Assembly: GCF_011193355.1 (NCBI RefSeq)
Contig: NZ_CP049780.1
Span: 857,280 to 921,279, forward strand
Direction: 5' to 3'
Source of the DNA: Streptomyces sp. JB150
GTDB taxonomy: Bacteria; Actinomycetota; Actinomycetes; Streptomycetales; Streptomycetaceae
DNA length: 64,000 nt
Within the stretch, counting starts at the first letter, position 1. Each line of letters begins with the position of its first letter. Below the pieces are notes generated by a model, which worked only from the letters and a program-made list of their open reading frames with translations, was not told the DNA's origin and made no database searches. Made by a program: the position numbers and the translations under genes. Positions 1-64,000 of this stretch are shown one piece after another.

Positions 1-423
1 GTAGATCTCGGGGTCGAACGGCACGGTGTAGCCGGTCTTCAGCGACGGGGGGACACAGCCGCCGCGCGTGTTCAGCCGGTCCAGGAGCTGCCACAGGAAC
101 CCGGCGACCACCGCCTCGCCCTCGCCGTGGTCGGGCGGCAGCAGCGGCACGCCGTCCTCGCCGGGCTCGGCGAACACCGCCTGCTTGCGCTCGTTGTGGA
201 AGGACATCAGCGGCATGACGAGGGCGGCGGTGGCGTTGCCGCCGAGGAAGCCGTAGCGCTCCACGAGGACGACCTCCGCGCCGGCCTCGGCCGCCGCGCA
301 GGCCGCCGCGGTGCCGGCCGGTCCTCCGCCCACGACCAGGACGTCCGTGCGACCGCCGTCGCGGGCGGGGCGCGGCGGCAGGGTGATGGTCCGGGACTGT
401 GCGGGTGGTTCCAGGATCGGCAT
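1..423 (-). CDS. FAD-dependent oxidoreductase, N-terminal part (runs off left edge)
   Basis: Only the first 141 codons lie in the window; the rest continues past base 1. The chosen ATG gives a short leader, then a Rossmann dinucleotide-binding motif VVGGGPAGTAAA at about residues 30-41. It is followed by ERYGFLGGNAT, a pattern typical of the PF12831 group of FAD-dependent oxidoreductases. The substrate cannot be deduced. It lies 122 nt downstream of the pyruvyl transferase gene on the same strand, so it is probably co-transcribed with it and part of the glycan cluster. The family and reading frame are clear; the role in the cluster is inference. Confidence 0.75.
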   Translation of the reverse strand, partial: MPILEPPAQSRTITLPPRPARDGGRTDVLVVGGGPAGTAAACAAAEAGAEVVLVERYGFLGGNATAALVMPLMSFHNERKQAVFAEPGEDGVPLLPPDHGEGEAVVAGFLWQLLDRLNTRGGCVPPSLKTGYTVPFDPEIY

Positions 424-545
424 CGCTTCTTCCCGTCGGCAGGTGGTTCCGCTGCGCCGGCGGCCCGGCGTCCGGCCGTCGGCGCGCGGCGGGTGCGGCG
501 GCGGACGTCGGGTCCCGGTGTGGACGTCAGGTCGCGGTGCGGACG

Positions 546-1763
546 TCAGGTTCCGGTACCCGGCCCGAGCAGCTGAAGGCCCGGCTCGGCGTCCGGGACG
601 GCCGGGGCGGCCACGTCGAGCGAGTCGAGCACCGCGCCGAGGCGCGTACACGTCTCGCGGGCGCGGGCCCGCAGCTGGCGCACGCGCCCCTCGAAGTCGC
701 CGCGCCGCTGCGGGAACTCGTCCCAGAGCCGGTCCACCTCGGCCAGCAGCAGCCCGGCCTGCTCACGGGCGACGCCGACGAGGGCGGGGGCGCCGAGGCG
801 GCGGGCGAAGTCGAACACCTTGCCGGAGTACGGCAGCGGCAGCACGGGCAGCCCGGAGAGCGCGGCGAAGATCAGGAAGTGCAGGCGCATCCCGACGACG
901 AGGTCGAGATGGCTCATGAAGCCGAGGACCTGGCCGGGACTGTAGACGCTGTGCAGGATGCGGCCGCGGTCCGGGGCGGTCATCCGGGAGAGCACGCCGT
1001 GGGCGTGGTGCACGTCCTGGCGTTCCATCGGGACGAAGACGACGTGGGCGTCGAGGCGGCGTACGAGGAAGTCGGCCACGTCGGCGAGGAGCGCGTGGTA
1101 GTCGCCCTCGTCGAGCTTCTCGGCGGCCCGGCCGGGTTCCCGCACCGACATGCCGACCAGCCGGCGGGCGTCGGCGGGGATGCCCTCCTGGCGCATCATC
1201 TGGTCGGTGAACGGCTCGGGCGGCAGCAGCAGCGCGGGGTCGGCGGTGACGATGATGTCCCGGTCGACTCCGGCCTCCTCCAGGACCAGGTGCGACTCCT
1301 CGTCGCGGACGACCACCTCGTCCATGGCGGACAGCACCGAGCGCACCGCCTCGCGGTCCTCCGCCTCGCGCAGCGGGCCCGCGCCGATGGCGTAGGCGAA
1401 GGTGCGCACGCCGCGCGCCTGGGCCGCGCCGACCACCCGGAGGTAACGGCGGGCCTCGCCGTCGTAGAGGATGCCGCCGCCGCCGACGACCAGCAGGTCG
1501 AGGCGGGAGACGACGTCGAGCACCTGCCGCTGCGGGACGCCCTCCCAGTCGACCACCTCGTCCAGGGTGGGGTGGTGGGCGCGCGTGTGCTCGGCGTTGC
1601 GGCTGAGGGCGATGAGCCGCGCGCCCGGGCGGTGGCCGCGCAAACAGCCGAGGACACAGCTGAGGATGGCCTCGTCGCCGAGGTTGAAGCCTCCGTAGGA
1701 ACCGAGCAGTCCGATGCGCGGACTCACTTCGGTGAGCAGGGGAGGCTGAGCGGTGGTGGTCAT
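546..1763 (-). CDS. polysaccharide pyruvyl transferase family protein
   Basis: This 405-aa protein matches the CsaB/PssM-type polysaccharide pyruvyl transferase family (PF04230), which puts pyruvate ketals from phosphoenolpyruvate onto sugars of extracellular or wall polymers. Visible marks are the N-terminal GLLGSYGGFNLGDEAIL segment, the glycine-rich LLVVGGGGILYDG loop and the C-terminal MRLHFLIFAALSG segment with the family's conserved MRLH. An open frame continues far upstream, but the ATG at 1763 begins just before the conserved domain and upstream codon choice degrades. The gene diverges from the epimerase operon across a 778-bp gap. Acceptor sugar unknown; pyruvylation of the cluster's glycan is inferred. 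Confidence 0.85.
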   Translation of the reverse strand: MTTTAQPPLLTEVSPRIGLLGSYGGFNLGDEAILSCVLGCLRGHRPGARLIALSRNAEHTRAHHPTLDEVVDWEGVPQRQVLDVVSRLDLLVVGGGGILYDGEARRYLRVVGAAQARGVRTFAYAIGAGPLREAEDREAVRSVLSAMDEVVVRDEESHLVLEEAGVDRDIIVTADPALLLPPEPFTDQMMRQEGIPADARRLVGMSVREPGRAAEKLDEGDYHALLADVADFLVRRLDAHVVFVPMERQDVHHAHGVLSRMTAPDRGRILHSVYSPGQVLGFMSHLDLVVGMRLHFLIFAALSGLPVLPLPYSGKVFDFARRLGAPALVGVAREQAGLLLAEVDRLWDEFPQRRGDFEGRVRQLRARARETCTRLGAVLDSLDVAAPAVPDAEPGLQLLGPGTGT

Positions 1764-2541
1764 CCGGCACTCCTGTTCCGTGGCGGGTCGCTGCCGCGGC
1801 ATTCGGGCCCGAGTTGCCGTCACAAGTCGGGAGAAAATCCTCGCCGGGGGCGGTTTTCGGCGGACGGTGTCCGGGCGGGTCCGACGGTGGACGGTGTCCG
1901 GGCGGGTCCGGCGGCGGGCGCGGTGTCCGGGCGGGTCGGGCGGCGGACGGCCGGTACGCCACCGGTGTCGTGTGCACGGGAGCCGCGAGGGGTGTCGCGG
2001 CGCGGAGCCCGTCACCGCCGGGGGCCGCGGCCGGGACCGCGTCCGCTGCTGCCCGGACCGGCCCGGACGCCGGCGCGGCGGCCGACTCCCGCGCCCATCC
2101 TTCCACGCCTCCCGGCGGCCCACCATCGGGATCACGGCGCCCTTCCGCCGCCGCCCCGCAGGCCGCCCACGCCGGGCGGTCGCCGGGGCACCGGCATCGA
2201 GACGGCCACCTCGGGGGGCTCGGGCACCCGAACCGGTCCGGCCCTCCTTCCGCGCCTCCTCCAGCGGCCCCGCCGCGCAAGGCATGGACAGGGAAGAACC
2301 GGCGGCGCCAGTCGCGTCGGCCGGCGGGCGCACGGCGCCGTCACGCTGCGTGCCTCACCCCGTTGCAGTACATCACCGAGCCCCCGCCGCCCGGACGACG
2401 GACGCTGTTCGGGTGTCCTGGCGGTACCGACGGTCCGCCCGCCACCCGGCGGACGGCGGTCGGACGGCCACCAGCCGGCGCGGGCCCGCCGCGTCCGGCA
2501 CCGGAGCACCGGTTCGCCGTCGCCCCAACGGAGGAGGCAGA
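1764..2541. other. intergenic region between divergent operons, with tandem repeats
   Basis: This 778-bp gap separates the minus-strand pyruvyl transferase from the plus-strand epimerase. Several long open frames cross it, but none has a recognisable domain and they are GC-driven. The unit GGTGTCCGGGCGGGTC occurs three times between about 1866 and 1939. Both operon promoters should lie here; I could not recognise convincing -35/-10 pairs. Confidence 0.6.
1866..1939. repeat. three-copy short direct repeat
   Basis: GGTGTCCGGGCGGGTC is repeated at about 1867, 1894 and 1923, with GACGG/GGCGG-rich spacers. It could be a simple expansion or clustered protein-binding sites in the divergent promoter region. 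Confidence 0.6.
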
Positions 2542-3516
2542 ATGAGCACCCTTTCTTCCGGGACTTCTTCCCGGACCTGGCAGCACGCCGTGGTCACCGG
2601 CGGCGCCGGGTTCGTCGGCTCGCACCTGTGTGAGGCCCTGATGGCGTCGGGCGCCGCCGTCACCTGCGTGGACGACTTCAGCACCGGACGGCCTGAGAAC
2701 GTGACGCCGCTGCTCGACCGCCCCGGCTTCACCCTGGTGCAGGCGGACGTCGCCGAGGGCATCCCCGTGGACCGGCCGCCGGACCTGGTGCTCCACTTCG
2801 CCTCGCCCGCCTCCCCGGCCGACTATCTGCGTCTGCCCCTGCACACGATGGAGGCCGGCAGCCTGGGCACCCGGCACGCCCTGGAGCTGGCGCACCGCTC
2901 CCGCGCCCGGTTCGTGCTCGCCTCGACGTCCGAGGTCTACGGCGACCCGCAGCAGAACCCGCAGGACGAGCGGTACTGGGGTCATGTGAACCCGGTCGGC
3001 CCGCGCAGCGTCTACGACGAGGCCAAGCGCTTCGCCGAGGCGCTGACCACCGCGCACGCGGACAGCGAGGGCACCGACACCTGCATCGTGCGGCTGTTCA
3101 ACACCTACGGCCCCCGGATGCGCGGCCACGACGGCCGGGCGGTGCCGACGTTCGTGCGCCAGGCGCTGGACGGCGAACCCCTGACGGTGACCGGCGACGG
3201 CCGCCAGACCCGCTCCCTGTGCTACGTCGACGACACCGTGCGCGGCATCCTCGCCGCCGCGGCGCACGGGATGCGCGGTCCGGTGAACATCGGCAACCCG
3301 GCCGAGATCACCATGCTCGGCCTGGCCCGGCTGGTGATCGAGCTGACCGGGTCGGACTCCGAGATCCGCTTCATCGAGCGGCCCACCGACGATCCGGCCC
3401 TGCGCTGCCCGGACATCACCCTGGCCCGCGACAAGCTCGGCTGGGAACCGGAGGTGGACGCCGAGGAGGGGCTGCGCCGCACGATCGACTGGTTCCGCTC
3501 CGGCGCGCACCGCTGA
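2542..3516 (+). CDS. NAD-dependent epimerase/dehydratase, UDP-glucuronate decarboxylase-like
   Basis: This 324-aa extended short-chain dehydrogenase has an intact catalytic apparatus. The N-terminal VTGGAGFVGSHLCEAL binds NAD, STSEVYGDP supplies the Ser/Thr-Glu pair, and SVYDEAKRFAEAL contains the YxxxK motif. Together with the NTYGPRM and CYVDD signatures this is closest to UXS (UDP-xylose synthase) enzymes, but a related 4,6-dehydratase or 4-epimerase on another nucleotide sugar is possible. The ATG is preceded by GGAGGAGG-type bases (2530-2537), which fixes the start inside a longer open frame. It heads the plus-strand operon, and a degenerate paralogue lies at 19061-20089. Confidence 0.88.
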   Translation: MSTLSSGTSSRTWQHAVVTGGAGFVGSHLCEALMASGAAVTCVDDFSTGRPENVTPLLDRPGFTLVQADVAEGIPVDRPPDLVLHFASPASPADYLRLPLHTMEAGSLGTRHALELAHRSRARFVLASTSEVYGDPQQNPQDERYWGHVNPVGPRSVYDEAKRFAEALTTAHADSEGTDTCIVRLFNTYGPRMRGHDGRAVPTFVRQALDGEPLTVTGDGRQTRSLCYVDDTVRGILAAAAHGMRGPVNIGNPAEITMLGLARLVIELTGSDSEIRFIERPTDDPALRCPDITLARDKLGWEPEVDAEEGLRRTIDWFRSGAHR

Positions 3517-3565
3517 CCCCGCCGTCACAAGCCGCCCGCCCCTTCGCCGAAAGGCCTGGCCCTCC

Positions 3566-5227
3566 ATGCGCATCCTCGGAATCAACGCCCTTTTCCACGA
3601 CCCCGCCGCCGCTCTGGTGATCGACGGCCGTACCGTCGCCGCGGCCGAGGAGGAGCGGTTCTCCCGCCGCAAGCACGGCAAGCGGCCGCTGCCGTTCTCC
3701 GCCTGGGAGCTGCCGGAGAAGGCCGCCGCGTGGTGCCTGCGGCGGGCCGGTCTGCGCCCGCAGGACCTGGACGCCGTCGCCTACTCCTACGCCCCGTCGC
3801 TGGCCCGTCCCGCCGACGCGATGGGCCTGGACGACCCCTGGGACCACCTGCGGCAGACGTACGCCCGCGAGGCGCCGAACTTCCTCAAGGAGGTGCTGCC
3901 GGGCCTCGACCCGGACATCGTGCGCTTCGTGCCGCACCACATGGCGCACGCCGCGTCCGGCGCGTTCTGCGCGGACGGCGCCGAGGACTCCTCGGTGCTG
4001 GTCCTCGACGGCCGCGGCGAGCGCGCCTCGCACCTGGCCGCGCGCCGGGTCGGGGACAAGCTGGAGCCGCTGTACGCCCAGGACCTGCCGCACTCGCTCG
4101 GCCTGGTGTACGAGGAGCTGACCGCGCATCTGGGGTTCCTGCGCTCCTCGGACGAGTTCAAGGTGATGGCCCTCGCCTCGCACGGCACCCCGCGCATGCT
4201 GTCCGAGCTGCGCCGCTACGTGCACCCGACCGGCGACGGAGGGTTCCGGGCGACCGGGGTGCCCTGGCACGAGTTCTGCCCGCCGCGCGGCGCCGGGGAG
4301 CCGTGGACGCAGGCGCACGCGGACCTGGCGGCGAGTGCCCAGGCGGTGCTGGAGGAGACCCTGCTGGACCTGGTGCGCTGGCTGCACGGCCGGACCGGGC
4401 ACAGCGTGCTCACGCTCGCCGGCGGCGTCGCCCTGAACTGCGTAGCCAACTCGCGGATCGCCCGCGAGGGCCCGTTCTCCCGGGTGTGGGTGCAGCCCGC
4501 GGCCGGTGACGCGGGCACCGCGCTGGGCGGCGCGCTGCTGCTGGCCGCCGGGGAGGGTGACACGCCGGAGCCGATGACCGGCGCCGATCTGGGCCGGGAC
4601 TGGACGGACGCGGAGCTGGGCGCGTGGCTGAAGACCGCCGCCGTACCGTTCGAGCGGCCGCCGGACATCGCGCGGACAGTGGCGCGCACGCTCGCGGACA
4701 ACGGGATCGTCGCCTGGTTCCAGGGGCGTTCCGAGTACGGTCCGCGGGCGCTCGGCCACCGCTCGCTGCTGGCCCACCCGGGCCACGCGGGCAACCTCGA
4801 ACGCCTCAACGACGTCAAGGGGCGTGAGCAGTTCCGGCCGGTCGCGCCGATGGTGCTCGCCGACCGTGCCGCGGAGATCTTCGACGGGCCGCTGCCCAGC
4901 CCGTACATGCTGTTCGTGCACGACGTGGCCGAGGAGTGGAAGGACCGGATCCCCGCGGTCGTCCACGTGGACGGCACGGCCCGCATCCAGACCGTCGACC
5001 CGGCGCGCGAGCCCCTGGTCGCGCGGATGCTGGGCGAGTTCGAGCGGCTGACCGGGCTGCCCGTGGTGGTCAACACCAGCCTCAACACGGCGGGCCGGCC
5101 CATGGTGGACGACCCGCGCGACGCGCTCGAGTGCTTCGGCTCCTCACCGGTCGACCTGCTCGCCATCGGCCCGTACGCGATCCGGCGCGGCGACTTCTTC
5201 CGCGCCGGCGGCGACGGGAGGGCCTGA
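3566..5227 (+). CDS. carbamoyltransferase, NodU/CmcH family
   Basis: This 553-aa protein transfers carbamoyl from carbamoyl phosphate, through carbamoyl-adenylate, to a hydroxyl of a sugar or antibiotic. The N-terminal Kae1/actin-like half begins RILGINALFHDPAAAL, carries HHMAHAASGAF and has the phosphate-binding stretch LAGGVALNCVAN. The C-terminal domain contains WFQGRSEYGPRALGHRS and NTSLNTAGRPMVDDP. Length and domain order match the family. It follows the epimerase by 49 nt and its TGA overlaps the next ATG by 1 nt, so it belongs to the glycan operon. The acceptor is unknown; a carbamoylated sugar in the glycan is inferred. Confidence 0.92.
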   Translation: MRILGINALFHDPAAALVIDGRTVAAAEEERFSRRKHGKRPLPFSAWELPEKAAAWCLRRAGLRPQDLDAVAYSYAPSLARPADAMGLDDPWDHLRQTYAREAPNFLKEVLPGLDPDIVRFVPHHMAHAASGAFCADGAEDSSVLVLDGRGERASHLAARRVGDKLEPLYAQDLPHSLGLVYEELTAHLGFLRSSDEFKVMALASHGTPRMLSELRRYVHPTGDGGFRATGVPWHEFCPPRGAGEPWTQAHADLAASAQAVLEETLLDLVRWLHGRTGHSVLTLAGGVALNCVANSRIAREGPFSRVWVQPAAGDAGTALGGALLLAAGEGDTPEPMTGADLGRDWTDAELGAWLKTAAVPFERPPDIARTVARTLADNGIVAWFQGRSEYGPRALGHRSLLAHPGHAGNLERLNDVKGREQFRPVAPMVLADRAAEIFDGPLPSPYMLFVHDVAEEWKDRIPAVVHVDGTARIQTVDPAREPLVARMLGEFERLTGLPVVVNTSLNTAGRPMVDDPRDALECFGSSPVDLLAIGPYAIRRGDFFRAGGDGRA

Positions 5228-6282
5228 TGGGCGAGCCCGCGTACGCCGTGGTGATCCCCACCCTGGGCCGGCCCGGCCTGGGCGCCTGTCTGCGCGCCCT
5301 GGCCGTCGCCGAGGGGCCGCCGCCGCGGCGGGTCGTCCTGGTCGACGACCGGCCCGGCGCGAGGGGCGGGGCGTCACTGCTCACCGAGGTGCCCGAGTCG
5401 CTGCGGCCCCGCACGGCGGTCGTCCCGGGTGGCGCCCGCGGGCCCGCCGCGGCGCGCAACACCGGCTGGCGGGCGGCCGGTGCGGTGCCGTGGATCGTCT
5501 TCCTGGACGACGACGTGGTGCCCGGCCCGACCTGGGCCGCCGACCTCGCCCGGGACCTGGCCGCGGCGTCGGAGCGGACCGCCGCGGTGACCGCGCGCAT
5601 CGTGGTGCCGCTGCCGCGGGACCGGCGCCCCACCGACTGGGAGCGCAACACCGCCGGGCTCGCCACCGCCCGCTGGATCACCGCCGACATGGCGTACCGG
5701 CGTACGGCGCTGGAGGCCGCCGGCGGTTTCGACGAGCGGTTCCGGCGGGCGTTCCGGGAGGACGCGGACCTGGCGCTGCGGGTGACGGCCGCCGGGTGGT
5801 CAGTCACCGAGGGGTCCAGGACCACGGCCCATCCGGTGCGGCCCACCGACCGCTGGGTGTCGGTGCGGCTCCAGGCGGGCAACGCGGACGACGTCCTGAT
5901 GACCCGGCTGCACGGCCGCGACTGGTGGCGCCGGGCGGACGCGCCGAGGGGCCGCCTGCCCGTCCATGCCGCGGTGACCGCGGCCGCGGTGGCCGCCCTG
6001 TCCTGCGCGGCCCTGCGCCGGCCGCGGGGCGCCGGGCTGTGCGGGGCGCTGTGGCTCGCGGGGACGGCCGAGTTCGCGCTGGCCCGCATCCGCCCGGGCC
6101 CCCGGACCCGCGACGAGGTCGTCACCATGGCCCTGACCAGCCTCGCCATCCCGCCGGCCGCCGTGTGGCACTGGCTCCGGGGCCGGGTCGCGCACCGGGG
6201 AACCGCCCCGTTCGCCCCTTCCGGGACGGCGGGACCTCCTCGGGGGCGGCGGGAGCCCGCACCGGAACAGGTGGGCTCATGA
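5227..6282 (+). CDS. family 2 glycosyltransferase
   Basis: This 351-aa GT-A enzyme begins with the GT2 nucleotide-binding strand VVIPTLGRPGLG. It carries the metal-binding triplet in FLDDDVVPGP around residue 95-100 and an acidic FREDADLALRV motif near 180. The C-terminal part (about residues 240-300) is alanine/leucine-rich and may be membrane-associated. The ATG lies in TGATG, overlapping the carbamoyltransferase stop, and its own stop overlaps the phosphatase start by 4 nt, so translation is coupled. Donor and acceptor sugars cannot be read from sequence. Confidence 0.88.
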   Translation: MGEPAYAVVIPTLGRPGLGACLRALAVAEGPPPRRVVLVDDRPGARGGASLLTEVPESLRPRTAVVPGGARGPAAARNTGWRAAGAVPWIVFLDDDVVPGPTWAADLARDLAAASERTAAVTARIVVPLPRDRRPTDWERNTAGLATARWITADMAYRRTALEAAGGFDERFRRAFREDADLALRVTAAGWSVTEGSRTTAHPVRPTDRWVSVRLQAGNADDVLMTRLHGRDWWRRADAPRGRLPVHAAVTAAAVAALSCAALRRPRGAGLCGALWLAGTAEFALARIRPGPRTRDEVVTMALTSLAIPPAAVWHWLRGRVAHRGTAPFAPSGTAGPPRGRREPAPEQVGS

Positions 6283-7220
6283 GCACACGTCCCTGGATCT
6301 ACCCGGGCCCCGGCGAGCCCGCCGGCGACGGGCCCGAAGATGTCCTCGTCCGTGCGCGGGCCCGCGGCCGCGCGGAGTGGCCGGCCACCGGGCGCGGGGA
6401 GCGGCCGGCCACCGGGCGCCAGGGCCCGGTTGCCGCCGTCGGCCTCGGTGGCGGCCTCCCCTCCGCCGTTCTCTTCGACCGGGACGGGACGCTCGTCGTC
6501 GACGTGCCCTACAACGGCGATCCCGCGCGGGTCGTGCCGATGCCGACGGCGCGGGCGGCCGTCGAGGCCGTGCGGGCGCGGGGCGTCGCGGTGGGAGTGG
6601 TGAGCAATCAGTCGGGGGTGGCGCGCGGGCTGCTGACGCGGGCGCAGGTGGAGGCCGTGCAGCGCCGGGTCGAGGAACTGCTGGGCCCGTTCGGGGTGTG
6701 GGCGGTGTGCCCGCACGGCCCGGCGGACGGCTGCGGCTGCCGCAAGCCCGCGCCGGGACTGGTCCTGGCGGCGTGCGCGCGCCTCGACGCGGACCCGGCG
6801 CGCGCCGTGGTCATCGGTGACATCGCCGCCGACCTGGGCGCGGCGCGCGCGGCCGGGGCGCGCGGCATCCTCGTGCCGACCCCGGCGACCCGCCCGGAGG
6901 AGACGGCCGCCGCCGATCGGACCGCGCCGGATCTGCTGTCGGCGGTACGGCTGGCCCTGGGCGCGGGGCGGCCGGAGTCCGCCGGGTCCGCGAGGCCGCC
7001 GGAGGCGGTGGGGGCGGAGCGCGCGGCGGTGCCGGGTGCCGGCGAGGCGCCCCGGGGTGCTCCCGGCTCGCCGTCCGGCGACGGCACCCCGCCCTCCACC
7101 GACCCAGCAGCCACCACCGGTTCGCCCTCCACCGACCCAGCAGCCACCACCGGCACCCCCCACCCCGGCGCCCCGCCCGCCGCCTCCCCCGGCTCCGTCC
7201 GAACGGCGGCCCCCTCGTGA
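6279..7220 (+). CDS. gmhB: GmhB-like heptose bisphosphate phosphatase (HAD family)
   Basis: Likely removes the 7-phosphate of D-glycero-D-manno-heptose 1,7-bisphosphate. The HAD nucleophile motif FDRDGTL is at about residues 66-72. The zinc-binding CPHGPADGCGCRKP follows the GmhB pattern CPH-x-P...CxCRKP, and VIGDIAADL supplies the terminal acidic motif. The 313-aa protein is longer than the usual ~180-190 aa: about 60 unconserved residues precede the HAD domain, and a Pro/Ser/Ala-rich tail of about 80 residues follows, partly made by a duplicated 33-bp DNA segment. ATG overlaps the GT2 stop by 4 nt. Neighbouring gmhA and hldE support the heptose assignment. Confidence 0.85.
   Translation: MSTRPWIYPGPGEPAGDGPEDVLVRARARGRAEWPATGRGERPATGRQGPVAAVGLGGGLPSAVLFDRDGTLVVDVPYNGDPARVVPMPTARAAVEAVRARGVAVGVVSNQSGVARGLLTRAQVEAVQRRVEELLGPFGVWAVCPHGPADGCGCRKPAPGLVLAACARLDADPARAVVIGDIAADLGAARAAGARGILVPTPATRPEETAAADRTAPDLLSAVRLALGAGRPESAGSARPPEAVGAERAAVPGAGEAPRGAPGSPSGDGTPPSTDPAATTGSPSTDPAATTGTPHPGAPPAASPGSVRTAAPS
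7088..7153. repeat. tandem 33-bp duplication in the GmhB-like tail
   Basis: The block CCCTCCACCGACCCAGCAGC plus CACCACCGG occurs twice in direct orientation with a 33-bp period. It encodes the peptide PSTDPAATTG twice. It lies in the low-complexity C-terminal extension, outside the catalytic HAD domain. Confidence 0.75.
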
Positions 7221-8350
7221 GCGCGGCCCCCCGGACCCTCGTCGTCCGTCTCGACAGCGCCGGAGACGTACTGCTCGCGGGGCCCGCGGTACGGGCCGTG
7301 GCCGCCGGGTCGGCGTACACGACGCTGCTGTGCGGGCCGCAGGGCGAGCAGGCGGGGCGGATGCTGCCGGGCGTGGACGAGGTGCTGGTGCACGACGCCC
7401 CGTGGGTCGGTCTGGAGCCCGCCCCGGTGTCGCGGGAGGAGACGCGGGGGCTGCTGGAGACGCTGGCGGAGCGGCGCTTCGACCGGGCGCTGGTCCTGGT
7501 GTCGTACCACCAGAGCCCGCTGCCCGCGGCCCTGCTGCTGAAGCTGGCGGGCGTCGGCTGGACGGCGGCCGACTGCGAGGACTATCCGGGCGCGCTGCTC
7601 GACCTGCGCCACCGGCGGCGTCCGCGCCGGCACGAGGCGCGGGCGGCGCTGGACCTCGCGGAGGCCGCCGGGTTCGCGCTGCCGCCGGGCGACGACGGGA
7701 CGCTGCGGGTGCGGACGCCGCCGGACACCACGCGTCTGACCGGCCCGGAGCCGTATGTCGTGCTGCATCCGGGTGCCGCCGTGCCGGCCCGCGCCTGGAG
7801 TCCCGGCCGGGCCGCGCGGGCCGCGGCGGCGCTGGCCGCGGCGGGCCACCGGGTGGTGGTCACCGGCGGACGCGGGGAGCGCGAGCTGACCGCGCGGGTG
7901 GCCGGGCGGCACGCCCTGGACCTGGGCGGGGCCACCGATCTGCGGGAGCTGGCCGGGGTGCTGGCACGGGCCCGGGTGGCGGTGACCGGGAACACCGGTC
8001 CGGCGCATCTGGCCGCGGCGGTCGGCACTCCGGTGGTGTCGCTGTTCGCGCCCGTGGTGCCGGCCGAGCGGTGGCGGCCGTACGGCGTGCCGTCGGTGCT
8101 GCTGGGCGACCAGCGGGCCGCGTGTGCCGGGACGCGGGCCCGCCGCTGTCCCACGCCGGGCCATCCGTGCCTGGACGGTGTCGGTGACGCGGAGGTGGTG
8201 GCCGCGGTGGCGGCGCTGAGCGGCGGCCGCGGCGGCAACGGCCGACGGGCCGACCGACCGGTCGGGATGAATAACTTGACGGAGACAAGAAAGACGGCAA
8301 ATGAGACAACTGTGACAAAAGGGGCAGAAGAGCGAGGAGTGGCCTGGTGA
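7217..8350 (+). CDS. family 9 glycosyltransferase (heptosyltransferase-like)
   Basis: This 377-aa protein belongs to GT9, the family of LPS heptosyltransferases using ADP-heptose. The N-terminal VVRLDSAGDVLLAGPAV contains the GD(V)L motif with the catalytic Asp, and TGNTGPAHLAAAVGTP is the family's C-terminal donor-binding motif. The GTG start overlaps the phosphatase stop by 4 nt. The last ~27 codons (from about 8268) are AT-rich with codons rare in Streptomyces, so the present C-terminus may be an unusual extension. The fit with the neighbouring ADP-heptose genes supports a heptosyl donor, but this is inference. Confidence 0.87.
   Translation: MSAAPRTLVVRLDSAGDVLLAGPAVRAVAAGSAYTTLLCGPQGEQAGRMLPGVDEVLVHDAPWVGLEPAPVSREETRGLLETLAERRFDRALVLVSYHQSPLPAALLLKLAGVGWTAADCEDYPGALLDLRHRRRPRRHEARAALDLAEAAGFALPPGDDGTLRVRTPPDTTRLTGPEPYVVLHPGAAVPARAWSPGRAARAAAALAAAGHRVVVTGGRGERELTARVAGRHALDLGGATDLRELAGVLARARVAVTGNTGPAHLAAAVGTPVVSLFAPVVPAERWRPYGVPSVLLGDQRAACAGTRARRCPTPGHPCLDGVGDAEVVAAVAALSGGRGGNGRRADRPVGMNNLTETRKTANETTVTKGAEERGVAW
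8262..8346 (+). promoter_or_regulatory. AT-rich island, possible internal promoter before the GT4-like gene
   Basis: About 80 bp is strikingly AT-rich against its surroundings and contains TTGACG at 8276-8281. A good -10 hexamer at the proper spacing is not evident (AAATGA near 8299). A GAGGAG ribosome-binding site sits just before the GTG at 8347. It may be an internal promoter or leader that also happens to stay open as the GT9 C-terminus. Confidence 0.35.
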
Positions 8351-9312
8351 ACATCCTGCTGTGGCATGTGCACGGCTCCTGGACGACCGCGTTCGTGCAG
8401 GGCCCGCACACCTACCTCGTCCCCCTGCTCCCCGACCGCGGCCCGGACGGCCGCGGTCGCGCCCGCACGTTCCCCTGGCCGGCCTCGGTGCGGGAGCTGA
8501 CCCCGGACGAGCTGCGCGAGGCGGAGGTCGACCTGGTCGTCCTCCAGCGGCCGCACGAGATGGAGCTGGCCGAACGCTGGCTGGGCGGCCGCCGCCCCGG
8601 CCGCGACGTGCCCGCCGTCTACCTGGAGCACAACGCCCCGGACGGCGACGTCCCGGACACCCGGCACCCGTTCGCCGACCGCGACGACCTGACGCTCGTC
8701 CACGTCACCCACTTCAACCGCCTGTTCTGGGACAACGGCGGCACCCGCACGGAGGTCGTCGAGCACGGCATCGTCGACCCGGGCCACCGGTACACCGGCC
8801 GGCTCGCCCGCGCGGCCGTCGTCGTCAACGAGCCCGTACGGCGCGGCCGGTACACGGGTACGGACCTGCTGCCCGCGCTCGCCGAGGCCGCGCCGCTGGA
8901 CGTGTTCGGCATGCGCACCGAGGGCCTGGCCGGCCGGCTGGGGCTGCCCGAGGAGCGGTGCCGGTCCGCCGACCTGCCGCAGGGCGAACTGCACGGGGCG
9001 CTGGCCGAACGGCGGCTGTATCTGCACCCGGTGCGCTGGACCTCGCTCGGCCTGTCCCTGCTGGAGGCCATGCACCTGGGCATGCCGGTGGTCGCGCTGG
9101 CCACCACGGAGGCCGTGGAGGCCGTCCCGCCCGGCGCGGGTGTGCTGTCCACCCGCCCCGAGGTGCTGGCCGAGGCCGCCCGCCGCTATCTGGCGGATCC
9201 GCAGGCGGCGGCCGAGGACGGGGCGCGGGCCCGCCAGGCGGCCCTCGCACGGTACGGGCTCAAGCGCTTCCTGAACGACTGGGAGCGCCTGATCACGGAG
9301 GTGTGCTCATGA
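8347..9312 (+). CDS. GT4-like glycosyltransferase
   Basis: This 321-aa protein has a glycosyltransferase GT-B fold appearance. The N-terminal strand NILLWHVHGSW is followed by a short acceptor-side domain, and the C-terminal SLGLSLLEAMHLGMPVVAL resembles the E-x7-E donor-binding segment of GT4 enzymes. A GTG start with the GCGAGGAG Shine-Dalgarno bases overlaps the GT9 stop by 4 nt. The same Streptomyces clusters commonly pair such a short transferase with the GT4 that follows. Substrate unknown. Confidence 0.78.
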   Translation: MNILLWHVHGSWTTAFVQGPHTYLVPLLPDRGPDGRGRARTFPWPASVRELTPDELREAEVDLVVLQRPHEMELAERWLGGRRPGRDVPAVYLEHNAPDGDVPDTRHPFADRDDLTLVHVTHFNRLFWDNGGTRTEVVEHGIVDPGHRYTGRLARAAVVVNEPVRRGRYTGTDLLPALAEAAPLDVFGMRTEGLAGRLGLPEERCRSADLPQGELHGALAERRLYLHPVRWTSLGLSLLEAMHLGMPVVALATTEAVEAVPPGAGVLSTRPEVLAEAARRYLADPQAAAEDGARARQAALARYGLKRFLNDWERLITEVCS

Positions 9313-10580
9313 CCGCATCGGTCGGTTCCCTGACCGCCGCACCGGACGCCGGCGGCCCCGGCTCCCTCGACATCGCGCTGGTCTCCGAGCACGCCAGTCC
9401 GCTCGCCGCGCTCGGCGGGGTGGACGCGGGCGGGCAGAACGTGCACGTCGCGGCGCTCGCGAGCGCGCTCGCCGACCGCGGGCACCGGGTGACCGTCTTC
9501 ACCCGCCGGGACAGCCGGGAGCTGCCCGACCGGGTGGCGCTGCGCGACCGGGTCGAGGTGCACCACGTGCCCGCCGGACCGCCCGAGCCGCTGCCCAAGG
9601 ACGAACTGCTGCCGCACATGGACGAGTTCGGCCACTACCTGACCCGGAGGTGGCGGGCCCGCCTCCCCGACGTGGTGCACTCGCACTTCTGGATGTCGGG
9701 CCTGGCCTCGCTGCACGCGGTGCGCGCCCTGGACCTGCCGCTGCTGCACACGTATCACGCGCTCGGCACGGTCAAGCGCCGCCACCAGCGGCTCGCCGAC
9801 ACCAGCCCGCCGCAGCGCGTCACGCTGGAGACCGAGGTGGGCCTCGGCTGCGACCGGGTCATCGCCACCTGCCGCGACGAGGTCGTCGAACTGGCCCGGA
9901 TGGGCGTGCCCGCCGGCAAGGTGAGCGTCGTGCCGTGCGGGGTCGACACCGAGCTGTTCACCCCGCAGGGCCCGGCCGCCCCGCGCGGCCCCCACCCCTA
10001 CCGGCTGCTCCAGCTGGGCCGCCTGGTCCCGCGCAAGGGCGCCGCGGTCTCGATCGCCGCGCTCAGCCTGCTGCCCGACACCGAACTGGTCGTGGCCGGC
10101 GGGCCCCCGGCGGACCGGCTGGACGAGGACCCCGAGGTGCGCCGGCTGCGCGAGATCGCACGGCGCGCCGGCGTCGCCGACCGGGTCCGGTTCACCGGCG
10201 GCGTGCCCAGCCGGCAGGTGCCGCCGCTGCTGCGCGGCTGTGACGTGGTGCTGTGCCCGGCGGACTACGAGCCGTTCGGCATCGTGCCGCTGGAGGCCAT
10301 GGCCTGCGGCGTCCCGGTCGTGGCCAGCGCGGTCGGCGGCCAGCTGGACACCGTCGCCGACCCGGGCACCGGCCGCCTGGTGCCGCCGCGCGACCCGCGG
10401 GCCCTGGCCCGGGCGGTCGCCGATCTCCTCGCCCGCCCGGAGACCCGCCTGGCCTGCGGAGCCGCCGGCCGCCGCCGGGTGCTGCGCCGCTACACCTGGG
10501 ACCGGGTCGCCGCCGAGACGGAGGCGGCGTACTGCGCCGTCCTGGACGCCGCCCCGGCGGCCGTGACGGGGGTGGTCTGA
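9309..10580 (+). CDS. family 4 glycosyltransferase
   Basis: This 423-aa retaining GT-B transferase has the N-terminal ASPLAALGGVDAGGQNVHVAAL glycine-rich loop of the sucrose-phosphate-synthase/MshA-like GT4 branch (shown here as ALGGVDAGGQN). It also has VHSHFWMSG, a LGRLVPRKG donor-domain start near residue 240, and the YEPFGIVPLEAMACGVP E-x7-E motif. ATG overlaps the previous stop by 4 nt. It closes the first coupled block of the operon; an 87-nt gap with a direct repeat separates it from gmhA. It probably uses a nucleotide sugar or ADP-heptose donor, which the sequence does not settle. Confidence 0.88.
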   Translation: MTASVGSLTAAPDAGGPGSLDIALVSEHASPLAALGGVDAGGQNVHVAALASALADRGHRVTVFTRRDSRELPDRVALRDRVEVHHVPAGPPEPLPKDELLPHMDEFGHYLTRRWRARLPDVVHSHFWMSGLASLHAVRALDLPLLHTYHALGTVKRRHQRLADTSPPQRVTLETEVGLGCDRVIATCRDEVVELARMGVPAGKVSVVPCGVDTELFTPQGPAAPRGPHPYRLLQLGRLVPRKGAAVSIAALSLLPDTELVVAGGPPADRLDEDPEVRRLREIARRAGVADRVRFTGGVPSRQVPPLLRGCDVVLCPADYEPFGIVPLEAMACGVPVVASAVGGQLDTVADPGTGRLVPPRDPRALARAVADLLARPETRLACGAAGRRRVLRRYTWDRVAAETEAAYCAVLDAAPAAVTGVV

Positions 10581-10582
10581 GG

Positions 10583-10647
10583 CAGCGTCCGAGGGAGCAC
10601 CGACCGTCCCCCAGGCACAGCGTCCGAGGGAGCACCGACCGTCCCCC
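10583..10647. repeat. perfect 30-bp direct repeat after the GT4 stop
   Basis: Two identical 30-bp copies (10583-10612 and 10618-10647) begin CAGCGTCCGAGGGAGCACCG and are separated by 5 nt, a 35-bp period. They fill most of the gap between the GT4 stop and gmhA. The gap interrupts an otherwise tightly coupled operon, so the repeat may be an inserted duplication or a regulatory element. Confidence 0.8.
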
Positions 10648-10667
10648 CGTCCCCGCCGCGAGCCCCG

Positions 10668-11357
10668 ATGTCCGAAGGAGGTGCGGGCCCCGCCGCCGTC
10701 CCCGCGACGCGGTCACGCCCGACCAGCATGAGCGAATCCCCTGCACTCGCCGCCGCCCGACTGCACTGCCGCTCCCTGGAGCAGGCACTCGTCCGACTGC
10801 GCACCGACGGCCTCGGCCGGATCGCGGACTGGGGCGGCCGGCTGGCCGCCGTCCTCCCGCCCGGCGGCCGGCTGCTCGCCGCGGGCAACGGCGGCAGCGC
10901 CGCCCAGGCCCAGCACCTGACCGCCGAACTGGTCGGCCGCTACCGGCAGGAGCGGCCCGCGTTCTCGGCGATCTCCCTGCACGCGGAGACCTCCAGCCTC
11001 ACCGCCATCGGCAACGACTACGGCTTCGACCAGGTGTACGCCCGGCAGGTCGCCGCCCACGGCCGGCCCGGTGACGTGCTGATGCTGCTGTCCACCTCCG
11101 GCCGCAGCGCCAACCTGATCGGCGCGGCCGTCGCGGGCCGCCGGGCGGGGCTGCGGGTGTGGGCACTGACCGGGCCCGGCCCGAACCCGCTCGCCGAGGC
11201 CGCGCACGAGGCGCTGTGCGTCGACGCCGACACCACGGCCACCGTGCAGGAGGCCCACCTGGTCGCCGTACACCTGCTCTGCGAGGCCTTCGACGCGGCC
11301 CTCGGCACCGGCGGTGCCGTCCGGGAGCGGGCCACGATCGCCGGGAGGGCGTCGTGA
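10668..11357 (+). CDS. gmhA: phosphoheptose isomerase (SIS domain)
   Basis: Converts sedoheptulose 7-phosphate to D-glycero-D-manno-heptose 7-phosphate, the first step to ADP-heptose. The SIS fold is marked by LLAAGNGGSAAQAQHLTAEL (phosphate loop plus zinc-ligand His/Glu, given here as GNGGSAAQAQHLTAE), LLSTSGRSANLI, and TVQEAHLVAVH with the Gln/His ligands. The start is uncertain. ATG at 10668 gives 229 aa and ATG at 10728 gives 209 aa, closer to the usual ~190-200 aa. Neither has a well-placed ribosome-binding site; a GAAGGAGGT at 10674 is too far from 10728. The stop overlaps hldE by 4 nt. Confidence 0.87.
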   Translation: MSEGGAGPAAVPATRSRPTSMSESPALAAARLHCRSLEQALVRLRTDGLGRIADWGGRLAAVLPPGGRLLAAGNGGSAAQAQHLTAELVGRYRQERPAFSAISLHAETSSLTAIGNDYGFDQVYARQVAAHGRPGDVLMLLSTSGRSANLIGAAVAGRRAGLRVWALTGPGPNPLAEAAHEALCVDADTTATVQEAHLVAVHLLCEAFDAALGTGGAVRERATIAGRAS

Positions 11358-12760
11358 CGGCGCCGCGGCCGCTGGTCGTGGTGGGGGACGTGCTGCTCGA
11401 CGAGGACGTCGAGGGCGTCGCCACCCGGCTCGCCCCGGACGCGCCCGCGCCCGTCGTGGACGTCACCGACGACCGGCGCCACCCCGGCGGGGCGGGCCTC
11501 GCCGCCGCGCTGGCCGCCCGCGGCGGACGCGAGGTGGTCCTGGTGACCGCGCTCGGCGACGACGCGGCCAGTCACGCGGTGCGCCGGCAGCTGCGCGGCC
11601 GGGTACGGCTGGTGGAGATCCCGCTGCACGGCAGCCTGCCGGTCAAGACCCGGGTGCTGGCGGGCGGCCGGCCGCTGGTCCGCATCGACCGGGGCGGCGG
11701 CGAGCCCGGGGAACCCGACGAGGCGGTACGCGACGCGCTGGCCCAGGCCCACGCGGTGCTGGTCGCGGACTACGGCCGGCACACGGCGAGCGCGGTGCGC
11801 CGCCACCTGGAGTCGGTCGTCCCCCGCACCCCGCTCGTGTGGGACCCGCACCCCAAGGGCGATCCGCCGGTGCCGGGCGCCCGCCTCGTCACGCCGAACG
11901 CGGCCGAGGCGCGCAGCCTGTGCCCCGGCGACGGCGAGTCGCTGCGCGCGTACGCCGAGCGCGGCTCCCGGCTCGCGGACCGCTGGCAGGCGGCGGGCGT
12001 CGCGGTGACGCTCGGCGAGCGCGGGGTGCTGCTGACCCGGCCCGCCGCGGGCACGCCGATGCTGGTCCCGGCGCCGTACCGGGCGAGCGGCGATCCGTGC
12101 GGGGCGGGCGACTGCTTCGCCGCGACGGCCGCCGCCGCGCTCGCCGACGGCGCGCTGCCTGAGGAGGCGGTGCAGCGGGCGGTCGCCGAGGCCGCCGCGT
12201 TCGTGTCGGCGGGCGGCGCCGGGAACCCGGCGCTGTGGCGTACCGAGCCCGACACCTCCGTACGGCAGACCCCGGCCACGGACCCGTTCGCGCTCGCCGA
12301 GCAGGTGCGGGCGCGCGGCGGCACGGTGGTGGCGACCGGCGGCTGCTTCGACCTGCTGCACGCCGGGCACGTCGGGCTGCTGGAGAGCGCGAGGCGGATC
12401 GGCGACTGCCTCATCGTGTGCCTCAACTCGGACGCCTCGGTGACCCGCCTCAAGGGACCCGGCCGGCCCATCAACCCGGTGGCGGACCGCGCGCGGGTCC
12501 TTCAGGCGCTCGGCAGCGTCGACGCCGTCGCGGTGTTCGACGAGGCCACCCCGCAGCGACTGCTGAGCCGGCTGCGGCCGGACGTGTGGGTGAAGGGCGG
12601 CGACTACTCCGTGCAGGAGCTGCCCGAGGCGGAGACGCTGCGCGCGTGGGGCGGGCAGGCGGTGGTGCTGCCGTACCTCGACGGCCGGTCCACCACCGTG
12701 CTGGCCCGCCGGGCGGCGCTCGCGGCCGTCCCGCTGAAGCCCGGAGGGCCGGCGGCGTGA
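11354..12760 (+). CDS. hldE: bifunctional heptose 7-phosphate kinase / heptose 1-phosphate adenylyltransferase
   Basis: This 468-aa fusion has both HldE (RfaE) domains. The N-terminal PfkB-type kinase (residues ~1-300) has the GGAGLAAALAARG loop and the catalytic PCGAGDCFAA motif. The C-terminal nucleotidyltransferase has ATGGCFDLLHAGHVGLL with the HxGH signature and a terminal RSTT motif. It should make heptose 1,7-bisphosphate and then ADP-heptose from heptose 1-phosphate, with the GmhB-like protein acting between the two steps. GTG overlaps the gmhA stop and the next gene's GTG overlaps its own stop. An HldD-type epimerase is absent from the window, so ADP-D-glycero-D-manno-heptose may be the final donor. 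Confidence 0.93.
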   Translation: MTAPRPLVVVGDVLLDEDVEGVATRLAPDAPAPVVDVTDDRRHPGGAGLAAALAARGGREVVLVTALGDDAASHAVRRQLRGRVRLVEIPLHGSLPVKTRVLAGGRPLVRIDRGGGEPGEPDEAVRDALAQAHAVLVADYGRHTASAVRRHLESVVPRTPLVWDPHPKGDPPVPGARLVTPNAAEARSLCPGDGESLRAYAERGSRLADRWQAAGVAVTLGERGVLLTRPAAGTPMLVPAPYRASGDPCGAGDCFAATAAAALADGALPEEAVQRAVAEAAAFVSAGGAGNPALWRTEPDTSVRQTPATDPFALAEQVRARGGTVVATGGCFDLLHAGHVGLLESARRIGDCLIVCLNSDASVTRLKGPGRPINPVADRARVLQALGSVDAVAVFDEATPQRLLSRLRPDVWVKGGDYSVQELPEAETLRAWGGQAVVLPYLDGRSTTVLARRAALAAVPLKPGGPAA

Positions 12761-13824
12761 GCGCGACCCCGCGGCCGCCCCGGCGTACCGCCCGCCCCCG
12801 CGTGCTGGTGCTGCGCGCCCTCGGGCTGGGCGACCTGCTGACCGCCGTACCCGCCCTGCGGGCGCTGCGCCGCCATCTGCCGGGCCACGAACTGGTGCTG
12901 GCCGCGCCCGAGCGGCTGGCCGGGGCGGCCGCCGCGACCGGTGTCCTGGACCGGCTGCTGCCCGCCGAGGCTCCCGGCCGCGCCGTGCCCACCACGCTGG
13001 CCTGGCCGGGACCCGGCCCCGACCTCGCCGTCGACCTGCACGGCAACGGCCCGCCCAGCCACCTCCTGCTCCAGCGGCTGCGGCCCGGCCGGCTCCTGGC
13101 CTACGCCCACCCCGGCACCCCCGGCGTCCCGGGCCCGGTGTGGCGGGAGGACGAACACGAGCGGGACCGCTGGTGCCGGCTGCTGACCTGGTACGGCATC
13201 CCGGCCGACCCCGCCGACCTGTCGATCCCGGTGCCCGCGACGCCCTCCCCCGCGCCCGGCGCGGTCGTCGTCCACCCCGGCGCGGACGCCGCCGCCCGCT
13301 GCTGGCCCGCGGAGCGCTTCGCGGCCGTGGCACGGGCGCTGCGCGCGCAGGGCCACCGGGTGGTGGTGACCGCCGGGGCCGGCGAGACCGCCCTCGCCGG
13401 ATGTGTCGCCGCGCGCGCCGGACTGCCCCCGGACCACGTCGTCGGCGGGACCGCCGACGTGCCCTTCGACCGGCTCGCCGCGCTGGTCGCGGGCGCCCGC
13501 TGCGTGGTGGTCGGCGACACGGGCCTCGCCCACCTGGCCACCGCCCTGGGCACCCCGTCCGTCGTGCTCTTCGGCCCGGTCTCCCCCCGCCTGTGGGGCC
13601 CGCCGCCCGATCCCCGCCACCACGTCCTCTGGCACCCCGGCGACGACCCGTCCCCGCGCCCCGGCGACGCACACGGCCGGATGCCGGACGAGCGGCTGCT
13701 GCGCATCACGGTGGACGAGGTCCTGGCAGCCGTGCGGAACCTCCCGGAACCGCTCCCCGCCCGCACCCCGGCACGGCACGGCACGGCCGCTCCCCCACCG
13801 GTGAACGTGCCGGCCCGCCGCTGA
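12757..13824 (+). CDS. family 9 glycosyltransferase (heptosyltransferase-like)
   Basis: Second intact GT9 of the operon, 355 aa. The N-terminal VLVLRALGLGDLLTAVPAL carries the GDLL motif with the catalytic Asp. GAVVVHPGADAAARCW is the central loop of the family and VVGDTGLAHLATALGTP the donor-binding motif, both closer to classical heptosyltransferases than the 7217-8350 paralogue. GTG overlaps the hldE stop by 4 nt, which ties it to ADP-heptose supply. It ends the plus-strand operon. The acceptor is unknown. Confidence 0.9.
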   Translation: MSATPRPPRRTARPRVLVLRALGLGDLLTAVPALRALRRHLPGHELVLAAPERLAGAAAATGVLDRLLPAEAPGRAVPTTLAWPGPGPDLAVDLHGNGPPSHLLLQRLRPGRLLAYAHPGTPGVPGPVWREDEHERDRWCRLLTWYGIPADPADLSIPVPATPSPAPGAVVVHPGADAAARCWPAERFAAVARALRAQGHRVVVTAGAGETALAGCVAARAGLPPDHVVGGTADVPFDRLAALVAGARCVVVGDTGLAHLATALGTPSVVLFGPVSPRLWGPPPDPRHHVLWHPGDDPSPRPGDAHGRMPDERLLRITVDEVLAAVRNLPEPLPARTPARHGTAAPPPVNVPARR

Positions 13825-13867
13825 GCGGGAAGAACCCCACCCGCGACCGCGCCGTACGGCAGCACTC

Positions 13868-15164
13868 TCAGGCCGCCGCCTCCACCTCCGGCGTGCGCTC
13901 CAGGGTGCGCAGCGGGGTGACCGCGGGCCGGGTGCGGCGGCGGTGGAGGAGGTGGCCGGTGGTGATGGCGGCGGCGATGACCAGGCCGCCGGCGACGAGG
14001 GCGCCGCGGGCGCCGGCGCGTTCCATCAGCAGGCCGAGCGCGGGCGGACCCGCCAGACCCCAGCCGGTGCTGATGCTGCCCCACACGCCGAGGACACGGC
14101 CGCGCAGCCGGGCGGGCGGGTCGGTCCGCAGGACGGTCGTGCCCGCGGTGTCGGAGACGGACTCCACGACGGCCATGGGCAGCACCAGCACCAGCAGCAC
14201 GGCGAGCGACGGCGACAGCCCGGCGAGCACCTGGAGCAGCCCGCCGGTCGCGGCGAGCGCGCCGACGAGCCGCGCGGACGGCCCGCGCAGCCGCGCGCCG
14301 AGCACCGCGCCGAGGATGCCGCCGACGGCGAGCACGGTGGAGACGGTGGCGAAGGACCCGGCACCGCCCGCGAGGGGGCCGGTGACGAGGACCGCGAGGG
14401 TGAGGCCGTAGTGGCGGCCGAAGACCGCGCTGACGCCGGTGATCCCGGCGAGCGCGACCAGCCGGGGCCGCTTCGCGAAGAACGCCAGGCCCTCGCGGAC
14501 GGTCATGTCCCCGCTCGCGCGCCCCGTGCCCTTCGAAGGCGGGGCGCCGCGCCGGGCGGGAATCTTCACACCGGCAGTGGCAGCGGCCGCTCCGGTGATC
14601 GGCCGCAGGAACGGGGATCACGGAGGCGACGAAGAGGACCGACAGCCCGTTCGCGGCGTAGGCGGCGCCCGTGCCGAGGAAGCCGGCGGCGATCCCCGCG
14701 AAGGCGATGCCGGCGAGCCGCCCGGCGCTGTGCACGAGGGAGCCGACCCCGATGGCGGAGGGCACGTCCTGCGGCCGGACCAGATCGTTGCCCAGCAGGG
14801 CGCAGGCCGGTCCGTCGACGGTGGCGATGGTGCCGGTCACGGCGGCCAGCGCGAGCAGCACGGGCAGGTCGAGCCGGCCGGTCGCGACGAGCGCCGCCGT
14901 GACCAGGGCGACCGTGCCGAGCAGGGCCTGGCTGACCATGGGGGTCCGCTTCCGCGGCCGGCGGTCGACGGCGGCGCCGCCGGCCAGGCTGATCAGCGGC
15001 GCGGGTGCGGCCTGCACGGAGATGGACAGGCCGGTCGCGGCGGCGGACCCGGTGATCTGGAGGACCAGCAGGTTCTGCACGGTGAGCTGCATCCAGGTGC
15101 CCGCGTTGGACACGAAGTCGGCCGGCGACCACCAGCGCATGCTGCGGTAGCGGAGCGCCGCCAC
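13868..15164 (-). pseudogene. MFS transporter broken by a frameshift
   Basis: Two adjacent minus-strand frames together make one major facilitator of about 430 residues. The N-terminal frame (GTG at 15164) carries FVSNAGTWMQLTVQNLL and the first transmembrane helices up to FVASVIP. Homology then continues in the next frame (PFLRPITGAAAATAGVKIP, DMTVREGLAFFAKRPR) to the stop at 13868. The switch falls at a G4 run, 14613-14616; three Gs would restore one frame. A second possible frame change lies near 15175, where a TGA blocks a longer N-terminus. It could be a real loss or a sequencing error. It is convergent with the glycan operon, whose exporter it might have been. Confidence 0.75.
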
Positions 15165-15595
15165 GGCGAGCGGGACTCACCGGGAGCGGGCGGGGGACGG
15201 CCTCGGTGTCGGGCCCGGGGGAGGAATCAGGCACAGCGGTACTCGGCAGGGGTGTCCGGAGGCTCCGGCGGATCGGTGAATCCACGGGAGTCGGGAACAC
15301 CGGCTGCGCTGCGCGGTCGCTCCTCGGGATGTCTCAGGCGCCGCCCATCGTGGCAGACGGGGTCCCCGGGTCCGGACCGGGCGCCCTCGCCGCGGACGCG
15401 CCCCGACGGGCAAGTCAGGGGTCGGCCGCCGCACTTGGCCCACCCTGTGCACTCGCTCACAAGCAACTGCCGGGCGCCCGTTGCGGCACTCGGGTGTACT
15501 CCTCGCCGCCCGCGTTACGGCGCCCCCCGCACGGGCACCCGGAAGGCTGGGCGGGCCCGTCCGGGAACCGCCCGAGTCGCGATGGAGGGAGTGAC
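15165..15595. other. intergenic region upstream of the hemerythrin gene
   Basis: About 430 bp between the divergent MFS remnant and the hemerythrin gene. An open frame in the minus direction (from 15300) might be a former N-terminal extension of the transporter in another frame. No convincing promoter pair, repeat or RNA structure was recognised. Confidence 0.5.
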
Positions 15596-16159
15596 ATGGG
15601 ACACGGAGGAAACGTCATCGACGAGCTGGTGACGGACCACCGGGAGGTCGAGACGCTCTTCGGCCGGATCGAGGCGCTGCCCTCGGGCGACAAGGACCGC
15701 AAGGTCTACGCGGACCAGGTCGTCATGGAACTGGTGCGCCACTCCGTGGCCGAGGAGGCCCATCTGTACCCGGCCGTGCGGGAGCACATCCCCAACGGGG
15801 ACGCGATGGCCGACAAGGAGCTCGAGGACCACGCCAAGGCCGAGCAGATCATGAAGGATCTGGAGCGCTGCGAGGCGGACGACCCCGAGTTCGACCGGCT
15901 GATCGGCATGCTCATGATGGAGATCCGCTCGCACGTGGCCGACGAGGAGGAGAACCTCTTCCCGATGCTGCGCCGGTCCTGTCCGGCGGAGGCCCTCGAC
16001 GAGCTGGGCGACAAGGTGCGCCAGGCGAAGAAGATGGCGCCGACCCGCCCGCACCCGTCCGCCCCGGACAAGCCCCCGGCCAACAAGCTGCTCGCACCCG
16101 GCGTCGGCATGGTCGACCGGATGCGCGACATGCTGACGGGCCGCGGCAAGAAGGACTGA
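15596..16159 (+). CDS. hemerythrin HHE domain protein
   Basis: This 187-aa four-helix protein probably binds a di-iron centre and senses or stores oxygen or NO. The iron-ligand pattern is visible: DELVTDHREVE, then RHSVAEEAHLYPAV (HxxxE...H), a helix starting LEDHAKAEQIM, and RSHVADEEENLFPML (HxxxE). The ATG at 15596 follows GGAGGGAGTGAC, which picks it over longer upstream frames. The C-terminal ~50 residues are basic and Pro-rich. It is transcribed alone, bounded downstream by a hairpin. No evident functional link to the sugar genes beside it. Confidence 0.9.
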   Translation: MGHGGNVIDELVTDHREVETLFGRIEALPSGDKDRKVYADQVVMELVRHSVAEEAHLYPAVREHIPNGDAMADKELEDHAKAEQIMKDLERCEADDPEFDRLIGMLMMEIRSHVADEEENLFPMLRRSCPAEALDELGDKVRQAKKMAPTRPHPSAPDKPPANKLLAPGVGMVDRMRDMLTGRGKKD

Positions 16160-16245
16160 GCCGCACCCGGCTCCGCGCCCGAGCGGATCACCGAACGGAC
16201 CGAACCCGCCCCGCACAGCGCCCGGACGGACAGCGCCCGGACAGC

Positions 16246-16278
16246 ACGGCGGCCGTGGCCCACAGCCACGGCCGCCGT
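16246..16278. terminator. strong hairpin between convergent genes
   Basis: Perfect 14-bp stem (16246-16259 with 16265-16278) and a 5-nt loop, centred on GGCCGTGGC/GCCACGGCC. It lies between the hemerythrin stop and the end of the minus-strand glycosyltransferase operon, so it can serve as a bidirectional terminator. Confidence 0.75.
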
Positions 16279-16362
16279 CGCGTGTCCACGGCGTCATCCG
16301 GCTCGGCCGCCGGCCTCATCCGACCGACGTACGTACCGACCGCCGCACCGGCAACCCGCGGC

Positions 16363-17277
16363 TCAGCCGACGTACCGCCGCGCCGGCGACGACCGCCGTG
16401 CCTGCTCCAGGGCCACCAGCCGGGCCTCCAGGTCGGGCGGGACGGGATCGCGCTGCCGCAGCACCCAGGGCAGCCCGGCCGCGGCGTGGGCGAAGGCCCG
16501 CGCGGTGGCCCGGTCGTGCGGCACCGTGCGCGCCAGGTACCAGGTGCGGCGCACCGCCGACAGCCAGGGGCGGCGCAGCCAGGTGAACCAGAGGGTGTTG
16601 CGCAGGCCGAGGACGCGGCGGTGGGTGCTGTCGCGGACCGGGGAGGCGGCGTGGTGGATGGTGATCTCGGGGATGTAGCAGAGCCAGTGGCCGCGCCGCA
16701 GCAGGTCGGTGGCGAGCAGTTCCTCCTCGCCGCCGAGCCACAGTCCGGGGTGGAAGCCACCGGCCGCGCGGAAGACGTCGGCGCGCATCACGGTGGCGGC
16801 GGCGAGGAAGGAGCCGAGGGCGGGGCCGGGCAGCCAGTCGGGGCCGGTGAGCGGCGAGTCGCGCAGTTCGGCGACGACCGGGTCCTCCTCGCCGGACGGT
16901 TCGACGACGATCCGCGCGGTCACGGCGGCGACCCGCGGGTGGGCGTCCAGCACGTCCGCCGCGCGGCGCAGGGAGCCGGGTTCCCACCAGGTGTCATCGT
17001 CGCAGAAGGCCACGTAGGGGGTGCGGACGTGGCGGACGGCGAGGTTGCGGCCGACGGCCCCGAGGTTGCGTCCGGGGCGCAGCAGCAGGACCTCGGGGTG
17101 GTCGCGGGCGACGGCCTCCGCGGTGCCGTCGCTCGAGCCGTTGTCGGTGACGATCACCTGGGGCCGCTCCGGCAGGTCGCGCAGGGTGCGCAGGGTGCGC
17201 AGCAGCTCGGGGCGGCGGTCACGGGTGATCACGACGACCGTCGTACGGCCGTCCGGGCGGGCCGTGTCGTGGGTCAC
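16363..17277 (-). CDS. family 2 glycosyltransferase
   Basis: This 304-aa GT2 enzyme has the N-terminal VVVITRDRRPELLRTL, the NGSSDGT loop, the metal-binding FCDDDTWWEPG motif near residue 95, and a GGEEELLATDL acceptor-side acidic motif. It is last in the minus-strand operon. GTG overlaps the upstream GT2 stop by 4 nt. It is clearly paralogous to its neighbour at 17274-18185, sharing the GRNLGAVGRNLAVRH-type segment and overall layout. Sugar specificity unknown. Confidence 0.88.
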   Translation of the reverse strand: MTHDTARPDGRTTVVVITRDRRPELLRTLRTLRDLPERPQVIVTDNGSSDGTAEAVARDHPEVLLLRPGRNLGAVGRNLAVRHVRTPYVAFCDDDTWWEPGSLRRAADVLDAHPRVAAVTARIVVEPSGEEDPVVAELRDSPLTGPDWLPGPALGSFLAAATVMRADVFRAAGGFHPGLWLGGEEELLATDLLRRGHWLCYIPEITIHHAASPVRDSTHRRVLGLRNTLWFTWLRRPWLSAVRRTWYLARTVPHDRATARAFAHAAAGLPWVLRQRDPVPPDLEARLVALEQARRSSPARRYVG

Positions 17278-18185
17278 GGCTGCCCTCCCTCCAGCAGTCG
17301 GGCGGCTTGTTCGACGCGTGCGGGCAGCGGTCTGCGGTGGCCGAGGGCGGCGGGCAGCCGGGCGAGCGTGCCGCGCAGTGCGGCGCCCGCCGCGGGTTCG
17401 CCCCGGACGGCCTCGGCGGCGAGGCGGGCGGTGGCGCGCAGGGCGACCGGGGCGGGGCGCCGCAGCCAGGCGGTGAGCACCGCGTTGCGGCGCTGGGCGG
17501 CGGAGCGGCCGGGCCGTTCGGCGGGCTCGGGGTGGTGCAGGGCGGTCACCGAGGGCACGTAGCACACGCCCCAGCCGCGGGCGGCGAGGTCGTAGGCGAG
17601 CAGGGTCTCCTCGCCGCCGAAGAACAGCACGGGGTGGTAGCCGCCCGCGTCGAGGAAGGCCCGCCGGCGCACCACGGACGCGCAGGCGAGGAAGCCGAGC
17701 ACGGGGGTGCCGGGGAGACCGGGGTCGCGGGGCAGCGGGGAGGTGGCGAGGACGGCGTTGAGCGGGTCCTCGGCGGCGCCGGGGCCGACGAGGGTGCGCG
17801 CGGCGAGCAGTCCGAGGCGCGGGTGGGCGTCGAGGACGTCGGCGGCGGTGGTGAGCGCGCCGGGCGCCCACCAGGAGTCGTCGTCGCTGAACGCGACGTA
17901 GGGGGTGGTGGCGTGCCGTACGGCGAGGTTGCGGCCGAGGGCGCCGGTGTTGCGGCCGGGGGTGAGGACGCGGGCGCCGACGGGGTGGTCGCGGACGGCG
18001 GCGGCGGTGGCGTCGGCGGAGTCGTTGTCGACGACGATGACGGGGGGCCGCTCGGGCAGTTCGGCCAGCCGGTCCAGGGTGCGCAGGACGCTCGCGCGGC
18101 GGTTGCGGGTGATCATGGCGACGGTGATCCGGCCGGCCGCGGGCGGGCGGGAGCGGGCGGCGTGGGGCAGGGCCTGCGGGTGCAC
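17274..18185 (-). CDS. family 2 glycosyltransferase
   Basis: This 303-aa GT2 enzyme is paralogous to the following gene. It has VAMITRNRRASVLRTL at the N-terminus, DNDSADATAAA, the GRNTGALGRNLAVRH segment, the metal-binding FSDDDSWWAPG motif and GGEETLLAYDL. The GTG at 18185 lies 3 nt after the stop of the upstream GT9-like gene, so the four genes from 20089 down form one operon. The pair of similar GT2 enzymes suggests two consecutive or alternative transfers to related acceptors; this is inference. Confidence 0.86.
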   Translation of the reverse strand: MHPQALPHAARSRPPAAGRITVAMITRNRRASVLRTLDRLAELPERPPVIVVDNDSADATAAAVRDHPVGARVLTPGRNTGALGRNLAVRHATTPYVAFSDDDSWWAPGALTTAADVLDAHPRLGLLAARTLVGPGAAEDPLNAVLATSPLPRDPGLPGTPVLGFLACASVVRRRAFLDAGGYHPVLFFGGEETLLAYDLAARGWGVCYVPSVTALHHPEPAERPGRSAAQRRNAVLTAWLRRPAPVALRATARLAAEAVRGEPAAGAALRGTLARLPAALGHRRPLPARVEQAARLLEGGQP

Positions 18186-18188
18186 GCC

Positions 18189-19064
18189 TCATGTCCTTTC
18201 GTCGAGCAGCCGGTGCACGGCGCCGGCCACGTCCCGGGCGGTGCACGCGTCCGGGGCGAGCAGCACGCTGGGCACGCCGTCGGGGCGGCGCGGCGCGCCG
18301 GGCGGGACGAGCGAGACGACCGGGGTGCCGGTGGCGGCGGCGAGATGGGCGGGTCCGGGCACGCCGGTGACGACGGCGTCGGCGGCGCGCAGCACCCCGG
18401 CGAACCGCCGGGGGTCGGTACGGCCGCCGAGGTCCACGGCGATGTCCGCGCTGACGTGCCGGGTCAGCGCGGTCTCCTCCGGTCCGCCGGTGACGACGAC
18501 GCGGTGCCCGGCGTCGGCCAGCGCGCTGACCGCGGCCGCGCAGTGGTCGGGGTCCCAGGCGTGGCCGGGCGGCCCGGCGCCGGGGTGGACGACGACGTAG
18601 GGGCCGGCGCCGGTGAGCTGGGCGGTGTCGGGCGGGGGTACGACCCGCAGCCGTCCGTCGTCCCCGGCGCGCGGGCGGAAGCCGAGCGCGGCGGCGGTGC
18701 CGAGGACCGCGCGGGGGCGGGTGTCGCCGCAGGCGGCGACCCGGTGCACGCGCGCCCGGAGCAGCAGTTGCTCGGCGGGGCCGGGGCTGTGTCCGCCGGG
18801 GGCGAGGACGAGTGCCACGTCGTAGGCCTCGTCCCGCAGCCGCCGCACCAGCGGGTCGTCGTCCGTCCGCCCGTCCTCGGGGGTTCGCGGCGGCGGTTCC
18901 CATACGACGACGTCGTCGACGTGGGGCAGCAGCCGGGCGGCGGGTTCACCGTCGGGTCCGCACAGCACCGTGACGGGGTGCGCGCGGGTGGCGACCGCGC
19001 GGACGGCGGGCCCGGCGAGAAGTGCGCCGGTGAATCCGTCGAGGGGGACGACCAGGGCCTTCAC
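18189..19064 (-). CDS. GT9-like protein with degenerate catalytic motifs
   Basis: This 291-aa protein aligns by eye with the GT9 at 7217-8350: both share LLAGPAVRAVA near the N-terminus, GHRVVVTGG, and GPAHLAAATGTPVVSL. However the GD(V)L segment is LDGFTGALL here (LDSAGDVLL in the paralogue), so the catalytic Asp is missing. The TGNTGPAHLA motif reads TGVPGPAHLA. It is also shorter by about 85 residues. It may be an inactive, regulatory or altered-specificity transferase. GTG overlaps the upstream epimerase-like stop by 4 nt; that protein is degenerate too. Confidence 0.8.
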   Translation of the reverse strand: MKALVVPLDGFTGALLAGPAVRAVATRAHPVTVLCGPDGEPAARLLPHVDDVVVWEPPPRTPEDGRTDDDPLVRRLRDEAYDVALVLAPGGHSPGPAEQLLLRARVHRVAACGDTRPRAVLGTAAALGFRPRAGDDGRLRVVPPPDTAQLTGAGPYVVVHPGAGPPGHAWDPDHCAAAVSALADAGHRVVVTGGPEETALTRHVSADIAVDLGGRTDPRRFAGVLRAADAVVTGVPGPAHLAAATGTPVVSLVPPGAPRRPDGVPSVLLAPDACTARDVAGAVHRLLDERT

Positions 19065-20089
19065 CGCTCGACCACCTCCGGCTCGCAGGCACCCGGCGCG
19101 CCGTGCTCGGCGACGTGGGCGATGGTCCGCTTGAAGCCCTCCTCCCAGGGCACCGCGGGTGCCCATCCGTACAGCTCGCGGGCGAAGGTGGTGTCGGGCC
19201 TGCGCCGGGCGGGGCCGTGCGCGCGGCCGGGCCGATACTCCAGGCGGGAGGGGGATCCGGTCAGGTGGATCACCCGGCGGGCGATCTCCTCGACGGTGAC
19301 CTCGTCGTCGCCGCCGATGTTCACGGGCCGAACGGCGCGGCTGGCGGCGACCCGGAGCACGCCCTCGACGACGTCGTCCACGTAGGCGAGCGACCGGGTC
19401 TGGCTGCCGTCGCCGTCGACGGTGAGCGGGGCTCCGGTGAGCGCCTGCCGGATGAAGGTGGGCAGTGCCTGGCGGCCGTCCGCCCGCATCCGGGGGCCAT
19501 AGGTGTCGAACAGGCGGACGATCCCGGCGTCGGTGCCGCGGACGGTGGCGCAGGCGGTGGTCAGCGCCTCGGCGAACCGCTTGCCCTCGTCGTGGGCGCT
19601 GCGCGGCCCGACGGGGTCGACCTGCCCCCAGCAGTCCTCGCGCTGCGGGTGTGCCGCCGGGTCGCCGTAGACGTGGCAGGCGGAGGCCAGCAGGAAGCGG
19701 GCGCCGTCGCGCTCGGCGACGGCGAGGGCGTTGCGGGTGCCGGGGCCGGCGGCGTCCAGCGCGGCCAGCCGGCAGCCGAGGCAGTCGGCGGGCGAGGCGG
19801 GGCCGGCGAAGTGCAGGACGAGGTCGTAGGGGCCGGTGAGCGCGTCCGGGCAGCCGGGGGCGCTCACGTCCCGCTGCAGGAACCGGAAGCCGGGGCGCGC
19901 GGTCAGCGGGCGGATGTTGTCGAGGGAGCCGGACGACAGGTCGTCCAGGCAGTCGACCTCCGCTCCCGCGTCGATCAGACGTTCGCACAGGTGGGAGCCC
20001 AGGAACCCGGCGCCGCCGGTGACCAGGGCCCGCTTCCAGGCGGGCCGGGACATCGGCAGCGGTATCGCGGAGAACGCCATCGGCGTCAT
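19061..20089 (-). CDS. NAD-dependent epimerase-like protein with altered active site
   Basis: This 342-aa extended SDR is a close paralogue of the UXS-like protein at 2542-3516 and keeps the NAD motif VTGGAGFLGSHLCERL. The catalytic positions differ: STSEVYGDP becomes SACHVYGDP, and VYDEAKRFAEAL becomes AHDEGKRFAEAL. Thus the YxxxK Tyr is His and the Ser/Thr-Glu pair is lost. NTYGPRM is DTYGPRM. The frame is intact with normal codon use, so it is not a simple pseudogene. The ATG at 20089 has GGAAGGAGG placed 8 nt upstream. It is first gene of the minus-strand transferase operon. Function uncertain: binding protein, subunit, or changed chemistry. Confidence 0.85.
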   Translation of the reverse strand: MTPMAFSAIPLPMSRPAWKRALVTGGAGFLGSHLCERLIDAGAEVDCLDDLSSGSLDNIRPLTARPGFRFLQRDVSAPGCPDALTGPYDLVLHFAGPASPADCLGCRLAALDAAGPGTRNALAVAERDGARFLLASACHVYGDPAAHPQREDCWGQVDPVGPRSAHDEGKRFAEALTTACATVRGTDAGIVRLFDTYGPRMRADGRQALPTFIRQALTGAPLTVDGDGSQTRSLAYVDDVVEGVLRVAASRAVRPVNIGGDDEVTVEEIARRVIHLTGSPSRLEYRPGRAHGPARRRPDTTFARELYGWAPAVPWEEGFKRTIAHVAEHGAPGACEPEVVER

Positions 20090-20370
20090 GTACACGGCCT
20101 CCTTCCGCCGATGCGGGGCCTTCCCCGTCGTCAGGGGGACGGCGAGCGGCGCCCGAGTGCCCCGGGGGGCGGTTTTCATACTCCGACGTCCGGTGCCGCT
20201 GTGCCACACGAGGCGCAGGTGACGGAGGGGACCGCGGGCGTCACCCGTCCGGCGGTCCGGTTCCCCCGTTCGTGCGCCATCCGTCGCCATCCGGCCACCC
20301 GGCCGGACGTCGCCGTCTGGTGCACCTCCCCTGACTCCTGGGACAGTTGACGCGACCTCAGGGGGGATGT

Positions 20371-21630
20371 GTGACCACTCAGGTGACGACACGTCAGACG
20401 CGTCAGGCGCGGCTCCCCGCGCGCAGAACGGTCCTGGCACTCCTCACGGCACTGGGCTCGCTGGCCGGCGCGGCCCTGGCCGGGGCGGCTCCGGCCGGCG
20501 CCGCCGCGGCGGCCGTCGACATCGCCCCCGGCGTGGTCTACGAGGCGCTCGACTTCCAGGCGGCCAGGGGCCCGGTCCGCGCGCACGTGCTGACCGTCGA
20601 CCTGCGCCGCCCCGGGGTGCGCCTGGACCTGCTGTATCCGGGAGCGGTGGCCGCGCGGTCGACGGTGTCGCGGCTCGCCGACGGGCAGGGCGCCGTCGCG
20701 GGCGTCAACGGGGACTTCTTCAACATCACCGAGACCCAGCACCCGGGCGTCGAGGCGACCGGCGCGAGCGTCGGACCGGCCGTCGCGAGCGGCCGGACGC
20801 TCAAGGGCGCGGTGCCGGACGGGCAGCGCTTCGGTCCCGCCCTGCCGCCCGGCACCTCCACCCGGGACGTGTTCGGCGTGGGCGTGGACCGCCGGGCCCG
20901 CCTGGACAGCCTGGCCCTGGCCGGCTCGGTCACCACCGCGGCCGGGCGCGTGCCGCTCGGCGGCCTCAACCAGTACGCCCTCCCGGTCGGCTCCGTCGGC
21001 GCCTTCACCGCGAACTGGGGCAACGCCTCCCGGGTGCGCGCCACCTGCGGCACGGACACCGAGCGCGCCGCGCCGTGCAGCGCCGACACCCACGAGGTGA
21101 CGATCCGCCAGGGGCGGGTGGTGGCGACCGACCCGAGGCCGGGCGGCGGCCCCATCGCCCCCGGCACCACCGTGCTCGTCGGACGCGAGGCGGGGGCCCA
21201 GTGGCTGCGCGAGCTCGCCGTCGGCGACGCCGTGCGGGTGCACCACCGCCTGGTGGCGTCCCGGTCGCGGATCCCGTACCGCTTCGCCGTCGGCGGCTAT
21301 CCGGTGCTCTCGGACGGGGAGCTGCTGCCGGGCCTCGACGACCGGACCGCGGCCGTGCGCTCCGCGGTGGGCCTCGCGAGCGGCGGCCGGCGCGTCCTGC
21401 TGCTCGCCCTCGACGGCTCCCCCGAGTACCGCGCCGGTCTCACGATCGCCGAACTCGCCGACGTGCTGCGCCGCCTGGGCGCGGACGACGCCTTCAGCCT
21501 CGACGGCGGCGGCTCCTCCACCCTGGTCGCCCGCGACCCGGGCGCCGGCACCGTCACGGTCCGCAACCATCCGGCGGGCGGCGCGGAACGGCCGGTGCCG
21601 AACGGGATCGGGGTGTTCTCGAAGCCGTGA
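20371..21630 (+). CDS. secreted phosphodiester glycosidase family protein
   Basis: This 419-aa protein of the NAGPA/DUF2233 family has homologues that cleave N-acetylglucosamine-1-phosphodiesters. An N-terminal signal with PARRTVLALL and a long alanine-rich hydrophobic stretch ending near residue 50 predicts export, possibly by Tat. Family marks are AGVNGDFFNITET, the YRFAVGGYPVLSDGEL strand and FSLDGGGSSTLVARD near the C-terminus. GTG at 20371 follows a GGGGGG purine run and is preferred to the TTG at 20347. It lies divergent from the degenerate epimerase operon. A role in trimming wall glycan phosphodiesters is possible but inferred. Confidence 0.85.
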   Translation: MTTQVTTRQTRQARLPARRTVLALLTALGSLAGAALAGAAPAGAAAAAVDIAPGVVYEALDFQAARGPVRAHVLTVDLRRPGVRLDLLYPGAVAARSTVSRLADGQGAVAGVNGDFFNITETQHPGVEATGASVGPAVASGRTLKGAVPDGQRFGPALPPGTSTRDVFGVGVDRRARLDSLALAGSVTTAAGRVPLGGLNQYALPVGSVGAFTANWGNASRVRATCGTDTERAAPCSADTHEVTIRQGRVVATDPRPGGGPIAPGTTVLVGREAGAQWLRELAVGDAVRVHHRLVASRSRIPYRFAVGGYPVLSDGELLPGLDDRTAAVRSAVGLASGGRRVLLLALDGSPEYRAGLTIAELADVLRRLGADDAFSLDGGGSSTLVARDPGAGTVTVRNHPAGGAERPVPNGIGVFSKP

Positions 21631-21651
21631 CCCGCCTGTTCCCGCTCGTCC

Positions 21652-21846
21652 TTACGGCCGGAAGCTGCTGACGATGTCGGCGGTCGCCGTCAGGCCGCTG
21701 TGGATCGTGGGGGCCACGCTCGTGCTCGCCAGGTAGAAGCCGAGCAGCAGGCAGACCAGCGCATGGGAGATCTTCAGTCCTCCGTTGCGCAGGAAGATCA
21801 CCGCCAGGATCAGGAGCAGCAGCACCACAGAGATGGACACGGCCAT
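21652..21846 (-). CDS. small two-helix membrane protein
   Basis: This 64-aa protein has a first hydrophobic helix (about residues 4-22, SVVLLLLILAVIFL) and a second (about 33-50, ALVCLLLGFYLASTS), followed by a short polar tail. The ATG at 21846 sits 6 nt after GGAGGAGG, so it is chosen over the ATG at 21873. Similar small hydrophobic proteins are common in Streptomyces but I cannot name a function. It is convergent with the glycosidase gene (21-nt gap). Confidence 0.7.
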   Translation of the reverse strand: MAVSISVVLLLLILAVIFLRNGGLKISHALVCLLLGFYLASTSVAPTIHSGLTATADIVSSFRP

Positions 21847-21959
21847 CGTCAACCTCCTCCGCCACGCCGTCACGCGTCCGGTTCACGGCGTTCGGCCGCA
21901 AGTGTGGCGTAGCGGAGGGTTCGTCCGGGCGGCTGGGCTGTCCTCCGAACGTGTGGTGT

Positions 21960-22844
21960 CTACGTCGGCCGATGGGCGTCGAGGAAGGCTTCGAGGCCCG
22001 CGAGGTCGTCGGTGTTGAGGTGGTCGACGCCGGCGGCGAGGAGTTCCGTCCACACCGCCTGCCGTTCGGGGCCGGGCCGGTCGGGGGTGGCCCAGAAGCG
22101 GACCCGCTGCCCGTGCTCGTGCGCGGCGCCCACGATGGCGTGCAGTTTCGCGCGTTCCGCCGCGGGGAAGGCGCCGGTGCCCTGCCAGGTGAAGTGCCGG
22201 GTCCAGTTGTCGCTGACGAGCGGCGCGAAGGAGGCGGGCGCGGGGCCGCCGAGGTCGGTGAGGCGGCCGTCGTAGAAGGCGCGGCGGACGGTCTGGGCCT
22301 CCATGGGCGCGCGGGCCGCCCGGTCGCCGGAGATCACGGCGGTGACCGGGCCGGGGAGCACCCGGCCATGGGCGTAGGTGGTGAACAGATGGCGGTAGCG
22401 GCGCAGGTGCCGGTCGAGCTCCGCGTACGTCGACGCGCCCTCGGTCTTGAGGTCGATCAGCAGCTGGAGGGAGCCGCGGTGGCCGCGGTACACCGAGCCG
22501 CGGTGGGCGCGCACGCGCGCGGCGAGGGGGTCCAAGTAGAGGGCTTCGAGGGTGCGGTCAGGGTCGAGGTCCTCCGGGTCGTGGGCGACGAGGAGCCGGT
22601 CGCCGACGAGGAAGATGTCGGCCTCGACGCTGCCGAAGCGGTGGTCGAGGGCGTCGAGGAGGGGGCGGGGGTGCTCGTAGTCGTTGTGGGCGTGGGCGCG
22701 CCTCAGCGGGCGGGGCCGGTGGTGCCGCTGCGTGGCGAGCGCGCCGCTCGTGGGCAGGGCGACGGTGCCCGCGAGGGCGGCGCCGAGGGTGGTGAGGGCT
22801 CTGCGGCGGGTGGTGAGGGCTCTGCGGCGGGTGGTGAGGGCCAT
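21960..22844 (-). CDS. Tat-exported PI-PLC/GDPD-like phosphodiesterase
   Basis: This 294-aa protein is of the glycerophosphodiester/phosphoinositide phosphodiesterase-like superfamily. After the signal, RAHAHNDYEHP supplies the catalytic His-Asn-Asp, VEADIFLVGD the acidic metal ligands and LLVAHDPE the second His; WATPD and LNTDD occur near the end. The signal region reads MALTTRRRALTTRRRALTT before an alanine-rich stretch. The twin-arginine segment is therefore duplicated by a tandem 21-bp DNA repeat. The ATG at 22844 follows GGGAGG by 6 nt. Substrate undetermined. Confidence 0.82.
   Translation of the reverse strand: MALTTRRRALTTRRRALTTLGAALAGTVALPTSGALATQRHHRPRPLRRAHAHNDYEHPRPLLDALDHRFGSVEADIFLVGDRLLVAHDPEDLDPDRTLEALYLDPLAARVRAHRGSVYRGHRGSLQLLIDLKTEGASTYAELDRHLRRYRHLFTTYAHGRVLPGPVTAVISGDRAARAPMEAQTVRRAFYDGRLTDLGGPAPASFAPLVSDNWTRHFTWQGTGAFPAAERAKLHAIVGAAHEHGQRVRFWATPDRPGPERQAVWTELLAAGVDHLNTDDLAGLEAFLDAHRPT
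22788..22842. repeat. tandem 21-bp repeat in a signal peptide
   Basis: The block GGTGGTGAGGGCTCTGCGGC with its final G recurs in tandem (about 2.6 copies, 21-bp period). On the minus strand it encodes TTRRRAL twice plus a partial unit, duplicating the twin-arginine part of the phosphodiesterase signal peptide. Confidence 0.8.
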
Positions 22845-22969
22845 GCGCTGCCTCCCTGGGGTGCGGGTCGGGACGCAGCGAGTATGCGATCGCGGGGGCC
22901 TCAAGGGGACGGTGCGCGCGGTGAGTTGGCCGGAGTGCCGTCAGCTGTTCACATCGGCGCGGGAGCGGC

Positions 22970-23007
22970 ACGGGAAAGCCCGCCCCTGGTCGGGCGGGCT
23001 TTCCCGT
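22970..23007 (-). terminator. terminator of the acyl-CoA dehydrogenase operon
   Basis: Perfect 16-bp stem (22970-22985 with 22992-23007) and a 6-nt loop, built on ACGGGAAAGCCCGCCC. It begins 30 nt beyond the minus-strand acyl-CoA dehydrogenase stop, the expected position for an intrinsic terminator. Confidence 0.85.
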
Positions 23008-23037
23008 GAGGGCCCGTCAGGGTGGGCCGGCGGTGTG

Positions 23038-24120
23038 TCAGGGGGCCTGGAGGTCCACCAGTTCGGCCAGGGCCGCGCGGTGGGCGCCCGCGGTGCCGTA
23101 GGCGATCGAGTCGGCCTTGGCCCGCTTCAGGTACAGGTGGACGGGGTGCTCCCAGGTCATGCCGATGCCGCCGTGCAGTTGCAGGGCCTCCTCGGCGGCG
23201 CGGACGGCGACCGGCGCGGCGTAGGCCTGGGCGACGGCGACCGCGACGTCGGTGTCCTGACCGGTGGCGAGGGCGTCCGCGGCGGCCCGGGCGGCGGCGC
23301 GCAGGCTGACGACCTCCAGCCACAGCTGGGCGAGCCGGTGCTTGAGCGCCTGGAAGCCGCCGACGGGCCGGTTGAACTGCTTGCGGTCCTTCAGGTAGCG
23401 GACCGTCTCGGTCAGCGTCCAGTCGGCGAGGCCCAGTTGCTCGGAGGCGAGCAGTCCGGCGGCGGTGCGCAGGGCGCGCCCGACGGCGGGTGCGGCGGTG
23501 CCGATGCGGCGGGCCGGGGCGCCGTCGAGGGTGACCGTCGCCAGCGGCCGGGTGAGGTCCAGCGACGTCTGCGGGGTGACGGTGGCGGCGGCGGCGTCGA
23601 CCGCGTACAGCGCGCCGTCGTCGCCGGGCACGAGCAGGACGTCCGCGACGGCGGCGTCCGCGATGCCGGTCAGCTCCCCGCGCAGGGTCCCGTCCTCGAC
23701 GCGTACGGTCCGCACCGCGCCGCCCGCGGCGACGTCGAGCGCGACCGCGAGGGCGCCGACGCGCCGGCCGGACGCCAGCTCCGCGACCAGGTCGTCGGCG
23801 TCGTCGCAGGCCAGCAGCGCCTCGGTGGCGACGACCGCGCTGGTCAGGTAGGGCACCGGGGCGACGGCGCGCCCCAGCTCCTCCAGGACGACGGCCGCTT
23901 CGCGGTGGGTGGCGCCCTGGCCGCCGCGCTCCTCGGGCACCAGCAGTCCGGCCAGGCCCATGCCGTCGGTGAGCGCCTTCCACAGCCTCAGGTCGTGCGG
24001 GGCGTCCGACTCGGCGCGCACGAGGACGGCGGCCGGGTCGCAGTGGTCGGCGAGCAGGTCCCGGACGGCGGCGCGCAGCGCCTCTTCCTCCTCCGAGTAC
24101 AGCAGGTCGGGGTCGGTCAT
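23038..24120 (-). CDS. acyl-CoA dehydrogenase family protein
   Basis: This 360-aa flavoprotein oxidises an acyl-CoA. The N-terminal helical domain includes YSEEEEALRAAVRDLL, the middle strand domain is weakly conserved, and the C-terminal domain has RKQFNRPVGGFQALKH and LQLHGGIGMTWEHPVHLYLKR. It is the shorter partner of the upstream dehydrogenase, with the ATG overlapping its stop by 4 nt. Such coupled pairs often form heteromeric FadE-type enzymes acting on branched, isoprenoid or steroid-like acyl-CoAs; that specificity is inference. Downstream lies a strong terminator. Confidence 0.88.
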   Translation of the reverse strand: MTDPDLLYSEEEEALRAAVRDLLADHCDPAAVLVRAESDAPHDLRLWKALTDGMGLAGLLVPEERGGQGATHREAAVVLEELGRAVAPVPYLTSAVVATEALLACDDADDLVAELASGRRVGALAVALDVAAGGAVRTVRVEDGTLRGELTGIADAAVADVLLVPGDDGALYAVDAAAATVTPQTSLDLTRPLATVTLDGAPARRIGTAAPAVGRALRTAAGLLASEQLGLADWTLTETVRYLKDRKQFNRPVGGFQALKHRLAQLWLEVVSLRAAARAAADALATGQDTDVAVAVAQAYAAPVAVRAAEEALQLHGGIGMTWEHPVHLYLKRAKADSIAYGTAGAHRAALAELVDLQAP

Positions 24121-25298
24121 CGGGCGAGGTCCTTCCAGGCGACGTCCTTGTCGGTGCGCGGTTCGGCGGGCAGGCCGAGGACGCGCTCGGCGACGATGTT
24201 CAGCAGGACCTCGCTGGTCCCGCCCTCGATGCTGTTGCCCTTGGAGCGCAGATAGCGGTACCCGGCCTCGCGGCCGGTGAAGTCCACGTGCTCGGGGCGG
24301 CGCATGGTCCAGTCGTCGTAACCCAGGCCCTCCTCGCCGAGGAGTTCGACCTCCAGGCCGCTGATGGCCTGGTTGAGGCGGGCGAAGCCCAGCTTCATGC
24401 CGGCGCCCTCGGGGCCGGGCTGGCCGGCGACGAGCTGCTGGCGCAGGCGTTCGCCGGCCAGCCGGGCGACCTCGGCCTCCACCCAGAGGGTGAGCAGCCG
24501 CTGGTGCAGGTCGTGAGTACGCCGCTCGGGGCGCTCGCGCCAGGTCTTCGCGACCGGACCGATCATGCCGCCCTCGCGCGGGAGGCGCATACCGCCGATG
24601 GCGACGCGTTCGTTGTTGAGGGTGGTCTGCGCGACCCGCCAGCCGTCGCCGGCCTCACCGAGGCGGTGGGCGTCGGGGATGCGCACGTCGGTGAGGAACA
24701 CCTCGTTGAACTCGGCCTCGCCGGTGATCTGCCGCAGCGGGCGGACCTCGACGCCGGGGTCGGTCATGTCGCACAGGAAGTAGGTGATGCCCCGGTGCTT
24801 GGGCACGTCCGGGTCGGTACGGGCGATGAGGATGGCCCAGCGCGCGAGGTGGGCGCTGGAGGTCCACACCTTCTGGCCGTTGACGACCCAGTGGTCGCCC
24901 TCACGGACGGCGCGGGTGCCGAGCGCGGCGAGGTCGGAGCCGGCGCCGGGCTCGCTGAACAGCTGGCACCACACCTCCTCGCCGGTCCACAGCGGCTTCA
25001 GGAAGCGCTTCTTCTGCTCCTCGGTGCCGTACTGGAGGATCGTCGGGGCGGCCATGCCGAGGCCGATGCCGATGCGGCGCGGGTCGTTGTCGGGGGCGCC
25101 CGCGGCCTCGAGTTCGGCGTCGACGACGGCCTGGAGGGAGCGCGGGGCGCCCAGTCCGCCGAGGCCTTCGGGGAAGTGCACCCAGGCGAGCCCCGCGTCG
25201 AAGCGGGCCCGCAGGAAGTCCAGCCGGCCGGTTGTGGCGGGCGGGTGCGCGGCCAGGAACTCCCGGGTGCGGCGGCGCAGTTCGGCGGCGTCGGTCAT
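24117..25298 (-). CDS. acyl-CoA dehydrogenase family protein
   Basis: This 393-aa dehydrogenase is the second gene of a three-gene operon. Visible features are WVHFPEGLGGLGAP, QLFSEPGAGSDLAALGTRA in the flavin-contact region (shown here as FSEPGAGSDLA), WVVNGQKVWTSSAH and the C-terminal SKGNSIEGGTSEVLLNI. The protein has full family length. ATG overlaps the quinone oxidoreductase stop by 4 nt, and the stop overlaps the next gene's ATG. It probably pairs with the 23038-24120 product. Substrate not deducible. Confidence 0.9.
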   Translation of the reverse strand: MTDAAELRRRTREFLAAHPPATTGRLDFLRARFDAGLAWVHFPEGLGGLGAPRSLQAVVDAELEAAGAPDNDPRRIGIGLGMAAPTILQYGTEEQKKRFLKPLWTGEEVWCQLFSEPGAGSDLAALGTRAVREGDHWVVNGQKVWTSSAHLARWAILIARTDPDVPKHRGITYFLCDMTDPGVEVRPLRQITGEAEFNEVFLTDVRIPDAHRLGEAGDGWRVAQTTLNNERVAIGGMRLPREGGMIGPVAKTWRERPERRTHDLHQRLLTLWVEAEVARLAGERLRQQLVAGQPGPEGAGMKLGFARLNQAISGLEVELLGEEGLGYDDWTMRRPEHVDFTGREAGYRYLRSKGNSIEGGTSEVLLNIVAERVLGLPAEPRTDKDVAWKDLAR

Positions 25299-26260
25299 GC
25301 GGGCTCCTTCATCACGACGGCGATCCGGCCGGTGCTGCGGCCGTCCGCGACCTTCTGCACGGCGGCCGCGGCCCCGGCGAGCGGCACGCGCTCGCTGACC
25401 AGCGGCTTGATCGCGCCGCGGGCGGCCAGCTCGGTGAGCTGGTCGTGGCAGTGCCGCACCAGCTTCGGGTTCTTGGTGTTGTACAGGCCCCAGTGCAGTC
25501 CGAGGACCGAGTAGTTCTTCACCAGGGCGTGGTTGAGGGCGGGGCTCGGAATGGTGCCGCTGGCGAAGCCGACGACCACGATCCGACCCTCGAAGGCGAC
25601 CGTCTTGGCGGACTGGGTGTAGGCCTCGCCGCCGACCGGGTCGTAGATCACGTCGGCGCCGCGGCCGCCGGTGGCCTCCTTGACGGCGGCGACGACGTCC
25701 TCGGCGCGCCGGTCGATCACCACGTCACAGCCCAGCTCGCGGGCGACGGCGGCCTTGTCCGCGCCGCCGACGACCCCGATGACGGTGGCGCCGGCCGCCT
25801 TGCCGAGCTGGACGGCCGCGCTGCCGACACCGCCGGCGGCGGCGTGCACGAGCAGCGTCTCGCCGGCTTCCAGCCCGGCCCGGCGGTGCAGGCCGAACCA
25901 GCCGGTCTGGTAACCGATGTGCAGGGCGGCCGCCTCCGCGTCGTCCAGCGACTCGGGCGCGGGCAGCAGGGCGGCGGCGTCCGCGACGGCGTACTCGGCG
26001 AAACCGCCGTACGGCAGCGCCGGGTTGCCGATGACGCGGCAGCCGTCCTCGGTCTCACCGCAGATCTCCACGCCGGGGGTGAACGGCAGCGGCGGGCGGA
26101 CCTGGTACTGGCCCCGGCACAGCAGCGCGTCCGGGAAGTTGATGTTCGCGGCGCGGACCCTCACCAGGACCTGGCCGTCGCCGGGGGTGGGCCGCTCGGC
26201 CTCCGCCAGGCGCATCACCTCACTGGGCTCGCCGTTCTCGTGCACGTGCCATGCCTGCAT
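25295..26260 (-). CDS. zinc-independent quinone oxidoreductase / MDR family protein
   Basis: This 321-aa medium-chain dehydrogenase/reductase has ANINFPDALLCRGQYQ near the N-terminus, the NADPH loop HAAAGGVGSAAVQLGKAAG around residues 145-165, and VYDPVGGEAYTQS-like substrate-side sequence (here YDPVGGEAYT). Zinc-binding cysteines are absent, as in QOR/enoyl-reductase members. It is the first gene of an operon with two acyl-CoA dehydrogenases, suggesting an acyl- or enoyl-CoA/ketone degradation pathway. A palindromic site (26322-26333) overlaps its predicted promoter. Confidence 0.88.
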   Translation of the reverse strand: MQAWHVHENGEPSEVMRLAEAERPTPGDGQVLVRVRAANINFPDALLCRGQYQVRPPLPFTPGVEICGETEDGCRVIGNPALPYGGFAEYAVADAAALLPAPESLDDAEAAALHIGYQTGWFGLHRRAGLEAGETLLVHAAAGGVGSAAVQLGKAAGATVIGVVGGADKAAVARELGCDVVIDRRAEDVVAAVKEATGGRGADVIYDPVGGEAYTQSAKTVAFEGRIVVVGFASGTIPSPALNHALVKNYSVLGLHWGLYNTKNPKLVRHCHDQLTELAARGAIKPLVSERVPLAGAAAAVQKVADGRSTGRIAVVMKEPA

Positions 26261-26316
26261 GCGGGGCCTCCACGGGACTGCTTCGTCCGACCGGCATCGG
26301 ACCGGGGTCGCACCGC

Positions 26317-26334
26317 ATACTAAGCGGTCGCTTG
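26317..26334 (-). promoter_or_regulatory. candidate promoter -10 and TetR-type operator of the ACAD operon
   Basis: AAGCG-GT-CGCTT (26322-26333) is a 5+5 inverted repeat, as expected for a dimeric TetR-family repressor. On the minus strand TAGTAT (26317-26322) is a plausible -10 that adjoins it, about 55 nt before the quinone oxidoreductase ATG. No regulator gene is adjacent; the nearest TetR gene is at 33829. Confidence 0.5.
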
Positions 26335-26497
26335 CCGATCAGGGAACAGTCGCGCGAGTCACGCGTCCCGGCCTCTTCTCCGGACAAGCCCGGAGCCCGC
26401 GCGCGGCCTTCCGCGCACTCCCCCGTCCGCGGCCTTCCCCGCGCTCAGCCCGTCCGCGACCGTCATCGCCCTCCCCCGCCCGCTGCCGTCATCACCC

Positions 26498-27079
26498 TCA
26501 CCCACCCGTGGCCTTCTTCGGCCGCGCCCGCACATGCATGCGCTCCCCCTGCGGGCCGAACAGGCTCAGGAACTCCACCGGCCCCTCCCCCGTCGACCCG
26601 AACCAGTGCGGCACCCGCGTGTCGAACTCGGCGGCCTCCCCCGCCGTGAGCACCACGTCGTGATCGCCCAGGACCAGGCGCAGGCGCCCGGAGAGCACGT
26701 ACAGCCACTCGTACCCCTCGTGGGTGCGCGGCTCCGGCTCCCGGGTGCGCCGCGGCTCGATGATCTTGTACGCCTGGAGTCCGCCCGGCTGGCGCGTGAG
26801 CGGCCACAGGGTCCGCCCGTCCCGCGTGAGCGGCTTCGTCCGCACCCGCGGATCGCCGACCGCGCCGGCCCCGATCAGCTCGTCCAAGGGCACCTGGTGG
26901 GCCTGGGCGATCGGCAGCAGCAGCTCCAGGGACGGTTTGCGCTGCCCCGACTCCAGCCGGGAGAGGGTGCTGACCGAGATGCCCGTGGTCTCGGACAGCG
27001 CCGCGAGCGTCACCTCCCGCTCCTTCCGGATCCGCCGCAGCCTGGGGCCGACACTCGCGAGTACCTCTTCCGTCGTCAT
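26498..27079 (-). CDS. XRE family regulator with C-terminal cupin
   Basis: This 193-aa transcription factor has a helix-turn-helix at about residues 12-66 (RRIRKEREVTLAALSETTG, SVSTLSRLESGQRKPS) and a cupin_2 sensor domain from about 110 to 180 (THEGYEWLYVLSGRLRL, EFDTRVPHWFGS). This layout is common among regulators of amine or redox metabolism. The ATG at 27079 starts just before the HTH; the frame stays open upstream but without homology. It diverges from the thioredoxin-reductase-like gene over 78 bp, which it likely controls, perhaps along with itself. Confidence 0.88.
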   Translation of the reverse strand: MTTEEVLASVGPRLRRIRKEREVTLAALSETTGISVSTLSRLESGQRKPSLELLLPIAQAHQVPLDELIGAGAVGDPRVRTKPLTRDGRTLWPLTRQPGGLQAYKIIEPRRTREPEPRTHEGYEWLYVLSGRLRLVLGDHDVVLTAGEAAEFDTRVPHWFGSTGEGPVEFLSLFGPQGERMHVRARPKKATGG

Positions 27080-27157
27080 GGTCGTATTGCAGTTTCGGCA
27101 AACCTGTTTGTCAATGGCGCACCGCTTGGGCGACCGTCGGGCGTGGAGGTGGTCACC

Positions 27158-28138
27158 ATGACCGAGAACGGGAACAGGAACCAGGACCCCAACGGGAACA
27201 CGTACGAAGTGATCGTCGTCGGCGGAGGCACCGCCGGCCTGTCCGCCGCGCTGGTGCTGGGCCGCGCCCGGCGCCGCACCCTGGTCGTCGACGCGGGCGA
27301 GCCCCGCAACGCGCCCTCCGCCCACCTGCAGGGCTATCTGTCGCGGGACGGCATGCCGCCCGCCGAGTTCCTGGCGCTCGGCCGCGAGGAGATCGCCCGC
27401 TACGGCGTCGGCCTCGTCCGCGACCGGGCGGTGGACGTCACCCGCGAGGGCGCGGGCGGGGACTTCGCGGTGCGCCTGGCGGGCGGGCGGACCGTGCGCG
27501 CCCGGCGGCTCGTCGTCACCACCGGCCTGAAGGACGAGCTGCCCGCCGTGCCGGGCGTCGCCGAGCGGTTCGGCCGGGACGTGCTGCACTGCCCGTACTG
27601 CCACGGCTGGGAGGTCCGCGACCAGGCCTTCGGCGTGCTCGCCGCGACCCCGCTCAGCGTGCACCAGGCGCTGATGGTCTCCCAGTGGTCGAAGGACGTG
27701 ACGTTCTTCCTGCACACGGTCGCCGAGGACGAGCTGTCCGACGACGATCTGCGCCGGCTGGCCGCGGCCGGGGTCCGCGTGGTGCCCGGCGAGGTGGCGG
27801 GCCTGGTGGTCGAGGACGACCGGCTCACCGGGGTGCGGCTCGCGGACGGGACGGTCCACGCGCGTCAGGCGCTGTTCGTCTCCCCGCGCCCGGTGCCGCA
27901 GACGGGGCTGCTGGAGCGGCTGGGCGCCGACTTCCACGACACCCCGTTCGGCCGCTACCCGGTCGTGGACGCCAACGGCCTGACCAGCGTCCCCGGCGTC
28001 TGGGCGGCGGGCAACGCGATCGGCTTCGCCGAACAGGTCGTCCACGCGGCGAGCGGCGGTTACCGGGCCGCCGCGGCCCTCAACGGCGAACTGCTGATGA
28101 CGGACCTGGACGCCCTGGCACCGGCCTCACGAAGCTGA
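27158..28138 (+). CDS. thioredoxin reductase-like NAD(P)/FAD oxidoreductase
   Basis: This 326-aa protein is of the TrxB superfamily. The N-terminal FAD motif is IVVGGGTAGLSAALVLGRA. The redox-active pair is in LHCPYCHGWE (CPYC) near residue 145, and GVWAAGNAIGFAEQVVHA is the C-terminal FAD segment. The usual NADPH-binding GGGxSA motif is poor in this copy (GVLAATPLSVHQAL), so it may be one of the ferredoxin- or NADPH-diverged branches. The ATG at 27158 follows GGAGGT by 8 nt. It is divergent from the XRE-cupin regulator. It probably reduces a disulphide partner or acts in detoxification. Confidence 0.85.
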   Translation: MTENGNRNQDPNGNTYEVIVVGGGTAGLSAALVLGRARRRTLVVDAGEPRNAPSAHLQGYLSRDGMPPAEFLALGREEIARYGVGLVRDRAVDVTREGAGGDFAVRLAGGRTVRARRLVVTTGLKDELPAVPGVAERFGRDVLHCPYCHGWEVRDQAFGVLAATPLSVHQALMVSQWSKDVTFFLHTVAEDELSDDDLRRLAAAGVRVVPGEVAGLVVEDDRLTGVRLADGTVHARQALFVSPRPVPQTGLLERLGADFHDTPFGRYPVVDANGLTSVPGVWAAGNAIGFAEQVVHAASGGYRAAAALNGELLMTDLDALAPASRS

Positions 28139-28463
28139 CGCCTCCCCGACCGGTCCCGGCCCGTGGGCCCACCCCGGCCCTCCCAGCGCGCAGGCGTGTC
28201 CGAACCGTCCCGCCCCGTGCACCGCCGTCACCGCGTCGAACGGCACGCGCCACGCCGTACGGCATCGACCCGCAGGCCCGCCCGGCCCGTGGGCCCGTCC
28301 GGCCCCCTCCCGGCCCGTGAGCCGTCCGGCCCGTCCCGGCACGCAGGCCGTCCGGCCCGCCCCCGCCCGCGCACCGCCGTCACCGCGTCGAACGGCACGC
28401 GCGGCGTCGTACGGCATCGGCCCGCAGGTGTGGAACCGCCCCGCGCGGTGCACCATGAAACGC
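28139..28463. repeat. intergenic region with a 58-bp imperfect direct repeat
   Basis: The gap before the DNA ligase contains two copies of a 58-bp segment, 28219-28276 and 28371-28428, differing at about four positions; each starts GCACCGCCGTCACCGCGTCG and ends CCGCAGG. Between them are GGCCCGTCCGG-type repeats. Open frames across the region are shadows. The repeats may be a duplication of an ancestral ligase upstream segment. Confidence 0.7.
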
Positions 28464-30002
28464 ATGCTGCTCGCCCGGCTCGCCCAGGTGTCCCGGGAGG
28501 TCGCCGCCACGTCGGCGCGGTCCCGCAAGACCGCGCTGCTCGCGCAGCTCTTCCGGGAGGCGGAGGCGGCGGACGCCCCGGTCGTCATCCCGTATCTCGC
28601 GGGCCGGCTGCCGCAGGGGCGGCTCGGCGTCGGCTGGAAGGTGCTCGGCCGCCCGGTCGCCCCGGCCGCCGAACCGACGCTCACCGTGCGGGAGGTGGAC
28701 GCCCGGCTCACCGAGCTGGGCAGGGTCGCGGGGCCCGGCTCGCAGGCCGAGCGGGCCCGGCTGGTCGGGGAGCTGATGGGCGCCGCCACCGAGGACGAGC
28801 AGCGGTTCCTGCTCGGGCTGCTCACCGGCGAGGTCCGGCAGGGCGCGCTGGACGCGGCGGCCGTGGAGGGCCTGGCGGAGGCGACGGGCGCGCCGCCCGC
28901 CGACGTGCGACGCGCGGTGATGCTGGCCGGCTCCCTCCAGGCGGTGGCCGAGGCGCTGCTGACGGACGGTCCGACGGCCCTGGAGCGGTTCCGGCTCACC
29001 GTCGGCCGCCCGGTGCTGCCGATGCTCGCGCACAGCGCGTCCTCGGTGGCCGAGGCGGTCGGCAAGCTGGGCGCGTGCGCGGTGGAGGAGAAGCTGGACG
29101 GCATCCGCGTCCAGGTCCACCGGGACGGCGCCACCGTGCGGCTGTACACGCGCACCCTCGACGACATCACCGACCGGCTCCCCGAGGTGACGGCGGCGGC
29201 GCTGGAGCTGCGCGGCGAGCGGTTCGTGCTGGACGGCGAGGTCATCGCGTTCGGCGCGGACGGCCGGCCGCGCTCGTTCCAGGAGACCGCCGGGCGGGTG
29301 GGCTCCCGGGTGGACGTGGCGACGGCCGCCGAGGCGGTCCCGGTCTCGCCCGTCTTCTTCGACGCCCTCGCCGTCGACGGCCGCGATCTGCTCGACCTGC
29401 CGTTCGCGGAGCGGCACGCGGAGCTGGCCCGGCTGGTGCCCGAGCCGATGCGGGTGCGGCGCACGGTGGTGTCGGGCCCCGCGGACCTGCCCGCGGCGGA
29501 GGAGTTCCTGGCGACGACCCTGGAACGCGGCCACGAGGGCGTGGTGGTCAAGGATCTCGCCGCGCCGTACAGCGCGGGCCGGCGCGGGGCGTCCTGGCTG
29601 AAGGTGAAGCCGGTGCACACCCTCGACCTGGTGGTCCTGGCCGCCGAGTGGGGGCACGGCCGGCGCACCGGCAAGCTGTCCAACCTGCACCTGGGCGCCC
29701 GCCGCGCGGACGGCTCGTTCGCCATGCTGGGCAAGACCTTCAAGGGCATGACCGACGCGATGCTGGCCTGGCAGACGGACCGCCTGCGGGAGCTGGCGGT
29801 GTCCGACGACGGCCAGGTGGTGACCGTGCGGCCGGAACTGGTCGTGGAGATCGCCTACGACGGCCTGCAGCGCTCCACCCGCTACCCGGCGGGCGTCACC
29901 CTCCGCTTCGCCCGCGTGGTCCGCTACCGCGAGGACAAGCGCCCCGAGGACGCCGACACCGTCGAGACCGTGCTGGCCGCGCACCCGGAGGTACGGCGGT
30001 GA
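28464..30002 (+). CDS. ligB: ATP-dependent DNA ligase
   Basis: This 512-aa ligase (actinobacterial LigB type) seals nicks using ATP. An N-terminal helical DNA-binding domain is followed by the adenylation motif EEKLDGIRVQVHR (nucleophile Lys in KLDGIR) near residue 210, RFVLDGEVIAFG, EGVVVKDLAAPYSAG and WLKVKP. The C-terminal OB-fold ends with RFARVVRYREDK. Start chosen at the ATG giving MLLARLAQVSREVA, the conserved N-terminus; an ATG 9 nt earlier and a far upstream in-frame start are alternatives. No Ku gene is adjacent, so a repair rather than an NHEJ cassette is likely. The stop overlaps the NUDIX start by 4 nt. Confidence 0.93.
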   Translation: MLLARLAQVSREVAATSARSRKTALLAQLFREAEAADAPVVIPYLAGRLPQGRLGVGWKVLGRPVAPAAEPTLTVREVDARLTELGRVAGPGSQAERARLVGELMGAATEDEQRFLLGLLTGEVRQGALDAAAVEGLAEATGAPPADVRRAVMLAGSLQAVAEALLTDGPTALERFRLTVGRPVLPMLAHSASSVAEAVGKLGACAVEEKLDGIRVQVHRDGATVRLYTRTLDDITDRLPEVTAAALELRGERFVLDGEVIAFGADGRPRSFQETAGRVGSRVDVATAAEAVPVSPVFFDALAVDGRDLLDLPFAERHAELARLVPEPMRVRRTVVSGPADLPAAEEFLATTLERGHEGVVVKDLAAPYSAGRRGASWLKVKPVHTLDLVVLAAEWGHGRRTGKLSNLHLGARRADGSFAMLGKTFKGMTDAMLAWQTDRLRELAVSDDGQVVTVRPELVVEIAYDGLQRSTRYPAGVTLRFARVVRYREDKRPEDADTVETVLAAHPEVRR

Positions 30003-30463
30003 CGGCGCGGCGCAGCGCGGGCCTGCTGCTGTTCCGGCGCACCGAGCGGGGCCCGGAGGTGCTGCTCGGGCACATGGGCGGCCCGTTCTTCGCCCGGCGC
30101 GACGCGGGCGCGTGGACCGTCCCGAAGGGCGAGTACGACCCGGACGAGCCGGCCTGGGAGGCGGCCCGCCGTGAGTTCGAGGAGGAGCTGGGGGTGGCGC
30201 CGCCGGACGGGGAGGCCGTACCGCTCGGCGAGGTCCGGCAGACCGGCGGCAAGATCGTCACGGTGTGGGCGGTGGAGGGGGACCTGGACCCGGCGGCGGT
30301 CGTGCCCGGCACGTTCACGCTGGAGTGGCCGCCGAGGAGCGGGCGTACGCAGGAGTTCCCCGAGCTGGACCGGGTCCGCTGGTTCGGCCTGGACGCGGCC
30401 CGTGAGGTGATCGTCTCCGCCCAGGCCGCGTTTCTCGACCGGCTGGCGGAGCACTCGGTCTGA
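29999..30463 (+). CDS. NUDIX hydrolase
   Basis: This 154-aa protein has a complete Nudix box, GEYDPDEPAWEAARREF followed by EEELGV (pattern Gx5Ex7REUxEExGU), near residues 44-66, preceded by WTVPKG. NUDIX proteins cleave nucleoside diphosphates linked to another moiety. GTG overlaps the DNA ligase stop by 4 nt, so the two are translationally coupled. This suggests a role in nucleotide pool cleaning or in handling ligase-related nucleotides, though the substrate is not evident. Confidence 0.9.
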   Translation: MTARRSAGLLLFRRTERGPEVLLGHMGGPFFARRDAGAWTVPKGEYDPDEPAWEAARREFEEELGVAPPDGEAVPLGEVRQTGGKIVTVWAVEGDLDPAAVVPGTFTLEWPPRSGRTQEFPELDRVRWFGLDAAREVIVSAQAAFLDRLAEHSV

Positions 30464-30582
30464 GCGCCCCGGAGGCGACGGGATCGACACGGATCCCCAC
30501 AGATCAATACGGACGCCCCGCGTTGCGGCCCCCGCCGCCGCGCGCGAGGGTCGAAGCACAGTCCCTTGCCAGGAGGTCAGCC

Positions 30583-31968
30583 ATGCCCATCGCGACGGTG
30601 AACCCGGCGAACGGCGAGACGGTCAAGACGTACCAGGCCATGGGCGAGGAGGAGATCGCACGCCGTATCCAGCTCGCCGAGGCCACCTTCCGCACCTACC
30701 GGACGACCTCCTTCGCCGAACGGGCCCGGCTGATGCACCGGGCCGCCGACCTCCTCGACGAGGACCAGCAGGACATCGCCCGGGTGATCACCACCGAGAT
30801 GGGCAAGCCGGTCCGCCAGGCGCGCGCGGAGGCCGCCAAGTGCGCCAAGGCGATGCGCTGGTACGCCGACCACGCCGAGGAGCTGCTGGCCGACGAGGAG
30901 CCCGCCGAGGCCGACGTGAAGGACTCGGGCGCTTCCCGCGTTCGCGTCCGCTACCGCCCGCTCGGCCCGGTCCTCGCGGTGATGCCGTGGAACTTCCCGC
31001 TGTGGCAGGTGATCCGGTTCGCGGCGCCCGCGCTGATGGCGGGCAACGTCGGGCTGCTCAAGCACGCCTCGAACGTGCCGCAGACCGCGCTCTACCTGGA
31101 GGACCTGTTCCACCGCGCCGGTTTCACCGAGGGCACGTTCCAGACCCTGCTGATCGGCTCCGCCGCGGTCGACGACATCCTGCGCGACGAGCGGATCAAG
31201 GCGGCCACCCTCACCGGCAGCGAGCCCGCGGGCCGCGCGGTCGCCGCCACCTCCGGCGAGATGATCAAGAAGACGGTGCTGGAGCTGGGCGGCAGCGACC
31301 CGTTCGTCGTGATGCCGTCGGCGGACCTGGACCGGGCCGCCGAGGTGGCCGTCAACGCCCGCTGCCAGAACGCCGGTCAGTCCTGCATCGCCGCCAAGCG
31401 GTTCATCGTGCACACGGACGTCTACGACGCCTTCGCCGAGCGGTTCACGGCCGGGATGAAGGCGCTCAGGGTGGGCGACCCGACGGACGAGGAGACCGAC
31501 GTCGGGCCGCTGTCCAGCGAGCGCGGGCGGGCCGATCTGGAGGAGCTGGTGGACGACGCGGTGCGCGGCGGCGCGACCGTGCTGTGCGGGGGCGAACGGC
31601 CCGAGGGACCGGGCTGGTACTACCCGCCGACGGTGCTCGCCGGCATCACCCGCGAGATGCGCATCCACCGCGAGGAGGCGTTCGGACCGGTCGCCACGCT
31701 GTACCGGGCGGGCGATCTGGACGAGGCCGTGCTGATCGCCAACGACTCGCCCTTCGGCCTGAGTTCGAACGTGTGGACCCGCGACGAGAGCGAGGTCGAC
31801 CGGTTCGTACGGGACCTGGAGGCGGGCGGTGTGTACGTCAACGGGATGACCGCCTCGCATCCGGCGTTCCCGTTCGGCGGAGTGAAGCGGTCCGGTTACG
31901 GGCGTGAGCTGTCCGGGCACGGAATCCGCGAGTTCTGCAACATCACCACGGTTTGGCACGGTGCGTGA
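30583..31968 (+). CDS. gabD: NAD(P)-dependent succinate-semialdehyde-type aldehyde dehydrogenase
   Basis: This 461-aa aldehyde dehydrogenase is of the GabD/Sad type. Features include PWNFPLWQVIRFAAPALMAG, LTGSEPAGRAVA in the cofactor site, the catalytic Glu in VLELGGSDPFVV, and the nucleophilic Cys in CQNAGQSCIAAKRF near residue 267. EEAFGPVATLYRA and FPFGGVKRSGYGREL lie near the C-terminus. Length (461 aa, shorter than the ~485 aa classical GabD) fits the YneI-like subgroup. The ATG follows AGGAGG by 6 nt. Physiological substrate is probably succinate semialdehyde, not proven from sequence. Confidence 0.88.
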   Translation: MPIATVNPANGETVKTYQAMGEEEIARRIQLAEATFRTYRTTSFAERARLMHRAADLLDEDQQDIARVITTEMGKPVRQARAEAAKCAKAMRWYADHAEELLADEEPAEADVKDSGASRVRVRYRPLGPVLAVMPWNFPLWQVIRFAAPALMAGNVGLLKHASNVPQTALYLEDLFHRAGFTEGTFQTLLIGSAAVDDILRDERIKAATLTGSEPAGRAVAATSGEMIKKTVLELGGSDPFVVMPSADLDRAAEVAVNARCQNAGQSCIAAKRFIVHTDVYDAFAERFTAGMKALRVGDPTDEETDVGPLSSERGRADLEELVDDAVRGGATVLCGGERPEGPGWYYPPTVLAGITREMRIHREEAFGPVATLYRAGDLDEAVLIANDSPFGLSSNVWTRDESEVDRFVRDLEAGGVYVNGMTASHPAFPFGGVKRSGYGRELSGHGIREFCNITTVWHGA

Positions 31969-31980
31969 GGGCCGCGCGGA

Positions 31981-31986
31981 TACGAT
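31981..31986 (+). promoter_or_regulatory. -10 box (TACGAT) of a likely leaderless mRNA
   Basis: TACGAT lies 7 nt before the GTG of the DUF6213 gene. That spacing would place transcription start at or next to the start codon, and no Shine-Dalgarno sequence is present. A clear -35 hexamer was not found. Confidence 0.45.
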
Positions 31987-31993
31987 CCCGGTT

Positions 31994-32227
31994 GTGAACC
32001 GCGAAGTGACTCTGCCTCTGATCGTCGATGACCGCGGGAACCTTCAGGTGGCCGCGGCCGATGTGAGCAAGCTGCTCCGCATGGTGGGCGGGCGGTGGCT
32101 GCATCTCGTCGAGGCCGGTGAGGAGGGGCTCGACGAGGACACCGTGGCCGCGTTGACGATCGAGCTGGCGAAACTGGCCGACCGGATCGACGTGGCGTGC
32201 ATCGCGCACAGCAGCGGAGCGCCGTAG
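31994..32227 (+). CDS. DUF6213 family small protein
   Basis: This 77-aa soluble protein is strongly conserved among Streptomyces by my recollection of the DUF6213 family. It begins VNREVTLPLIVDD, contains DVSKLLRMVGGRWLHLVEAG and an amphipathic C-terminal helix ALTIELAKLADRIDV. GTG at 31994 is chosen because the family starts there; the longer frame overlaps the dehydrogenase gene. A TACGAT box directly upstream suggests leaderless expression. Function unknown. Confidence 0.75.
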   Translation: MNREVTLPLIVDDRGNLQVAAADVSKLLRMVGGRWLHLVEAGEEGLDEDTVAALTIELAKLADRIDVACIAHSSGAP

Positions 32228-32264
32228 ACCGCGCGTCAGGCCGCCCGCGGGGCAGGGCGCCGCG

Positions 32265-32378
32265 TCAGGCGCGCCGCCGAGCCCGGCACTCCCGGTGGAA
32301 CTCGCGCACGACGCAGCAGCCGCCGGCGGCGACGGCGAGCAGCACCAGCAGGCCGATCAGGCCGGGAAGAACGATCAT
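32265..32378 (-). CDS. putative 37-aa single-helix membrane protein
   Basis: This is a short frame with one hydrophobic segment (LPGLIGLLVLLAVAAGG, about residues 4-20), a CC pair and a basic C-terminal tail rich in Arg. Similar short proteins occur in streptomycetes near this acyl-CoA dehydrogenase as far as I recall. No clear Shine-Dalgarno sequence. It sits between the DUF6213 and dehydrogenase genes. Existence is plausible, function unknown. Confidence 0.4.
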   Translation of the reverse strand: MIVLPGLIGLLVLLAVAAGGCCVVREFHRECRARRRA

Positions 32379-32430
32379 GCGGCCAGCATGACAGACGCCC
32401 CTCCCGGCCGGCGCGCCGGTGTGCCCCTCG

Positions 32431-33657
<1,227 letters not shown>

Positions 33658-33682
33658 GTCCCCTCCAGCGGCGCACGTGCTT

Positions 33683-33713
33683 GTTACTTGCGGTAACCGG
33701 CAGTCTGTTACCG
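33683..33713. promoter_or_regulatory. candidate TetR operator, three GTTAC half-sites
   Basis: GTTAC (33683-33687), CGGTAAC (33691-33697) and GTTACCG (33707-33713) form two overlapping inverted repeats; CGGTAAC and GTTACCG are perfect mirror arms 9 nt apart. The element sits 26 nt before the acyl-CoA dehydrogenase ATG and 115 nt before the TetR gene, so one repressor could control both. Confidence 0.65.
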
Positions 33714-33828
33714 GTGGGTAGGAAAAGTCAACTGACCCGGTCCCTCCCGGCAGCCCGTTCGATGCGCCGGGGCCGCCGGGTGCTACTTTGCGCAGGCGTC
33801 ACCGAAAGAGCACGGGTGGGGAGAGACC

Positions 33829-34473
33829 ATGGACACCACGCAGCGGTCCGAGCAGCAGCGGTCCGCCGACCGCCGACGGCGCGAGCTGCTGGAGGCCGCG
33901 GACCGGGTGGTGCTGCGCGACGGGCCACAGGCGTCGATGAACGCCATCGCCGCCGAGGCGGGCATCACCAAGCCCATCCTCTACCGCCACTTCGGTGACA
34001 AGGGCGGACTCTACGCGGCGCTCGCCACGCGCCACACCGACGCGCTCCTCGGCTCCCTGCGGGCGGCACTGGACGCGCCCGCGGACCGGCGCGAACGGGT
34101 CGAGAAGACCTTGGAGACCTATCTCGCGGCCATCGAGGCCCGGCCGCAGGTGTACCGGTTCCTGATGCACCCCGCGGAGGGCGGTCAGGCCGGCGACCAG
34201 GGCTTCGACGTCGGCAAGCACTCGGCGCCCGTGCTGCGCAGGATGGGCGAGGAGCTGGGCAAGGTCATCCAGGAGCGGGTCGACCTCGGCCCGGACAGCG
34301 AGCGGCTGGCGCGGGTCTGGGGACACGGCATCGTCGGGATGATGCACGCCGCCGGCGACTGGTGGCTGGGCGAACGGCCGTGCTCCCGGCAGGAGTTGGT
34401 CCGCGCGCTGGCCGATCTGCTGTGGGGGCGGCTGGCGGCCGCCGGGGACAAGGCGGGGGGCCCGGGGTTCTGA
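33829..34473 (+). CDS. TetR family regulator
   Basis: This 214-aa repressor has the N-terminal HTH RELLEAADRVVLRDG, NAIAAEAGITKPILYRHFGDK (core GITKPILYRHF) at about residues 18-65 and a divergent ligand-binding domain that includes HGIVGMMHAAGDWW. It diverges from the acyl-CoA dehydrogenase, so a fatty acyl-CoA or similar effector is likely. Convergent with peptide deformylase. ATG at 33829 has a GGGGAGAG purine run upstream. Confidence 0.92.
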   Translation: MDTTQRSEQQRSADRRRRELLEAADRVVLRDGPQASMNAIAAEAGITKPILYRHFGDKGGLYAALATRHTDALLGSLRAALDAPADRRERVEKTLETYLAAIEARPQVYRFLMHPAEGGQAGDQGFDVGKHSAPVLRRMGEELGKVIQERVDLGPDSERLARVWGHGIVGMMHAAGDWWLGERPCSRQELVRALADLLWGRLAAAGDKAGGPGF

Positions 34474-34490
34474 CGGCCGCCTTGCGGCCG
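34474..34490. terminator. small hairpin between convergent genes
   Basis: A 7-bp stem CGGCCGC/GCGGCCG with a 3-nt loop directly follows the TetR stop, facing the end of the deformylase gene. Short but GC-rich; it may terminate in either direction. Confidence 0.4.
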
Positions 34491-34525
34491 CGGGCCCTGT
34501 GCGGCGCCCCGCGCGCCTGACGGAT

Positions 34526-35071
34526 TCAGCCCGGCCGGTGCCACGAGGCCCGGCTCACCTTCCGCATCAGCCTGCGGCGGCGCCAGCCCTCCACGCGGTC
34601 CGCGTAGACCTTCCCGTCCAGGTGGTCGCACTCGTGCTGCAGACAGCGGGCGAAGAAGCCCGTGCCGTGGATCGTGACCGGCTCGCCCGTCATCGTGAAG
34701 CCCTCGACGACCGCGTGGTCGTGGCGCTCCGTGCCCGCCTCCAGGCCCGGCAGGGACAGACAGCCCTCCGGACCCCGGATCACGACACCGTCCGCCGTCA
34801 CCAGACGCGGGTTCACCACATGTCCGAGATGCCGGACATCCTCGTCGTCCGGGCAGTCGTAGACGAACACCCGCAGCGGCTCCCCCACCTGGTTCGCCGC
34901 CAGCCCCACCCCCCGCGCCGCGTACATCGTCGCGAACAAGTCCTCCACGAGCCGGGACAGTTCGGGGCCGAAGTCGGTGACCTCCGCGCACGGCGTGTGC
35001 AGAACGGGGTCGCCGAACAGGGTGAGGGGCCGGACGCGCCCGCGGGCGCCCGGGATCGAACCGTGTCGCAT
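34526..35071 (-). CDS. def: peptide deformylase
   Basis: This 181-aa enzyme removes the N-formyl group from nascent proteins. All three motifs are present: GVGLAANQ (motif 1), EGCLSLPG with the metal Cys (motif 2) and QHECDHLDG with the two metal His and catalytic Glu (motif 3). An ~18-residue basic N-terminal extension precedes the usual start. Streptomyces carry several def genes; this may be an additional paralogue. It is divergent from murT-gatD over 155 bp. Confidence 0.93.
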   Translation of the reverse strand: MRHGSIPGARGRVRPLTLFGDPVLHTPCAEVTDFGPELSRLVEDLFATMYAARGVGLAANQVGEPLRVFVYDCPDDEDVRHLGHVVNPRLVTADGVVIRGPEGCLSLPGLEAGTERHDHAVVEGFTMTGEPVTIHGTGFFARCLQHECDHLDGKVYADRVEGWRRRRLMRKVSRASWHRPG

Positions 35072-35134
35072 GGCCGCAAGGGTACGGTTCCCTCAGCCCT
35101 CGCCGTTCCGCACAGCCGCGGGCGCGGGCCGGGA

Positions 35135-35164
35135 TTCGGGAGTGCGAATGGATCTCGATAGGCT
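35135..35164 (+). promoter_or_regulatory. candidate murT promoter
   Basis: TTCGGG (35135-35140) and TAGGCT (35159-35164) are separated by 18 bp, about 60 nt before the murT ATG. Similar spacing and -10 sequence occur before the phosphofructokinase gene. Prediction only. Confidence 0.4.
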
Positions 35165-35226
35165 GACCACCACCACGTTGCCGAAGGCTTGAGGCGCGGC
35201 GCGTACGCAAGGAGGATCGAGAACTG

Positions 35227-36465
35227 ATGGCAGGCAACTCGGACCCGCTGACGCCGCGGGCCAAGCTGGCCGTGACCGCGGGCAAAGCGGTCGCAGCGGC
35301 ATCCCGTGCCGCGGGACGCGGCAGCGGTTCGGTGATCGGTGGCCGGGTGGCTCTGAAACTCGACCCCGACCTCCTGGCCCGGCTAGCCCAGAACCTGGAC
35401 GTCGTCCTGGTCTCGGCGACCAACGGCAAGACCACCACGACCCGGCTGATCGCCGAGGCCCTGCGGGCCGCGGGCCCCGTCGTGTCCAACGCGCTCGGCG
35501 CGAACATGCCGGCCGGCATCACCTCGGCGCTCGCGGGCGGCTCGGACGCCAAGTACGGCGTCATCGAGGTCGACGAGAAGTACCTCGCGGGCGTCGCCCG
35601 GGACACCGACCCGAAGTGCATCGCGCTGCTGAACCTCTCGCGCGACCAGCTCGACCGGGCCGCCGAGACCCGGATGCTCGCCGAGAACTGGCGCGAGGGC
35701 CTGGCCGGCTGCAAGGCCGTGATCGTGGCGAACGCCGACGACCCGCTCGTCGTGTGGGCGGCCTCGTCGTCCCCCAACGTGATCTGGGTCGCGGCCGGGC
35801 AGATGTGGAAGGACGACGCCTGGTCCTGCCCCGCCTGCGGCGGCGTGATGCAGCGCCCCGGCGACGACTGGTTCTGCGGCGAGTGCGGCTTCCGCCGGCC
35901 CACCCCGAGCTGGGCGCTCTCCGGCGACCACGTCCTCGACCCGCACGGCTCGGCGTGGCCGATCCACCTCCAGCTGCCGGGCCGCGCCAACAAGGCCAAC
36001 GCCGCCTCCTCGGCCGCCGTCGCCGCCGTGTTCGGGGTGCCGCCGCAGGTCGCCCTGGAGCGCATGTACCAGGTGCAGGCCGTCGCCGGACGCTATGACG
36101 TCGTCCAGTTCCAGGGCCGCGACCTGCGGCTGCTGCTGGCGAAGAACCCGGCCGGGTGGCTGGAGACGTTCTCCCTGATCGACCCGCCGCCCACCCCGGT
36201 GATCCTCTCCGTGAACGCGCGCAGCGCCGACGGCACCGACACCTCCTGGCTGTGGGACGTCGACTACACCCGGCTCACCGGCCACCCGATCTTCGTCATC
36301 GGTGACCGCAAGCTCGACCTGGCGGTGCGCCTGGAGGTCGCCAACCAGCACTTCCAGGTCTGCGACAACCTCGACGAGGCCGTGCAGATGTGCCCGCCGG
36401 GCCGGATCGAGGTCATCGCGAACTACACGGCGTTCCAGGATCTGCGCCGCCGCGTCGGCAACTGA
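35227..36465 (+). CDS. murT: lipid II isoglutaminyl synthase, MurT subunit
   Basis: This 412-aa Mur-ligase-like subunit, with GatD, amidates the alpha-carboxyl of D-Glu in lipid II. The P-loop is VSATNGKTTTTRLI (residues ~60-72). A four-cysteine zinc ribbon, CPACGG...CGECGF, lies near residues 203-221, typical of MurT. The C-terminal DUF1727-like domain includes LLLAKNPAGW and a DVDY. An AAGGAGG site precedes the ATG. gatD follows 22 nt downstream and is the glutaminase partner. Confidence 0.95.
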   Translation: MAGNSDPLTPRAKLAVTAGKAVAAASRAAGRGSGSVIGGRVALKLDPDLLARLAQNLDVVLVSATNGKTTTTRLIAEALRAAGPVVSNALGANMPAGITSALAGGSDAKYGVIEVDEKYLAGVARDTDPKCIALLNLSRDQLDRAAETRMLAENWREGLAGCKAVIVANADDPLVVWAASSSPNVIWVAAGQMWKDDAWSCPACGGVMQRPGDDWFCGECGFRRPTPSWALSGDHVLDPHGSAWPIHLQLPGRANKANAASSAAVAAVFGVPPQVALERMYQVQAVAGRYDVVQFQGRDLRLLLAKNPAGWLETFSLIDPPPTPVILSVNARSADGTDTSWLWDVDYTRLTGHPIFVIGDRKLDLAVRLEVANQHFQVCDNLDEAVQMCPPGRIEVIANYTAFQDLRRRVGN

Positions 36466-36487
36466 GTGAGTCGGAAGGACAGTGACT

Positions 36488-37216
36488 ATGAGCGACAACG
36501 GTCTGCGGATCGTCTGGATCTACCCCGACCTGCTCAGCACCTACGGCGACCAGGGCAACGTCCTCGTCGTGGAGCGCCGGGCGCGGCAGCGGGGCCTGGA
36601 CGTGGCCCGGCTCGACGTACGCAGCGACCAGCCGATCCCGACCTCCGGTGACATCTATCTGATCGGCGGCGGCGAGGACCGGCCGCAGCGGCTCGCGGCC
36701 GAGCGGCTGCGCCGGGACGGCGGTCTGCACCGCGCGGTGGAGAACGGCGCCATCGTGTTCTCGGTGTGCGCCGGCTACCAGATCCTCGGCCACGAGTTCA
36801 TCAACGACCTCGGCCAGCGGGAGCCCGGCCTCGGTCTGCTCGACGTGGTGTCGGTGCGCGGCGAGGGCGAGCGGTGCGTCGGTGACGTGCTCGCGGACAT
36901 CGACCCGCGGCTCGGCCTGCCGCCGCTGACCGGCTTCGAGAACCACCAGGGCGTCACCCACCTCGGTCCCACGGCCCGCCCGCTGGCCCAGGTGCGGCTC
37001 GGCAAGGGCAACGGCACCGGCGACGGCACGGAGGGGGCGTACAACGACACCGTCTTCGGTACGTACATGCACGGCCCCGTCCTCGCCCGCAACCCGCTGA
37101 TCGCGGACCACCTGCTCAAGCTGGCCCTCGACGTCAACGCGCTGCCGCCGGTGGACGACCGCTGGTACGAGGCGCTGCGCAACGAGCGCATCGCGGCTGC
37201 GCAGCAGCCTGCGTGA
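36488..37216 (+). CDS. gatD: lipid II isoglutaminyl synthase, glutaminase subunit GatD
   Basis: This 242-aa class I glutamine amidotransferase of the CobB/CobQ-like type delivers ammonia to MurT. The nucleophile Cys lies in FSVCAGYQILGHEF near residue 95, and the His in GTYMHGPVLARNP near 190; YPDLLSTYGDQGN is the conserved N-terminus. The ATG at 36488 is 8 nt from GGAAGGA and preferred over the GTG at 36482. The C-terminal AAQQPA and its stop codon are encoded inside a 26-bp tandem repeat that continues past the gene. Confidence 0.95.
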   Translation: MSDNGLRIVWIYPDLLSTYGDQGNVLVVERRARQRGLDVARLDVRSDQPIPTSGDIYLIGGGEDRPQRLAAERLRRDGGLHRAVENGAIVFSVCAGYQILGHEFINDLGQREPGLGLLDVVSVRGEGERCVGDVLADIDPRLGLPPLTGFENHQGVTHLGPTARPLAQVRLGKGNGTGDGTEGAYNDTVFGTYMHGPVLARNPLIADHLLKLALDVNALPPVDDRWYEALRNERIAAAQQPA

Positions 37217-37270
37217 GCACCGTTGCGCAGCAGCCTGCGTGAGCACCGTTGCGCAGCAGCCTGTGTAACC
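37199..37270. repeat. 26-bp tandem repeat spanning the gatD stop
   Basis: Two identical 26-bp units (37199-37224, 37225-37250) begin GCGCAGCAGCCTGCGTGAGC, and a third partial copy (37251-37270) has diverged. The first unit contains the gatD stop codon TGA at 37214-37216. Confidence 0.85.
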
Positions 37271-37352
37271 GGTTCGCCGTCGGGGGTTCACCAGCCCGTC
37301 TGACGGTGCATCCGCACAGGTGAGCGGGGTCGTCCAGCAGGCGGACGCCCGG

Positions 37353-37382
37353 TTCGGCCCCGCCCCCGAATGCCGCTAGGGT
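37353..37382 (+). promoter_or_regulatory. candidate pfkA promoter
   Basis: TTCGGC (37353-37358) and TAGGGT (37377-37382) with 18-bp spacing, 64 nt before the phosphofructokinase ATG. Prediction only. Confidence 0.4.
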
Positions 37383-37446
37383 GGCGGGGATTCCCGCCGG
37401 ACAGCGTGGTCCGGTCACCGGCCCACGTCGAGAAGGTATTCGGGCT

Positions 37447-38472
37447 ATGCGCATTGGTGTCCTCACGTCCGGCGGCGACTGCCCCGGTCTGAACGCCGTC
37501 ATCCGGTCCGTCGTGCACCGTGCCGTCGCCGACCACGGCGACGAGGTCATCGGTTTCCGGGACGGCTGGAAAGGCCTCCTGGAGTGCGACTACACGAAGC
37601 TCGACCTTGACGCGGTCGGCGGCATCCTCGCCCGCGGCGGCACCATCCTCGGCTCCTCCCGGGTCCGTCCCGAGCATCTGCGGGACGGCGTGGAGCGGGC
37701 CAAGGGGTACGTCGCGGAGCTGGGCCTCGACGCGATCATCCCGATCGGCGGCGAGGGCACGCTGAAGGCGGCCCGGCTGCTGTCGGACAGCGGGCTGCCC
37801 ATCGTGGGCGTGCCGAAGACCATCGACAACGACATCGCGGTCACCGACGTCACGTTCGGCTTCGACACGGCGGTCGGCGTCGCCACGGAGGCGCTGGACC
37901 GGCTGAAGACCACCGCCGAGTCCCACCAGCGGGTGCTGATCGTCGAGGTCATGGGGCGGCACACCGGCTGGATCGCGCTGCACTCGGGGATGGCGGCGGG
38001 CGCGCACGCCATCGTCGTGCCGGAGCGGCCCTTCGACATCGACGAGCTGACCGCGAAGGTCGGCGAGCGGTTCGCGGCGGGCAAGCGGTTCGCCATCGTC
38101 GTCGCCGCGGAGGGCGCCAAGCCGAAGCCCGGGACCATGGCCTTCGACGAGGGCGGCAAGGACATCTACGGGCACGAGCGGTTCGCCGGGATAGCCCGTC
38201 AGCTCTCCGTGGAGCTGGAGCGGCGGCTCGGCAAGGAGGCGCGGCCGGTGATCCTCGGGCATGTGCAGCGGGGCGGGACGCCGACGGCGTACGACCGGGT
38301 GCTGGCGACGCGGTTCGGGTGGCACGCGGTGGAGGCCGCTCATCGCGGCGAGTTCGGGATGATGACGGCGCTGCGGGGGACGGACATCGTGATGGTGTCG
38401 CTGGCGGAGGCCGTGGAGTCCCTGAAGACCGTTCCGGAGGAGCGGTACGCGGAAGCGGAGTGTGTGCTCTAG
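37447..38472 (+). CDS. pfkA: 6-phosphofructokinase
   Basis: This 341-aa kinase phosphorylates fructose 6-phosphate. It shows LTSGGDCPGLNAVIR, the nucleotide-site IPIGGEGTL, the catalytic PKTIDNDI and substrate-side EVMGRHTGW. The Gly at the residue after the acidic one in GGEG is the pattern of ATP-dependent enzymes, whereas PPi-dependent ones carry Asp there. Streptomyces have several paralogues, and the ornithine aminotransferase/urease neighbourhood recalls the pfkA3 locus of S. coelicolor (from memory). A hairpin terminator follows. Confidence 0.94.
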   Translation: MRIGVLTSGGDCPGLNAVIRSVVHRAVADHGDEVIGFRDGWKGLLECDYTKLDLDAVGGILARGGTILGSSRVRPEHLRDGVERAKGYVAELGLDAIIPIGGEGTLKAARLLSDSGLPIVGVPKTIDNDIAVTDVTFGFDTAVGVATEALDRLKTTAESHQRVLIVEVMGRHTGWIALHSGMAAGAHAIVVPERPFDIDELTAKVGERFAAGKRFAIVVAAEGAKPKPGTMAFDEGGKDIYGHERFAGIARQLSVELERRLGKEARPVILGHVQRGGTPTAYDRVLATRFGWHAVEAAHRGEFGMMTALRGTDIVMVSLAEAVESLKTVPEERYAEAECVL

Positions 38473-38537
38473 CCGTCCGGCGGGTGCGGGTCGTGTGCGG
38501 TTTCCCGCGCGGTTCCCCGCGTCCCTGAGGTGAGTCC

Positions 38538-38573
38538 AGCGGCCCCCGGTCGAAAGGCCGGCCGGGGGCCGCT
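38538..38573 (+). terminator. terminator after pfkA
   Basis: A 12-bp stem, AGCGGCCCCCGG (38538-38549) with CCGGGGGCCGCT (38562-38573), and a 12-nt loop, followed by CTACTCTTGT. It lies 65 nt beyond the phosphofructokinase stop. Confidence 0.75.
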
Positions 38574-38629
38574 CTACTCTTGTGGGCGGTACAGACAGCA
38601 CAAACCCCCCACGAAACAGGAGCCGGCGG

Positions 38630-39580
38630 ATGGATCACAGCGGGCACGGCATGATGATGGATCTGCCGCCGTTCACGCTGGGGAGGGGGCTCCAGTGGTC
38701 CGCGGACCCCTTCTTTCTCGTCGCGTGCCTGCTGGGACTGGCGCTCTACGGCTGGGGCGTCGTCCGGCTGACGCGGCGCGGTGACAAGTGGCCGGTCGGG
38801 CGGACCCTCTTCTTCGTCGCCGGTGTGCTCAGCATCGGGCTCATGATGAACACCGCGCTGAACGACTACGGCATGGTCATGTTCAGCGTGCACATGGTGC
38901 AGCACATGGTGATCAGCATGCTGTCGCCGATCCTGATCCTGCTCGGCGCGCCCATCACGCTGGCGCTGCGGGCACTGCCGCCGGCCGGCCGGGGCCGCAA
39001 GGGGCCGCGCGAGGTGCTGCTGATGCTGCTGCACAGCCGGTACATGCGGATCGTCACCCACCCCGCGTTCACGATCCCGCTGTTCATCGCCAGCCTGTAC
39101 GGCCTCTACTTCACCCCGCTGTTCGACTTCCTGATGGAGTCCAAGCCGGGGCACATCGCGATGATGGTGCACTTCCTCGCGACCGGCCTGGTGTTCTTCT
39201 GGCCGATCATGGGCGTGGACCCCGGCCCGCACCGGCCCGGCTATCTGATGCGGATGCTGGAGCTGTTCGCGGGCATGCCGTTCCACGCGTTCTTCGGCAT
39301 CGCCCTGATGATGGCCTCGCAGCCGATGGTCGAGACCTACACCGAGCCGCCCGCCTCCCTCGGCATCGACGCCCTCTCCGACCAGAACGCGGCGGGCGGC
39401 ATCGCCTGGGCGTTCAGCGAGATCCCGTCGGTGCTGGTGCTGATCGTGCTGCTGTTCCAGTGGTACGGCTCCGAACAGCGGCAGGCCAAGCGCAAGGACC
39501 GGGCCGCTGACCGCGACGGCGACAAGGAACTCGAGGCCTACAACGCCTATTTGGCCTCACTGAACGCACAAAGCCGCTGA
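38630..39580 (+). CDS. ctaG: cytochrome c oxidase assembly protein, CtaG-like
   Basis: This 316-aa polytopic membrane protein is of the caa3-type CtaG family, linked to copper insertion into cytochrome oxidase. The N-terminus is His/Met-rich (MDHSGHGMMMD). About seven hydrophobic segments follow, with conserved FSVHMVQHMVISMLSP, GHIAMMVHFLATGLVF, MPFHAFFGIALM and W...E at the end. The C-terminal tail is charged. The ATG at 38630 has AGGAG 7 nt upstream; a longer in-frame start at 38582 is less likely. Confidence 0.9.
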   Translation: MDHSGHGMMMDLPPFTLGRGLQWSADPFFLVACLLGLALYGWGVVRLTRRGDKWPVGRTLFFVAGVLSIGLMMNTALNDYGMVMFSVHMVQHMVISMLSPILILLGAPITLALRALPPAGRGRKGPREVLLMLLHSRYMRIVTHPAFTIPLFIASLYGLYFTPLFDFLMESKPGHIAMMVHFLATGLVFFWPIMGVDPGPHRPGYLMRMLELFAGMPFHAFFGIALMMASQPMVETYTEPPASLGIDALSDQNAAGGIAWAFSEIPSVLVLIVLLFQWYGSEQRQAKRKDRAADRDGDKELEAYNAYLASLNAQSR

Positions 39581-39648
39581 ACTTCTTTTCCGGCCGGTCC
39601 GGGCCAGTAGCATGAAACGCGTCGGGGGGACCGCCGGGGGGAGCGGTG

Positions 39649-41139
39649 ATGACCGTTCGCGTTGTGCTGCGCAAGGTCGCGATCACGCTGGTGTGCGTAC
39701 TGTTCCTGAACGGATGCAGTAGCGACGCACAAACGTTCGCAGTGCGGGCCGTGGCGGCGGGTGTGCCGTCCCTGGCGCCGTTCTTCGACGAGGACGCCGG
39801 GCTCGGCCATGACGCCGTCGTACGGTCGCGACCTGCGCCCGGCGGCATCCAGCAGGGCGACACACCGGGTCTCTACGGCGGCACGCGGCAGCCGGAGATC
39901 TGCGATGTCGACCGGCTGGAGGAATTCCTCACCGATCCCGCGAACGAGCGGAAAGCACAGGCCTGGGCTTCCGTGCTCGATGTCACCACCGATGGGATTC
40001 CGGAATATCTCGACCGGCTGACTCCGGTTCTTCTCCGGACCGACACCCTGGTGAAGAACCACGACTACCAGAAGGAAAAGGCGGTTCCCTTCGACGCCCT
40101 GCTGCAGGCCGGAATCGCGATTCTCGTCGATGAGCGGGGGATGCCCGCCGTGAAATGCTCGTGCGGAAATCCGCTGCGGCCCTTCGAGGGGGACACCGGC
40201 AGGATCTCCGTCCGGTTCCAGGACGGCAACGAGCGGTGGCGGGGCTTCGACCGCGCCTCCGTCGTGGCCGTACGGCCCGCCCCGCGGACCCTGGACCGGC
40301 TGGCCCTGGTCGACGTCGAGGATCCCGCTCGGGGCATCCACCGGCCCGCCGGGACGACCGGCGCGGACGACTCCGTCTTCGACGCGCGCGAGCGGCGTGC
40401 GGTGCCCGACGTGACCGGGACGACGTTCGGGCGGGCGAGCCGGATGCTGGCCGGGGCGGGGCTCGCCGTCGCCGTCGACGGGGGCGGGCTGCCGCCGCGG
40501 GGCACCCGGGTCACGGCGTCCGATCCGCCGGCGGGGACCGGGTTGCCGTTCGGCGCGTTCGTGCGGGTGCGGGTGGCCGGGGGTGCGGGTGGCGGACCGG
40601 AGGACGGGCCGGGAGACGACGGGTCGGGACCGGCCCCGGGGTCCTCCGGGTCGTCGGGCTCCTCGGACTCGTCGGGTCCGTCCGCTTCCGGGGGTTCCTC
40701 CGGCTCCTCCGGTCCATCGGACTCTGCGGGGTCCTCGGGTTCGTCCCGGCCGTCCGGTTCGTCGCCGTCGCCGGGGGCCTCGGGCTCCTCTGACGCGTCG
40801 GCTCCCGGCGAGTCACGGGACCCCTCCGGCTCTCCGGGAGCGTCGGATGCGCCGGGGCCGCCAGGGCCGTCAGGTCCCTCAGCGCCGCCGGAACCTTCCC
40901 GGCCGTCGGCCCCGCCGGACTCCCCCGGCTCACCGGGTCCGCCCGGACCGTCCGGCTCGCCGGGCTCCTCGGGCTCCCCCACGTCCGCCCTCCCGACCCG
41001 CGAGCCACCCGAGCGGCCTCCGCCCGCCTCCCCGACGGGGACCGGGCCACCGTCGTCGCCCTCCTCCACCAGGCCGCCGCCGTCGCCGCCCACACCACCT
41101 CCCTCCCCCGCCCCGCCCTCCACCCCCACCGCTCCGTAG
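39649..41139 (+). CDS. DUF6777/PASTA lipoprotein with Ser/Pro/Gly-rich tail
   Basis: This 496-aa secreted lipoprotein has an N-terminal signal ending in a lipobox, LFLNGCSS, so Cys is residue ~23. The next ~180 residues match the DUF6777 pattern as I recall it (GDTPGLYGGTR, CDVDRLEEFL, KCSCGNPLRP). A PASTA-like repeat follows (RRAVPDVTGTTFGRASRMLAG to DPPAGTGLPFG). The last ~190 residues are low-complexity SSG/PSG/PPS repeats, probably a wall-spanning stalk. The kinase gene follows by 27 nt, and a PASTA module plus kinase suggests the lipoprotein senses or presents wall precursors. ATG at 39649 is chosen; GTG at 39646 is also possible. Confidence 0.8.
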   Translation: MTVRVVLRKVAITLVCVLFLNGCSSDAQTFAVRAVAAGVPSLAPFFDEDAGLGHDAVVRSRPAPGGIQQGDTPGLYGGTRQPEICDVDRLEEFLTDPANERKAQAWASVLDVTTDGIPEYLDRLTPVLLRTDTLVKNHDYQKEKAVPFDALLQAGIAILVDERGMPAVKCSCGNPLRPFEGDTGRISVRFQDGNERWRGFDRASVVAVRPAPRTLDRLALVDVEDPARGIHRPAGTTGADDSVFDARERRAVPDVTGTTFGRASRMLAGAGLAVAVDGGGLPPRGTRVTASDPPAGTGLPFGAFVRVRVAGGAGGGPEDGPGDDGSGPAPGSSGSSGSSDSSGPSASGGSSGSSGPSDSAGSSGSSRPSGSSPSPGASGSSDASAPGESRDPSGSPGASDAPGPPGPSGPSAPPEPSRPSAPPDSPGSPGPPGPSGSPGSSGSPTSALPTREPPERPPPASPTGTGPPSSPSSTRPPPSPPTPPPSPAPPSTPTAP

Positions 41140-41166
41140 CCCCCCCGCAGAACCGGGAGTCACCGG

Positions 41167-42972
41167 ATGTCCTCAGGACCCTCGACGTCGGGAGTGGGCC
41201 GGGTCATCGCCGGCCGCTACCTGCTGCTGCACCGGCTCGGCAGCGGCGGGATGGGGCACGTGTGGCTGGCCCATGACCAGAGGCTGGCCTGTGAGGTGGC
41301 GCTGAAGGAGATCGTGTTCCGGGATCCGGCGGAGGCGGACCACGAGCGGGAGGCGCGGGTCGCGCGGGCCCGGGCGGAGGCGCGGCACGCGGCCGGGCTG
41401 CGCGGGCATCCGCACGTGGTGACCGTGCACGACGTGCTGGAGCACGAAGGGCTGCCGTGGATCGTCATGGAGTACGTGGCGGGCGCCGTGGACCTGCGGG
41501 AGCTGGTCGCCCGGCGCGGTCCGCTGGCCCCGGCGGAGTGCGCCCGGATCGGCCTGGCGGTGCTGGACGCGCTGACCGCGGGGCACGAGCGCGGTGTCCT
41601 GCACCGGGATGTGAAGCCGGCGAACATCCTGCTCGCGCCGGACCGCTCGGGGGCGCCGTACGGGCGTGTCCTGCTCACCGACTACGGGATCTCGGTGCGG
41701 CCGGACGCCGGGGAGCCGCGCTACACCCTGGCGTCCGCGCTGGTGGGCACCGCCGGCTATCTGGCGCCGGAGCGGGCCACCGGCGGGCCGCCCACCGAGG
41801 CCGCCGACCTTTTCTCGCTCGGCTGCACGCTGTACTACGGCGTGGAGGGGTGCGGCCCGTTCGAGCGGGAGTCGCAGCTGGCGGAGCTGACCGCCGTGGT
41901 CGCGCAGGAGCCGCGCCCGCCGGTGCGCTCCGGCGCGCTGGAGTCCGTCGTACGGGCGCTGCTGGTGAAGGATCCGGCGCGGCGGATGGGGGCGGCCGAG
42001 GCCGAGGCGGCGCTGGCGGCGATCGTCGTGCCGCAGCCGCGGGCACCCGGGCGCGTGGCGGCGGATCCGGCGTCGCAGCCGCCGTGGGGCATGGTGCCGG
42101 ACGCCGGCCCGGGGTTCGGGCCCGCCCCGGTCCCGGAGGGGCGGAGCCGGCCGCTTCCCCGGGCGGCGCGGGCGGCGCTCGCGGGCGGGCTCGGTCTGGT
42201 GCTGGCGCTGGGCGGGGTCTGGTACGCGACGGTCGGCCCGTCCCCGGCGGGCGGGGCGGCGGACGCGTCGCCGTACGGGCGGGGTGTGGGGCTCGCCCGG
42301 CCGCTGCGCGACGGGGACTGTGTGCTCGCCGACTGGCCGGCCGGGCGGTTCGCCGGGACGCCCCGGCTGGCGCTCGATCCGAGCTGCCGGGACGCGGCGC
42401 CGGACGGGCAGGTGATGGGGTTCGTGCCGGCCGCGTCCGCCGCCGAGGCGCGCGAGAAGGGGCCGGGGCGGTGCGAGGAGCTGACCCGGGGGCTGCGGGA
42501 GCGGCTGGCGGATGTGCGCAGCGTCGCCGTCGTACCGACCGACGCGGGGTTCGAGGCGGCCGGGCGGCGGGCGGCGTGTCTGGTGCTCGGGGCGCACGGG
42601 CCGGTGTACGGGCCGCTCGGCGGGCACCGCGAGCCGGGGATGGTGTTCACCCACACGGCGGCCATGCAGAAGCGGGACTGTCTGGACGTCCGCTCGCCCC
42701 GGGAGGTGCGGCTGGTGCCCTGCGGGGGGCGGTACGACGAGCAGGTGCTGGGCTTCGCCCGGCTGGCGGAGGGGGTCACGCCGGCCCAGGCACGGGCCCG
42801 CTCGAACGCGGCGTGCGCGCGGGACGTGCCGCCGCGTGACTACGGATTCGACCCCTCCGTGTACGAGTCGGGGTCCTGGACCGGCCAAGGGGCCTGGAAA
42901 TCGGGCACACATTTGGTCGTCTGCACCGTACGGAAGCGAAACGGGGGCACCATGGAGGGGGACGAACCATGA
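41167..42972 (+). CDS. membrane Ser/Thr protein kinase with extracellular Cys-rich domain
   Basis: This 601-aa PknB-type kinase has the glycine loop RLGSGGMGHVW, VALKEI with the ATP-binding Lys, the catalytic loop LHRDVKPANILL and the activation segment GTAGYLAPERATGG. The DFG motif reads DYG (LLTDYGIS). A transmembrane helix (LAGGLGLVLALGGVWYA) lies near residue 335-355. The outer ~240 residues resemble septum-formation-type domains with repeated Cys (GDCVLADW, SCRDAAPDG, KRDCLDVRS, LVPCGGRYDEQV). It is co-oriented with the PASTA/DUF6777 lipoprotein gene, so wall signal sensing is plausible. Confidence 0.92.
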   Translation: MSSGPSTSGVGRVIAGRYLLLHRLGSGGMGHVWLAHDQRLACEVALKEIVFRDPAEADHEREARVARARAEARHAAGLRGHPHVVTVHDVLEHEGLPWIVMEYVAGAVDLRELVARRGPLAPAECARIGLAVLDALTAGHERGVLHRDVKPANILLAPDRSGAPYGRVLLTDYGISVRPDAGEPRYTLASALVGTAGYLAPERATGGPPTEAADLFSLGCTLYYGVEGCGPFERESQLAELTAVVAQEPRPPVRSGALESVVRALLVKDPARRMGAAEAEAALAAIVVPQPRAPGRVAADPASQPPWGMVPDAGPGFGPAPVPEGRSRPLPRAARAALAGGLGLVLALGGVWYATVGPSPAGGAADASPYGRGVGLARPLRDGDCVLADWPAGRFAGTPRLALDPSCRDAAPDGQVMGFVPAASAAEAREKGPGRCEELTRGLRERLADVRSVAVVPTDAGFEAAGRRAACLVLGAHGPVYGPLGGHREPGMVFTHTAAMQKRDCLDVRSPREVRLVPCGGRYDEQVLGFARLAEGVTPAQARARSNAACARDVPPRDYGFDPSVYESGSWTGQGAWKSGTHLVVCTVRKRNGGTMEGDEP

Positions 42973-42985
42973 GGAGGGTGTTGCG

Positions 42986-43156
42986 ATGCCCGGTTCTACG
43001 GACGGCTCGACGAAGACCATGGGGGTGCTCACCCTCGGTGGGCTGGTCGTGGTGACGGCCTACACGGTGGCGCTCGGCAGCAACGGCTGGCTGTGGTTCG
43101 GCTGGGTCGTACTGGGTCTGATCACCCTCGGCATGGTGGCCACCCGCAGCACCTGA
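42986..43156 (+). CDS. small membrane protein after the kinase gene
   Basis: This 56-aa protein has two closely spaced hydrophobic segments (LTLGGLVVVTAYTVAL and WFGWVVLGLITLGMVAT). The ATG at 42986 is preceded by GAGGAGGGTG (spacing ~7), and codon bias is normal. It follows the kinase stop by 13 nt and so is probably co-transcribed. Function unknown; it could be a small partner of the kinase. Confidence 0.65.
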   Translation: MPGSTDGSTKTMGVLTLGGLVVVTAYTVALGSNGWLWFGWVVLGLITLGMVATRST

Positions 43157-43175
43157 CACCCGTACGCCCCGGCAC

Positions 43176-44381
43176 TCACTCCCCGGCGAGACGGCCCGCC
43201 GAGTGCACGCCCGGCTGGTACTTGGGCAGCCGGGCGGTGACTTTCATGCCCGCGCCGACGGCCGTCTCGATGACGAGGCCGTGGTCGTCGCCGTAGACCT
43301 GGCGGAGCCGGTCGTCGACGTTGGACAGGCCGATCCCGCCGGACGGGCTCACCTCGCCCGCGAGGATGCGGCGCAGCAGCGCGGGGTCCATTCCGGCGCC
43401 GTCGTCCTCGATGACGACCACGGCCTCGGCGCCGGCGTCCTGCGCGGTGATGCTGATGCGGCAGGTGCCGGCCTTGCCCTCCAGGCCGTGTTTGACCGCG
43501 TTCTCCACCAGGGGCTGCAGGCACAGGTAGGGCAGGGTGACCGGCAGCACCTCGGGGGCGATCTGGAGGGTGACCGAGAGGCGGTCGCCGAAGCGGGCCC
43601 GCACGAGCGCCAGGTAGTGGTCGATGGCGTGGAGTTCGTCGGCGAGGGTGGTGAAGTCGCCGTGCCGGCGGAACGAGTAGCGGGTGAAGTCGGCGAACTC
43701 CAGGAGCAGTTCGCGGGCGCGCTCGGGGTCGGTGCGCACGAACGAGGCGATCACGGCGAGCGAGTTGAAGATGAAGTGCGGGGAGATCTGGGCGCGCAGG
43801 GCCTTGATCTCGGCCTCGATGAGGCGGGTGCGGGAGCGGTCGAGGTCGGCGAGTTCGAGCTGCACGGAGACCCAGCGGGCGACCTCGGCGGCGGCGCGGA
43901 CGAGGACGGCGGACTCGCGGGGCGCGCAGGCGACGAGGGCGCCGTGGACGCGGTCGTCGACGGTGAGGGGGGCGACGACGGCCCAGCGCAGGGGGCAGTC
44001 GGGCGCGTCGCAGGTGAGCGGGAAGGCCTCGCCGCGGCCGGTCTCCAGCGGCCCGGTGAGCCGTGCCATGACCTCGGCGCGGTGGTGGGCGCCGACGCCG
44101 TCCCAGGCGAGGACGCGGCTGTCGTCGGTGAGGCAGAGGGCGTCCGTGCCGAGCAGGGTGCGCAGCCGGCGGGCCGACTTGCGGGCGGTCTCCTCGGTGA
44201 GGCCGGCGCGCAGCGGGGGCGCGGCGAGCGAGGCGGTGTGCAGGGTCTGGAAGGTGGCGTGTTCTACGGGGCTGCCGAGGCCGCCGAGGTGCTGGGTGCG
44301 GGCGGTGCGGCGGCCGAGCCAGAAACCGGCGGCGAGCAGGGGCAGGGCGGCCACGCACAGCCCGGCCAGGAAGCCGGTCAT
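43176..44381 (-). CDS. LytS-type sensor histidine kinase
   Basis: This 401-aa kinase of the LytS/YpdA class has an N-terminal hydrophobic helix (residues ~3-20), a GAF-like sensor region (~60-190), and then the phosphoacceptor ISPHFIFNSLAVI. The ATPase domain has LQPLVENAVKHGL, IEDDGAGMD and SGGIGLSNVDDRL. ATG overlaps the symporter stop by 4 nt. With the LytTR regulator at the start of the same operon it forms a two-component system that probably senses a solute carried by the symporter. Confidence 0.92.
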   Translation of the reverse strand: MTGFLAGLCVAALPLLAAGFWLGRRTARTQHLGGLGSPVEHATFQTLHTASLAAPPLRAGLTEETARKSARRLRTLLGTDALCLTDDSRVLAWDGVGAHHRAEVMARLTGPLETGRGEAFPLTCDAPDCPLRWAVVAPLTVDDRVHGALVACAPRESAVLVRAAAEVARWVSVQLELADLDRSRTRLIEAEIKALRAQISPHFIFNSLAVIASFVRTDPERARELLLEFADFTRYSFRRHGDFTTLADELHAIDHYLALVRARFGDRLSVTLQIAPEVLPVTLPYLCLQPLVENAVKHGLEGKAGTCRISITAQDAGAEAVVVIEDDGAGMDPALLRRILAGEVSPSGGIGLSNVDDRLRQVYGDDHGLVIETAVGAGMKVTARLPKYQPGVHSAGRLAGE

Positions 44382-46087
44382 GTCTTGGCCTCCGTGCGCA
44401 GCTGTTCGGGCAGGTGGAAGCGGGCCAGGACGGCCGCGGTCCCGGCGGGGACGCGGGCGGGGGTGGCGAGCGACACCAGGATCATGGTGAGGAAGCCGAG
44501 CGGAACCGACCACAGCGCCGGCCAGGCGAGCAGGGCGTGCAGCGGGCCGGCGGCGAAGCCGGTCATGGTGGCGGCGACGGCGGCGAACGCGGAGCCGCCG
44601 CCGACGAGCATCCCGGCGGCGGCGCCGGGCGGGGTGAGCCGCCGCCACCAGATGCCGAGGACGAGCAGCGGGCAGAACGAGGACGCGGACACGGCGAAGG
44701 CGAGCCCGACCGCGTCGGCGACGGGCAGCCCGCCGACGAGCACGCTGGCGGCGAGCGGGGCGGCCATGGCGAGCAGGGTGCCGAGCCGGAAGTGGCGTAC
44801 GCCGCGGGAGGGCAGCACGTCCTGGGTGAGCACCCCGGCGACGGCCATGGCGAGGCCGGAGGCGGTGGACAGGAACGCGGCGAAGGCGCCGCCGGCGAGC
44901 AGCGCGCCGAGGAGGTCGCCGCCGACGCCGCCGACCATCCGGCCGGGCAGCAGGAGGACGGCGGCGTCGGCGTCGCCGGTGAGGGTGAGTTCGGGGGCGT
45001 AGAGGCGGCCGAGGGCGCCGTAGAGCGGGGGCAGCAGGTAGAAGGCGCCGATCAGGGCGAGGACGGCGACCGTGGTGCGGCGGGCGGCGACGCCGTGCGG
45101 GCTGGTGTAGAAGCGGACGACGACGTGCGGCAGGCCCATGGTGCCGAGGAAGGTGGCGAGGATCAGCCCGTACGTGGCGTAGAGGGGGCGTTCCTCGCGG
45201 CCCGCGGTGAGGGAGGTGGACATGGTGGTGTCGCCGTCGCGGTCGGCGGCGGGGACGGGGGTGCCGGGCGGGAAGGTGAGGTGGGTGCCCTGGTCGACGC
45301 GGTGGGTGCCGGCGGGCAGGTGGATCTCGGTGCCGTGGTGGGCGCGGCCGTCGACGGTGCCGTCCACGGTGACCGTCAGGGGGCGTTCCAGGCGCAGGTC
45401 GAGGGTGGTGTCGATGCGGACGGAGCGCTGTTCGCGGAAGGCGGGCGGCTCGTCGAAGGCGCGGCGGGGGGCGCCGTCGGACTGCCAGGCGAGGACGAGG
45501 AAGAAGGCGGGGACGAGCAGGGCGGTCAGCTTCAGCCAGTACTGGAAGGCCTGCACGAAGGTGATGCTGCGCATGCCGCCGGCGGCGACGATGGCCACGA
45601 CGACGACCGCGACGATGATCCCGCCGAGCCAGTCGGGTGCCCCGGTGAGCACGGTCAGGGTGAGTCCGGCGCCCTGGAGCTGCGGCAGCAGGTAGAGCCA
45701 GCCGACGCCGACGACGAAGGCGCTCGCGAGCCGCCGTACCGCCTGGGAGGCGAGCCGGGCCTCGGCGAAGTCGGGCAGGGTGTAGGCGCCGGAGCGGCGC
45801 AGCGGGGCGGCGACGAACAGCAGCAGGACGAGGTAGCCGGCGGTGTAGCCCACCGGGTACCAGAGCATGTCCGGGCCCTGGACGAGGACCAGGCCGGCGA
45901 TGCCGAGGAAGGAGGCGGCGGAGAGGTACTCGCCGCTGATGGCGGCGGCGTTCAGGCGGGGGCCGACGGTGCGGGAGGCGACGTAGAAGTCGGAGGTGGT
46001 GCGGGAGATGCGCAGGCCGAAGGCGCCGACGAGGACGGTGGCGAGGACGACGAGGGCGACGGCGGGGACGGCGTAGTTCGAGTTCAT
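44378..46087 (-). CDS. sodium/solute symporter (ActP/cation-acetate type)
   Basis: This 569-aa protein of the SSS family (ActP-like) has about thirteen hydrophobic segments. Marks include DFYVASRTVGPRLNAAAISGEY, SAASFLGIAGLV and GTMGLPHVVVRFYTSPHG. An unusual ~85-residue hydrophilic insertion (around residues 225-310), with repeated TVDGTV-type strands, splits the middle of the protein; it is probably extracellular. It likely imports acetate, pyruvate or a similar monocarboxylate with Na+. It sits between a small DUF485-like membrane gene and the sensor kinase. Confidence 0.88.
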   Translation of the reverse strand: MNSNYAVPAVALVVLATVLVGAFGLRISRTTSDFYVASRTVGPRLNAAAISGEYLSAASFLGIAGLVLVQGPDMLWYPVGYTAGYLVLLLFVAAPLRRSGAYTLPDFAEARLASQAVRRLASAFVVGVGWLYLLPQLQGAGLTLTVLTGAPDWLGGIIVAVVVVAIVAAGGMRSITFVQAFQYWLKLTALLVPAFFLVLAWQSDGAPRRAFDEPPAFREQRSVRIDTTLDLRLERPLTVTVDGTVDGRAHHGTEIHLPAGTHRVDQGTHLTFPPGTPVPAADRDGDTTMSTSLTAGREERPLYATYGLILATFLGTMGLPHVVVRFYTSPHGVAARRTTVAVLALIGAFYLLPPLYGALGRLYAPELTLTGDADAAVLLLPGRMVGGVGGDLLGALLAGGAFAAFLSTASGLAMAVAGVLTQDVLPSRGVRHFRLGTLLAMAAPLAASVLVGGLPVADAVGLAFAVSASSFCPLLVLGIWWRRLTPPGAAAGMLVGGGSAFAAVAATMTGFAAGPLHALLAWPALWSVPLGFLTMILVSLATPARVPAGTAAVLARFHLPEQLRTEAKT

Positions 46088-46098
46088 CGCGGACGGGT

Positions 46099-46458
46099 TC
46101 AGCGGTCCTCGACCAGGCGGACGAAGTCGCGTTCGTTGCGTTCGGCGCGGCGGACGTACCAGTGGGCGAGCAGGACGAGCGGGGCGTAGAGGCAGAAGCC
46201 GAGGACCAGCCACTGCAGGCGGCCCGCGTCGGGGGCGGTCGCGAAGACCAGCGGGAGCGGGCCGATCAGCAGGACGAGGACGGCGCAGCCGGTGAGGGCG
46301 GCGCGCAGCTGGGTGCGCATGAGGGAGCGGACGTAGGTGTGACCGAGGGTGGTCTGCTCGTCGATCTCGGTGCGCGGGCGGTAGGGGCCGGGGGTGCGGT
46401 GGGCGCGGCGGGGCGGGCCGGTGACGGTGACGCGGCGGTCGGCGGGGCTGTTCGGCAC
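46099..46458 (-). CDS. small DUF485-like membrane protein
   Basis: This 119-aa protein has two hydrophobic helices (ALTGCAVLVLLIGPLPLVFA and LQWLVLGFCLYAPLVLLAHWYV) and a basic C-terminus with RRAERNERDFVRL. It resembles the DUF485/DUF4212 small partners encoded next to SSS symporters, which may act as an accessory subunit. GTG at 46458 lies 2 nt after the regulator stop and the symporter ATG follows by 11 nt, so the genes are coupled. Confidence 0.8.
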   Translation of the reverse strand: MPNSPADRRVTVTGPPRRAHRTPGPYRPRTEIDEQTTLGHTYVRSLMRTQLRAALTGCAVLVLLIGPLPLVFATAPDAGRLQWLVLGFCLYAPLVLLAHWYVRRAERNERDFVRLVEDR

Positions 46459-46460
46459 GG

Positions 46461-47216
46461 TCAGGGCCTCCTCATGAGCAGGTCCCGCAGTTCCCGGGCG
46501 TGGCGGCGGCTGACCTGGAGTTCCTCGGAGCCGACCAGGACGCTGACCGTGCCCGCGTCCAGGCGCAGCTCGCCGATGTGGCGGAGGGCGACGAGGTGGC
46601 GGCGGTGGATGCGGACGAAGCCGCGGGAGCGCCAGCGTTCCTCCAGGGTGGACAGCGGGATGCGGACCAGGTGGCTGCCGCCCTGGCCGGTGTGGAGGCG
46701 GGCGTAGTCGCCCTGGGCCTCGACGTGGGTGATGTCGTCGACGGCGACGAACCGGGTCACTCCGCCCAGCTCCACGGGGATCTGGTCGGGGTCGGGTTCG
46801 TGGACGGGGATGCGGGGGGTGGCGGTGCCGCGCAGTTCGGCGGCGCGGCGCACGGCTTCGGCGAGGCGTTCCTTGCGGACGGGTTTGAGGACGTAGTCGA
46901 CGGCCTTGAGGTCGAAGGCCTGGACGGCGAAGTCCTCGTGGGCGGTGACGAAGACGACCAGCGGCGGCCGGGCGAAGCCGGTGAGCAGCCGGGCGAGGTC
47001 GAGGCCGTCGAGGCCGGGCATCTGGATGTCGAGGAAGACGACGTCGATGGCCTCGGGGCCGTCGGGGCCGGACTCCAGGGCGCGGTTGATCCGGCGCAGC
47101 GCCTCGGTGGCGTCTCCGGCGCCCTCGGCGCTGCCGATGCGGGGGTCGGCACGCAGGAGGTAGAGCAGCTCCTCCAGCGAGGGGCGTTCGTCGTCGACAG
47201 CCAGGGCGCGCAGCAT
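46461..47216 (-). CDS. LytTR response regulator
   Basis: This 251-aa regulator has an N-terminal receiver domain (residues 1-120; acidic pocket AVDDE, phospho-acceptor Asp in VVFLDIQMPGLDG, Thr/Lys in FVTAHEDF and VLKPV) and a C-terminal LytTR DNA-binding domain (DDITHVEAQGDYARLHT, FVRIHRRHLVALRHI). ATG at 47216 is chosen; the frame could also begin at 47237 or 47252. It heads the four-gene operon containing its cognate kinase. Divergent from the Lrp gene. Confidence 0.92.
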   Translation of the reverse strand: MLRALAVDDERPSLEELLYLLRADPRIGSAEGAGDATEALRRINRALESGPDGPEAIDVVFLDIQMPGLDGLDLARLLTGFARPPLVVFVTAHEDFAVQAFDLKAVDYVLKPVRKERLAEAVRRAAELRGTATPRIPVHEPDPDQIPVELGGVTRFVAVDDITHVEAQGDYARLHTGQGGSHLVRIPLSTLEERWRSRGFVRIHRRHLVALRHIGELRLDAGTVSVLVGSEELQVSRRHARELRDLLMRRP

Positions 47217-47325
47217 GAACCCGGAGTGTAGGAGCATTCCGTACGCCTGCACACGGGCTGTCGCCGACCGTCCTCACGACGTCCTCACGACGTTCCCGCT
47301 GGATACGGCTGGATACAGTGCGGCC

Positions 47326-47820
47326 ATGAACAGCAGGCCGGCACCGTTCGACGACCTCGACCGGAAGATCGTCACCGCGCTCATGGCGAACGCGCGCACC
47401 AGTTTCGCCGAGATCGGGGCGGCGATCGGGCTGTCCGCGACGGCGGTGAAGCGCCGGGTGGACCGGCTGCGGGAGACGGGGGTGATCACGGGGTTCACGG
47501 CGACGGTGAAGCCGTCGGCACTCGGCTGGCGTACGGAGGCGTACGTCGAGGTGTACTGCGAGGGCGCGGCCCCGCCGCGGCGGCTGGCCGAGGTGGTGCG
47601 CAACCATCCGGAGATCACCGCGGCGATGACGGTGACGGGCGGCGCGGACGCGCTGCTGCATGTGCGGGCGCGGGACGTGGAGCACTTCGAGGAGGTGCTG
47701 GAGCGGATCCGTGCGGAGCCGTTCATCAGGAAGACGATCAGTGTGATGGTGCTGTCCCATCTGATCCCGGACAGTCCGGAGGCGGGAGCGAACCAGCCTG
47801 CTCCTGATGACGGAGGGTGA
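47326..47820 (+). CDS. Lrp/AsnC family regulator
   Basis: This 164-aa feast/famine regulator has an N-terminal HTH, LDRKIVTALMANARTSFAEIG to SATAVKRRVDRLRETGVITGF (core AVKRRVDRLRETGVI), and a C-terminal RAM ligand domain (EVVRNHPEITAAMTVTGGADALLHV). ATG follows a direct repeat of GTCCTCACGAC. It lies immediately upstream of the arginine-derivative catabolic pair at 48033-50080, which suggests that it controls those genes in response to an amino acid such as arginine or ornithine. Confidence 0.9.
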   Translation: MNSRPAPFDDLDRKIVTALMANARTSFAEIGAAIGLSATAVKRRVDRLRETGVITGFTATVKPSALGWRTEAYVEVYCEGAAPPRRLAEVVRNHPEITAAMTVTGGADALLHVRARDVEHFEEVLERIRAEPFIRKTISVMVLSHLIPDSPEAGANQPAPDDGG

Positions 47821-47920
47821 CACGGGCATCGGCGGGCGGCGCCGGACGACGCAGGACGGCGCCCGGGCGGCGCGGGATGACGGGAGAGGACGAAGGAGGC
47901 GTGCGTCTGCGCTGATCACA

Positions 47921-47937
47921 ACGCAGCGATGCTGCGT
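47921..47937 (+). promoter_or_regulatory. palindrome upstream of dimethylargininase, possible Lrp site
   Basis: ACGCAGC-GAT-GCTGCGT is a perfect 7+7 inverted repeat about 95 nt before the dimethylargininase GTG. Another CGCAGC follows at 47942-47947. It is a plausible operator for the adjacent Lrp/AsnC protein; unproven. Confidence 0.5.
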
Positions 47938-48032
47938 CGACGCGCAGCTTTCGTTTCTTGTCGGGCGTCCGCTCCCTCCCTACCGTTGTGTCAACCCCCA
48001 GTAGACACCGCAGGAAGCGGAGGAACCCCTCT

Positions 48033-48857
48033 GTGTCCCACAGCCGTGTGCCGCGCCGGCGGCGCTTTCTCGTCTGCGAACCCAGACACTTCGCCGTGCA
48101 GTACGCGATCAACCCCTGGATGCATCCCGACGTCCGGGTCGATGCCGATCTCGCGCAGGAGCAGTGGCAGAAGCTGATCGCCGCCTATCGCGCCCACGGG
48201 CACACGGTCGAGGCCGTGGAGCCGGTGGCGGGCCTGCCCGACATGGTGTTCGCGGCGAACTCGGCGTTCGTCGTCGGCGGCCGGGTCTTCGGCTCCCTCT
48301 TCCACGCCCCGCAGCGCCGTCCGGAGACCGCGCACTACGAGACCTGGTTCAAGGCGGCGGGCTACGAGGTGTTCCGGCCGGAGTCGGTGTGCGAGGGCGA
48401 GGGCGACCTGGTGTGGACGGGCCGGTACGTGCTGGCCGGCACCGGGTTCCGCACCACGCGGCAGGCGCACCACGAGGCGCAGGAGTTCTTCGGGCACCCG
48501 GTGATCAGCCTGACGCTGGTGGACCCGTACTTCTACCACCTGGACACGGCGCTGTTCGTCCTCGACGACTCCGCCGGCGGCGACAACATCGCGTACTACC
48601 CGGAGGCGTTCTCACCGGGCAGCCGTGAGGTCCTGAGGCGGCTGTATCCGGACGCGGTGCTCGCCGGCCGCGACGACGCGATGGCGTTCGGCCTGAACTC
48701 GGTGTCCGACGGCCACCATGTGTTCATCGCGCCCCGAGCCGAGGCGCTGGCCGCCCGCCTCGACGACCACGGCTATGTCCCCGTCCCCGTCGACCTGTCG
48801 GAGTTCCACAAGGCCGGCGGCGGCATCAAGTGCTGCACTCAGGAGATCCGTTCATGA
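48033..48857 (+). CDS. ddaH: dimethylargininase (N-omega-dimethylarginine dimethylaminohydrolase)
   Basis: This 274-aa amidinotransferase-fold enzyme converts methylated arginines to citrulline and methylamines. It may alternatively act as an arginine-deiminase-like enzyme. It shows VCEPRHFAV, DMVFAANSAFV, EGEGDLVWTGR, the catalytic His in FYHLDTALFVL and the terminal nucleophile Cys in GGIKCCTQEIR. GTG at 48033 has GGAGG 9 nt upstream. Its stop overlaps the ornithine aminotransferase ATG by 4 nt. Together with rocD it fits arginine/ornithine use as a nitrogen source, probably under the upstream Lrp gene. Confidence 0.9.
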   Translation: MSHSRVPRRRRFLVCEPRHFAVQYAINPWMHPDVRVDADLAQEQWQKLIAAYRAHGHTVEAVEPVAGLPDMVFAANSAFVVGGRVFGSLFHAPQRRPETAHYETWFKAAGYEVFRPESVCEGEGDLVWTGRYVLAGTGFRTTRQAHHEAQEFFGHPVISLTLVDPYFYHLDTALFVLDDSAGGDNIAYYPEAFSPGSREVLRRLYPDAVLAGRDDAMAFGLNSVSDGHHVFIAPRAEALAARLDDHGYVPVPVDLSEFHKAGGGIKCCTQEIRS

Positions 48858-50080
48858 CCGCACCCGCCCGCACCGCCCGTGACTCCGCCGAGCTGATCGC
48901 CGCCGAGCGGCCCGTCCTCGCGCACAACTACCACCCGCTGCCCGTGGTGGTGGCCCGTGCCGAGGGCACGTGGGTGGAGGACGTCGAGGGCCGCCGCTAT
49001 CTGGACATGCTGGCCGGTTACTCGGCGCTCAACTTCGGCCACCGCCACCCGGTGCTGATCGAGGCCGCGCACCGCCAGCTGGACCGGCTGACCCTCACCT
49101 CCCGGGCCTTCCACAACGACCGGCTCGCCGAGTTCGCCGAACGGCTGACCGCGCTCACGGGGCTGGACATGGTGCTGCCGATGAACACCGGCGCGGAGGC
49201 GGTGGAGAGCGGCGTCAAGGTGGCCCGCAAGTGGGCGTACGACGTCAAGGGCGTGCCCGCCGACCGGGCGACGATCGTGGTGGCGGCGGAGAACTTCCAC
49301 GGCCGCACCACGACGATCGTCAGCTTCTCCACGGACGAGGTGGCGCGCGGCGGCTTCGGCCCGTTCACGCCCGGCTTCAAGGTCGTGCCGTACAACGACC
49401 TGGCGGCGCTCGAGGCGGCGGTCGACGAGACCACGGCGGCGGTGCTGATCGAGCCGGTGCAGGGCGAGGCGGGTGTGATCATCCCCGACGACGGCTATCT
49501 GGCCGGGGTCCGTGAGCTGACGCGCAGCGCGGGCTGTCTGTTCATCGCGGACGAGATCCAGTCCGGTCTGGGCCGCACCGGCCGCACCCTCGCCGTCGAG
49601 CACGAGGACGTCGTGCCGGACATGGTGCTGCTCGGCAAGGCGCTGGGCGGCGGGATCGTGCCGGTGTCCGCGGTGGTCGCCCGCCGCGAGGTCCTGCAGG
49701 TGCTGCATCCGGGCGAGCACGGCTCGACCTTCGGCGGCAACCCGCTCGCCGCCGCCGTCGGCACGGCCGTCGTCGGGCTGCTGGAGACCGGCGAGTTCCA
49801 GCGCCACGCGGCCGAGCTGGGCGTCGTGCTGCGGGGCGGTCTGACCGACCTGGTCGGCAAGGGCGTGGTCGGTTTCCGCGCGCGCGGCCTGTGGGCGGGC
49901 GTCGACATCGACCCGGCCATCGGCACCGGACGGGAGATCAGCGAACGGCTGATGCGCGAGGGCGTCCTCGTCAAGGACACCCACGGCTCCACGATCCGCC
50001 TGGCCCCGCCGCTGACCGTCACGGGCGAGGAACTGCGCTCGGCGCTCGGGGCGTTGGAGAAGGTACTGGCACAGGGCTGA
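48854..50080 (+). CDS. rocD: ornithine aminotransferase
   Basis: This 408-aa PLP enzyme of class III converts ornithine and 2-oxoglutarate to glutamate semialdehyde. Conserved features include ALNFGHRHPVLI, PMNTGAEAVESGVKVARK, ENFHGRTTTIVS, FIADEIQSGLGRTG, and the PLP-binding Lys in LLGKALGGGIVPVSA near residue 262; GSTFGGNPLAAAVG follows. The ATG has AGGAG 8 nt upstream and overlaps the preceding stop. Product enters proline/glutamate metabolism. Confidence 0.95.
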   Translation: MTAPARTARDSAELIAAERPVLAHNYHPLPVVVARAEGTWVEDVEGRRYLDMLAGYSALNFGHRHPVLIEAAHRQLDRLTLTSRAFHNDRLAEFAERLTALTGLDMVLPMNTGAEAVESGVKVARKWAYDVKGVPADRATIVVAAENFHGRTTTIVSFSTDEVARGGFGPFTPGFKVVPYNDLAALEAAVDETTAAVLIEPVQGEAGVIIPDDGYLAGVRELTRSAGCLFIADEIQSGLGRTGRTLAVEHEDVVPDMVLLGKALGGGIVPVSAVVARREVLQVLHPGEHGSTFGGNPLAAAVGTAVVGLLETGEFQRHAAELGVVLRGGLTDLVGKGVVGFRARGLWAGVDIDPAIGTGREISERLMREGVLVKDTHGSTIRLAPPLTVTGEELRSALGALEKVLAQG

Positions 50081-50152
50081 GCCCGGGGCCTTCCCCTGGA
50101 TCGCCGAGTCTTCAACGATGATGGGGAACCCCTGACAGGAGGTGCGTTCCCC

Positions 50153-50872
50153 TTGTTCTACCAGCTGCTCAAGCACGTACTGCTGGGACCGCTGCTGAGA
50201 GCGGTGTTCCGGCCCCGGATCGAAGGCCTGGAGCACGTCCCGGCGTCGGGCGCGGCCATCGTCGCCGGGAACCATCTGTCGTTCTCGGACCACTTCCTGA
50301 TGCCGGCGGTGCTCAAGCGGCGGATCACGTTCCTGGCGAAGGCCGAGTACTTCACGGGCCCCGGCCTGAAGGGACGGCTGACCGCCGCGTTCTTCCGCAG
50401 CGCGGGACAGATCCCGGTGGACCGCTCCGGGAAGGACGCGGGACAGGCGGCGATCCGGGAAGGGCTCGGGGTGCTGAGCCGGGACGAACTGCTCGGCATC
50501 TACCCGGAGGGCACGCGGTCGCACGACGGGCGGCTGTACAAGGGGAAGGTCGGGGTCGCGGTGATGGCGCTGAAGGCCGGCGTGCCGGTCGTGCCGTGCG
50601 CGATGATCGGCACCTTCGAGGCGCAGCCGCCCGGCCGCAAGCTGCCCCGCGTCCGTCCGGTGACGATCCGCTTCGGCGAGCCGCTGGACTTCTCGCGGTA
50701 CGCCGGGATGGAGAACGAGAAGGCGGTCCTGCGGGCCGTCACCGACGAGATCATGTACGCGATCCTGGCGCTGTCCGGGCAGGAGTACGTCGACCGGTAC
50801 GCGGCCGACGTGAAGGCGCAGGAGGCCGCCGAGGCGAAGGAACGCAGGTCTCGGCGGATGCCGCTGAGCTGA
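50153..50872 (+). CDS. plsC: 1-acylglycerol-3-phosphate acyltransferase (PlsC-like)
   Basis: This 239-aa membrane-associated acyltransferase makes phosphatidate. The catalytic block NHLSFSDHF (NHx4D) occurs near residue 42, FLAKAEYF follows, and IYPEGTRSHDG carries the EGTRS glycerol-phosphate-binding motif. The hydrophobic N-terminus (LLKHVLLGPLLRAVF) likely anchors the protein. The start is TTG at 50153, supported by AGGAGGT at 50138 with ~9-nt spacing and the absence of a better ATG. A bidirectional hairpin follows. Confidence 0.9.
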   Translation: MFYQLLKHVLLGPLLRAVFRPRIEGLEHVPASGAAIVAGNHLSFSDHFLMPAVLKRRITFLAKAEYFTGPGLKGRLTAAFFRSAGQIPVDRSGKDAGQAAIREGLGVLSRDELLGIYPEGTRSHDGRLYKGKVGVAVMALKAGVPVVPCAMIGTFEAQPPGRKLPRVRPVTIRFGEPLDFSRYAGMENEKAVLRAVTDEIMYAILALSGQEYVDRYAADVKAQEAAEAKERRSRRMPLS

Positions 50873-50886
50873 GCGCGCACCCGGGA

Positions 50887-50916
50887 GGGGCGGCCGGTGT
50901 CACCACCGGCCGCCCC
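50887..50916. terminator. bidirectional hairpin terminator
   Basis: A 13-bp perfect stem, GGGGCGGCCGGTG (50887-50899) with CACCGGCCGCCCC (50904-50916), and a 4-nt loop, then TTCACCT. It separates the plus-strand acyltransferase and the minus-strand peptidase, which converge here. Confidence 0.8.
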
Positions 50917-50940
50917 TTCACCTCGTAGGGCGTTCGCCGC

Positions 50941-52560
50941 TCACGGCTTCGGCGTGGCGTGCGGCTCGCAGGTCACGTCCTCGGCGTCCAGCTCGCCGGT
51001 GAGCAGGTAGGCGTCCACCCGCTGGTTGACGCAGGGGTTGACCAGCCCGGTCACGCCGTGGGAGCCGGCGTCCTTCTCGGTGATCAGGCGGGAGCCCTTG
51101 AAGCGCTGGTGCAGTTCGAGGGCGCCGCCGTACGGGGTGGCCGCGTCGCGCTCGGCCTGGACGATGAGCACCGGCGGCAGGCCCTTGCGGGTCTTCACGT
51201 CCACCGGGGTGTGCTGCTTGGCCGGCCAGGTGGCGCAGGGCAGGTTCATCCAGGCGTTGGACCAGGTGAGGAAGGGGTAGTCGCGGTGCAGCCGGGTGTT
51301 GTCCCGGTCCCAGCGCTCCCAGCTGGTGGGCCACTTGGCGTCGGCGCACTCGACGGCGGTGTACACGGCGTTGCCGTTCTCGGCGGCGGCGTTGCCCGCG
51401 GTGTCGGACAGGTCCGGGGCGGCGGCGTCGACGAGGGCCTGGTGGTCACCGGCGACGTACTCGCTGAACACGGTCGCCACCGAGACCCACGCGGAGTCGT
51501 AGTACGGGGCGCTCTGGAAGAAGCCGATCAGCTCGGCGGGGCCGACGACCCCGCCGATGGGATTCTTCTTGGCGTCGGCGCGCAGCTGGAGCCACTTGGC
51601 CTGGACCTCGGCGCGGGTGGTGCCGAGGTGGAAGGTGGCGTCGTTCTTCGCGACCCAGTCCTGCCAGTCCCGCCAGCGCGTCTCGAACGCGACGTCCTGG
51701 TCCAGGTTGGCCTGGTACCAGATCTTCTCGCGGGAGGGGTTGACCACGCTGTCGGTGATCATGCGGCGGACGTGGCCGGGGAAGAGGGTGCCGTAGACGG
51801 CGCCGAGGTAGGTGCCGTAGGAGACGCCGAGGAAGTTGAGCTTCTTCTCACCGAGCGCGGCGCGGATGACGTCGAGGTCGCGCGCGGTGTTCGGGGTCGT
51901 CATGTGCGGCAGCATCTCGCCGCTGCGCTCCTGGCAGCCCTCGGCGTACTCGCGGGCCAGCTTGCGCTGGGCGAGCTTGTCGGCCTCCGAGTCGGGCACC
52001 GGGTCCGCCTTGGGCGCCTTGACGAACTCCTGCGGGTCGACGCAGGAGATGGGCGTGGACTTGCCGACGCCGCGCGGGTCGAAGCCGACGAAGTCGTAGG
52101 CCTTGGCCACGTTCTGCCACACCGGGGCCTTGGTGGTGACCCGGCGCGGGAAGCGCAGACCGGAGCCGCCGGGGCCGCCCGGGTTGTAGACGAGGGCGCC
52201 CTGCCGCTCGGCCCGGGTGCCGGTGTTGCCGACGCGGTCGACGGCCAGCTTGATCTGCTTGCCGTACGGCTTGGCGTAGTCGAGGGGCACGGTGACCCAG
52301 CCGCACTGGATCGGCTTCTCCAGCCCCCAGTCCGCCGGGCAGTCCTGCCAGTCGATCCCCTGGTGCGCGGCGCGGGCCGCGGCGATCGCGACGCCGCGGG
52401 CCTCCCGGTCCCCACCGTGACGGGACTCGGTGGCGGTCGCGGCGCCCGCGTCCGCGTTCGCCGTCGGTGCCGCGACCGCCCCGGCTATCAGGGTCGCCGC
52501 GACGAGCACCCCGGCCGAACCGAGCGTCGCCGTCCGCTTCTTCGGTCTGTTGTCCCTCAA
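50941..52560 (-). CDS. secreted alpha/beta-hydrolase, tripeptidyl aminopeptidase (Tap) family
   Basis: This 539-aa exported serine hydrolase releases N-terminal peptides (Streptomyces Tap/SlpD group). The signal peptide has a basic start (RPKKRTATLG) and hydrophobic core VLVAATLIAGAVAAP. NPGGPGGSG is the oxyanion-type loop, GVSYGTYLGAVYG holds the nucleophile Ser, and the catalytic His lies in DAGSHGVTGLVN; the C-terminal TAP-like domain has VLIVQAERDAATPYGGA. The start is read as TTG at 52560 because GGGGGAGG precedes it by 6 nt; the upstream frame has no signal sequence. Cysteines near the ends may form disulphides. Confidence 0.9.
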   Translation of the reverse strand: MRDNRPKKRTATLGSAGVLVAATLIAGAVAAPTANADAGAATATESRHGGDREARGVAIAAARAAHQGIDWQDCPADWGLEKPIQCGWVTVPLDYAKPYGKQIKLAVDRVGNTGTRAERQGALVYNPGGPGGSGLRFPRRVTTKAPVWQNVAKAYDFVGFDPRGVGKSTPISCVDPQEFVKAPKADPVPDSEADKLAQRKLAREYAEGCQERSGEMLPHMTTPNTARDLDVIRAALGEKKLNFLGVSYGTYLGAVYGTLFPGHVRRMITDSVVNPSREKIWYQANLDQDVAFETRWRDWQDWVAKNDATFHLGTTRAEVQAKWLQLRADAKKNPIGGVVGPAELIGFFQSAPYYDSAWVSVATVFSEYVAGDHQALVDAAAPDLSDTAGNAAAENGNAVYTAVECADAKWPTSWERWDRDNTRLHRDYPFLTWSNAWMNLPCATWPAKQHTPVDVKTRKGLPPVLIVQAERDAATPYGGALELHQRFKGSRLITEKDAGSHGVTGLVNPCVNQRVDAYLLTGELDAEDVTCEPHATPKP

Positions 52561-52701
52561 GTGGGGCCTCCCCCTGCGTGGTTCGCTGGACAAGGGGAGA
52601 TCCTGGCCTCTGCCGGGCCACAGGGAACAGGGGTGGCCGGGCTTCTTTGCCAATCCGATAACCGGATAAGCCGATCCCGCTGAGCGGCCGTCCGGCCGTC
52701 G

Positions 52702-53462
52702 TCACCCGAGGTCCGCGCGCGCCGCCTCCAGCAGCCGGCGCAGCCGCAGCGCGTCCGGGGCGACCGCGGTGACCAGGGCGGCCGGACCCGCGAGCGGCAT
52801 CAGGGCGGCACCCTCGCCGAGCAGTCGGGCCGGCACCGGACGCGCCGCGAACTCGGGCCGCACGACCACCAGTTGACCCACCGCGCGGTGCCCGCCGAGG
52901 CCGGCCGGGCCGTCCCAGCCGCCGGGCGCGCCGGGGCCGCAGGCCAGCTCCTGGTCGAGCACGGTACGTCCGGCCACCCGCAGGGTCAGCCGGCTGGTCA
53001 GCCGCCCCGGCGCCTCCCCCGCCCGCCCGAGCACCTGCTCCTCGCGCAGCACCAGCCGCCCCGCCGCCCCCACCTCGGCGCGGGTCCGCACGGTCAGGTC
53101 GCTGCCGGCGGCGCTGATCAACTGCTCGGGCAGCCAGTGCAGTTCCCCGCCGTCGGCCACGGTGAGCCGTACGTCGTAGCGGGCCCCGCCCCCGGCCTGG
53201 CCCGGCAGCGCGAGGGTGGCGGCGGCGGACCCCACCCGCAGCCGGGCGCCCTCCGCCACCTGCGCCTCGACCGTGAGGTGGTCGCCGCCCAGCGGGCCGC
53301 TCATCGCGCCCACGAGCACCACCCGGGCCTCGCCGGCCCCCGCCCGGGTCCGCCGCGGCGCCAGCGGCCCCTCCCCCGCGAGCACCGGCAGCGCCGTACC
53401 GCCCCGGCCGTCGCCGGTGGCGTGGATCCGCGCGGTGGCCCGCACACCGGCCGTGGCCGTCC

Positions 53463-53466
<4 letters not shown>
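52702..53466 (-). CDS. ureD: urease accessory protein UreD
   Basis: This 254-aa member of the UreD/UreH family forms the UreD-UreF-UreG complex that loads nickel into urease. Typical regions are [25 protein letters not shown] (core [13 protein letters not shown]), [17 protein letters not shown] and [17 protein letters not shown] at 53466 overlaps the ureG stop by 4 nt. Last gene of the urease operon. Confidence 0.88.
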
Positions 53467-54143
<677 letters not shown>

Positions 54144-54188
54144 GAGAGCCATTCCTTCTGTGGTCGAGGGTTCTCGGGTTCGAGTACC

Positions 54189-54290
54189 AGCCCGTCCGGC
54201 GTTTGAGGACGAGGCCGTCAGGCCGACAGGGAGGTCTGGGGGGGCAGAGTCCCCCAGGGTCGGGACGGGAAGGGGCGGCGGGGGCGCACC
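54189..54290. repeat. Streptomyces intergenic repeat-like element with hairpins
   Basis: The gap between ureF and ureG contains GTCCGGCGTTTGAGGACGAG, a motif I recall as scattered between genes in many Streptomyces genomes. It is followed by hairpins CTGGGGG/CCCCCAG (54236-54242 with 54251-54257) and GGGGGCGCACCCCC. It interrupts the otherwise compact urease operon and could attenuate or process the transcript. Confidence 0.55.
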
Positions 54291-54292
54291 CC

Positions 54293-54967
54293 CTAGGAGG
54301 CGAACAACCGCACGGCCCACCCCGCGTGCGCCTCCGCCCCCACCTCCAGCAACACCCCGGACGCCGCGGGCAACCCGTCGACCCCAGCCACATCCACCGC
54401 CCGCGCCGCCGCGACCGCCCCCTCCACGACGAGATCCAGCTCCGGCGCCAGCCGCGCCAGCACCCCCGTCCCGTCGAACGGATCGAGACTCAGCAGCCGC
54501 ACCGCCGCACTCACCGGCCCACCGACACTCTCGTACGCCGCGCAGTACGCCGCGTCGGCCGCCGACAGTCCCGCCGCCCGCGCCGTGACCCCGAGCACGA
54601 CGGGCTGGTGCGCGCCCTTCGGGAACGCCCGTGCCAGGGCGTCGAGTTCCTCCGACGGCCACGTCGCCCGCGCCGCCCGCGTCAACTGCCGCCCCAGCCT
54701 GCGCGCGACCGCCCGCAACGCCGGGGAGGGGGTCCGCGCGTCGGCGGCGGCGTCCAGCTCCAGTGGGTCGTGCCCCAGCGCCGCGGCGGCCGCCAGCCCC
54801 GCCGACACCAAACCCGCCGTGTGCAGCCGCCCCCGGCAGAACGCCTCCAGGCTCGCCGCCCCGGTGATCCGCCCGGCCTTGACCGCGGCCTCCGCCCCGC
54901 CGGAGTGGGCGTGCCCCCCGGCGGGAAAGCGGCCGTCGGCCAGGACGAGCAGCGCCGCGCGTCCCAT
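54293..54967 (-). CDS. ureF: urease accessory protein UreF
   Basis: This 224-aa all-helical chaperone of the UreDFG complex has the conserved N-terminal [19 protein letters not shown] and the later [17 protein letters not shown] segment. The ATG at 54967 is used; a GTG at 54973 would add two residues. It lies 10 nt after the ureC stop. The nickel chaperone gene ureE is missing from the operon, as is usual in Streptomyces. Confidence 0.92.
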
Positions 54968-54977
54968 CAGCACCCCA

Positions 54978-56699
54978 TCAGAAGAGGAAGTAACGCTGGG
55001 CCATGGGCAGTTCGGCGGCCGGTGTGGCCTCGGCCAACTCCCCGTCGATGTACACGGCGAAGCTGTCGGGGTCGATCCTCACGTCGGGCAGCGCGTCGTT
55101 CTCGCGCAGGTCGGCCTTGGTCACCGCGCGCGTCGACTCGATGGCGACGAACCGCTTGCCGAGCCCCAGCCGCTCCGGCAGCCCGTCCTCGACGGCGAGC
55201 GGTGCCACGAAGTTGACCGAGTTGGCGGCGGGCGCCCGCCCCATCGCGCCGTACATCGGGCGCGGCAGGATGGGCTGCGGGGTGGGGATGGAGGCGTTGG
55301 CGTCGCCCATCTGCGCGTACGCGATCTGCCCGCCCTTGAGGACGAGGAGCGGCTTCACACCGAAGAACGCCGGCTCCCACAGCACCAGGTCGGCGAGCTT
55401 GCCGCTCTCCACGGACCCGATCTCGCGGGCGAGTCCCTGCGCGAGCGCCGGGTTGATCGTGTACTTGGCGACATAGCGACGCACACGGTGGTTGTCCGCG
55501 CGCCCGTCGCCGGGGAGGGCGCCGCGCCGCCGCTTCATCACGTGCGCGGTCTGCCAGGTGCGCAGGATCACCTCCCCGATCCGGCCCATGGCCTGGGAGT
55601 CGGAGGAGATGATCGAGATGGCGCCGAGGTCGTGCAGGATGTCCTCCGCCCCGATGGTGGACGGCCGGATCCGGGACTCGGCGAACGCCAGGTCCTCGGG
55701 GACCGCCGGGTTGAGGTGGTGGCACACCATCAGCATGTCGAGGTGTTCCTCGGTGGTGTTGACGGTGAAGGGCCGCGTCGGGTTGGTGGAACTCGGCAGC
55801 ACGTGCGGCTGGGAGACGACGGTCATGATGTCCGGGGCGTGGCCGCCGCCCGCGCCCTCGGTGTGGTACGAGTGGATGCCGCGCCCGGCGATCGCCGCGA
55901 GGGTGTCGCCCACGAATCCGGCCTCGTTGAGGGTGTCCGTGTGGATGGCGACCTGGATGCCGGTCCGGTCGGCGACGGTCAGGGCGGCGTCGATGACAAC
56001 CGGGGTGGAGCCCCAGTCCTCGTGCAGCTTCAGTCCGAGGGCGCCGCCGCGGATCTGGGAGAGCATCGCCTCGTGGGAGACGGTGTTGCCCTTGCCGAGG
56101 AAGCCGATGTTGAGCGGGTACTGCTCCATCGCCTCGAACATCCGGGCGAGATGCCAGGGTCCGGGGGTGACGGTGGTGGCCTTGGAGCCCTCGGCCGGCC
56201 CGGTGCCGCCGCCGACCAGGGTGGTCACGCCGGAGGCCAGGGCCTCGTCGGCGATCTGCGGGCAGATGAAGTGGACGTGCGCGTCGACGGCACCGGCGGT
56301 GACGATCCGTCCGTTGCCCGCGATGACCTCGGTCTCCGGGCCGATGACCAGCTCGGGGTGGACCCCGTCCATGGTGTCGGGGTTGCCCGCCTTGCCGATG
56401 CCGGTGATCCGGCCGTCGCGGATGCCGATGTCGGCCTTGACGATGCCCCAGTGGTCCACGATCACGGCACCGGTGACGACGGTGTCCGGCGTGCCCTCGG
56501 CCCGGGTGGCCCGGGACTGGCCCATGGACTCCCGGATGACCTTGCCGCCGCCGAACACCGCCTCGTCGCCGGAGCGTCCTGGCCCGCCGGAGCGGTCCTC
56601 CTCGATCTCGATCAGCAGATCGGTGTCGGCGAGCCGGATGCGGTCGCCGGTGGTCGGGCCGAACAGATCGGCGTACGCGGCGCGCGAGATCTCAGGCAT
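54978..56699 (-). CDS. ureC: urease alpha subunit UreC
   Basis: This 573-aa catalytic subunit hydrolyses urea at a di-nickel centre. Active-site elements are all present: HVHFICPQ (two His), the carbamylated Lys in [18 protein letters not shown], the flap His in MVCHHLNP and SDSQAMGR with the nickel Asp. ATG at 56699 is fixed by GGAGGT 7 nt upstream and overlaps ureB by 8 nt; a GTG at 56708 is an alternative. Full length compared with ~570 aa in the family. Confidence 0.97.
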
Positions 56700-57003
56700 C
56701 GAGGGCACCTCCGGTCTCCCCGCGCAGCCCCGGCACGATCCGGGCGCCGGTCAGTGGGACGAGTTCGACGTCGACGGGGATGCCGGGCTCGAACCGCACG
56801 GCGGTGCCGGCGGCGACGTTCAGCCGCTTGCCACGCGCGGCGGCACGGTCGAACTCCAGGCCGGGGTTGGCCTCGGCGAAGTGGTAGTGGGAGCCGACCT
56901 GGACGGGCCGGTCGGCGGCGTTGAGGACGGTCAGCCGGGTGACCTCGCGGCCCTCGTTGTACACGACCGGGCCGTCGGCGAAGAGGATCTCTCCGGGAAT
57001 CAT
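56692..57003 (-). CDS. ureB: urease beta subunit UreB
   Basis: This 103-aa structural subunit has [37 protein letters not shown] (core [10 protein letters not shown]) and GTAVRFEPG typical of UreB. It lies between ureA (10-nt gap) and ureC (8-nt overlap), so expression of the three subunits is coupled. Confidence 0.96.
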
Positions 57004-57013
57004 CGAGGCCCCT

Positions 57014-57316
57014 TCAGACGATCGGGTCGTGGACGGTGACGAGCTTGGTGCCGTCCGGGAAGGTCGCCTCGACCTGCACGTCGTGGATCATCTCGGGCAC
57101 GCCCTCCATGACGTCGTCCCGGGTGAGCACCGTGCGTCCGGAGGCCATGAGTTCGGCGACGGTACGGCCGTCCCGCGCGCCTTCGAGGATGTGCGAGGTG
57201 ATGAGGGCGACCGCCTCGGGATGGTTCAGCCGCAGGCCGCGGGCGCGCCGCTTTTCGGCGACGTCGGCCGCCACATGGATCAGCAGCCTTTCCTGTTCGT
57301 GCGGGGTCAGTTGCAC
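57014..57316 (-). CDS. ureA: urease gamma subunit UreA
   Basis: This 100-aa structural subunit has [36 protein letters not shown] and [26 protein letters not shown] (core [10 protein letters not shown]). The GTG start gives the usual family N-terminus and follows GGAGGTGAGG; the frame extends upstream without homology. It is first gene of the urease operon. I looked for GlnR boxes upstream and saw only partial matches. Confidence 0.95.
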
Positions 57317-57534
57317 GTCCCACCTCACCTCCTCGCTCCGGGCCGTGCGGGGCCCGGTTGCCGCCGCCACCGCGACAGGGGACAGGTGTAACACACAGAC
57401 AGAAGGCGCGAATCGGCGCGATCGGGAAAGAAATACCCCTGGTGGCGTGGAGGGGCAGGCTAGTGCGCCGGAGTTTCAACGACGTTAACCGGACCTTGGT
57501 CACCTCATGACCCGGCGCTGGTCTCCCCCATACA

Positions 57535-57585
57535 CATCAGCGCCGCATACTCATCAGCGCCCCATGCTCATCAGCGCCCGCAGCC
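57535..57585. repeat. 17-bp tandem repeat spanning the TetR stop
   Basis: CATCAGCGC with a 17-bp period begins at 57535, 57552 and 57569. On the minus strand these form the last codons (ALMSMGR), the stop TGA (57554-57556) and the sequence just past it. Confidence 0.75.
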
Positions 57586-58168
57586 CGTTGCGGAGCACCT
57601 CCACGGGCACCGGCCCGAACAGCGACTGCTGGACGATGAACCCCTGCACGGTGGAGATCATCGTGCGGGCGACGTCGTCCGCGGGCACGTCGGCCCGCAT
57701 CATCCCGCTCTCCTGATAGGCCTCGACGACCTTGGTCCAGGCGGCGCGCACCGCGGCGTACCCCTCGTCGAGCACGGCCGCCAGCCGCTCGTTGCGCACG
57801 GTCTCCGTCCAGACCTGCACGACCAGCCGCGCGAAGGCCGGCTCGCCGTCGGCCGTGACGTAGGCGCGGGACTCCAGGGTGCGGCCGAGGACGGAGGCGA
57901 CCAGCTCGTCGGGGGGCGGCGGCGGGCTCTGCCGGGCGGCCTCCTCGAAGGCGGTACGGACCTCCCCCATCACCTCGGCGACGATCGCGCCGATCAGTTC
58001 GTCCTTGCCGCTGAAGTAGCGGTAGACGGCCCCCGCGGACAGGTCGACCTCCTTCAGCACGTCCTGCATCGAGGTGGCGTGGAAGCCGTTGCGGGCGAAG
58101 CAGAGCGCGGCGCCGTCGAGGATCTGGCGGCGGCGGGCGTCGAGGTGTTCCTGGGAAACGCGGGCCAT
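57554..58168 (-). CDS. TetR family regulator
   Basis: This 204-aa repressor has the HTH in ILDGAALCFARNGFHATSMQDV and LSAGAVYRYFSGKDELI (residues ~15-60) and a TetR_C-like ligand domain. ATG at 58168 is just before the HTH. It faces a membrane protein gene across 105 bp that contain two copies of an AACGAACG motif, so it likely represses itself and that gene. The C-terminus and stop lie in a short tandem repeat. Effector unknown. Confidence 0.92.
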   Translation of the reverse strand: MARVSQEHLDARRRQILDGAALCFARNGFHATSMQDVLKEVDLSAGAVYRYFSGKDELIGAIVAEVMGEVRTAFEEAARQSPPPPPDELVASVLGRTLESRAYVTADGEPAFARLVVQVWTETVRNERLAAVLDEGYAAVRAAWTKVVEAYQESGMMRADVPADDVARTMISTVQGFIVQQSLFGPVPVEVLRNGLRALMSMGR

Positions 58169-58183
58169 GGTCCACAACCTAAA

Positions 58184-58251
58184 ACGAACGTTCATTCTTG
58201 ACAAGGCGCCGCCCCGGCGCGACGGTGGGAGAGAGAAAAACGAACGATCCT
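58184..58251. promoter_or_regulatory. divergent promoter region with TetR operator candidates
   Basis: AACGAACGTTCATT (58183-58196) contains the perfect palindrome GAACGTTC. AACGAACGATCCTT (from 58239) is a second, less symmetric copy. TTGACA at 58198-58203 is a good -35 for the plus-strand gene. The sites lie between the TetR gene and the membrane protein gene. Confidence 0.6.
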
Positions 58252-58273
58252 TCTCCTTGACCGGGGAGCACCC

Positions 58274-59245
58274 ATGTCCGCCACCCGCAGGCCCCTCGCG
58301 GTCGCCCTCCTCGTGCCACTGCTGGCCGCTCTCGCCCTGTGGGCCTTCGCCTGGCCCGCCGCCCGCACGGCGCCGCGCGACCTGCCGCTGGGCGTCGCCG
58401 GCCCGGCCGCCGCGGCCGCCCAGGCCGAACAGCGCCTGTCGCGGCACGAGGGAGCCTTCGAGATCCACCGTTACGCCGACGAGGCCGCCGCCCGCGCCGC
58501 CGTCGAGGGCCGCACGGTCTACGGCGCGCTCGTCGTCACCGAGCGAGGTCCCCGGCTGCTCACCGCCTCCGCGGCGAGCCCGATGGTGGCCCAGTTGCTG
58601 CGGGAGGCGGTGGCCGGGGGCACCGAGGTGCCGGTGACCGACGTGGTGGCCGCTCCCGAGGACGACCCGCGCGGCGCGGCGTTCGGCGCGAGCCTGCTGC
58701 CGCTCACCCTGGCCGGGATCGCGGCCGGTTCCGCGGTGACCCTGCTGGGGCTGCGGGGCGTGCGCGCGGTGGCCGTACTCGTCGCCGCCTCGGCTCTCGT
58801 CGGCGTCACCGCGGCCGCGATCACGCACAGCTGGCTGGGGGCCCTCACCGGCGACTGGTGGGCGGAGGCCGGGGCGCTCGGCCTGACCTCGCTGGCGGTC
58901 GCGGGCGCGGTCGCCGGGCTCGCCGCCCTGCTGGGCAACGCCGGGATCGCCCTGGGCGCCGCCGTGATGATGCTGCTCGGCAACCCGTTCTCCGGCGCCT
59001 CCGCGGCGCCGCGGCTGCTGCCGGAGCCGGCCGGGACGATCGGCCAGTGGCTGCCGCCGGGCGCCGGGGCGTCCCTGCTGCGCTCGGTGTCGTACTTCGA
59101 CGGCGCGGCGGCGGCCGGCCCCGCCCTCACCCTGACCTGGTGGGCACTGCTGGGCCTCGGGGCGGTGCTGCTCGGCCCGGCGCTGAGGTCCCGTACGACG
59201 GGAGCCGCACCGGCGCCCGAACGGGAACCCGCCCTCACCGGCTGA
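58274..59245 (+). CDS. ABC-2/YhgE-like membrane protein under TetR control
   Basis: This 323-aa protein has an N-terminal transmembrane helix (LAVALLVPLLAALALWAFAW), an extracytoplasmic domain of about 110 residues (RYADEAAARAAVEGRTVYGALVV, as in YhgE/Pip and ABC-2 permease-like proteins; core GRTVYGALVV) and five or so further helices. This layout fits an exporter component or an unpaired ABC-2-type permease; no ATPase gene is adjacent. The C-terminal PALTG codons and stop are in a duplicated 21-bp segment. It lies divergent from the TetR gene that probably controls it. Confidence 0.75.
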   Translation: MSATRRPLAVALLVPLLAALALWAFAWPAARTAPRDLPLGVAGPAAAAAQAEQRLSRHEGAFEIHRYADEAAARAAVEGRTVYGALVVTERGPRLLTASAASPMVAQLLREAVAGGTEVPVTDVVAAPEDDPRGAAFGASLLPLTLAGIAAGSAVTLLGLRGVRAVAVLVAASALVGVTAAAITHSWLGALTGDWWAEAGALGLTSLAVAGAVAGLAALLGNAGIALGAAVMMLLGNPFSGASAAPRLLPEPAGTIGQWLPPGAGASLLRSVSYFDGAAAAGPALTLTWWALLGLGAVLLGPALRSRTTGAAPAPEREPALTG

Positions 59246-59277
59246 ACACCGCCCCGGCCCTCACCGGCTGAGCACCG
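59231..59277. repeat. 21-bp direct repeat spanning a stop codon
   Basis: GCCCTCACCGGCTGAACACCG (59231-59251) recurs with one change at 59257-59277, a 26-bp period. The first copy contains the stop codon of the membrane protein gene. Confidence 0.75.
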
Positions 59278-59362
59278 GCAGCCACCCACCGGGCCGCCGC
59301 CGGCAGCGCGCGCCGGCGCCGTCCATCGACCGCGCACCGGCCGACCGGGCCGGCAACGACCG

Positions 59363-59400
59363 ACCGTGCGTCCCCGCAGTAGCGGACGGGGACGCACGGT
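59363..59400. terminator. bidirectional hairpin terminator
   Basis: A 14-bp stem, ACCGTGCGTCCCCG (59363-59376) with CGGGGACGCACGGT (59387-59400), and a 10-nt loop, then CTTCGCGTCT. It lies between the convergent membrane protein and antitoxin-like genes. Confidence 0.8.
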
Positions 59401-59458
59401 CTTCGCGTCTCCCTCGCCGCACCACCGCTCGGCAGTCCGCCACTCGGCCACTCGGCCA

Positions 59459-59737
59459 CTACGAGGGATTCGGCCCCCGGTGTTCCGCCGCGATGCCGAA
59501 CCGCTGCCGTTCGCCCGCAGCGGACGCGACCTCGCGGACCCGGGACACGGAGCTGATCACCTGCTCCTCCTCCGCCTCCGGCGCCTCCTCGAGTCGCCGC
59601 AGGTCAGCGGCGGAGACAAGGGCGACGAGGGGCTTGCCGTGACGGGTCACGACGACGCGCTCACCGCCGTAGACCACGCGGTTGATCAGGTCGGCGAGCT
59701 CAGCCCTGGCTTGCGTCACCGGAATCTCGTAGGCCAT
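59459..59737 (-). CDS. Phd/YefM family antitoxin-like protein without a toxin neighbour
   Basis: This 92-aa protein has the Phd/YefM fold signature: [20 protein letters not shown], then [29 protein letters not shown] (core [11 protein letters not shown]). The C-terminal ~35 residues are acidic and then polar, where antitoxins bind their toxin. No YoeB, Doc or RelE-type gene follows; it converges on a terminator. Divergently lies a ClpP homologue lacking catalytic residues, with a TGTACA-containing inverted repeat between the starts. ATG 59737 is preferred over the GTG at 59746. It may act as a repressor of the divergent gene. Confidence 0.88.
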
Positions 59738-59754
59738 GGTCTCCACATTACGTC

Positions 59755-59771
59755 ATGTACGTCCTGTACAT
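59755..59771. promoter_or_regulatory. ATGTAC-N5-GTACAT inverted repeat, YefM-type operator candidate
   Basis: Two 6-bp arms 5 nt apart; the right arm contains TGTACA (59765-59770), the core motif of the characterised E. coli YefM-YoeB operator. It is 17 nt from the antitoxin start and 39 nt before the ClpP-like start, so it could control both. Confidence 0.65.
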
Positions 59772-59810
59772 TTTTTACAGAGACAGCTCCGTCGCGAGGA
59801 GGCGTCCACC

Positions 59811-60458
59811 ATGGCCCGAGAGCCCGTCCCGCCGTCCGCCCGTCACGTCCTGCCCGAGTTCACCGAGCGCACGGGCTTCGGCCACCGCACCACGGATCCG
59901 TACACGAAGCTGCTGGAGGAGCGGATCGTCTTCCTGGGCACACCGGTCGACGACACGTCGGTGAACGACGTGATGGCCCAGTTCATGCATCTGGAGTACC
60001 AGGCGCCGGACCGGGACATCTCGCTGTACATCAACTCCCCCGGCGGCTCGTTCACCGCCATGTCGGCGCTCTACGACACGATCCGGTACGTGAGCTGCGA
60101 CGTGGAGACGGTCTGCCTCGGCCAGGCCGGCGCCTGCGCCGCGGTGCTGCTCGCCGCCGGCACGCCGGGCAAGCGATACGCCCTGCCCGGCGCCCGGATG
60201 GTGCTCCGTCAGCCGGCGCTGCCCGAGCCGGTGCGGGGGCAGGCCGGTGATCTCGTGATCCAGGCTGAGGAGTTGGCCCGCGTCCGGTCCCGCCTGGAGG
60301 AGATGCTGGTACGGCACACCGGGCGCAGCCGGGAGCGGGTGAGCGCCGATCTCGAGCGGGACACGGTCCTCACCGCCCGCGAGGCGCTGGAGTACGGCCT
60401 GATCGACCGCGTCGTCACCGGCCGCAGGGCGCCGGGCGGCGTGCCCGGCGGGAGGTGA
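59811..60458 (+). CDS. clpP: ClpP-like protein lacking the catalytic Ser and His
   Basis: This 215-aa ClpP-fold protein has the conserved [33 protein letters not shown] and [10 protein letters not shown]. The active site is altered: the usual GQAASMGA is GQAGACAA (nucleophile Ser replaced by Ala), and the MIHQP His is Arg (VLRQP). The Asp of the triad is still present in ERDTVL. It resembles the inactive ClpR subunits of plants and cyanobacteria, so it may be a structural or regulatory ring. The ATG follows GAGGAGG. A 102-aa gene follows 7 nt downstream. Confidence 0.9.
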
Positions 60459-60465
60459 GCCGCCG

Positions 60466-60774
60466 ATGCTGCCGCCCGAACTGCCGCCGCTGCCCGCGCT
60501 GACCCGCGCCGAGGGCGAGCTGATCGACCGTTACCTGGAGGTGGTGGACCTGCTCGGCCGGATCAACCCCGGCCGCCACGGTCACACGTACGGCGGACTG
60601 CGGGCCGCTCAGGCGCTGGTGAGCAGGGCCGTCGCCCTGCGCGACGCGCTGGCGCTGATGCACCAGCGAGGCGAGACGGAGCTGCACGCGCCGACGCTCG
60701 CGCGGGCGCTGCGCGTGCTCGACGGCGAACGCCGTGCGGCGCGCGTCACCCTTCCGCCGCGCTCCGACAGTTGA
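60466..60774 (+). CDS. hypothetical 102-aa helical protein after the ClpP-like gene
   Basis: The gene starts 7 nt after the ClpP-like stop and is surely co-transcribed. The protein is rich in Leu, Ala and Arg, mostly helical (LIDRYLEVVDLLGRINPG, AQALVSRAVALRDALAL, LARALRVLDGERRAARV) with a proline-rich N-terminus (LPPELPPLP). No known domain recognised and no resemblance to RelE, YoeB, Doc or PIN toxins. It might be an adaptor or partner of the pseudo-ClpP. Confidence 0.7.
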   Translation: MLPPELPPLPALTRAEGELIDRYLEVVDLLGRINPGRHGHTYGGLRAAQALVSRAVALRDALALMHQRGETELHAPTLARALRVLDGERRAARVTLPPRSDS

Positions 60775-61184
60775 CGGTGCGGCACGCGTGAGCGAGGCTC
60801 GCCGCGCGGAGGGCGCGGTGTGCGCCGTCAGGGGTGAAACGGACTGAACGGATTACCCACGTTCGGCGTATCCACCCCTCCTTTTTCGAGCTGGTTCCGG
60901 TTGCGCCGAAGACGGCCTCCAGGGGCGGAATTGAGGATTCCGTCGCTGGTCCGGGGGGCTGTCGCGGTCTTGACTTCCGACCGCTCGACAGGGTGTCCAC
61001 CCGAACGGGTGAGTGGTGAGGAAGACCACAAATCCCCGGTTCCGTTGGGATTTTCGGACATGTGTGAGTCAAGATCCCTGTCTGACGACAAGCCCCCGCC
61101 ACCGCGGCGGGGCGGTCCGGGCGGACGCCGAGTCCTGCCGCCGCCTGGATGACCGGTCGACAGGAGTGGATCGGCAGGAGTGGA
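60775..61184. other. long leader region upstream of the riboswitch
   Basis: About 410 bp without a supported gene. TTGGGA (61045-61050) and CAAGAT (61070-61075) with 19-bp spacing are a weak candidate promoter for the riboswitch and NlpC/P60 gene. The base composition is less GC-rich than the neighbourhood, as for promoter and leader DNA. Confidence 0.45.
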
Positions 61185-61189
61185 GGACC

Positions 61190-61335
61190 CAAGCACGACG
61201 GGTCGCCGGCACGGCCGGCTCCGTGAGGAGTCGCCGGACCGAGCAGCCCTTGGGGTGAAGCCGCGGCAACGCGGCCGGGCTACTTCGCCAGCCCGAATCC
61301 GACAGGTCATCCTTCACAGGCGGCTGACGAAGGGT
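61190..61335 (+). ncRNA. c-di-AMP (ydaO/yuaA-type) riboswitch
   Basis: The leader of the NlpC/P60 gene has the features of the ydaO class: the conserved GGGGTGAAG (61252-61260), an adjacent hairpin CCGCG-GCAA-CGCGG (61261-61274), and GCCCGAATCCGACAGGTCA (61291-61309) with the diagnostic CCGAATCCGACAG-type core. Outer pairing bounds are approximate. Actinobacterial ydaO riboswitches are known upstream of wall hydrolases such as Rpf and NlpC/P60 proteins, and respond to c-di-AMP, usually by turning expression off. The start codon of the hydrolase is only a few bases past the element. Confidence 0.85.
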
Positions 61336-61340
61336 TGCGC

Positions 61341-61814
61341 ATGAACGCGCTCAATCGTGTCCCGTCGCTCATGGCCCGGGCCGGTACGGCCTCGGCCCTC
61401 ACCCTGGCCGCGGTGGGCGGCACCGTGATAGCCCCTGGCTTCGCCCCGGAGGCCGCGGCCGCCACGCCGGCGTCGAAGGCGCTTCAGGTCGCCGCCTCGA
61501 AGAAGGGCTCCCCGTACAAGTGGGGCGCCACGGGGCCGAAGCGATTCGACTGCTCGGGACTCACGCTCTACTCGTACAAGAAGGCGGGCAAGACCCTGCC
61601 GCGCACGGCCGCGCAGCAGTACAACAAGACGCGCCACATCTCCGCGAAGAGCCGCAAGGCCGGAGACCTGGTGTTCTTCCACTCGGGGTCCAACGTGTAC
61701 CACGTGGGCATTTACGCCGGAAAGGGGAAGATCTGGCACGCCCCCAAGACCGGGGACGTCGTGCGGCTGCAGAAGATCTGGACGAAGAGCGTCTGGTACG
61801 GCCGGGTCAAGTGA
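61341..61814 (+). CDS. secreted NlpC/P60 peptidoglycan hydrolase
   Basis: This 157-aa exported endopeptidase has a signal peptide (residues 1 to ~35, ending near APEAAAA) directly followed by the NlpC/P60 domain: SKKGSPYKWGATGP, the nucleophile Cys in FDCSGLTLYSY, and the His in VYHVGIYAGKG. It lacks extra binding repeats, so it is a minimal enzyme cutting peptide stems in the wall. The ATG at 61341 follows GAAGGG. It is likely controlled by the c-di-AMP riboswitch just upstream; a strong hairpin terminator follows. Confidence 0.92.
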   Translation: MNALNRVPSLMARAGTASALTLAAVGGTVIAPGFAPEAAAATPASKALQVAASKKGSPYKWGATGPKRFDCSGLTLYSYKKAGKTLPRTAAQQYNKTRHISAKSRKAGDLVFFHSGSNVYHVGIYAGKGKIWHAPKTGDVVRLQKIWTKSVWYGRVK

Positions 61815-62301
61815 CCCCTGCGGGCGCGGTGACGGCACCCCTGACCTGCCGTCGCCACGCCCGGTCATCCCCATGAGCGACCACGCCGGGCCCGTCGCGC
61901 ACCTGCGCACGGGCCCGGCCCGCTTGTGAGGGCAGCCTGCGGTGCGGACTGCGGCGCGGCGTCCGGGGTCCGCCCAGAGGCGCAGGGAGAGGCCTGGGCG
62001 GGGCACAGGCCGCTGCGGCGTCCGATGGGCCCCGTACCGGGGAACGGGGCGCGGGAGGCCGACGCGGGCGGGGACGGGGAGGCTCGCCGGCCGCGGGGGC
62101 CGGTCCGGGCTGTGTGCGGGCGGCGGCAGGGCGGCGGGCCGGGAGGGACGAGCGGCGGGGGCGGCGCGCGAGCCTCAAGGGCCCGAGGGGTCTGGGCGGG
62201 CCGCAGGCGGAAGGACGAGGAGAGCGGGACGCGAGCGGGCGGTCTCCGGGCGGCAGCGGGCCGGGAGGGGCAGCAGCGGGGGCAGGGAGGACGAGGGGTC
62301 G
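61815..62301. other. intergenic region, no gene recognised
   Basis: 487 bp between the NlpC/P60 and HATPase genes. It begins with a terminator (61885-61919). The rest is strongly G-rich on the plus strand (runs such as GGGCGGGGACGGGGAGG) with many shadow frames but no homology. G-run clustering could form G-quadruplexes; nothing else seen. Confidence 0.5.
61885..61919 (+). terminator. terminator of the NlpC/P60 gene
   Basis: An 11-bp stem, GCCGGGCCCGT (61885-61895) with ACGGGCCCGGC (61909-61919). Additional inner pairing (GCGC/GCGC) encloses the loop ACCT. It is 70 nt past the stop. Confidence 0.75.
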
Positions 62302-62757
62302 TCAGGGGTTGCGCTTGGCCGCCGTGACGGGGTGGGCCGGGACGGTCCAGGGCAGTTCGATGGCGACCGTCTTGCCGCCCTCGCGGGTGGGGCGCACTCT
62401 CAGGCGTCCGCCGCACTCGGCGGTGAGGCAGCGGATGATCACCATGCCGCGGCCGTTGTCCTGCTGCACGGCGGCCGGCAGGCGTTTGGGGAATCTGGGG
62501 TGACTGTCCGTCACGCCGATGCGGAGGTGTTCGTCCCGGTCCAGTGCCAGGTCCACGGTGAAGGTGGGCGACAGCCCGAAGGTGTGCTGCACGGCGTTGG
62601 TGGCGAGCTCCGAGACGATGAGCCGGATCGCGTCGGCCACCTCCGTGTCGGACGGCAGACCCCACTCCGCCAGGATGCCGGCCACGTAGGCACGAGCCGC
62701 GGAGACCGAAGCGGGATCGCTCGGCAGAGTGACGGATGCTTCCAGGTGGTCTGCCAT
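62302..62757 (-). CDS. RsbW-like ATP-binding (HATPase) protein
   Basis: This 151-aa protein has the GHKL/HATPase fold of anti-sigma-factor kinases. The N box is ELATNAVQHTF (residues ~50-60), the ATP-lid glycine motif QQDNGRGMVII, and G2 GGKTVAIEL. The ATG at 62757 is used; the frame could begin at 62892. Divergent from a WhiJ-like regulator and a DUF397 gene, it forms the triad often repeated in Streptomyces near developmental loci such as abaA, whiJ and bldB. Confidence 0.88.
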   Translation of the reverse strand: MADHLEASVTLPSDPASVSAARAYVAGILAEWGLPSDTEVADAIRLIVSELATNAVQHTFGLSPTFTVDLALDRDEHLRIGVTDSHPRFPKRLPAAVQQDNGRGMVIIRCLTAECGGRLRVRPTREGGKTVAIELPWTVPAHPVTAAKRNP

Positions 62758-62969
62758 GGCGATGTCGTCCCTTTCCCACGGGACCGCGGACCGACACGAA
62801 GGCCAAGGTTCGAGTACGGTCCCGGACTGGTGCTTCGTCGCCAGACTGCCACTCTCGGGGCGATCCCGGTGGCGATCCACCAGGATATGCATATATCTGT
62901 CGCTCGATGCGGTGAACTCTGCGACGACAGACCGTATTTGGGCGGCTCGGGTGGAGTAAGGAGGAGCCC

Positions 62970-63830
62970 ATGCAGCACGGTCCCGCGGTACGCCGCCGGA
63001 AACTGGGCGCCGAACTGCGTGCGCTGCGCACGGGTGCGGGCCTGACGAGTGGTGAGGCGGCGCGGCTGGTGGGCTGGCACCAGTCCAAGGTGAGCCGGAT
63101 CGAGACGGGCGCGAGCGGGGTGAAACCGGCCGATGTGCGGTTACTGCTGGACGCCTACGGGGTGAGCGATCCCCAGCTGCGCGAGTTGCTGCTGGTGCTG
63201 GCCGGGTCCGGCGGCGGACAGGGCCGGGACCACTGGTGGCACGCCTACCGCGGGGTGCTGCCGCCCACCTACAGGGACTACATCAGCCTGGAGTCGCAGG
63301 CCAGCGACATGCGCACCCTGGAGACCTCGGTGGTGCCGGGGCTGCTGCAGACGCCCGAGTACGCCCGCGCGGTGACCCGGGCGGCCGTGGAGGGCCTGGA
63401 CGAGGACCGGCTGGACACGCTGGTGGAGGTGCGGCTGGCCCGGCAGGACGTCCTGCGCTCCCAGCCGCCGCTGGCGCTCAGCGCGGTACTGGACGAGGCG
63501 GTGCTGCGGCGCGAGGTCGGCGGCCCGGACGTCATGGCCGAGCAGCTGCGCCGGCTGCTGGAGGCGGCGCGGTTGCCGCAAGTGAGACTCCAGGTGCTGC
63601 CCTTCGCCGCGGGCGCGCACGTCGGCCTCACCGGGCCTTTCGTTATCTTCTCATTTTCGAACGCTTCTGATCTGGATGTGGTTGTTCTCGACCACTTGAC
63701 GAGTAGCCTCTATCTCGAACGGAAAGAAGACGTTGGGGCCTACACCGAGGCCTTCGACGCGCTTCGGAGGAACGCCCTGTCACCCGAGGAAACGTTGGAA
63801 TACATCGCCGGGATAGCTGACGGCGCGTAA
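62970..63830 (+). CDS. WhiJ-like XRE/DUF5753 regulator with a TTA codon
   Basis: This 286-aa regulator has the N-terminal HTH of XRE type (ELRALRTGAGLTSGEAARLVG, HQSKVSRIETG, residues ~15-60) and the C-terminal DUF5753 domain (TLETSVVPGLLQTPEYARAV, VLPFAAGAHVGLTGPFVIFSF core, and DHLTSSLYLE). Codon 58 is TTA (63141-63143), the only TTA seen in the window, so translation should depend on the bldA tRNA. The 63640-63740 part is AT-richer than the rest. The gene has GGAGGAG before its ATG and a DUF397 gene 9 nt after its stop, in the standard WhiJ/DUF397 layout. Confidence 0.93.
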   Translation: MQHGPAVRRRKLGAELRALRTGAGLTSGEAARLVGWHQSKVSRIETGASGVKPADVRLLLDAYGVSDPQLRELLLVLAGSGGGQGRDHWWHAYRGVLPPTYRDYISLESQASDMRTLETSVVPGLLQTPEYARAVTRAAVEGLDEDRLDTLVEVRLARQDVLRSQPPLALSAVLDEAVLRREVGGPDVMAEQLRRLLEAARLPQVRLQVLPFAAGAHVGLTGPFVIFSFSNASDLDVVVLDHLTSSLYLERKEDVGAYTEAFDALRRNALSPEETLEYIAGIADGA

Positions 63831-63839
63831 GGAGGCACC

Positions 63840-64000
63840 ATGACCGTTCTGCCTCGGAACGTACCTTCCACCACCCACCTGTCCGATGTGCGCTGGCTGC
63901 GCAGCAGCTACAGCACAGGAGCGAACAACTGCGTGGAGACGGCCAGCCCCCGCTCGGGCGCCTGGGCCGGACTCCTCGCCGTACGCGACTCCAAGGACCC
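63840..64000 (+). CDS. DUF397 domain protein, N-terminal part (runs off right edge)
   Basis: The first 53 codons are visible. The protein starts MTVLPRNVPSTTHLSDV and then has WLRSSYSTGANNCVETA, the DUF397 signature shared with BldB-like proteins, and a strand ending VRDSKD. ATG at 63840 has AAGGAGG 6 nt before it, 9 nt after the WhiJ-like stop. It probably acts with the preceding XRE regulator, as DUF397 proteins do. Confidence 0.92.
   Translation, partial: MTVLPRNVPSTTHLSDVRWLRSSYSTGANNCVETASPRSGAWAGLLAVRDSKD

Follow-up and report, generated by a model that had tools for sequence, protein, structure and literature searches.

A cwg-type operon in Streptomyces sp. JB150 with predicted heptose, xylose and carbamoyl chemistry, and a putative remnant of a second operon

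Genes resembling those that supply ADP-heptose to the lipopolysaccharide inner core lie beside several glycosyltransferase genes in Streptomyces sp. JB150, raising the question of what a Gram-positive organism builds with them. We analysed a 64,000-nucleotide stretch of its DNA (the window), for which an earlier note had proposed a heptose-containing, carbamoylated and pyruvylated glycan. Our own gene caller, together with Pfam and NCBIfam models, recovered the full gene set named there (GmhA, HldE, a GmhB-like phosphatase, GT9 enzymes, a carbamoyltransferase, GT2 and GT4 transferases, an SDR and a divergent pyruvyl transferase). Most of these form an operon with tight gene coupling at 2542-13824, followed by a minus-strand block at 16363-20179 that encodes two GT2 enzymes, a third GT9 enzyme and another UXS-like SDR.

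546-1763, minus strand: polysaccharide pyruvyl transferase, CsaB-like, divergent (PF04230, 136 bits; system membership doubtful)
2542-3516, plus strand: cwgA orthologue, putative UDP-xylose synthase (UXS), SDR (PDB matches, catalytic residues)
3566-5227, plus strand: cwgB orthologue, CmcH/NodU-type O-carbamoyltransferase (PF02543 and PF16861 above cut-off)
5227-6282, plus strand: cwgC orthologue, GT2 glycosyltransferase (PF00535, place in operon)
6279-7220, plus strand: cwgD orthologue, HAD-IIIA phosphatase, GmhB-like (HAD-IIIA models, PDB match)
7217-8350, plus strand: cwgE orthologue, GT9 heptosyltransferase (PF01075, 76 bits; 'GD' aspartate kept)
8347-9312, plus strand: cwgF orthologue, GT4-like glycosyltransferase (PF00534/PF13692)
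9309-10580, plus strand: cwgG orthologue, GT4, MshA-like (TIGR03449 match, PDB matches)
10728-11357, plus strand: cwgH orthologue, GmhA sedoheptulose-7-phosphate isomerase (TIGR00441, PDB matches)
11354-12760, plus strand: cwgI orthologue, HldE, heptose-7-phosphate kinase/heptose-1-phosphate adenylyltransferase (TIGR02199, TIGR02198)
12757-13824, plus strand: cwgJ orthologue, GT9 heptosyltransferase (PF01075, 81 bits; 'GD' aspartate present)
16363-17277, minus strand: L', cwgL-type GT2, foreign-lineage copy (PF00535; identity to L169, L170, L171)
17274-18185, minus strand: K', cwgK-type GT2, foreign-lineage copy (PF00535; identity to L169, L170, L171)
18189-19064, minus strand: E', degenerate GT9, conserved Asp lost (Asp column, tree, omega)
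19061-20179, minus strand: A', degenerate UXS, active-site Glu lost (T-S-E column, trees, omega)

Identity and spread of the operon

Between the carbamoyltransferase and the last GT9 there are eight junctions: six overlap by 4 bp, one by 1 bp, and the remaining one is a 147-bp gap just before gmhA. All three PF01075 matches in the 7.32-Mb genome fall within this window. This gene content and order, observed directly, are those of a known system, and the locus represents one version of the Streptomyces "cell wall glycan" (cwg) operon. In S. coelicolor, SCO6179-6190 is a sigma-E target described as a putative cell wall glycan operon; excerpts of citing papers credit the name to Hong et al. 2002, and in excerpts of published papers the gene functions are still labelled 'putative'. 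Sco6183 (cwgE) is given as a putative heptosyl transferase (PMC5882110) and SCO6182 (cwgD) as a 'putative dehydratase' (PMC5839063). The published labels for H (phosphoheptose isomerase), I (bifunctional) and E (heptosyl transferase) match the corresponding places in the window, where the predicted activities agree and cwgA-J are colinear, in the order seen in S. coelicolor-type relatives. All 12 genes, cwgA-L, follow one another in the same order in L073, L087, L169, L170 and L171. The window lacks the full run: its K and L types are found only within A'E'K'L', an inverted block that belongs to another lineage. In S. tendae (L087) and S. flaveolus (L073) these 12 genes are preceded by the published cwg promoter, with one mismatch in 29 positions in each, and the divergent sco6178 promoter lies in the same gap.

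Because labels, gene order and, in these two relatives, the promoter agree, we assign the locus to the cwg type and reject a wholly new cluster. The earlier reading of a heptose/carbamoyl multi-transferase glycan locus stands, but it had missed this identity. Compared with S. coelicolor-type operons, the window type is a separate lineage, with HldE about 60% identical. The kind of operon was thus already known; new here are the UXS identity of cwgA, the wider core outside Streptomyces and the A'E'K'L' remnant.

A synteny comparison, which the earlier note had recommended, shows that the operon recurs. Among the 58 Streptomycetaceae loci whose sequence reaches 9.9 kb or more upstream of hldE, 43 keep nine genes in the same order, and chance assembly is therefore excluded. 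The heptose/carbamoyl core also extends well beyond Streptomyces: of 20 loci examined in other genera, 12 have eight genes in identical order.

In contrast to the S. coelicolor operon, no sigma-E promoter can be recognised ahead of cwgA in the window (score 3.4, shuffle p 0.57; the lowest tenth of training sites is at 12.6), a result unchanged when the cwg promoters were omitted from training. The best score among 18 window-type relatives was 11.4 (L028, p 0.02), and 10 of 19 S. coelicolor-type loci scored at least 15.8. On these promoter scores, sigma-E control of the window operon was rejected; an undetected or different promoter is possible.

Predicted heptose, xylose and carbamoyl chemistry

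GmhA is predicted to convert sedoheptulose-7-phosphate to D-glycero-D-manno-heptose-7-phosphate, from which the HldE kinase, the GmhB-like phosphatase and the HldE adenylyltransferase would yield ADP-D,D-heptose. The adenylyltransferase domain scores above the TIGR02199 equivalog cut-off (188 versus 181.5 bits). The kinase domain (TIGR02198, 116 versus 345 bits), GmhA (TIGR00441, 156 versus 209) and the GmhB-like protein (PRK08942, GmhB, 106.8 versus 178) score below theirs. Thirteen of the 15 PDB matches to GmhA are phosphoheptose isomerases and two are DiaA; the GmhB-like protein clears the more general HAD-IIIA and histidinol-phosphatase-domain models, and its best PDB match is a GmhB (1.4e-19). 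Given the three scores below cut-off and the published 'putative dehydratase' label, the exact heptose is a prediction. HldD, the 6-epimerase that gives the L-glycero form, has no match above cut-off genome-wide (best 100.8 versus 274.6 bits), and D,D-heptose is therefore predicted. The same low scores would fit GmhA and HldE acting on another sugar phosphate, in a glycan without heptose. We consider this quite unlikely, since the adenylyltransferase domain exceeds its cut-off and the three supply enzymes travel with the GT9 enzymes in most loci examined.

The locus shares its isomerase, bifunctional kinase/adenylyltransferase, phosphatase and GT9 transferases with the lipopolysaccharide inner-core ADP-heptose pathway (GmhA, HldE, GmhB, HldD; WaaC/WaaF), but the host is monoderm, the predicted heptose is the D,D form, and no lipid A or Kdo genes occur among the proteins scanned. 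Gram-positive S-layer glycans with heptose, from GDP- or ADP-heptose, provide a precedent for this sugar in a Gram-positive surface glycan; here, in contrast, no S-layer gene was found among the proteins scanned, and carbamoyl and xylose genes are extra. Literature searches found no work on Streptomyces combining ADP-heptose, phosphoheptose isomerase and cell wall, and none pairing a heptosyltransferase with a carbamoyltransferase; among the matches listed, no title or abstract opening reported Streptomyces wall heptose. Reported Streptomyces wall polymers are Kdn/galactose teichulosonic acid and poly(diglycosyl 1-phosphate), in a source whose main text, as excerpted, does not contain the word heptose (PMC11481543); to that extent, reported polymers without heptose weigh against a heptose glycan.

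The four best PDB matches of CwgA are UXS1 entries (2e-97 to 2e-95; next entry 2e-41), and CwgA retains the complete Thr-Ser-Glu, Tyr and Lys set listed as catalytic in human UXS1 (PMC12820599). By sequence, CwgA is a UDP-xylose synthase, converting UDP-glucuronate to UDP-xylose, which would place xylose beside D,D-heptose. HldD and 4,6-dehydratase were rejected as identities for this protein (Epi1), as UXS scores far higher. It had been called a UXS-like epimerase: the UXS likeness holds, and the catalytic residues replace epimerase with UDP-xylose synthase. The UDP-glucose dehydrogenase that would supply UDP-glucuronate is encoded elsewhere on the chromosome; in L060, L138, L140 (Pfam-checked) and L141 a member of the UDP-glucose-dehydrogenase cluster is encoded close to the operon.

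Heptose may be added by the two GT9 enzymes CwgE and CwgJ. Both retain the N-terminal 'GD' aspartate, which we take from WaaC to be catalytic, and E' passes PF01075 yet lacks it, in keeping with the original count of two intact GT9 enzymes. Xylose and common sugars may be added by the GT2 and GT4 enzymes. CwgF has no solved relative in the PDB at 0.001 (best 0.03; its protein search listed the best 120 of 7999 scored). CwgG reaches 228 bits against a TIGR03449 cut-off of 462.5 and matches 6kih (2e-64) and then 3c48 (1e-49), the latter presumably MshA.

CwgB, which would add the carbamoyl group, has novobiocin carbamoyltransferase, TobZ and GdmN as its best solved relatives, and these act on antibiotics. 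HldE, GmhA, GT9-like and carbamoyltransferase genes also occur in specialised-metabolite clusters, and the cwg-type locus may resemble the bleomycin sugar genes. A diffusible heptose/carbamoyl metabolite, like septacidin, hygromycin B or the bleomycin sugars, is nevertheless an unlikely product. A scan of 20 window and 10 upstream proteins gave no PKS, NRPS or aminocyclitol family, the operon encodes five transferases with further ones in the minus-strand block, and gene order is conserved outside the genus. In addition, the S. coelicolor counterpart is described as vancomycin-induced and partly sigma-E dependent (PMC6767563). The locus is thus probably better read as making an envelope glycan, as first proposed, than a small molecule.

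The minus-strand block

A'E'K'L' reads as the remnant of a second cwg operon from another lineage, an assignment based on trees, on the existence of complete third-type operons (L169, L170 and L171), and on lost residues and dN/dS. L' shares 82, 78 and 80% identity with the terminal gene of these operons, respectively, and K' is 73% identical to its counterpart in each. E' and A' group with this third Streptomyces lineage rather than with the window's own copies, and local duplication was rejected as their origin.

Active-site losses are seen in both proteins. The Glu of the T-S-E set is lost in all nine readable A' copies and kept in 63/63 CwgA copies; at the UXS catalytic set, the window A' carries Ala, Cys, His, His and Lys, and across the A' copies Tyr is retained in 6/9 and Lys in 7/9. 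The E' Asp column holds Gly in six of seven readable copies and Glu in one (L016), leaving out L176, which is unreadable there; Asp occupies it in 77/77 readable cwgE and 18/18 distant GT9a copies. Omega is 0.53 for E' against 0.19 for cwgE, and 0.33 for A' (not above K') against 0.12 for cwgA. A' and E' are thus still under purifying selection and are probable pseudoenzymes, while the K' and L' GT2 enzymes probably take over from the absent cwgK and cwgL. A' and E' might persist as subunits that partner or regulate active CwgA and CwgE, within a phylum-wide carbamoylated D,D-heptose/xylose envelope glycan pathway analogous in actinobacteria to the lipopolysaccharide inner core. Given the retained Tyr and Lys and the A' omega, we regard this as doubtful.

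Envelope attachment and significance

Unlike a Wzx/Wzy-dependent polysaccharide locus, this one has no polymerase, flippase or lipid-linked initiator among the 20 window proteins scanned (positions 1 to 22844) and the 10 proteins scanned out of 16 called within 20 kb upstream of the window, bearing out the absence first noticed. No export or anchoring gene was found in the cluster, and its enzymes contain no 19-residue stretch that exceeds 1.8 on the Kyte-Doolittle scale. With no membrane spans in its transferases and no dedicated initiator, the locus suggests a short, defined oligosaccharide built on a carrier, lipid or wall, that is shared. Export and anchoring would then fall to unlinked housekeeping machinery, a flippase and perhaps LCP ligases; eight LCP and two Wzy_C matches lie elsewhere on the chromosome.

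In its full form, the earlier reading was of an exopolysaccharide or surface glycan additionally pyruvylated by the divergent 546-1763 protein. The CsaB-like gene is present, with 172.5 bits against a TIGR03609 equivalog cut-off of 213.1. Of 80 relatives' loci, many of them too short upstream to show it, just L016 and L019 have a counterpart next to the operon, and a different PF04230-like gene lies on the other side of the operon in 6 of 30 gene-called relatives' loci (two of the six Pfam-checked). Against this, no match to 546-1763 lies beside window-type operons with more than 3 kb upstream (among them L025-L031, L035 and L037-L039), and the proteins scanned include no polymerase. Pyruvylation by this protein is weakly supported and the earlier reading in full very unlikely, though the recurring PF04230-like gene leaves room for pyruvylation. 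We favour an operon that probably builds an envelope-bound oligosaccharide with D,D-heptose, xylose and a carbamoyl group, a chemistry, acceptor and export route that we infer, next to a second, foreign-lineage operon that probably shrank to A'E'K'L'.

The sequence names the sugars to seek: D-glycero-D-manno-heptose, xylose and an O-carbamoyl group. With the core present beyond Streptomyces, several genera become available for testing cwg chemistry. This hybrid locus also suggests how cwg operons may swap parts, with a second operon pared to a few genes and redundant enzymes losing active-site residues during such paring.

Gene content and identity of the operon

The window (bases 857280-921279) is part of a single 7.32-Mb contig and is placed in Streptomyces by its relatives. 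Gene calling with Pfam and NCBIfam scans bore out the gene list of the earlier note, which had proposed a heptose-containing, carbamoylated/pyruvylated glycan cluster. The relevant features are:

2542-13824, plus strand: ten genes, from the start codon of a UXS-like SDR to the end of the second GT9
13868-15500, minus strand: MFS transporter gene, broken, with pieces in two frames
16363-20179, minus strand: block transcribed in the order UXS (A′), GT9 (E′), GT2 (K′), GT2 (L′)

The SDR and carbamoyltransferase genes are spaced by 49 bp, and of the eight junctions that follow the start of the carbamoyltransferase gene, six are 4-bp overlaps, one is a 1-bp overlap and one is a 147-bp gap preceding gmhA. 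Gene calling in the 20 kb upstream gave 16 genes; the 10 that were scanned include chaperones, a GH43 hydrolase and oxidoreductases, and none is a glycan polymerase or flippase. The MFS gene has long open copies in the relatives' loci L016 and L025.

The operon is of the cwg type, an identity that the earlier note missed. According to published work, vancomycin induces the 12-gene S. coelicolor cwg operon, which depends in part on sigma-E and has a printed promoter sequence (PMC6767563); cwgE (sco6183) is labelled a putative heptosyl transferase (PMC5882110) and cwgD a putative dehydratase (PMC5839063), where we find a GmhB-like phosphatase. The published promoter was sought in 63 of 80 relatives' loci, those with a strong CwgA match. 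It precedes the UXS gene in L087 (S. tendae) and L073 (S. flaveolus), each with one mismatch in 29 bases, in L078 (two mismatches) and in S. coelicoflavus (L074; three). The divergent sco6178 promoter occupies the opposite strand of the same gap in these four loci (2 to 5 mismatches). In both L087 and L073 the cwg promoter is followed by exactly twelve genes, cwgA-L, in the order UXS, carbamoyltransferase, GT2, GmhB-like, GT9, GT4-like, GT4, GmhA, HldE, GT9, GT2 and GT2, and the window retains the A-J order.

In the sco6178 position, the gene divergent from the S. tendae operon (L087:427-1209, minus strand) encodes a product with a lipoprotein signal-like start, judged by eye; sco6178 itself is described as a putative deacetylase and is also listed as a sigma-E target. 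A distant PF04230 pyruvyl-transferase-like gene, different from that of the window, lies near or adjoining the operon in L087 (15438-16397, minus strand), L059, L064, L073, L124 and L138 (Pfam-checked in L087 and L124).

We scored sigma-E sites with a position weight matrix built from 49 of 91 published promoters, including that of cwg; a strong site scored 15.8 or more (training median 15.6). Strong sites occur in 10 of the 19 loci that we class as S. coelicolor-type. None of the 18 window-type loci has one, the highest score being 11.4 (L028, shuffle p 0.02), and both third-type loci scored are borderline at 12.4. Omitting both cwg-region promoters from training left the results unchanged for the six sites rescored. 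The window scores 3.4, the level of shuffled sequence, and a strong site is likewise missing from the other nine S. coelicolor-type loci, so sigma-E control should not be transferred to the window. In contrast to the partly sigma-E-dependent cwg operon of S. coelicolor, the window operon has no recognisable sigma-E promoter.

Origin and divergence of the minus-strand block

The block at 16363-20179 is, on the basis of gene trees and sequence matches, the remnant of a second cwg operon from another lineage, acquired by transfer or persisting as an ancestral second copy. The 45-row GT9 tree unites E′ with its relatives in a single clade (7 rows, 100/99), which is nested within the third-type intact GT9s (13 rows, 100/100) and lies apart from the cwgE of the window itself. 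The 39-row UXS tree, to which third-type rows were added, places the A′ copies in a single clade (8 rows, 98/97) within the third type (11 rows, 100/100). K′ (73%) and L′ (78-82% identity) match their counterparts in the third-type operons L169, L170 and L171, which contain all twelve genes in order. The aligned gmhB segment of L171 has two stops.

PMC12820599 lists Thr118, Ser119, Glu120, Tyr147 and Lys151 of human UXS1, and CwgA retains all five. The Glu of Thr-Ser-Glu is kept in 63/63 CwgA and lost in all nine A′ copies that could be read (the copy of a tenth genome, L175, is unreadable). In the window A′, Thr is also replaced by Ala and Tyr by His, and the FNTYG of CwgA reads FDTYG. Over the nine copies, Tyr is retained in six and Lys in seven, so A′ may have some other SDR activity. 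In E′, the conserved GT9 Asp, which we take to be catalytic as in WaaC, is Gly in six and Glu in one (L016) of seven readable copies; it is Asp in all 77 readable cwgE (L048 is cut) and in 18/18 distant copies.

Absent stop codons are by themselves little evidence in DNA of >70% G+C. Selection was estimated as Nei-Gojobori omega (bootstrap 95%) between the window and L016. Omega is 0.12 (0.07-0.18) for CwgA versus 0.33 (0.23-0.44) for A′, and 0.19 (0.13-0.28) for CwgE versus 0.53 (0.37-0.72) for E′, so selection on A′ and E′ is relaxed relative to their intact counterparts, yet constraint remains. The A′ value is not exceptional, because K′ is equally high at 0.36 (0.24-0.51; L′, 0.22, 0.13-0.36) and the GT2 of the operon has values as high as 0.32-0.39 in two further pairs.

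Distribution of the heptose/carbamoyl core

By hand count, 108 of 295 Streptomyces genomes, the window's own among them, have an HldE match with a best E <= 1e-40 (107 without G069, whose HldE is only 40% identical). Across the phylum, 44/396 genomes match: the window's own, four other Streptomyces and 39 others, 30 of which carry the kinship label of another class. Twenty of these 39 non-Streptomyces loci, picked mostly among the strongest matches, were examined. The order carbamoyltransferase-GT2-GmhB-GT9-GT4s-GT4-GmhA-HldE is identical in 12, all from another class; L130 ends at a contig end, genes are missing in L132, L134 and L139, and L128, L140, L141 and L143 are rearranged. A UXS gene lies within the stretch in L140 and L141 only, so from gene content xylose seems to have been added to a heptose/carbamoyl core of wider occurrence.

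Thirteen of the 20 loci encode a broad short-chain-dehydrogenase cluster protein between hldE and the second GT9 (one Pfam-checked), as at L127:10615-11307 and at the equivalent position of 12 other distant loci. No Streptomyces operon gene-called shows this possible heptose-modifying enzyme at that position. Among the 58 Streptomycetaceae loci that extend at least 9.9 kb upstream, 43 have an intact A-I order; the other 15 differ, several with neither gmhB nor the first GT9 within reach. Four Streptomyces genomes each carry two HldE copies (G124, 82/62; G195, 62/62; G211, 82/57; G254, 80/61% identity to the query) and so probably two cwg-type operons.

Predicted product

The HldE adenylyltransferase domain scores above its NCBIfam equivalog cut-off; matches of the HldE kinase domain, GmhA and the GmhB-like protein, though clear, fall below theirs. 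The GmhB-like protein (6279-7220) has a Pro/Ala/Ser-rich low-complexity tail, ~95 residues long as judged by eye, that no Pfam model matches. The best solved match of CwgA is UXS1 (2e-97; first non-UXS PDB entry, 2e-41), and the carbamoyltransferase is similar to solved antibiotic O-carbamoyltransferases. For the GT4 at 9309, MshA is the nearest NCBIfam model, its cut-off not reached; an inositol-type acceptor is thus a speculation worth considering. A UDP-glucose dehydrogenase gene lies at 3.085 Mb, ~8 kb from five LCP-ligase matches; this ~17-kb region (G000:C1:3068409-3085620) is the probable wall glycopolymer attachment locus of the genome. A dehydrogenase is also found near the operon in L140 (Pfam-checked) and in L060, L138 and L141 (blastp cluster only).

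The supply enzymes and transferase families are established at the sequence level, and we infer the order of steps, the acceptor, export and anchoring. The oligosaccharide would be assembled in the cytosol, and unlinked machinery would export and anchor it. The main text of a report on Streptomyces wall polymers does not name heptose (PMC11481543); the product could thus be a minor one, bound to lipid, or located outside the wall. The wider core, the xylose prediction and the putative pseudoenzyme pair A′ and E′ were not found stated in the literature searched, mostly outside subscription journals and including 20 of 420 and 15 of 125 entries of two listings. The kind of operon is already known; the lineage, missing sigma-E promoter and hybrid A′E′K′L′ block seen in the window make this one a variant. 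The operon's likeliest function is to produce an oligosaccharide of the cell envelope that contains D,D-heptose, xylose and carbamoyl groups.
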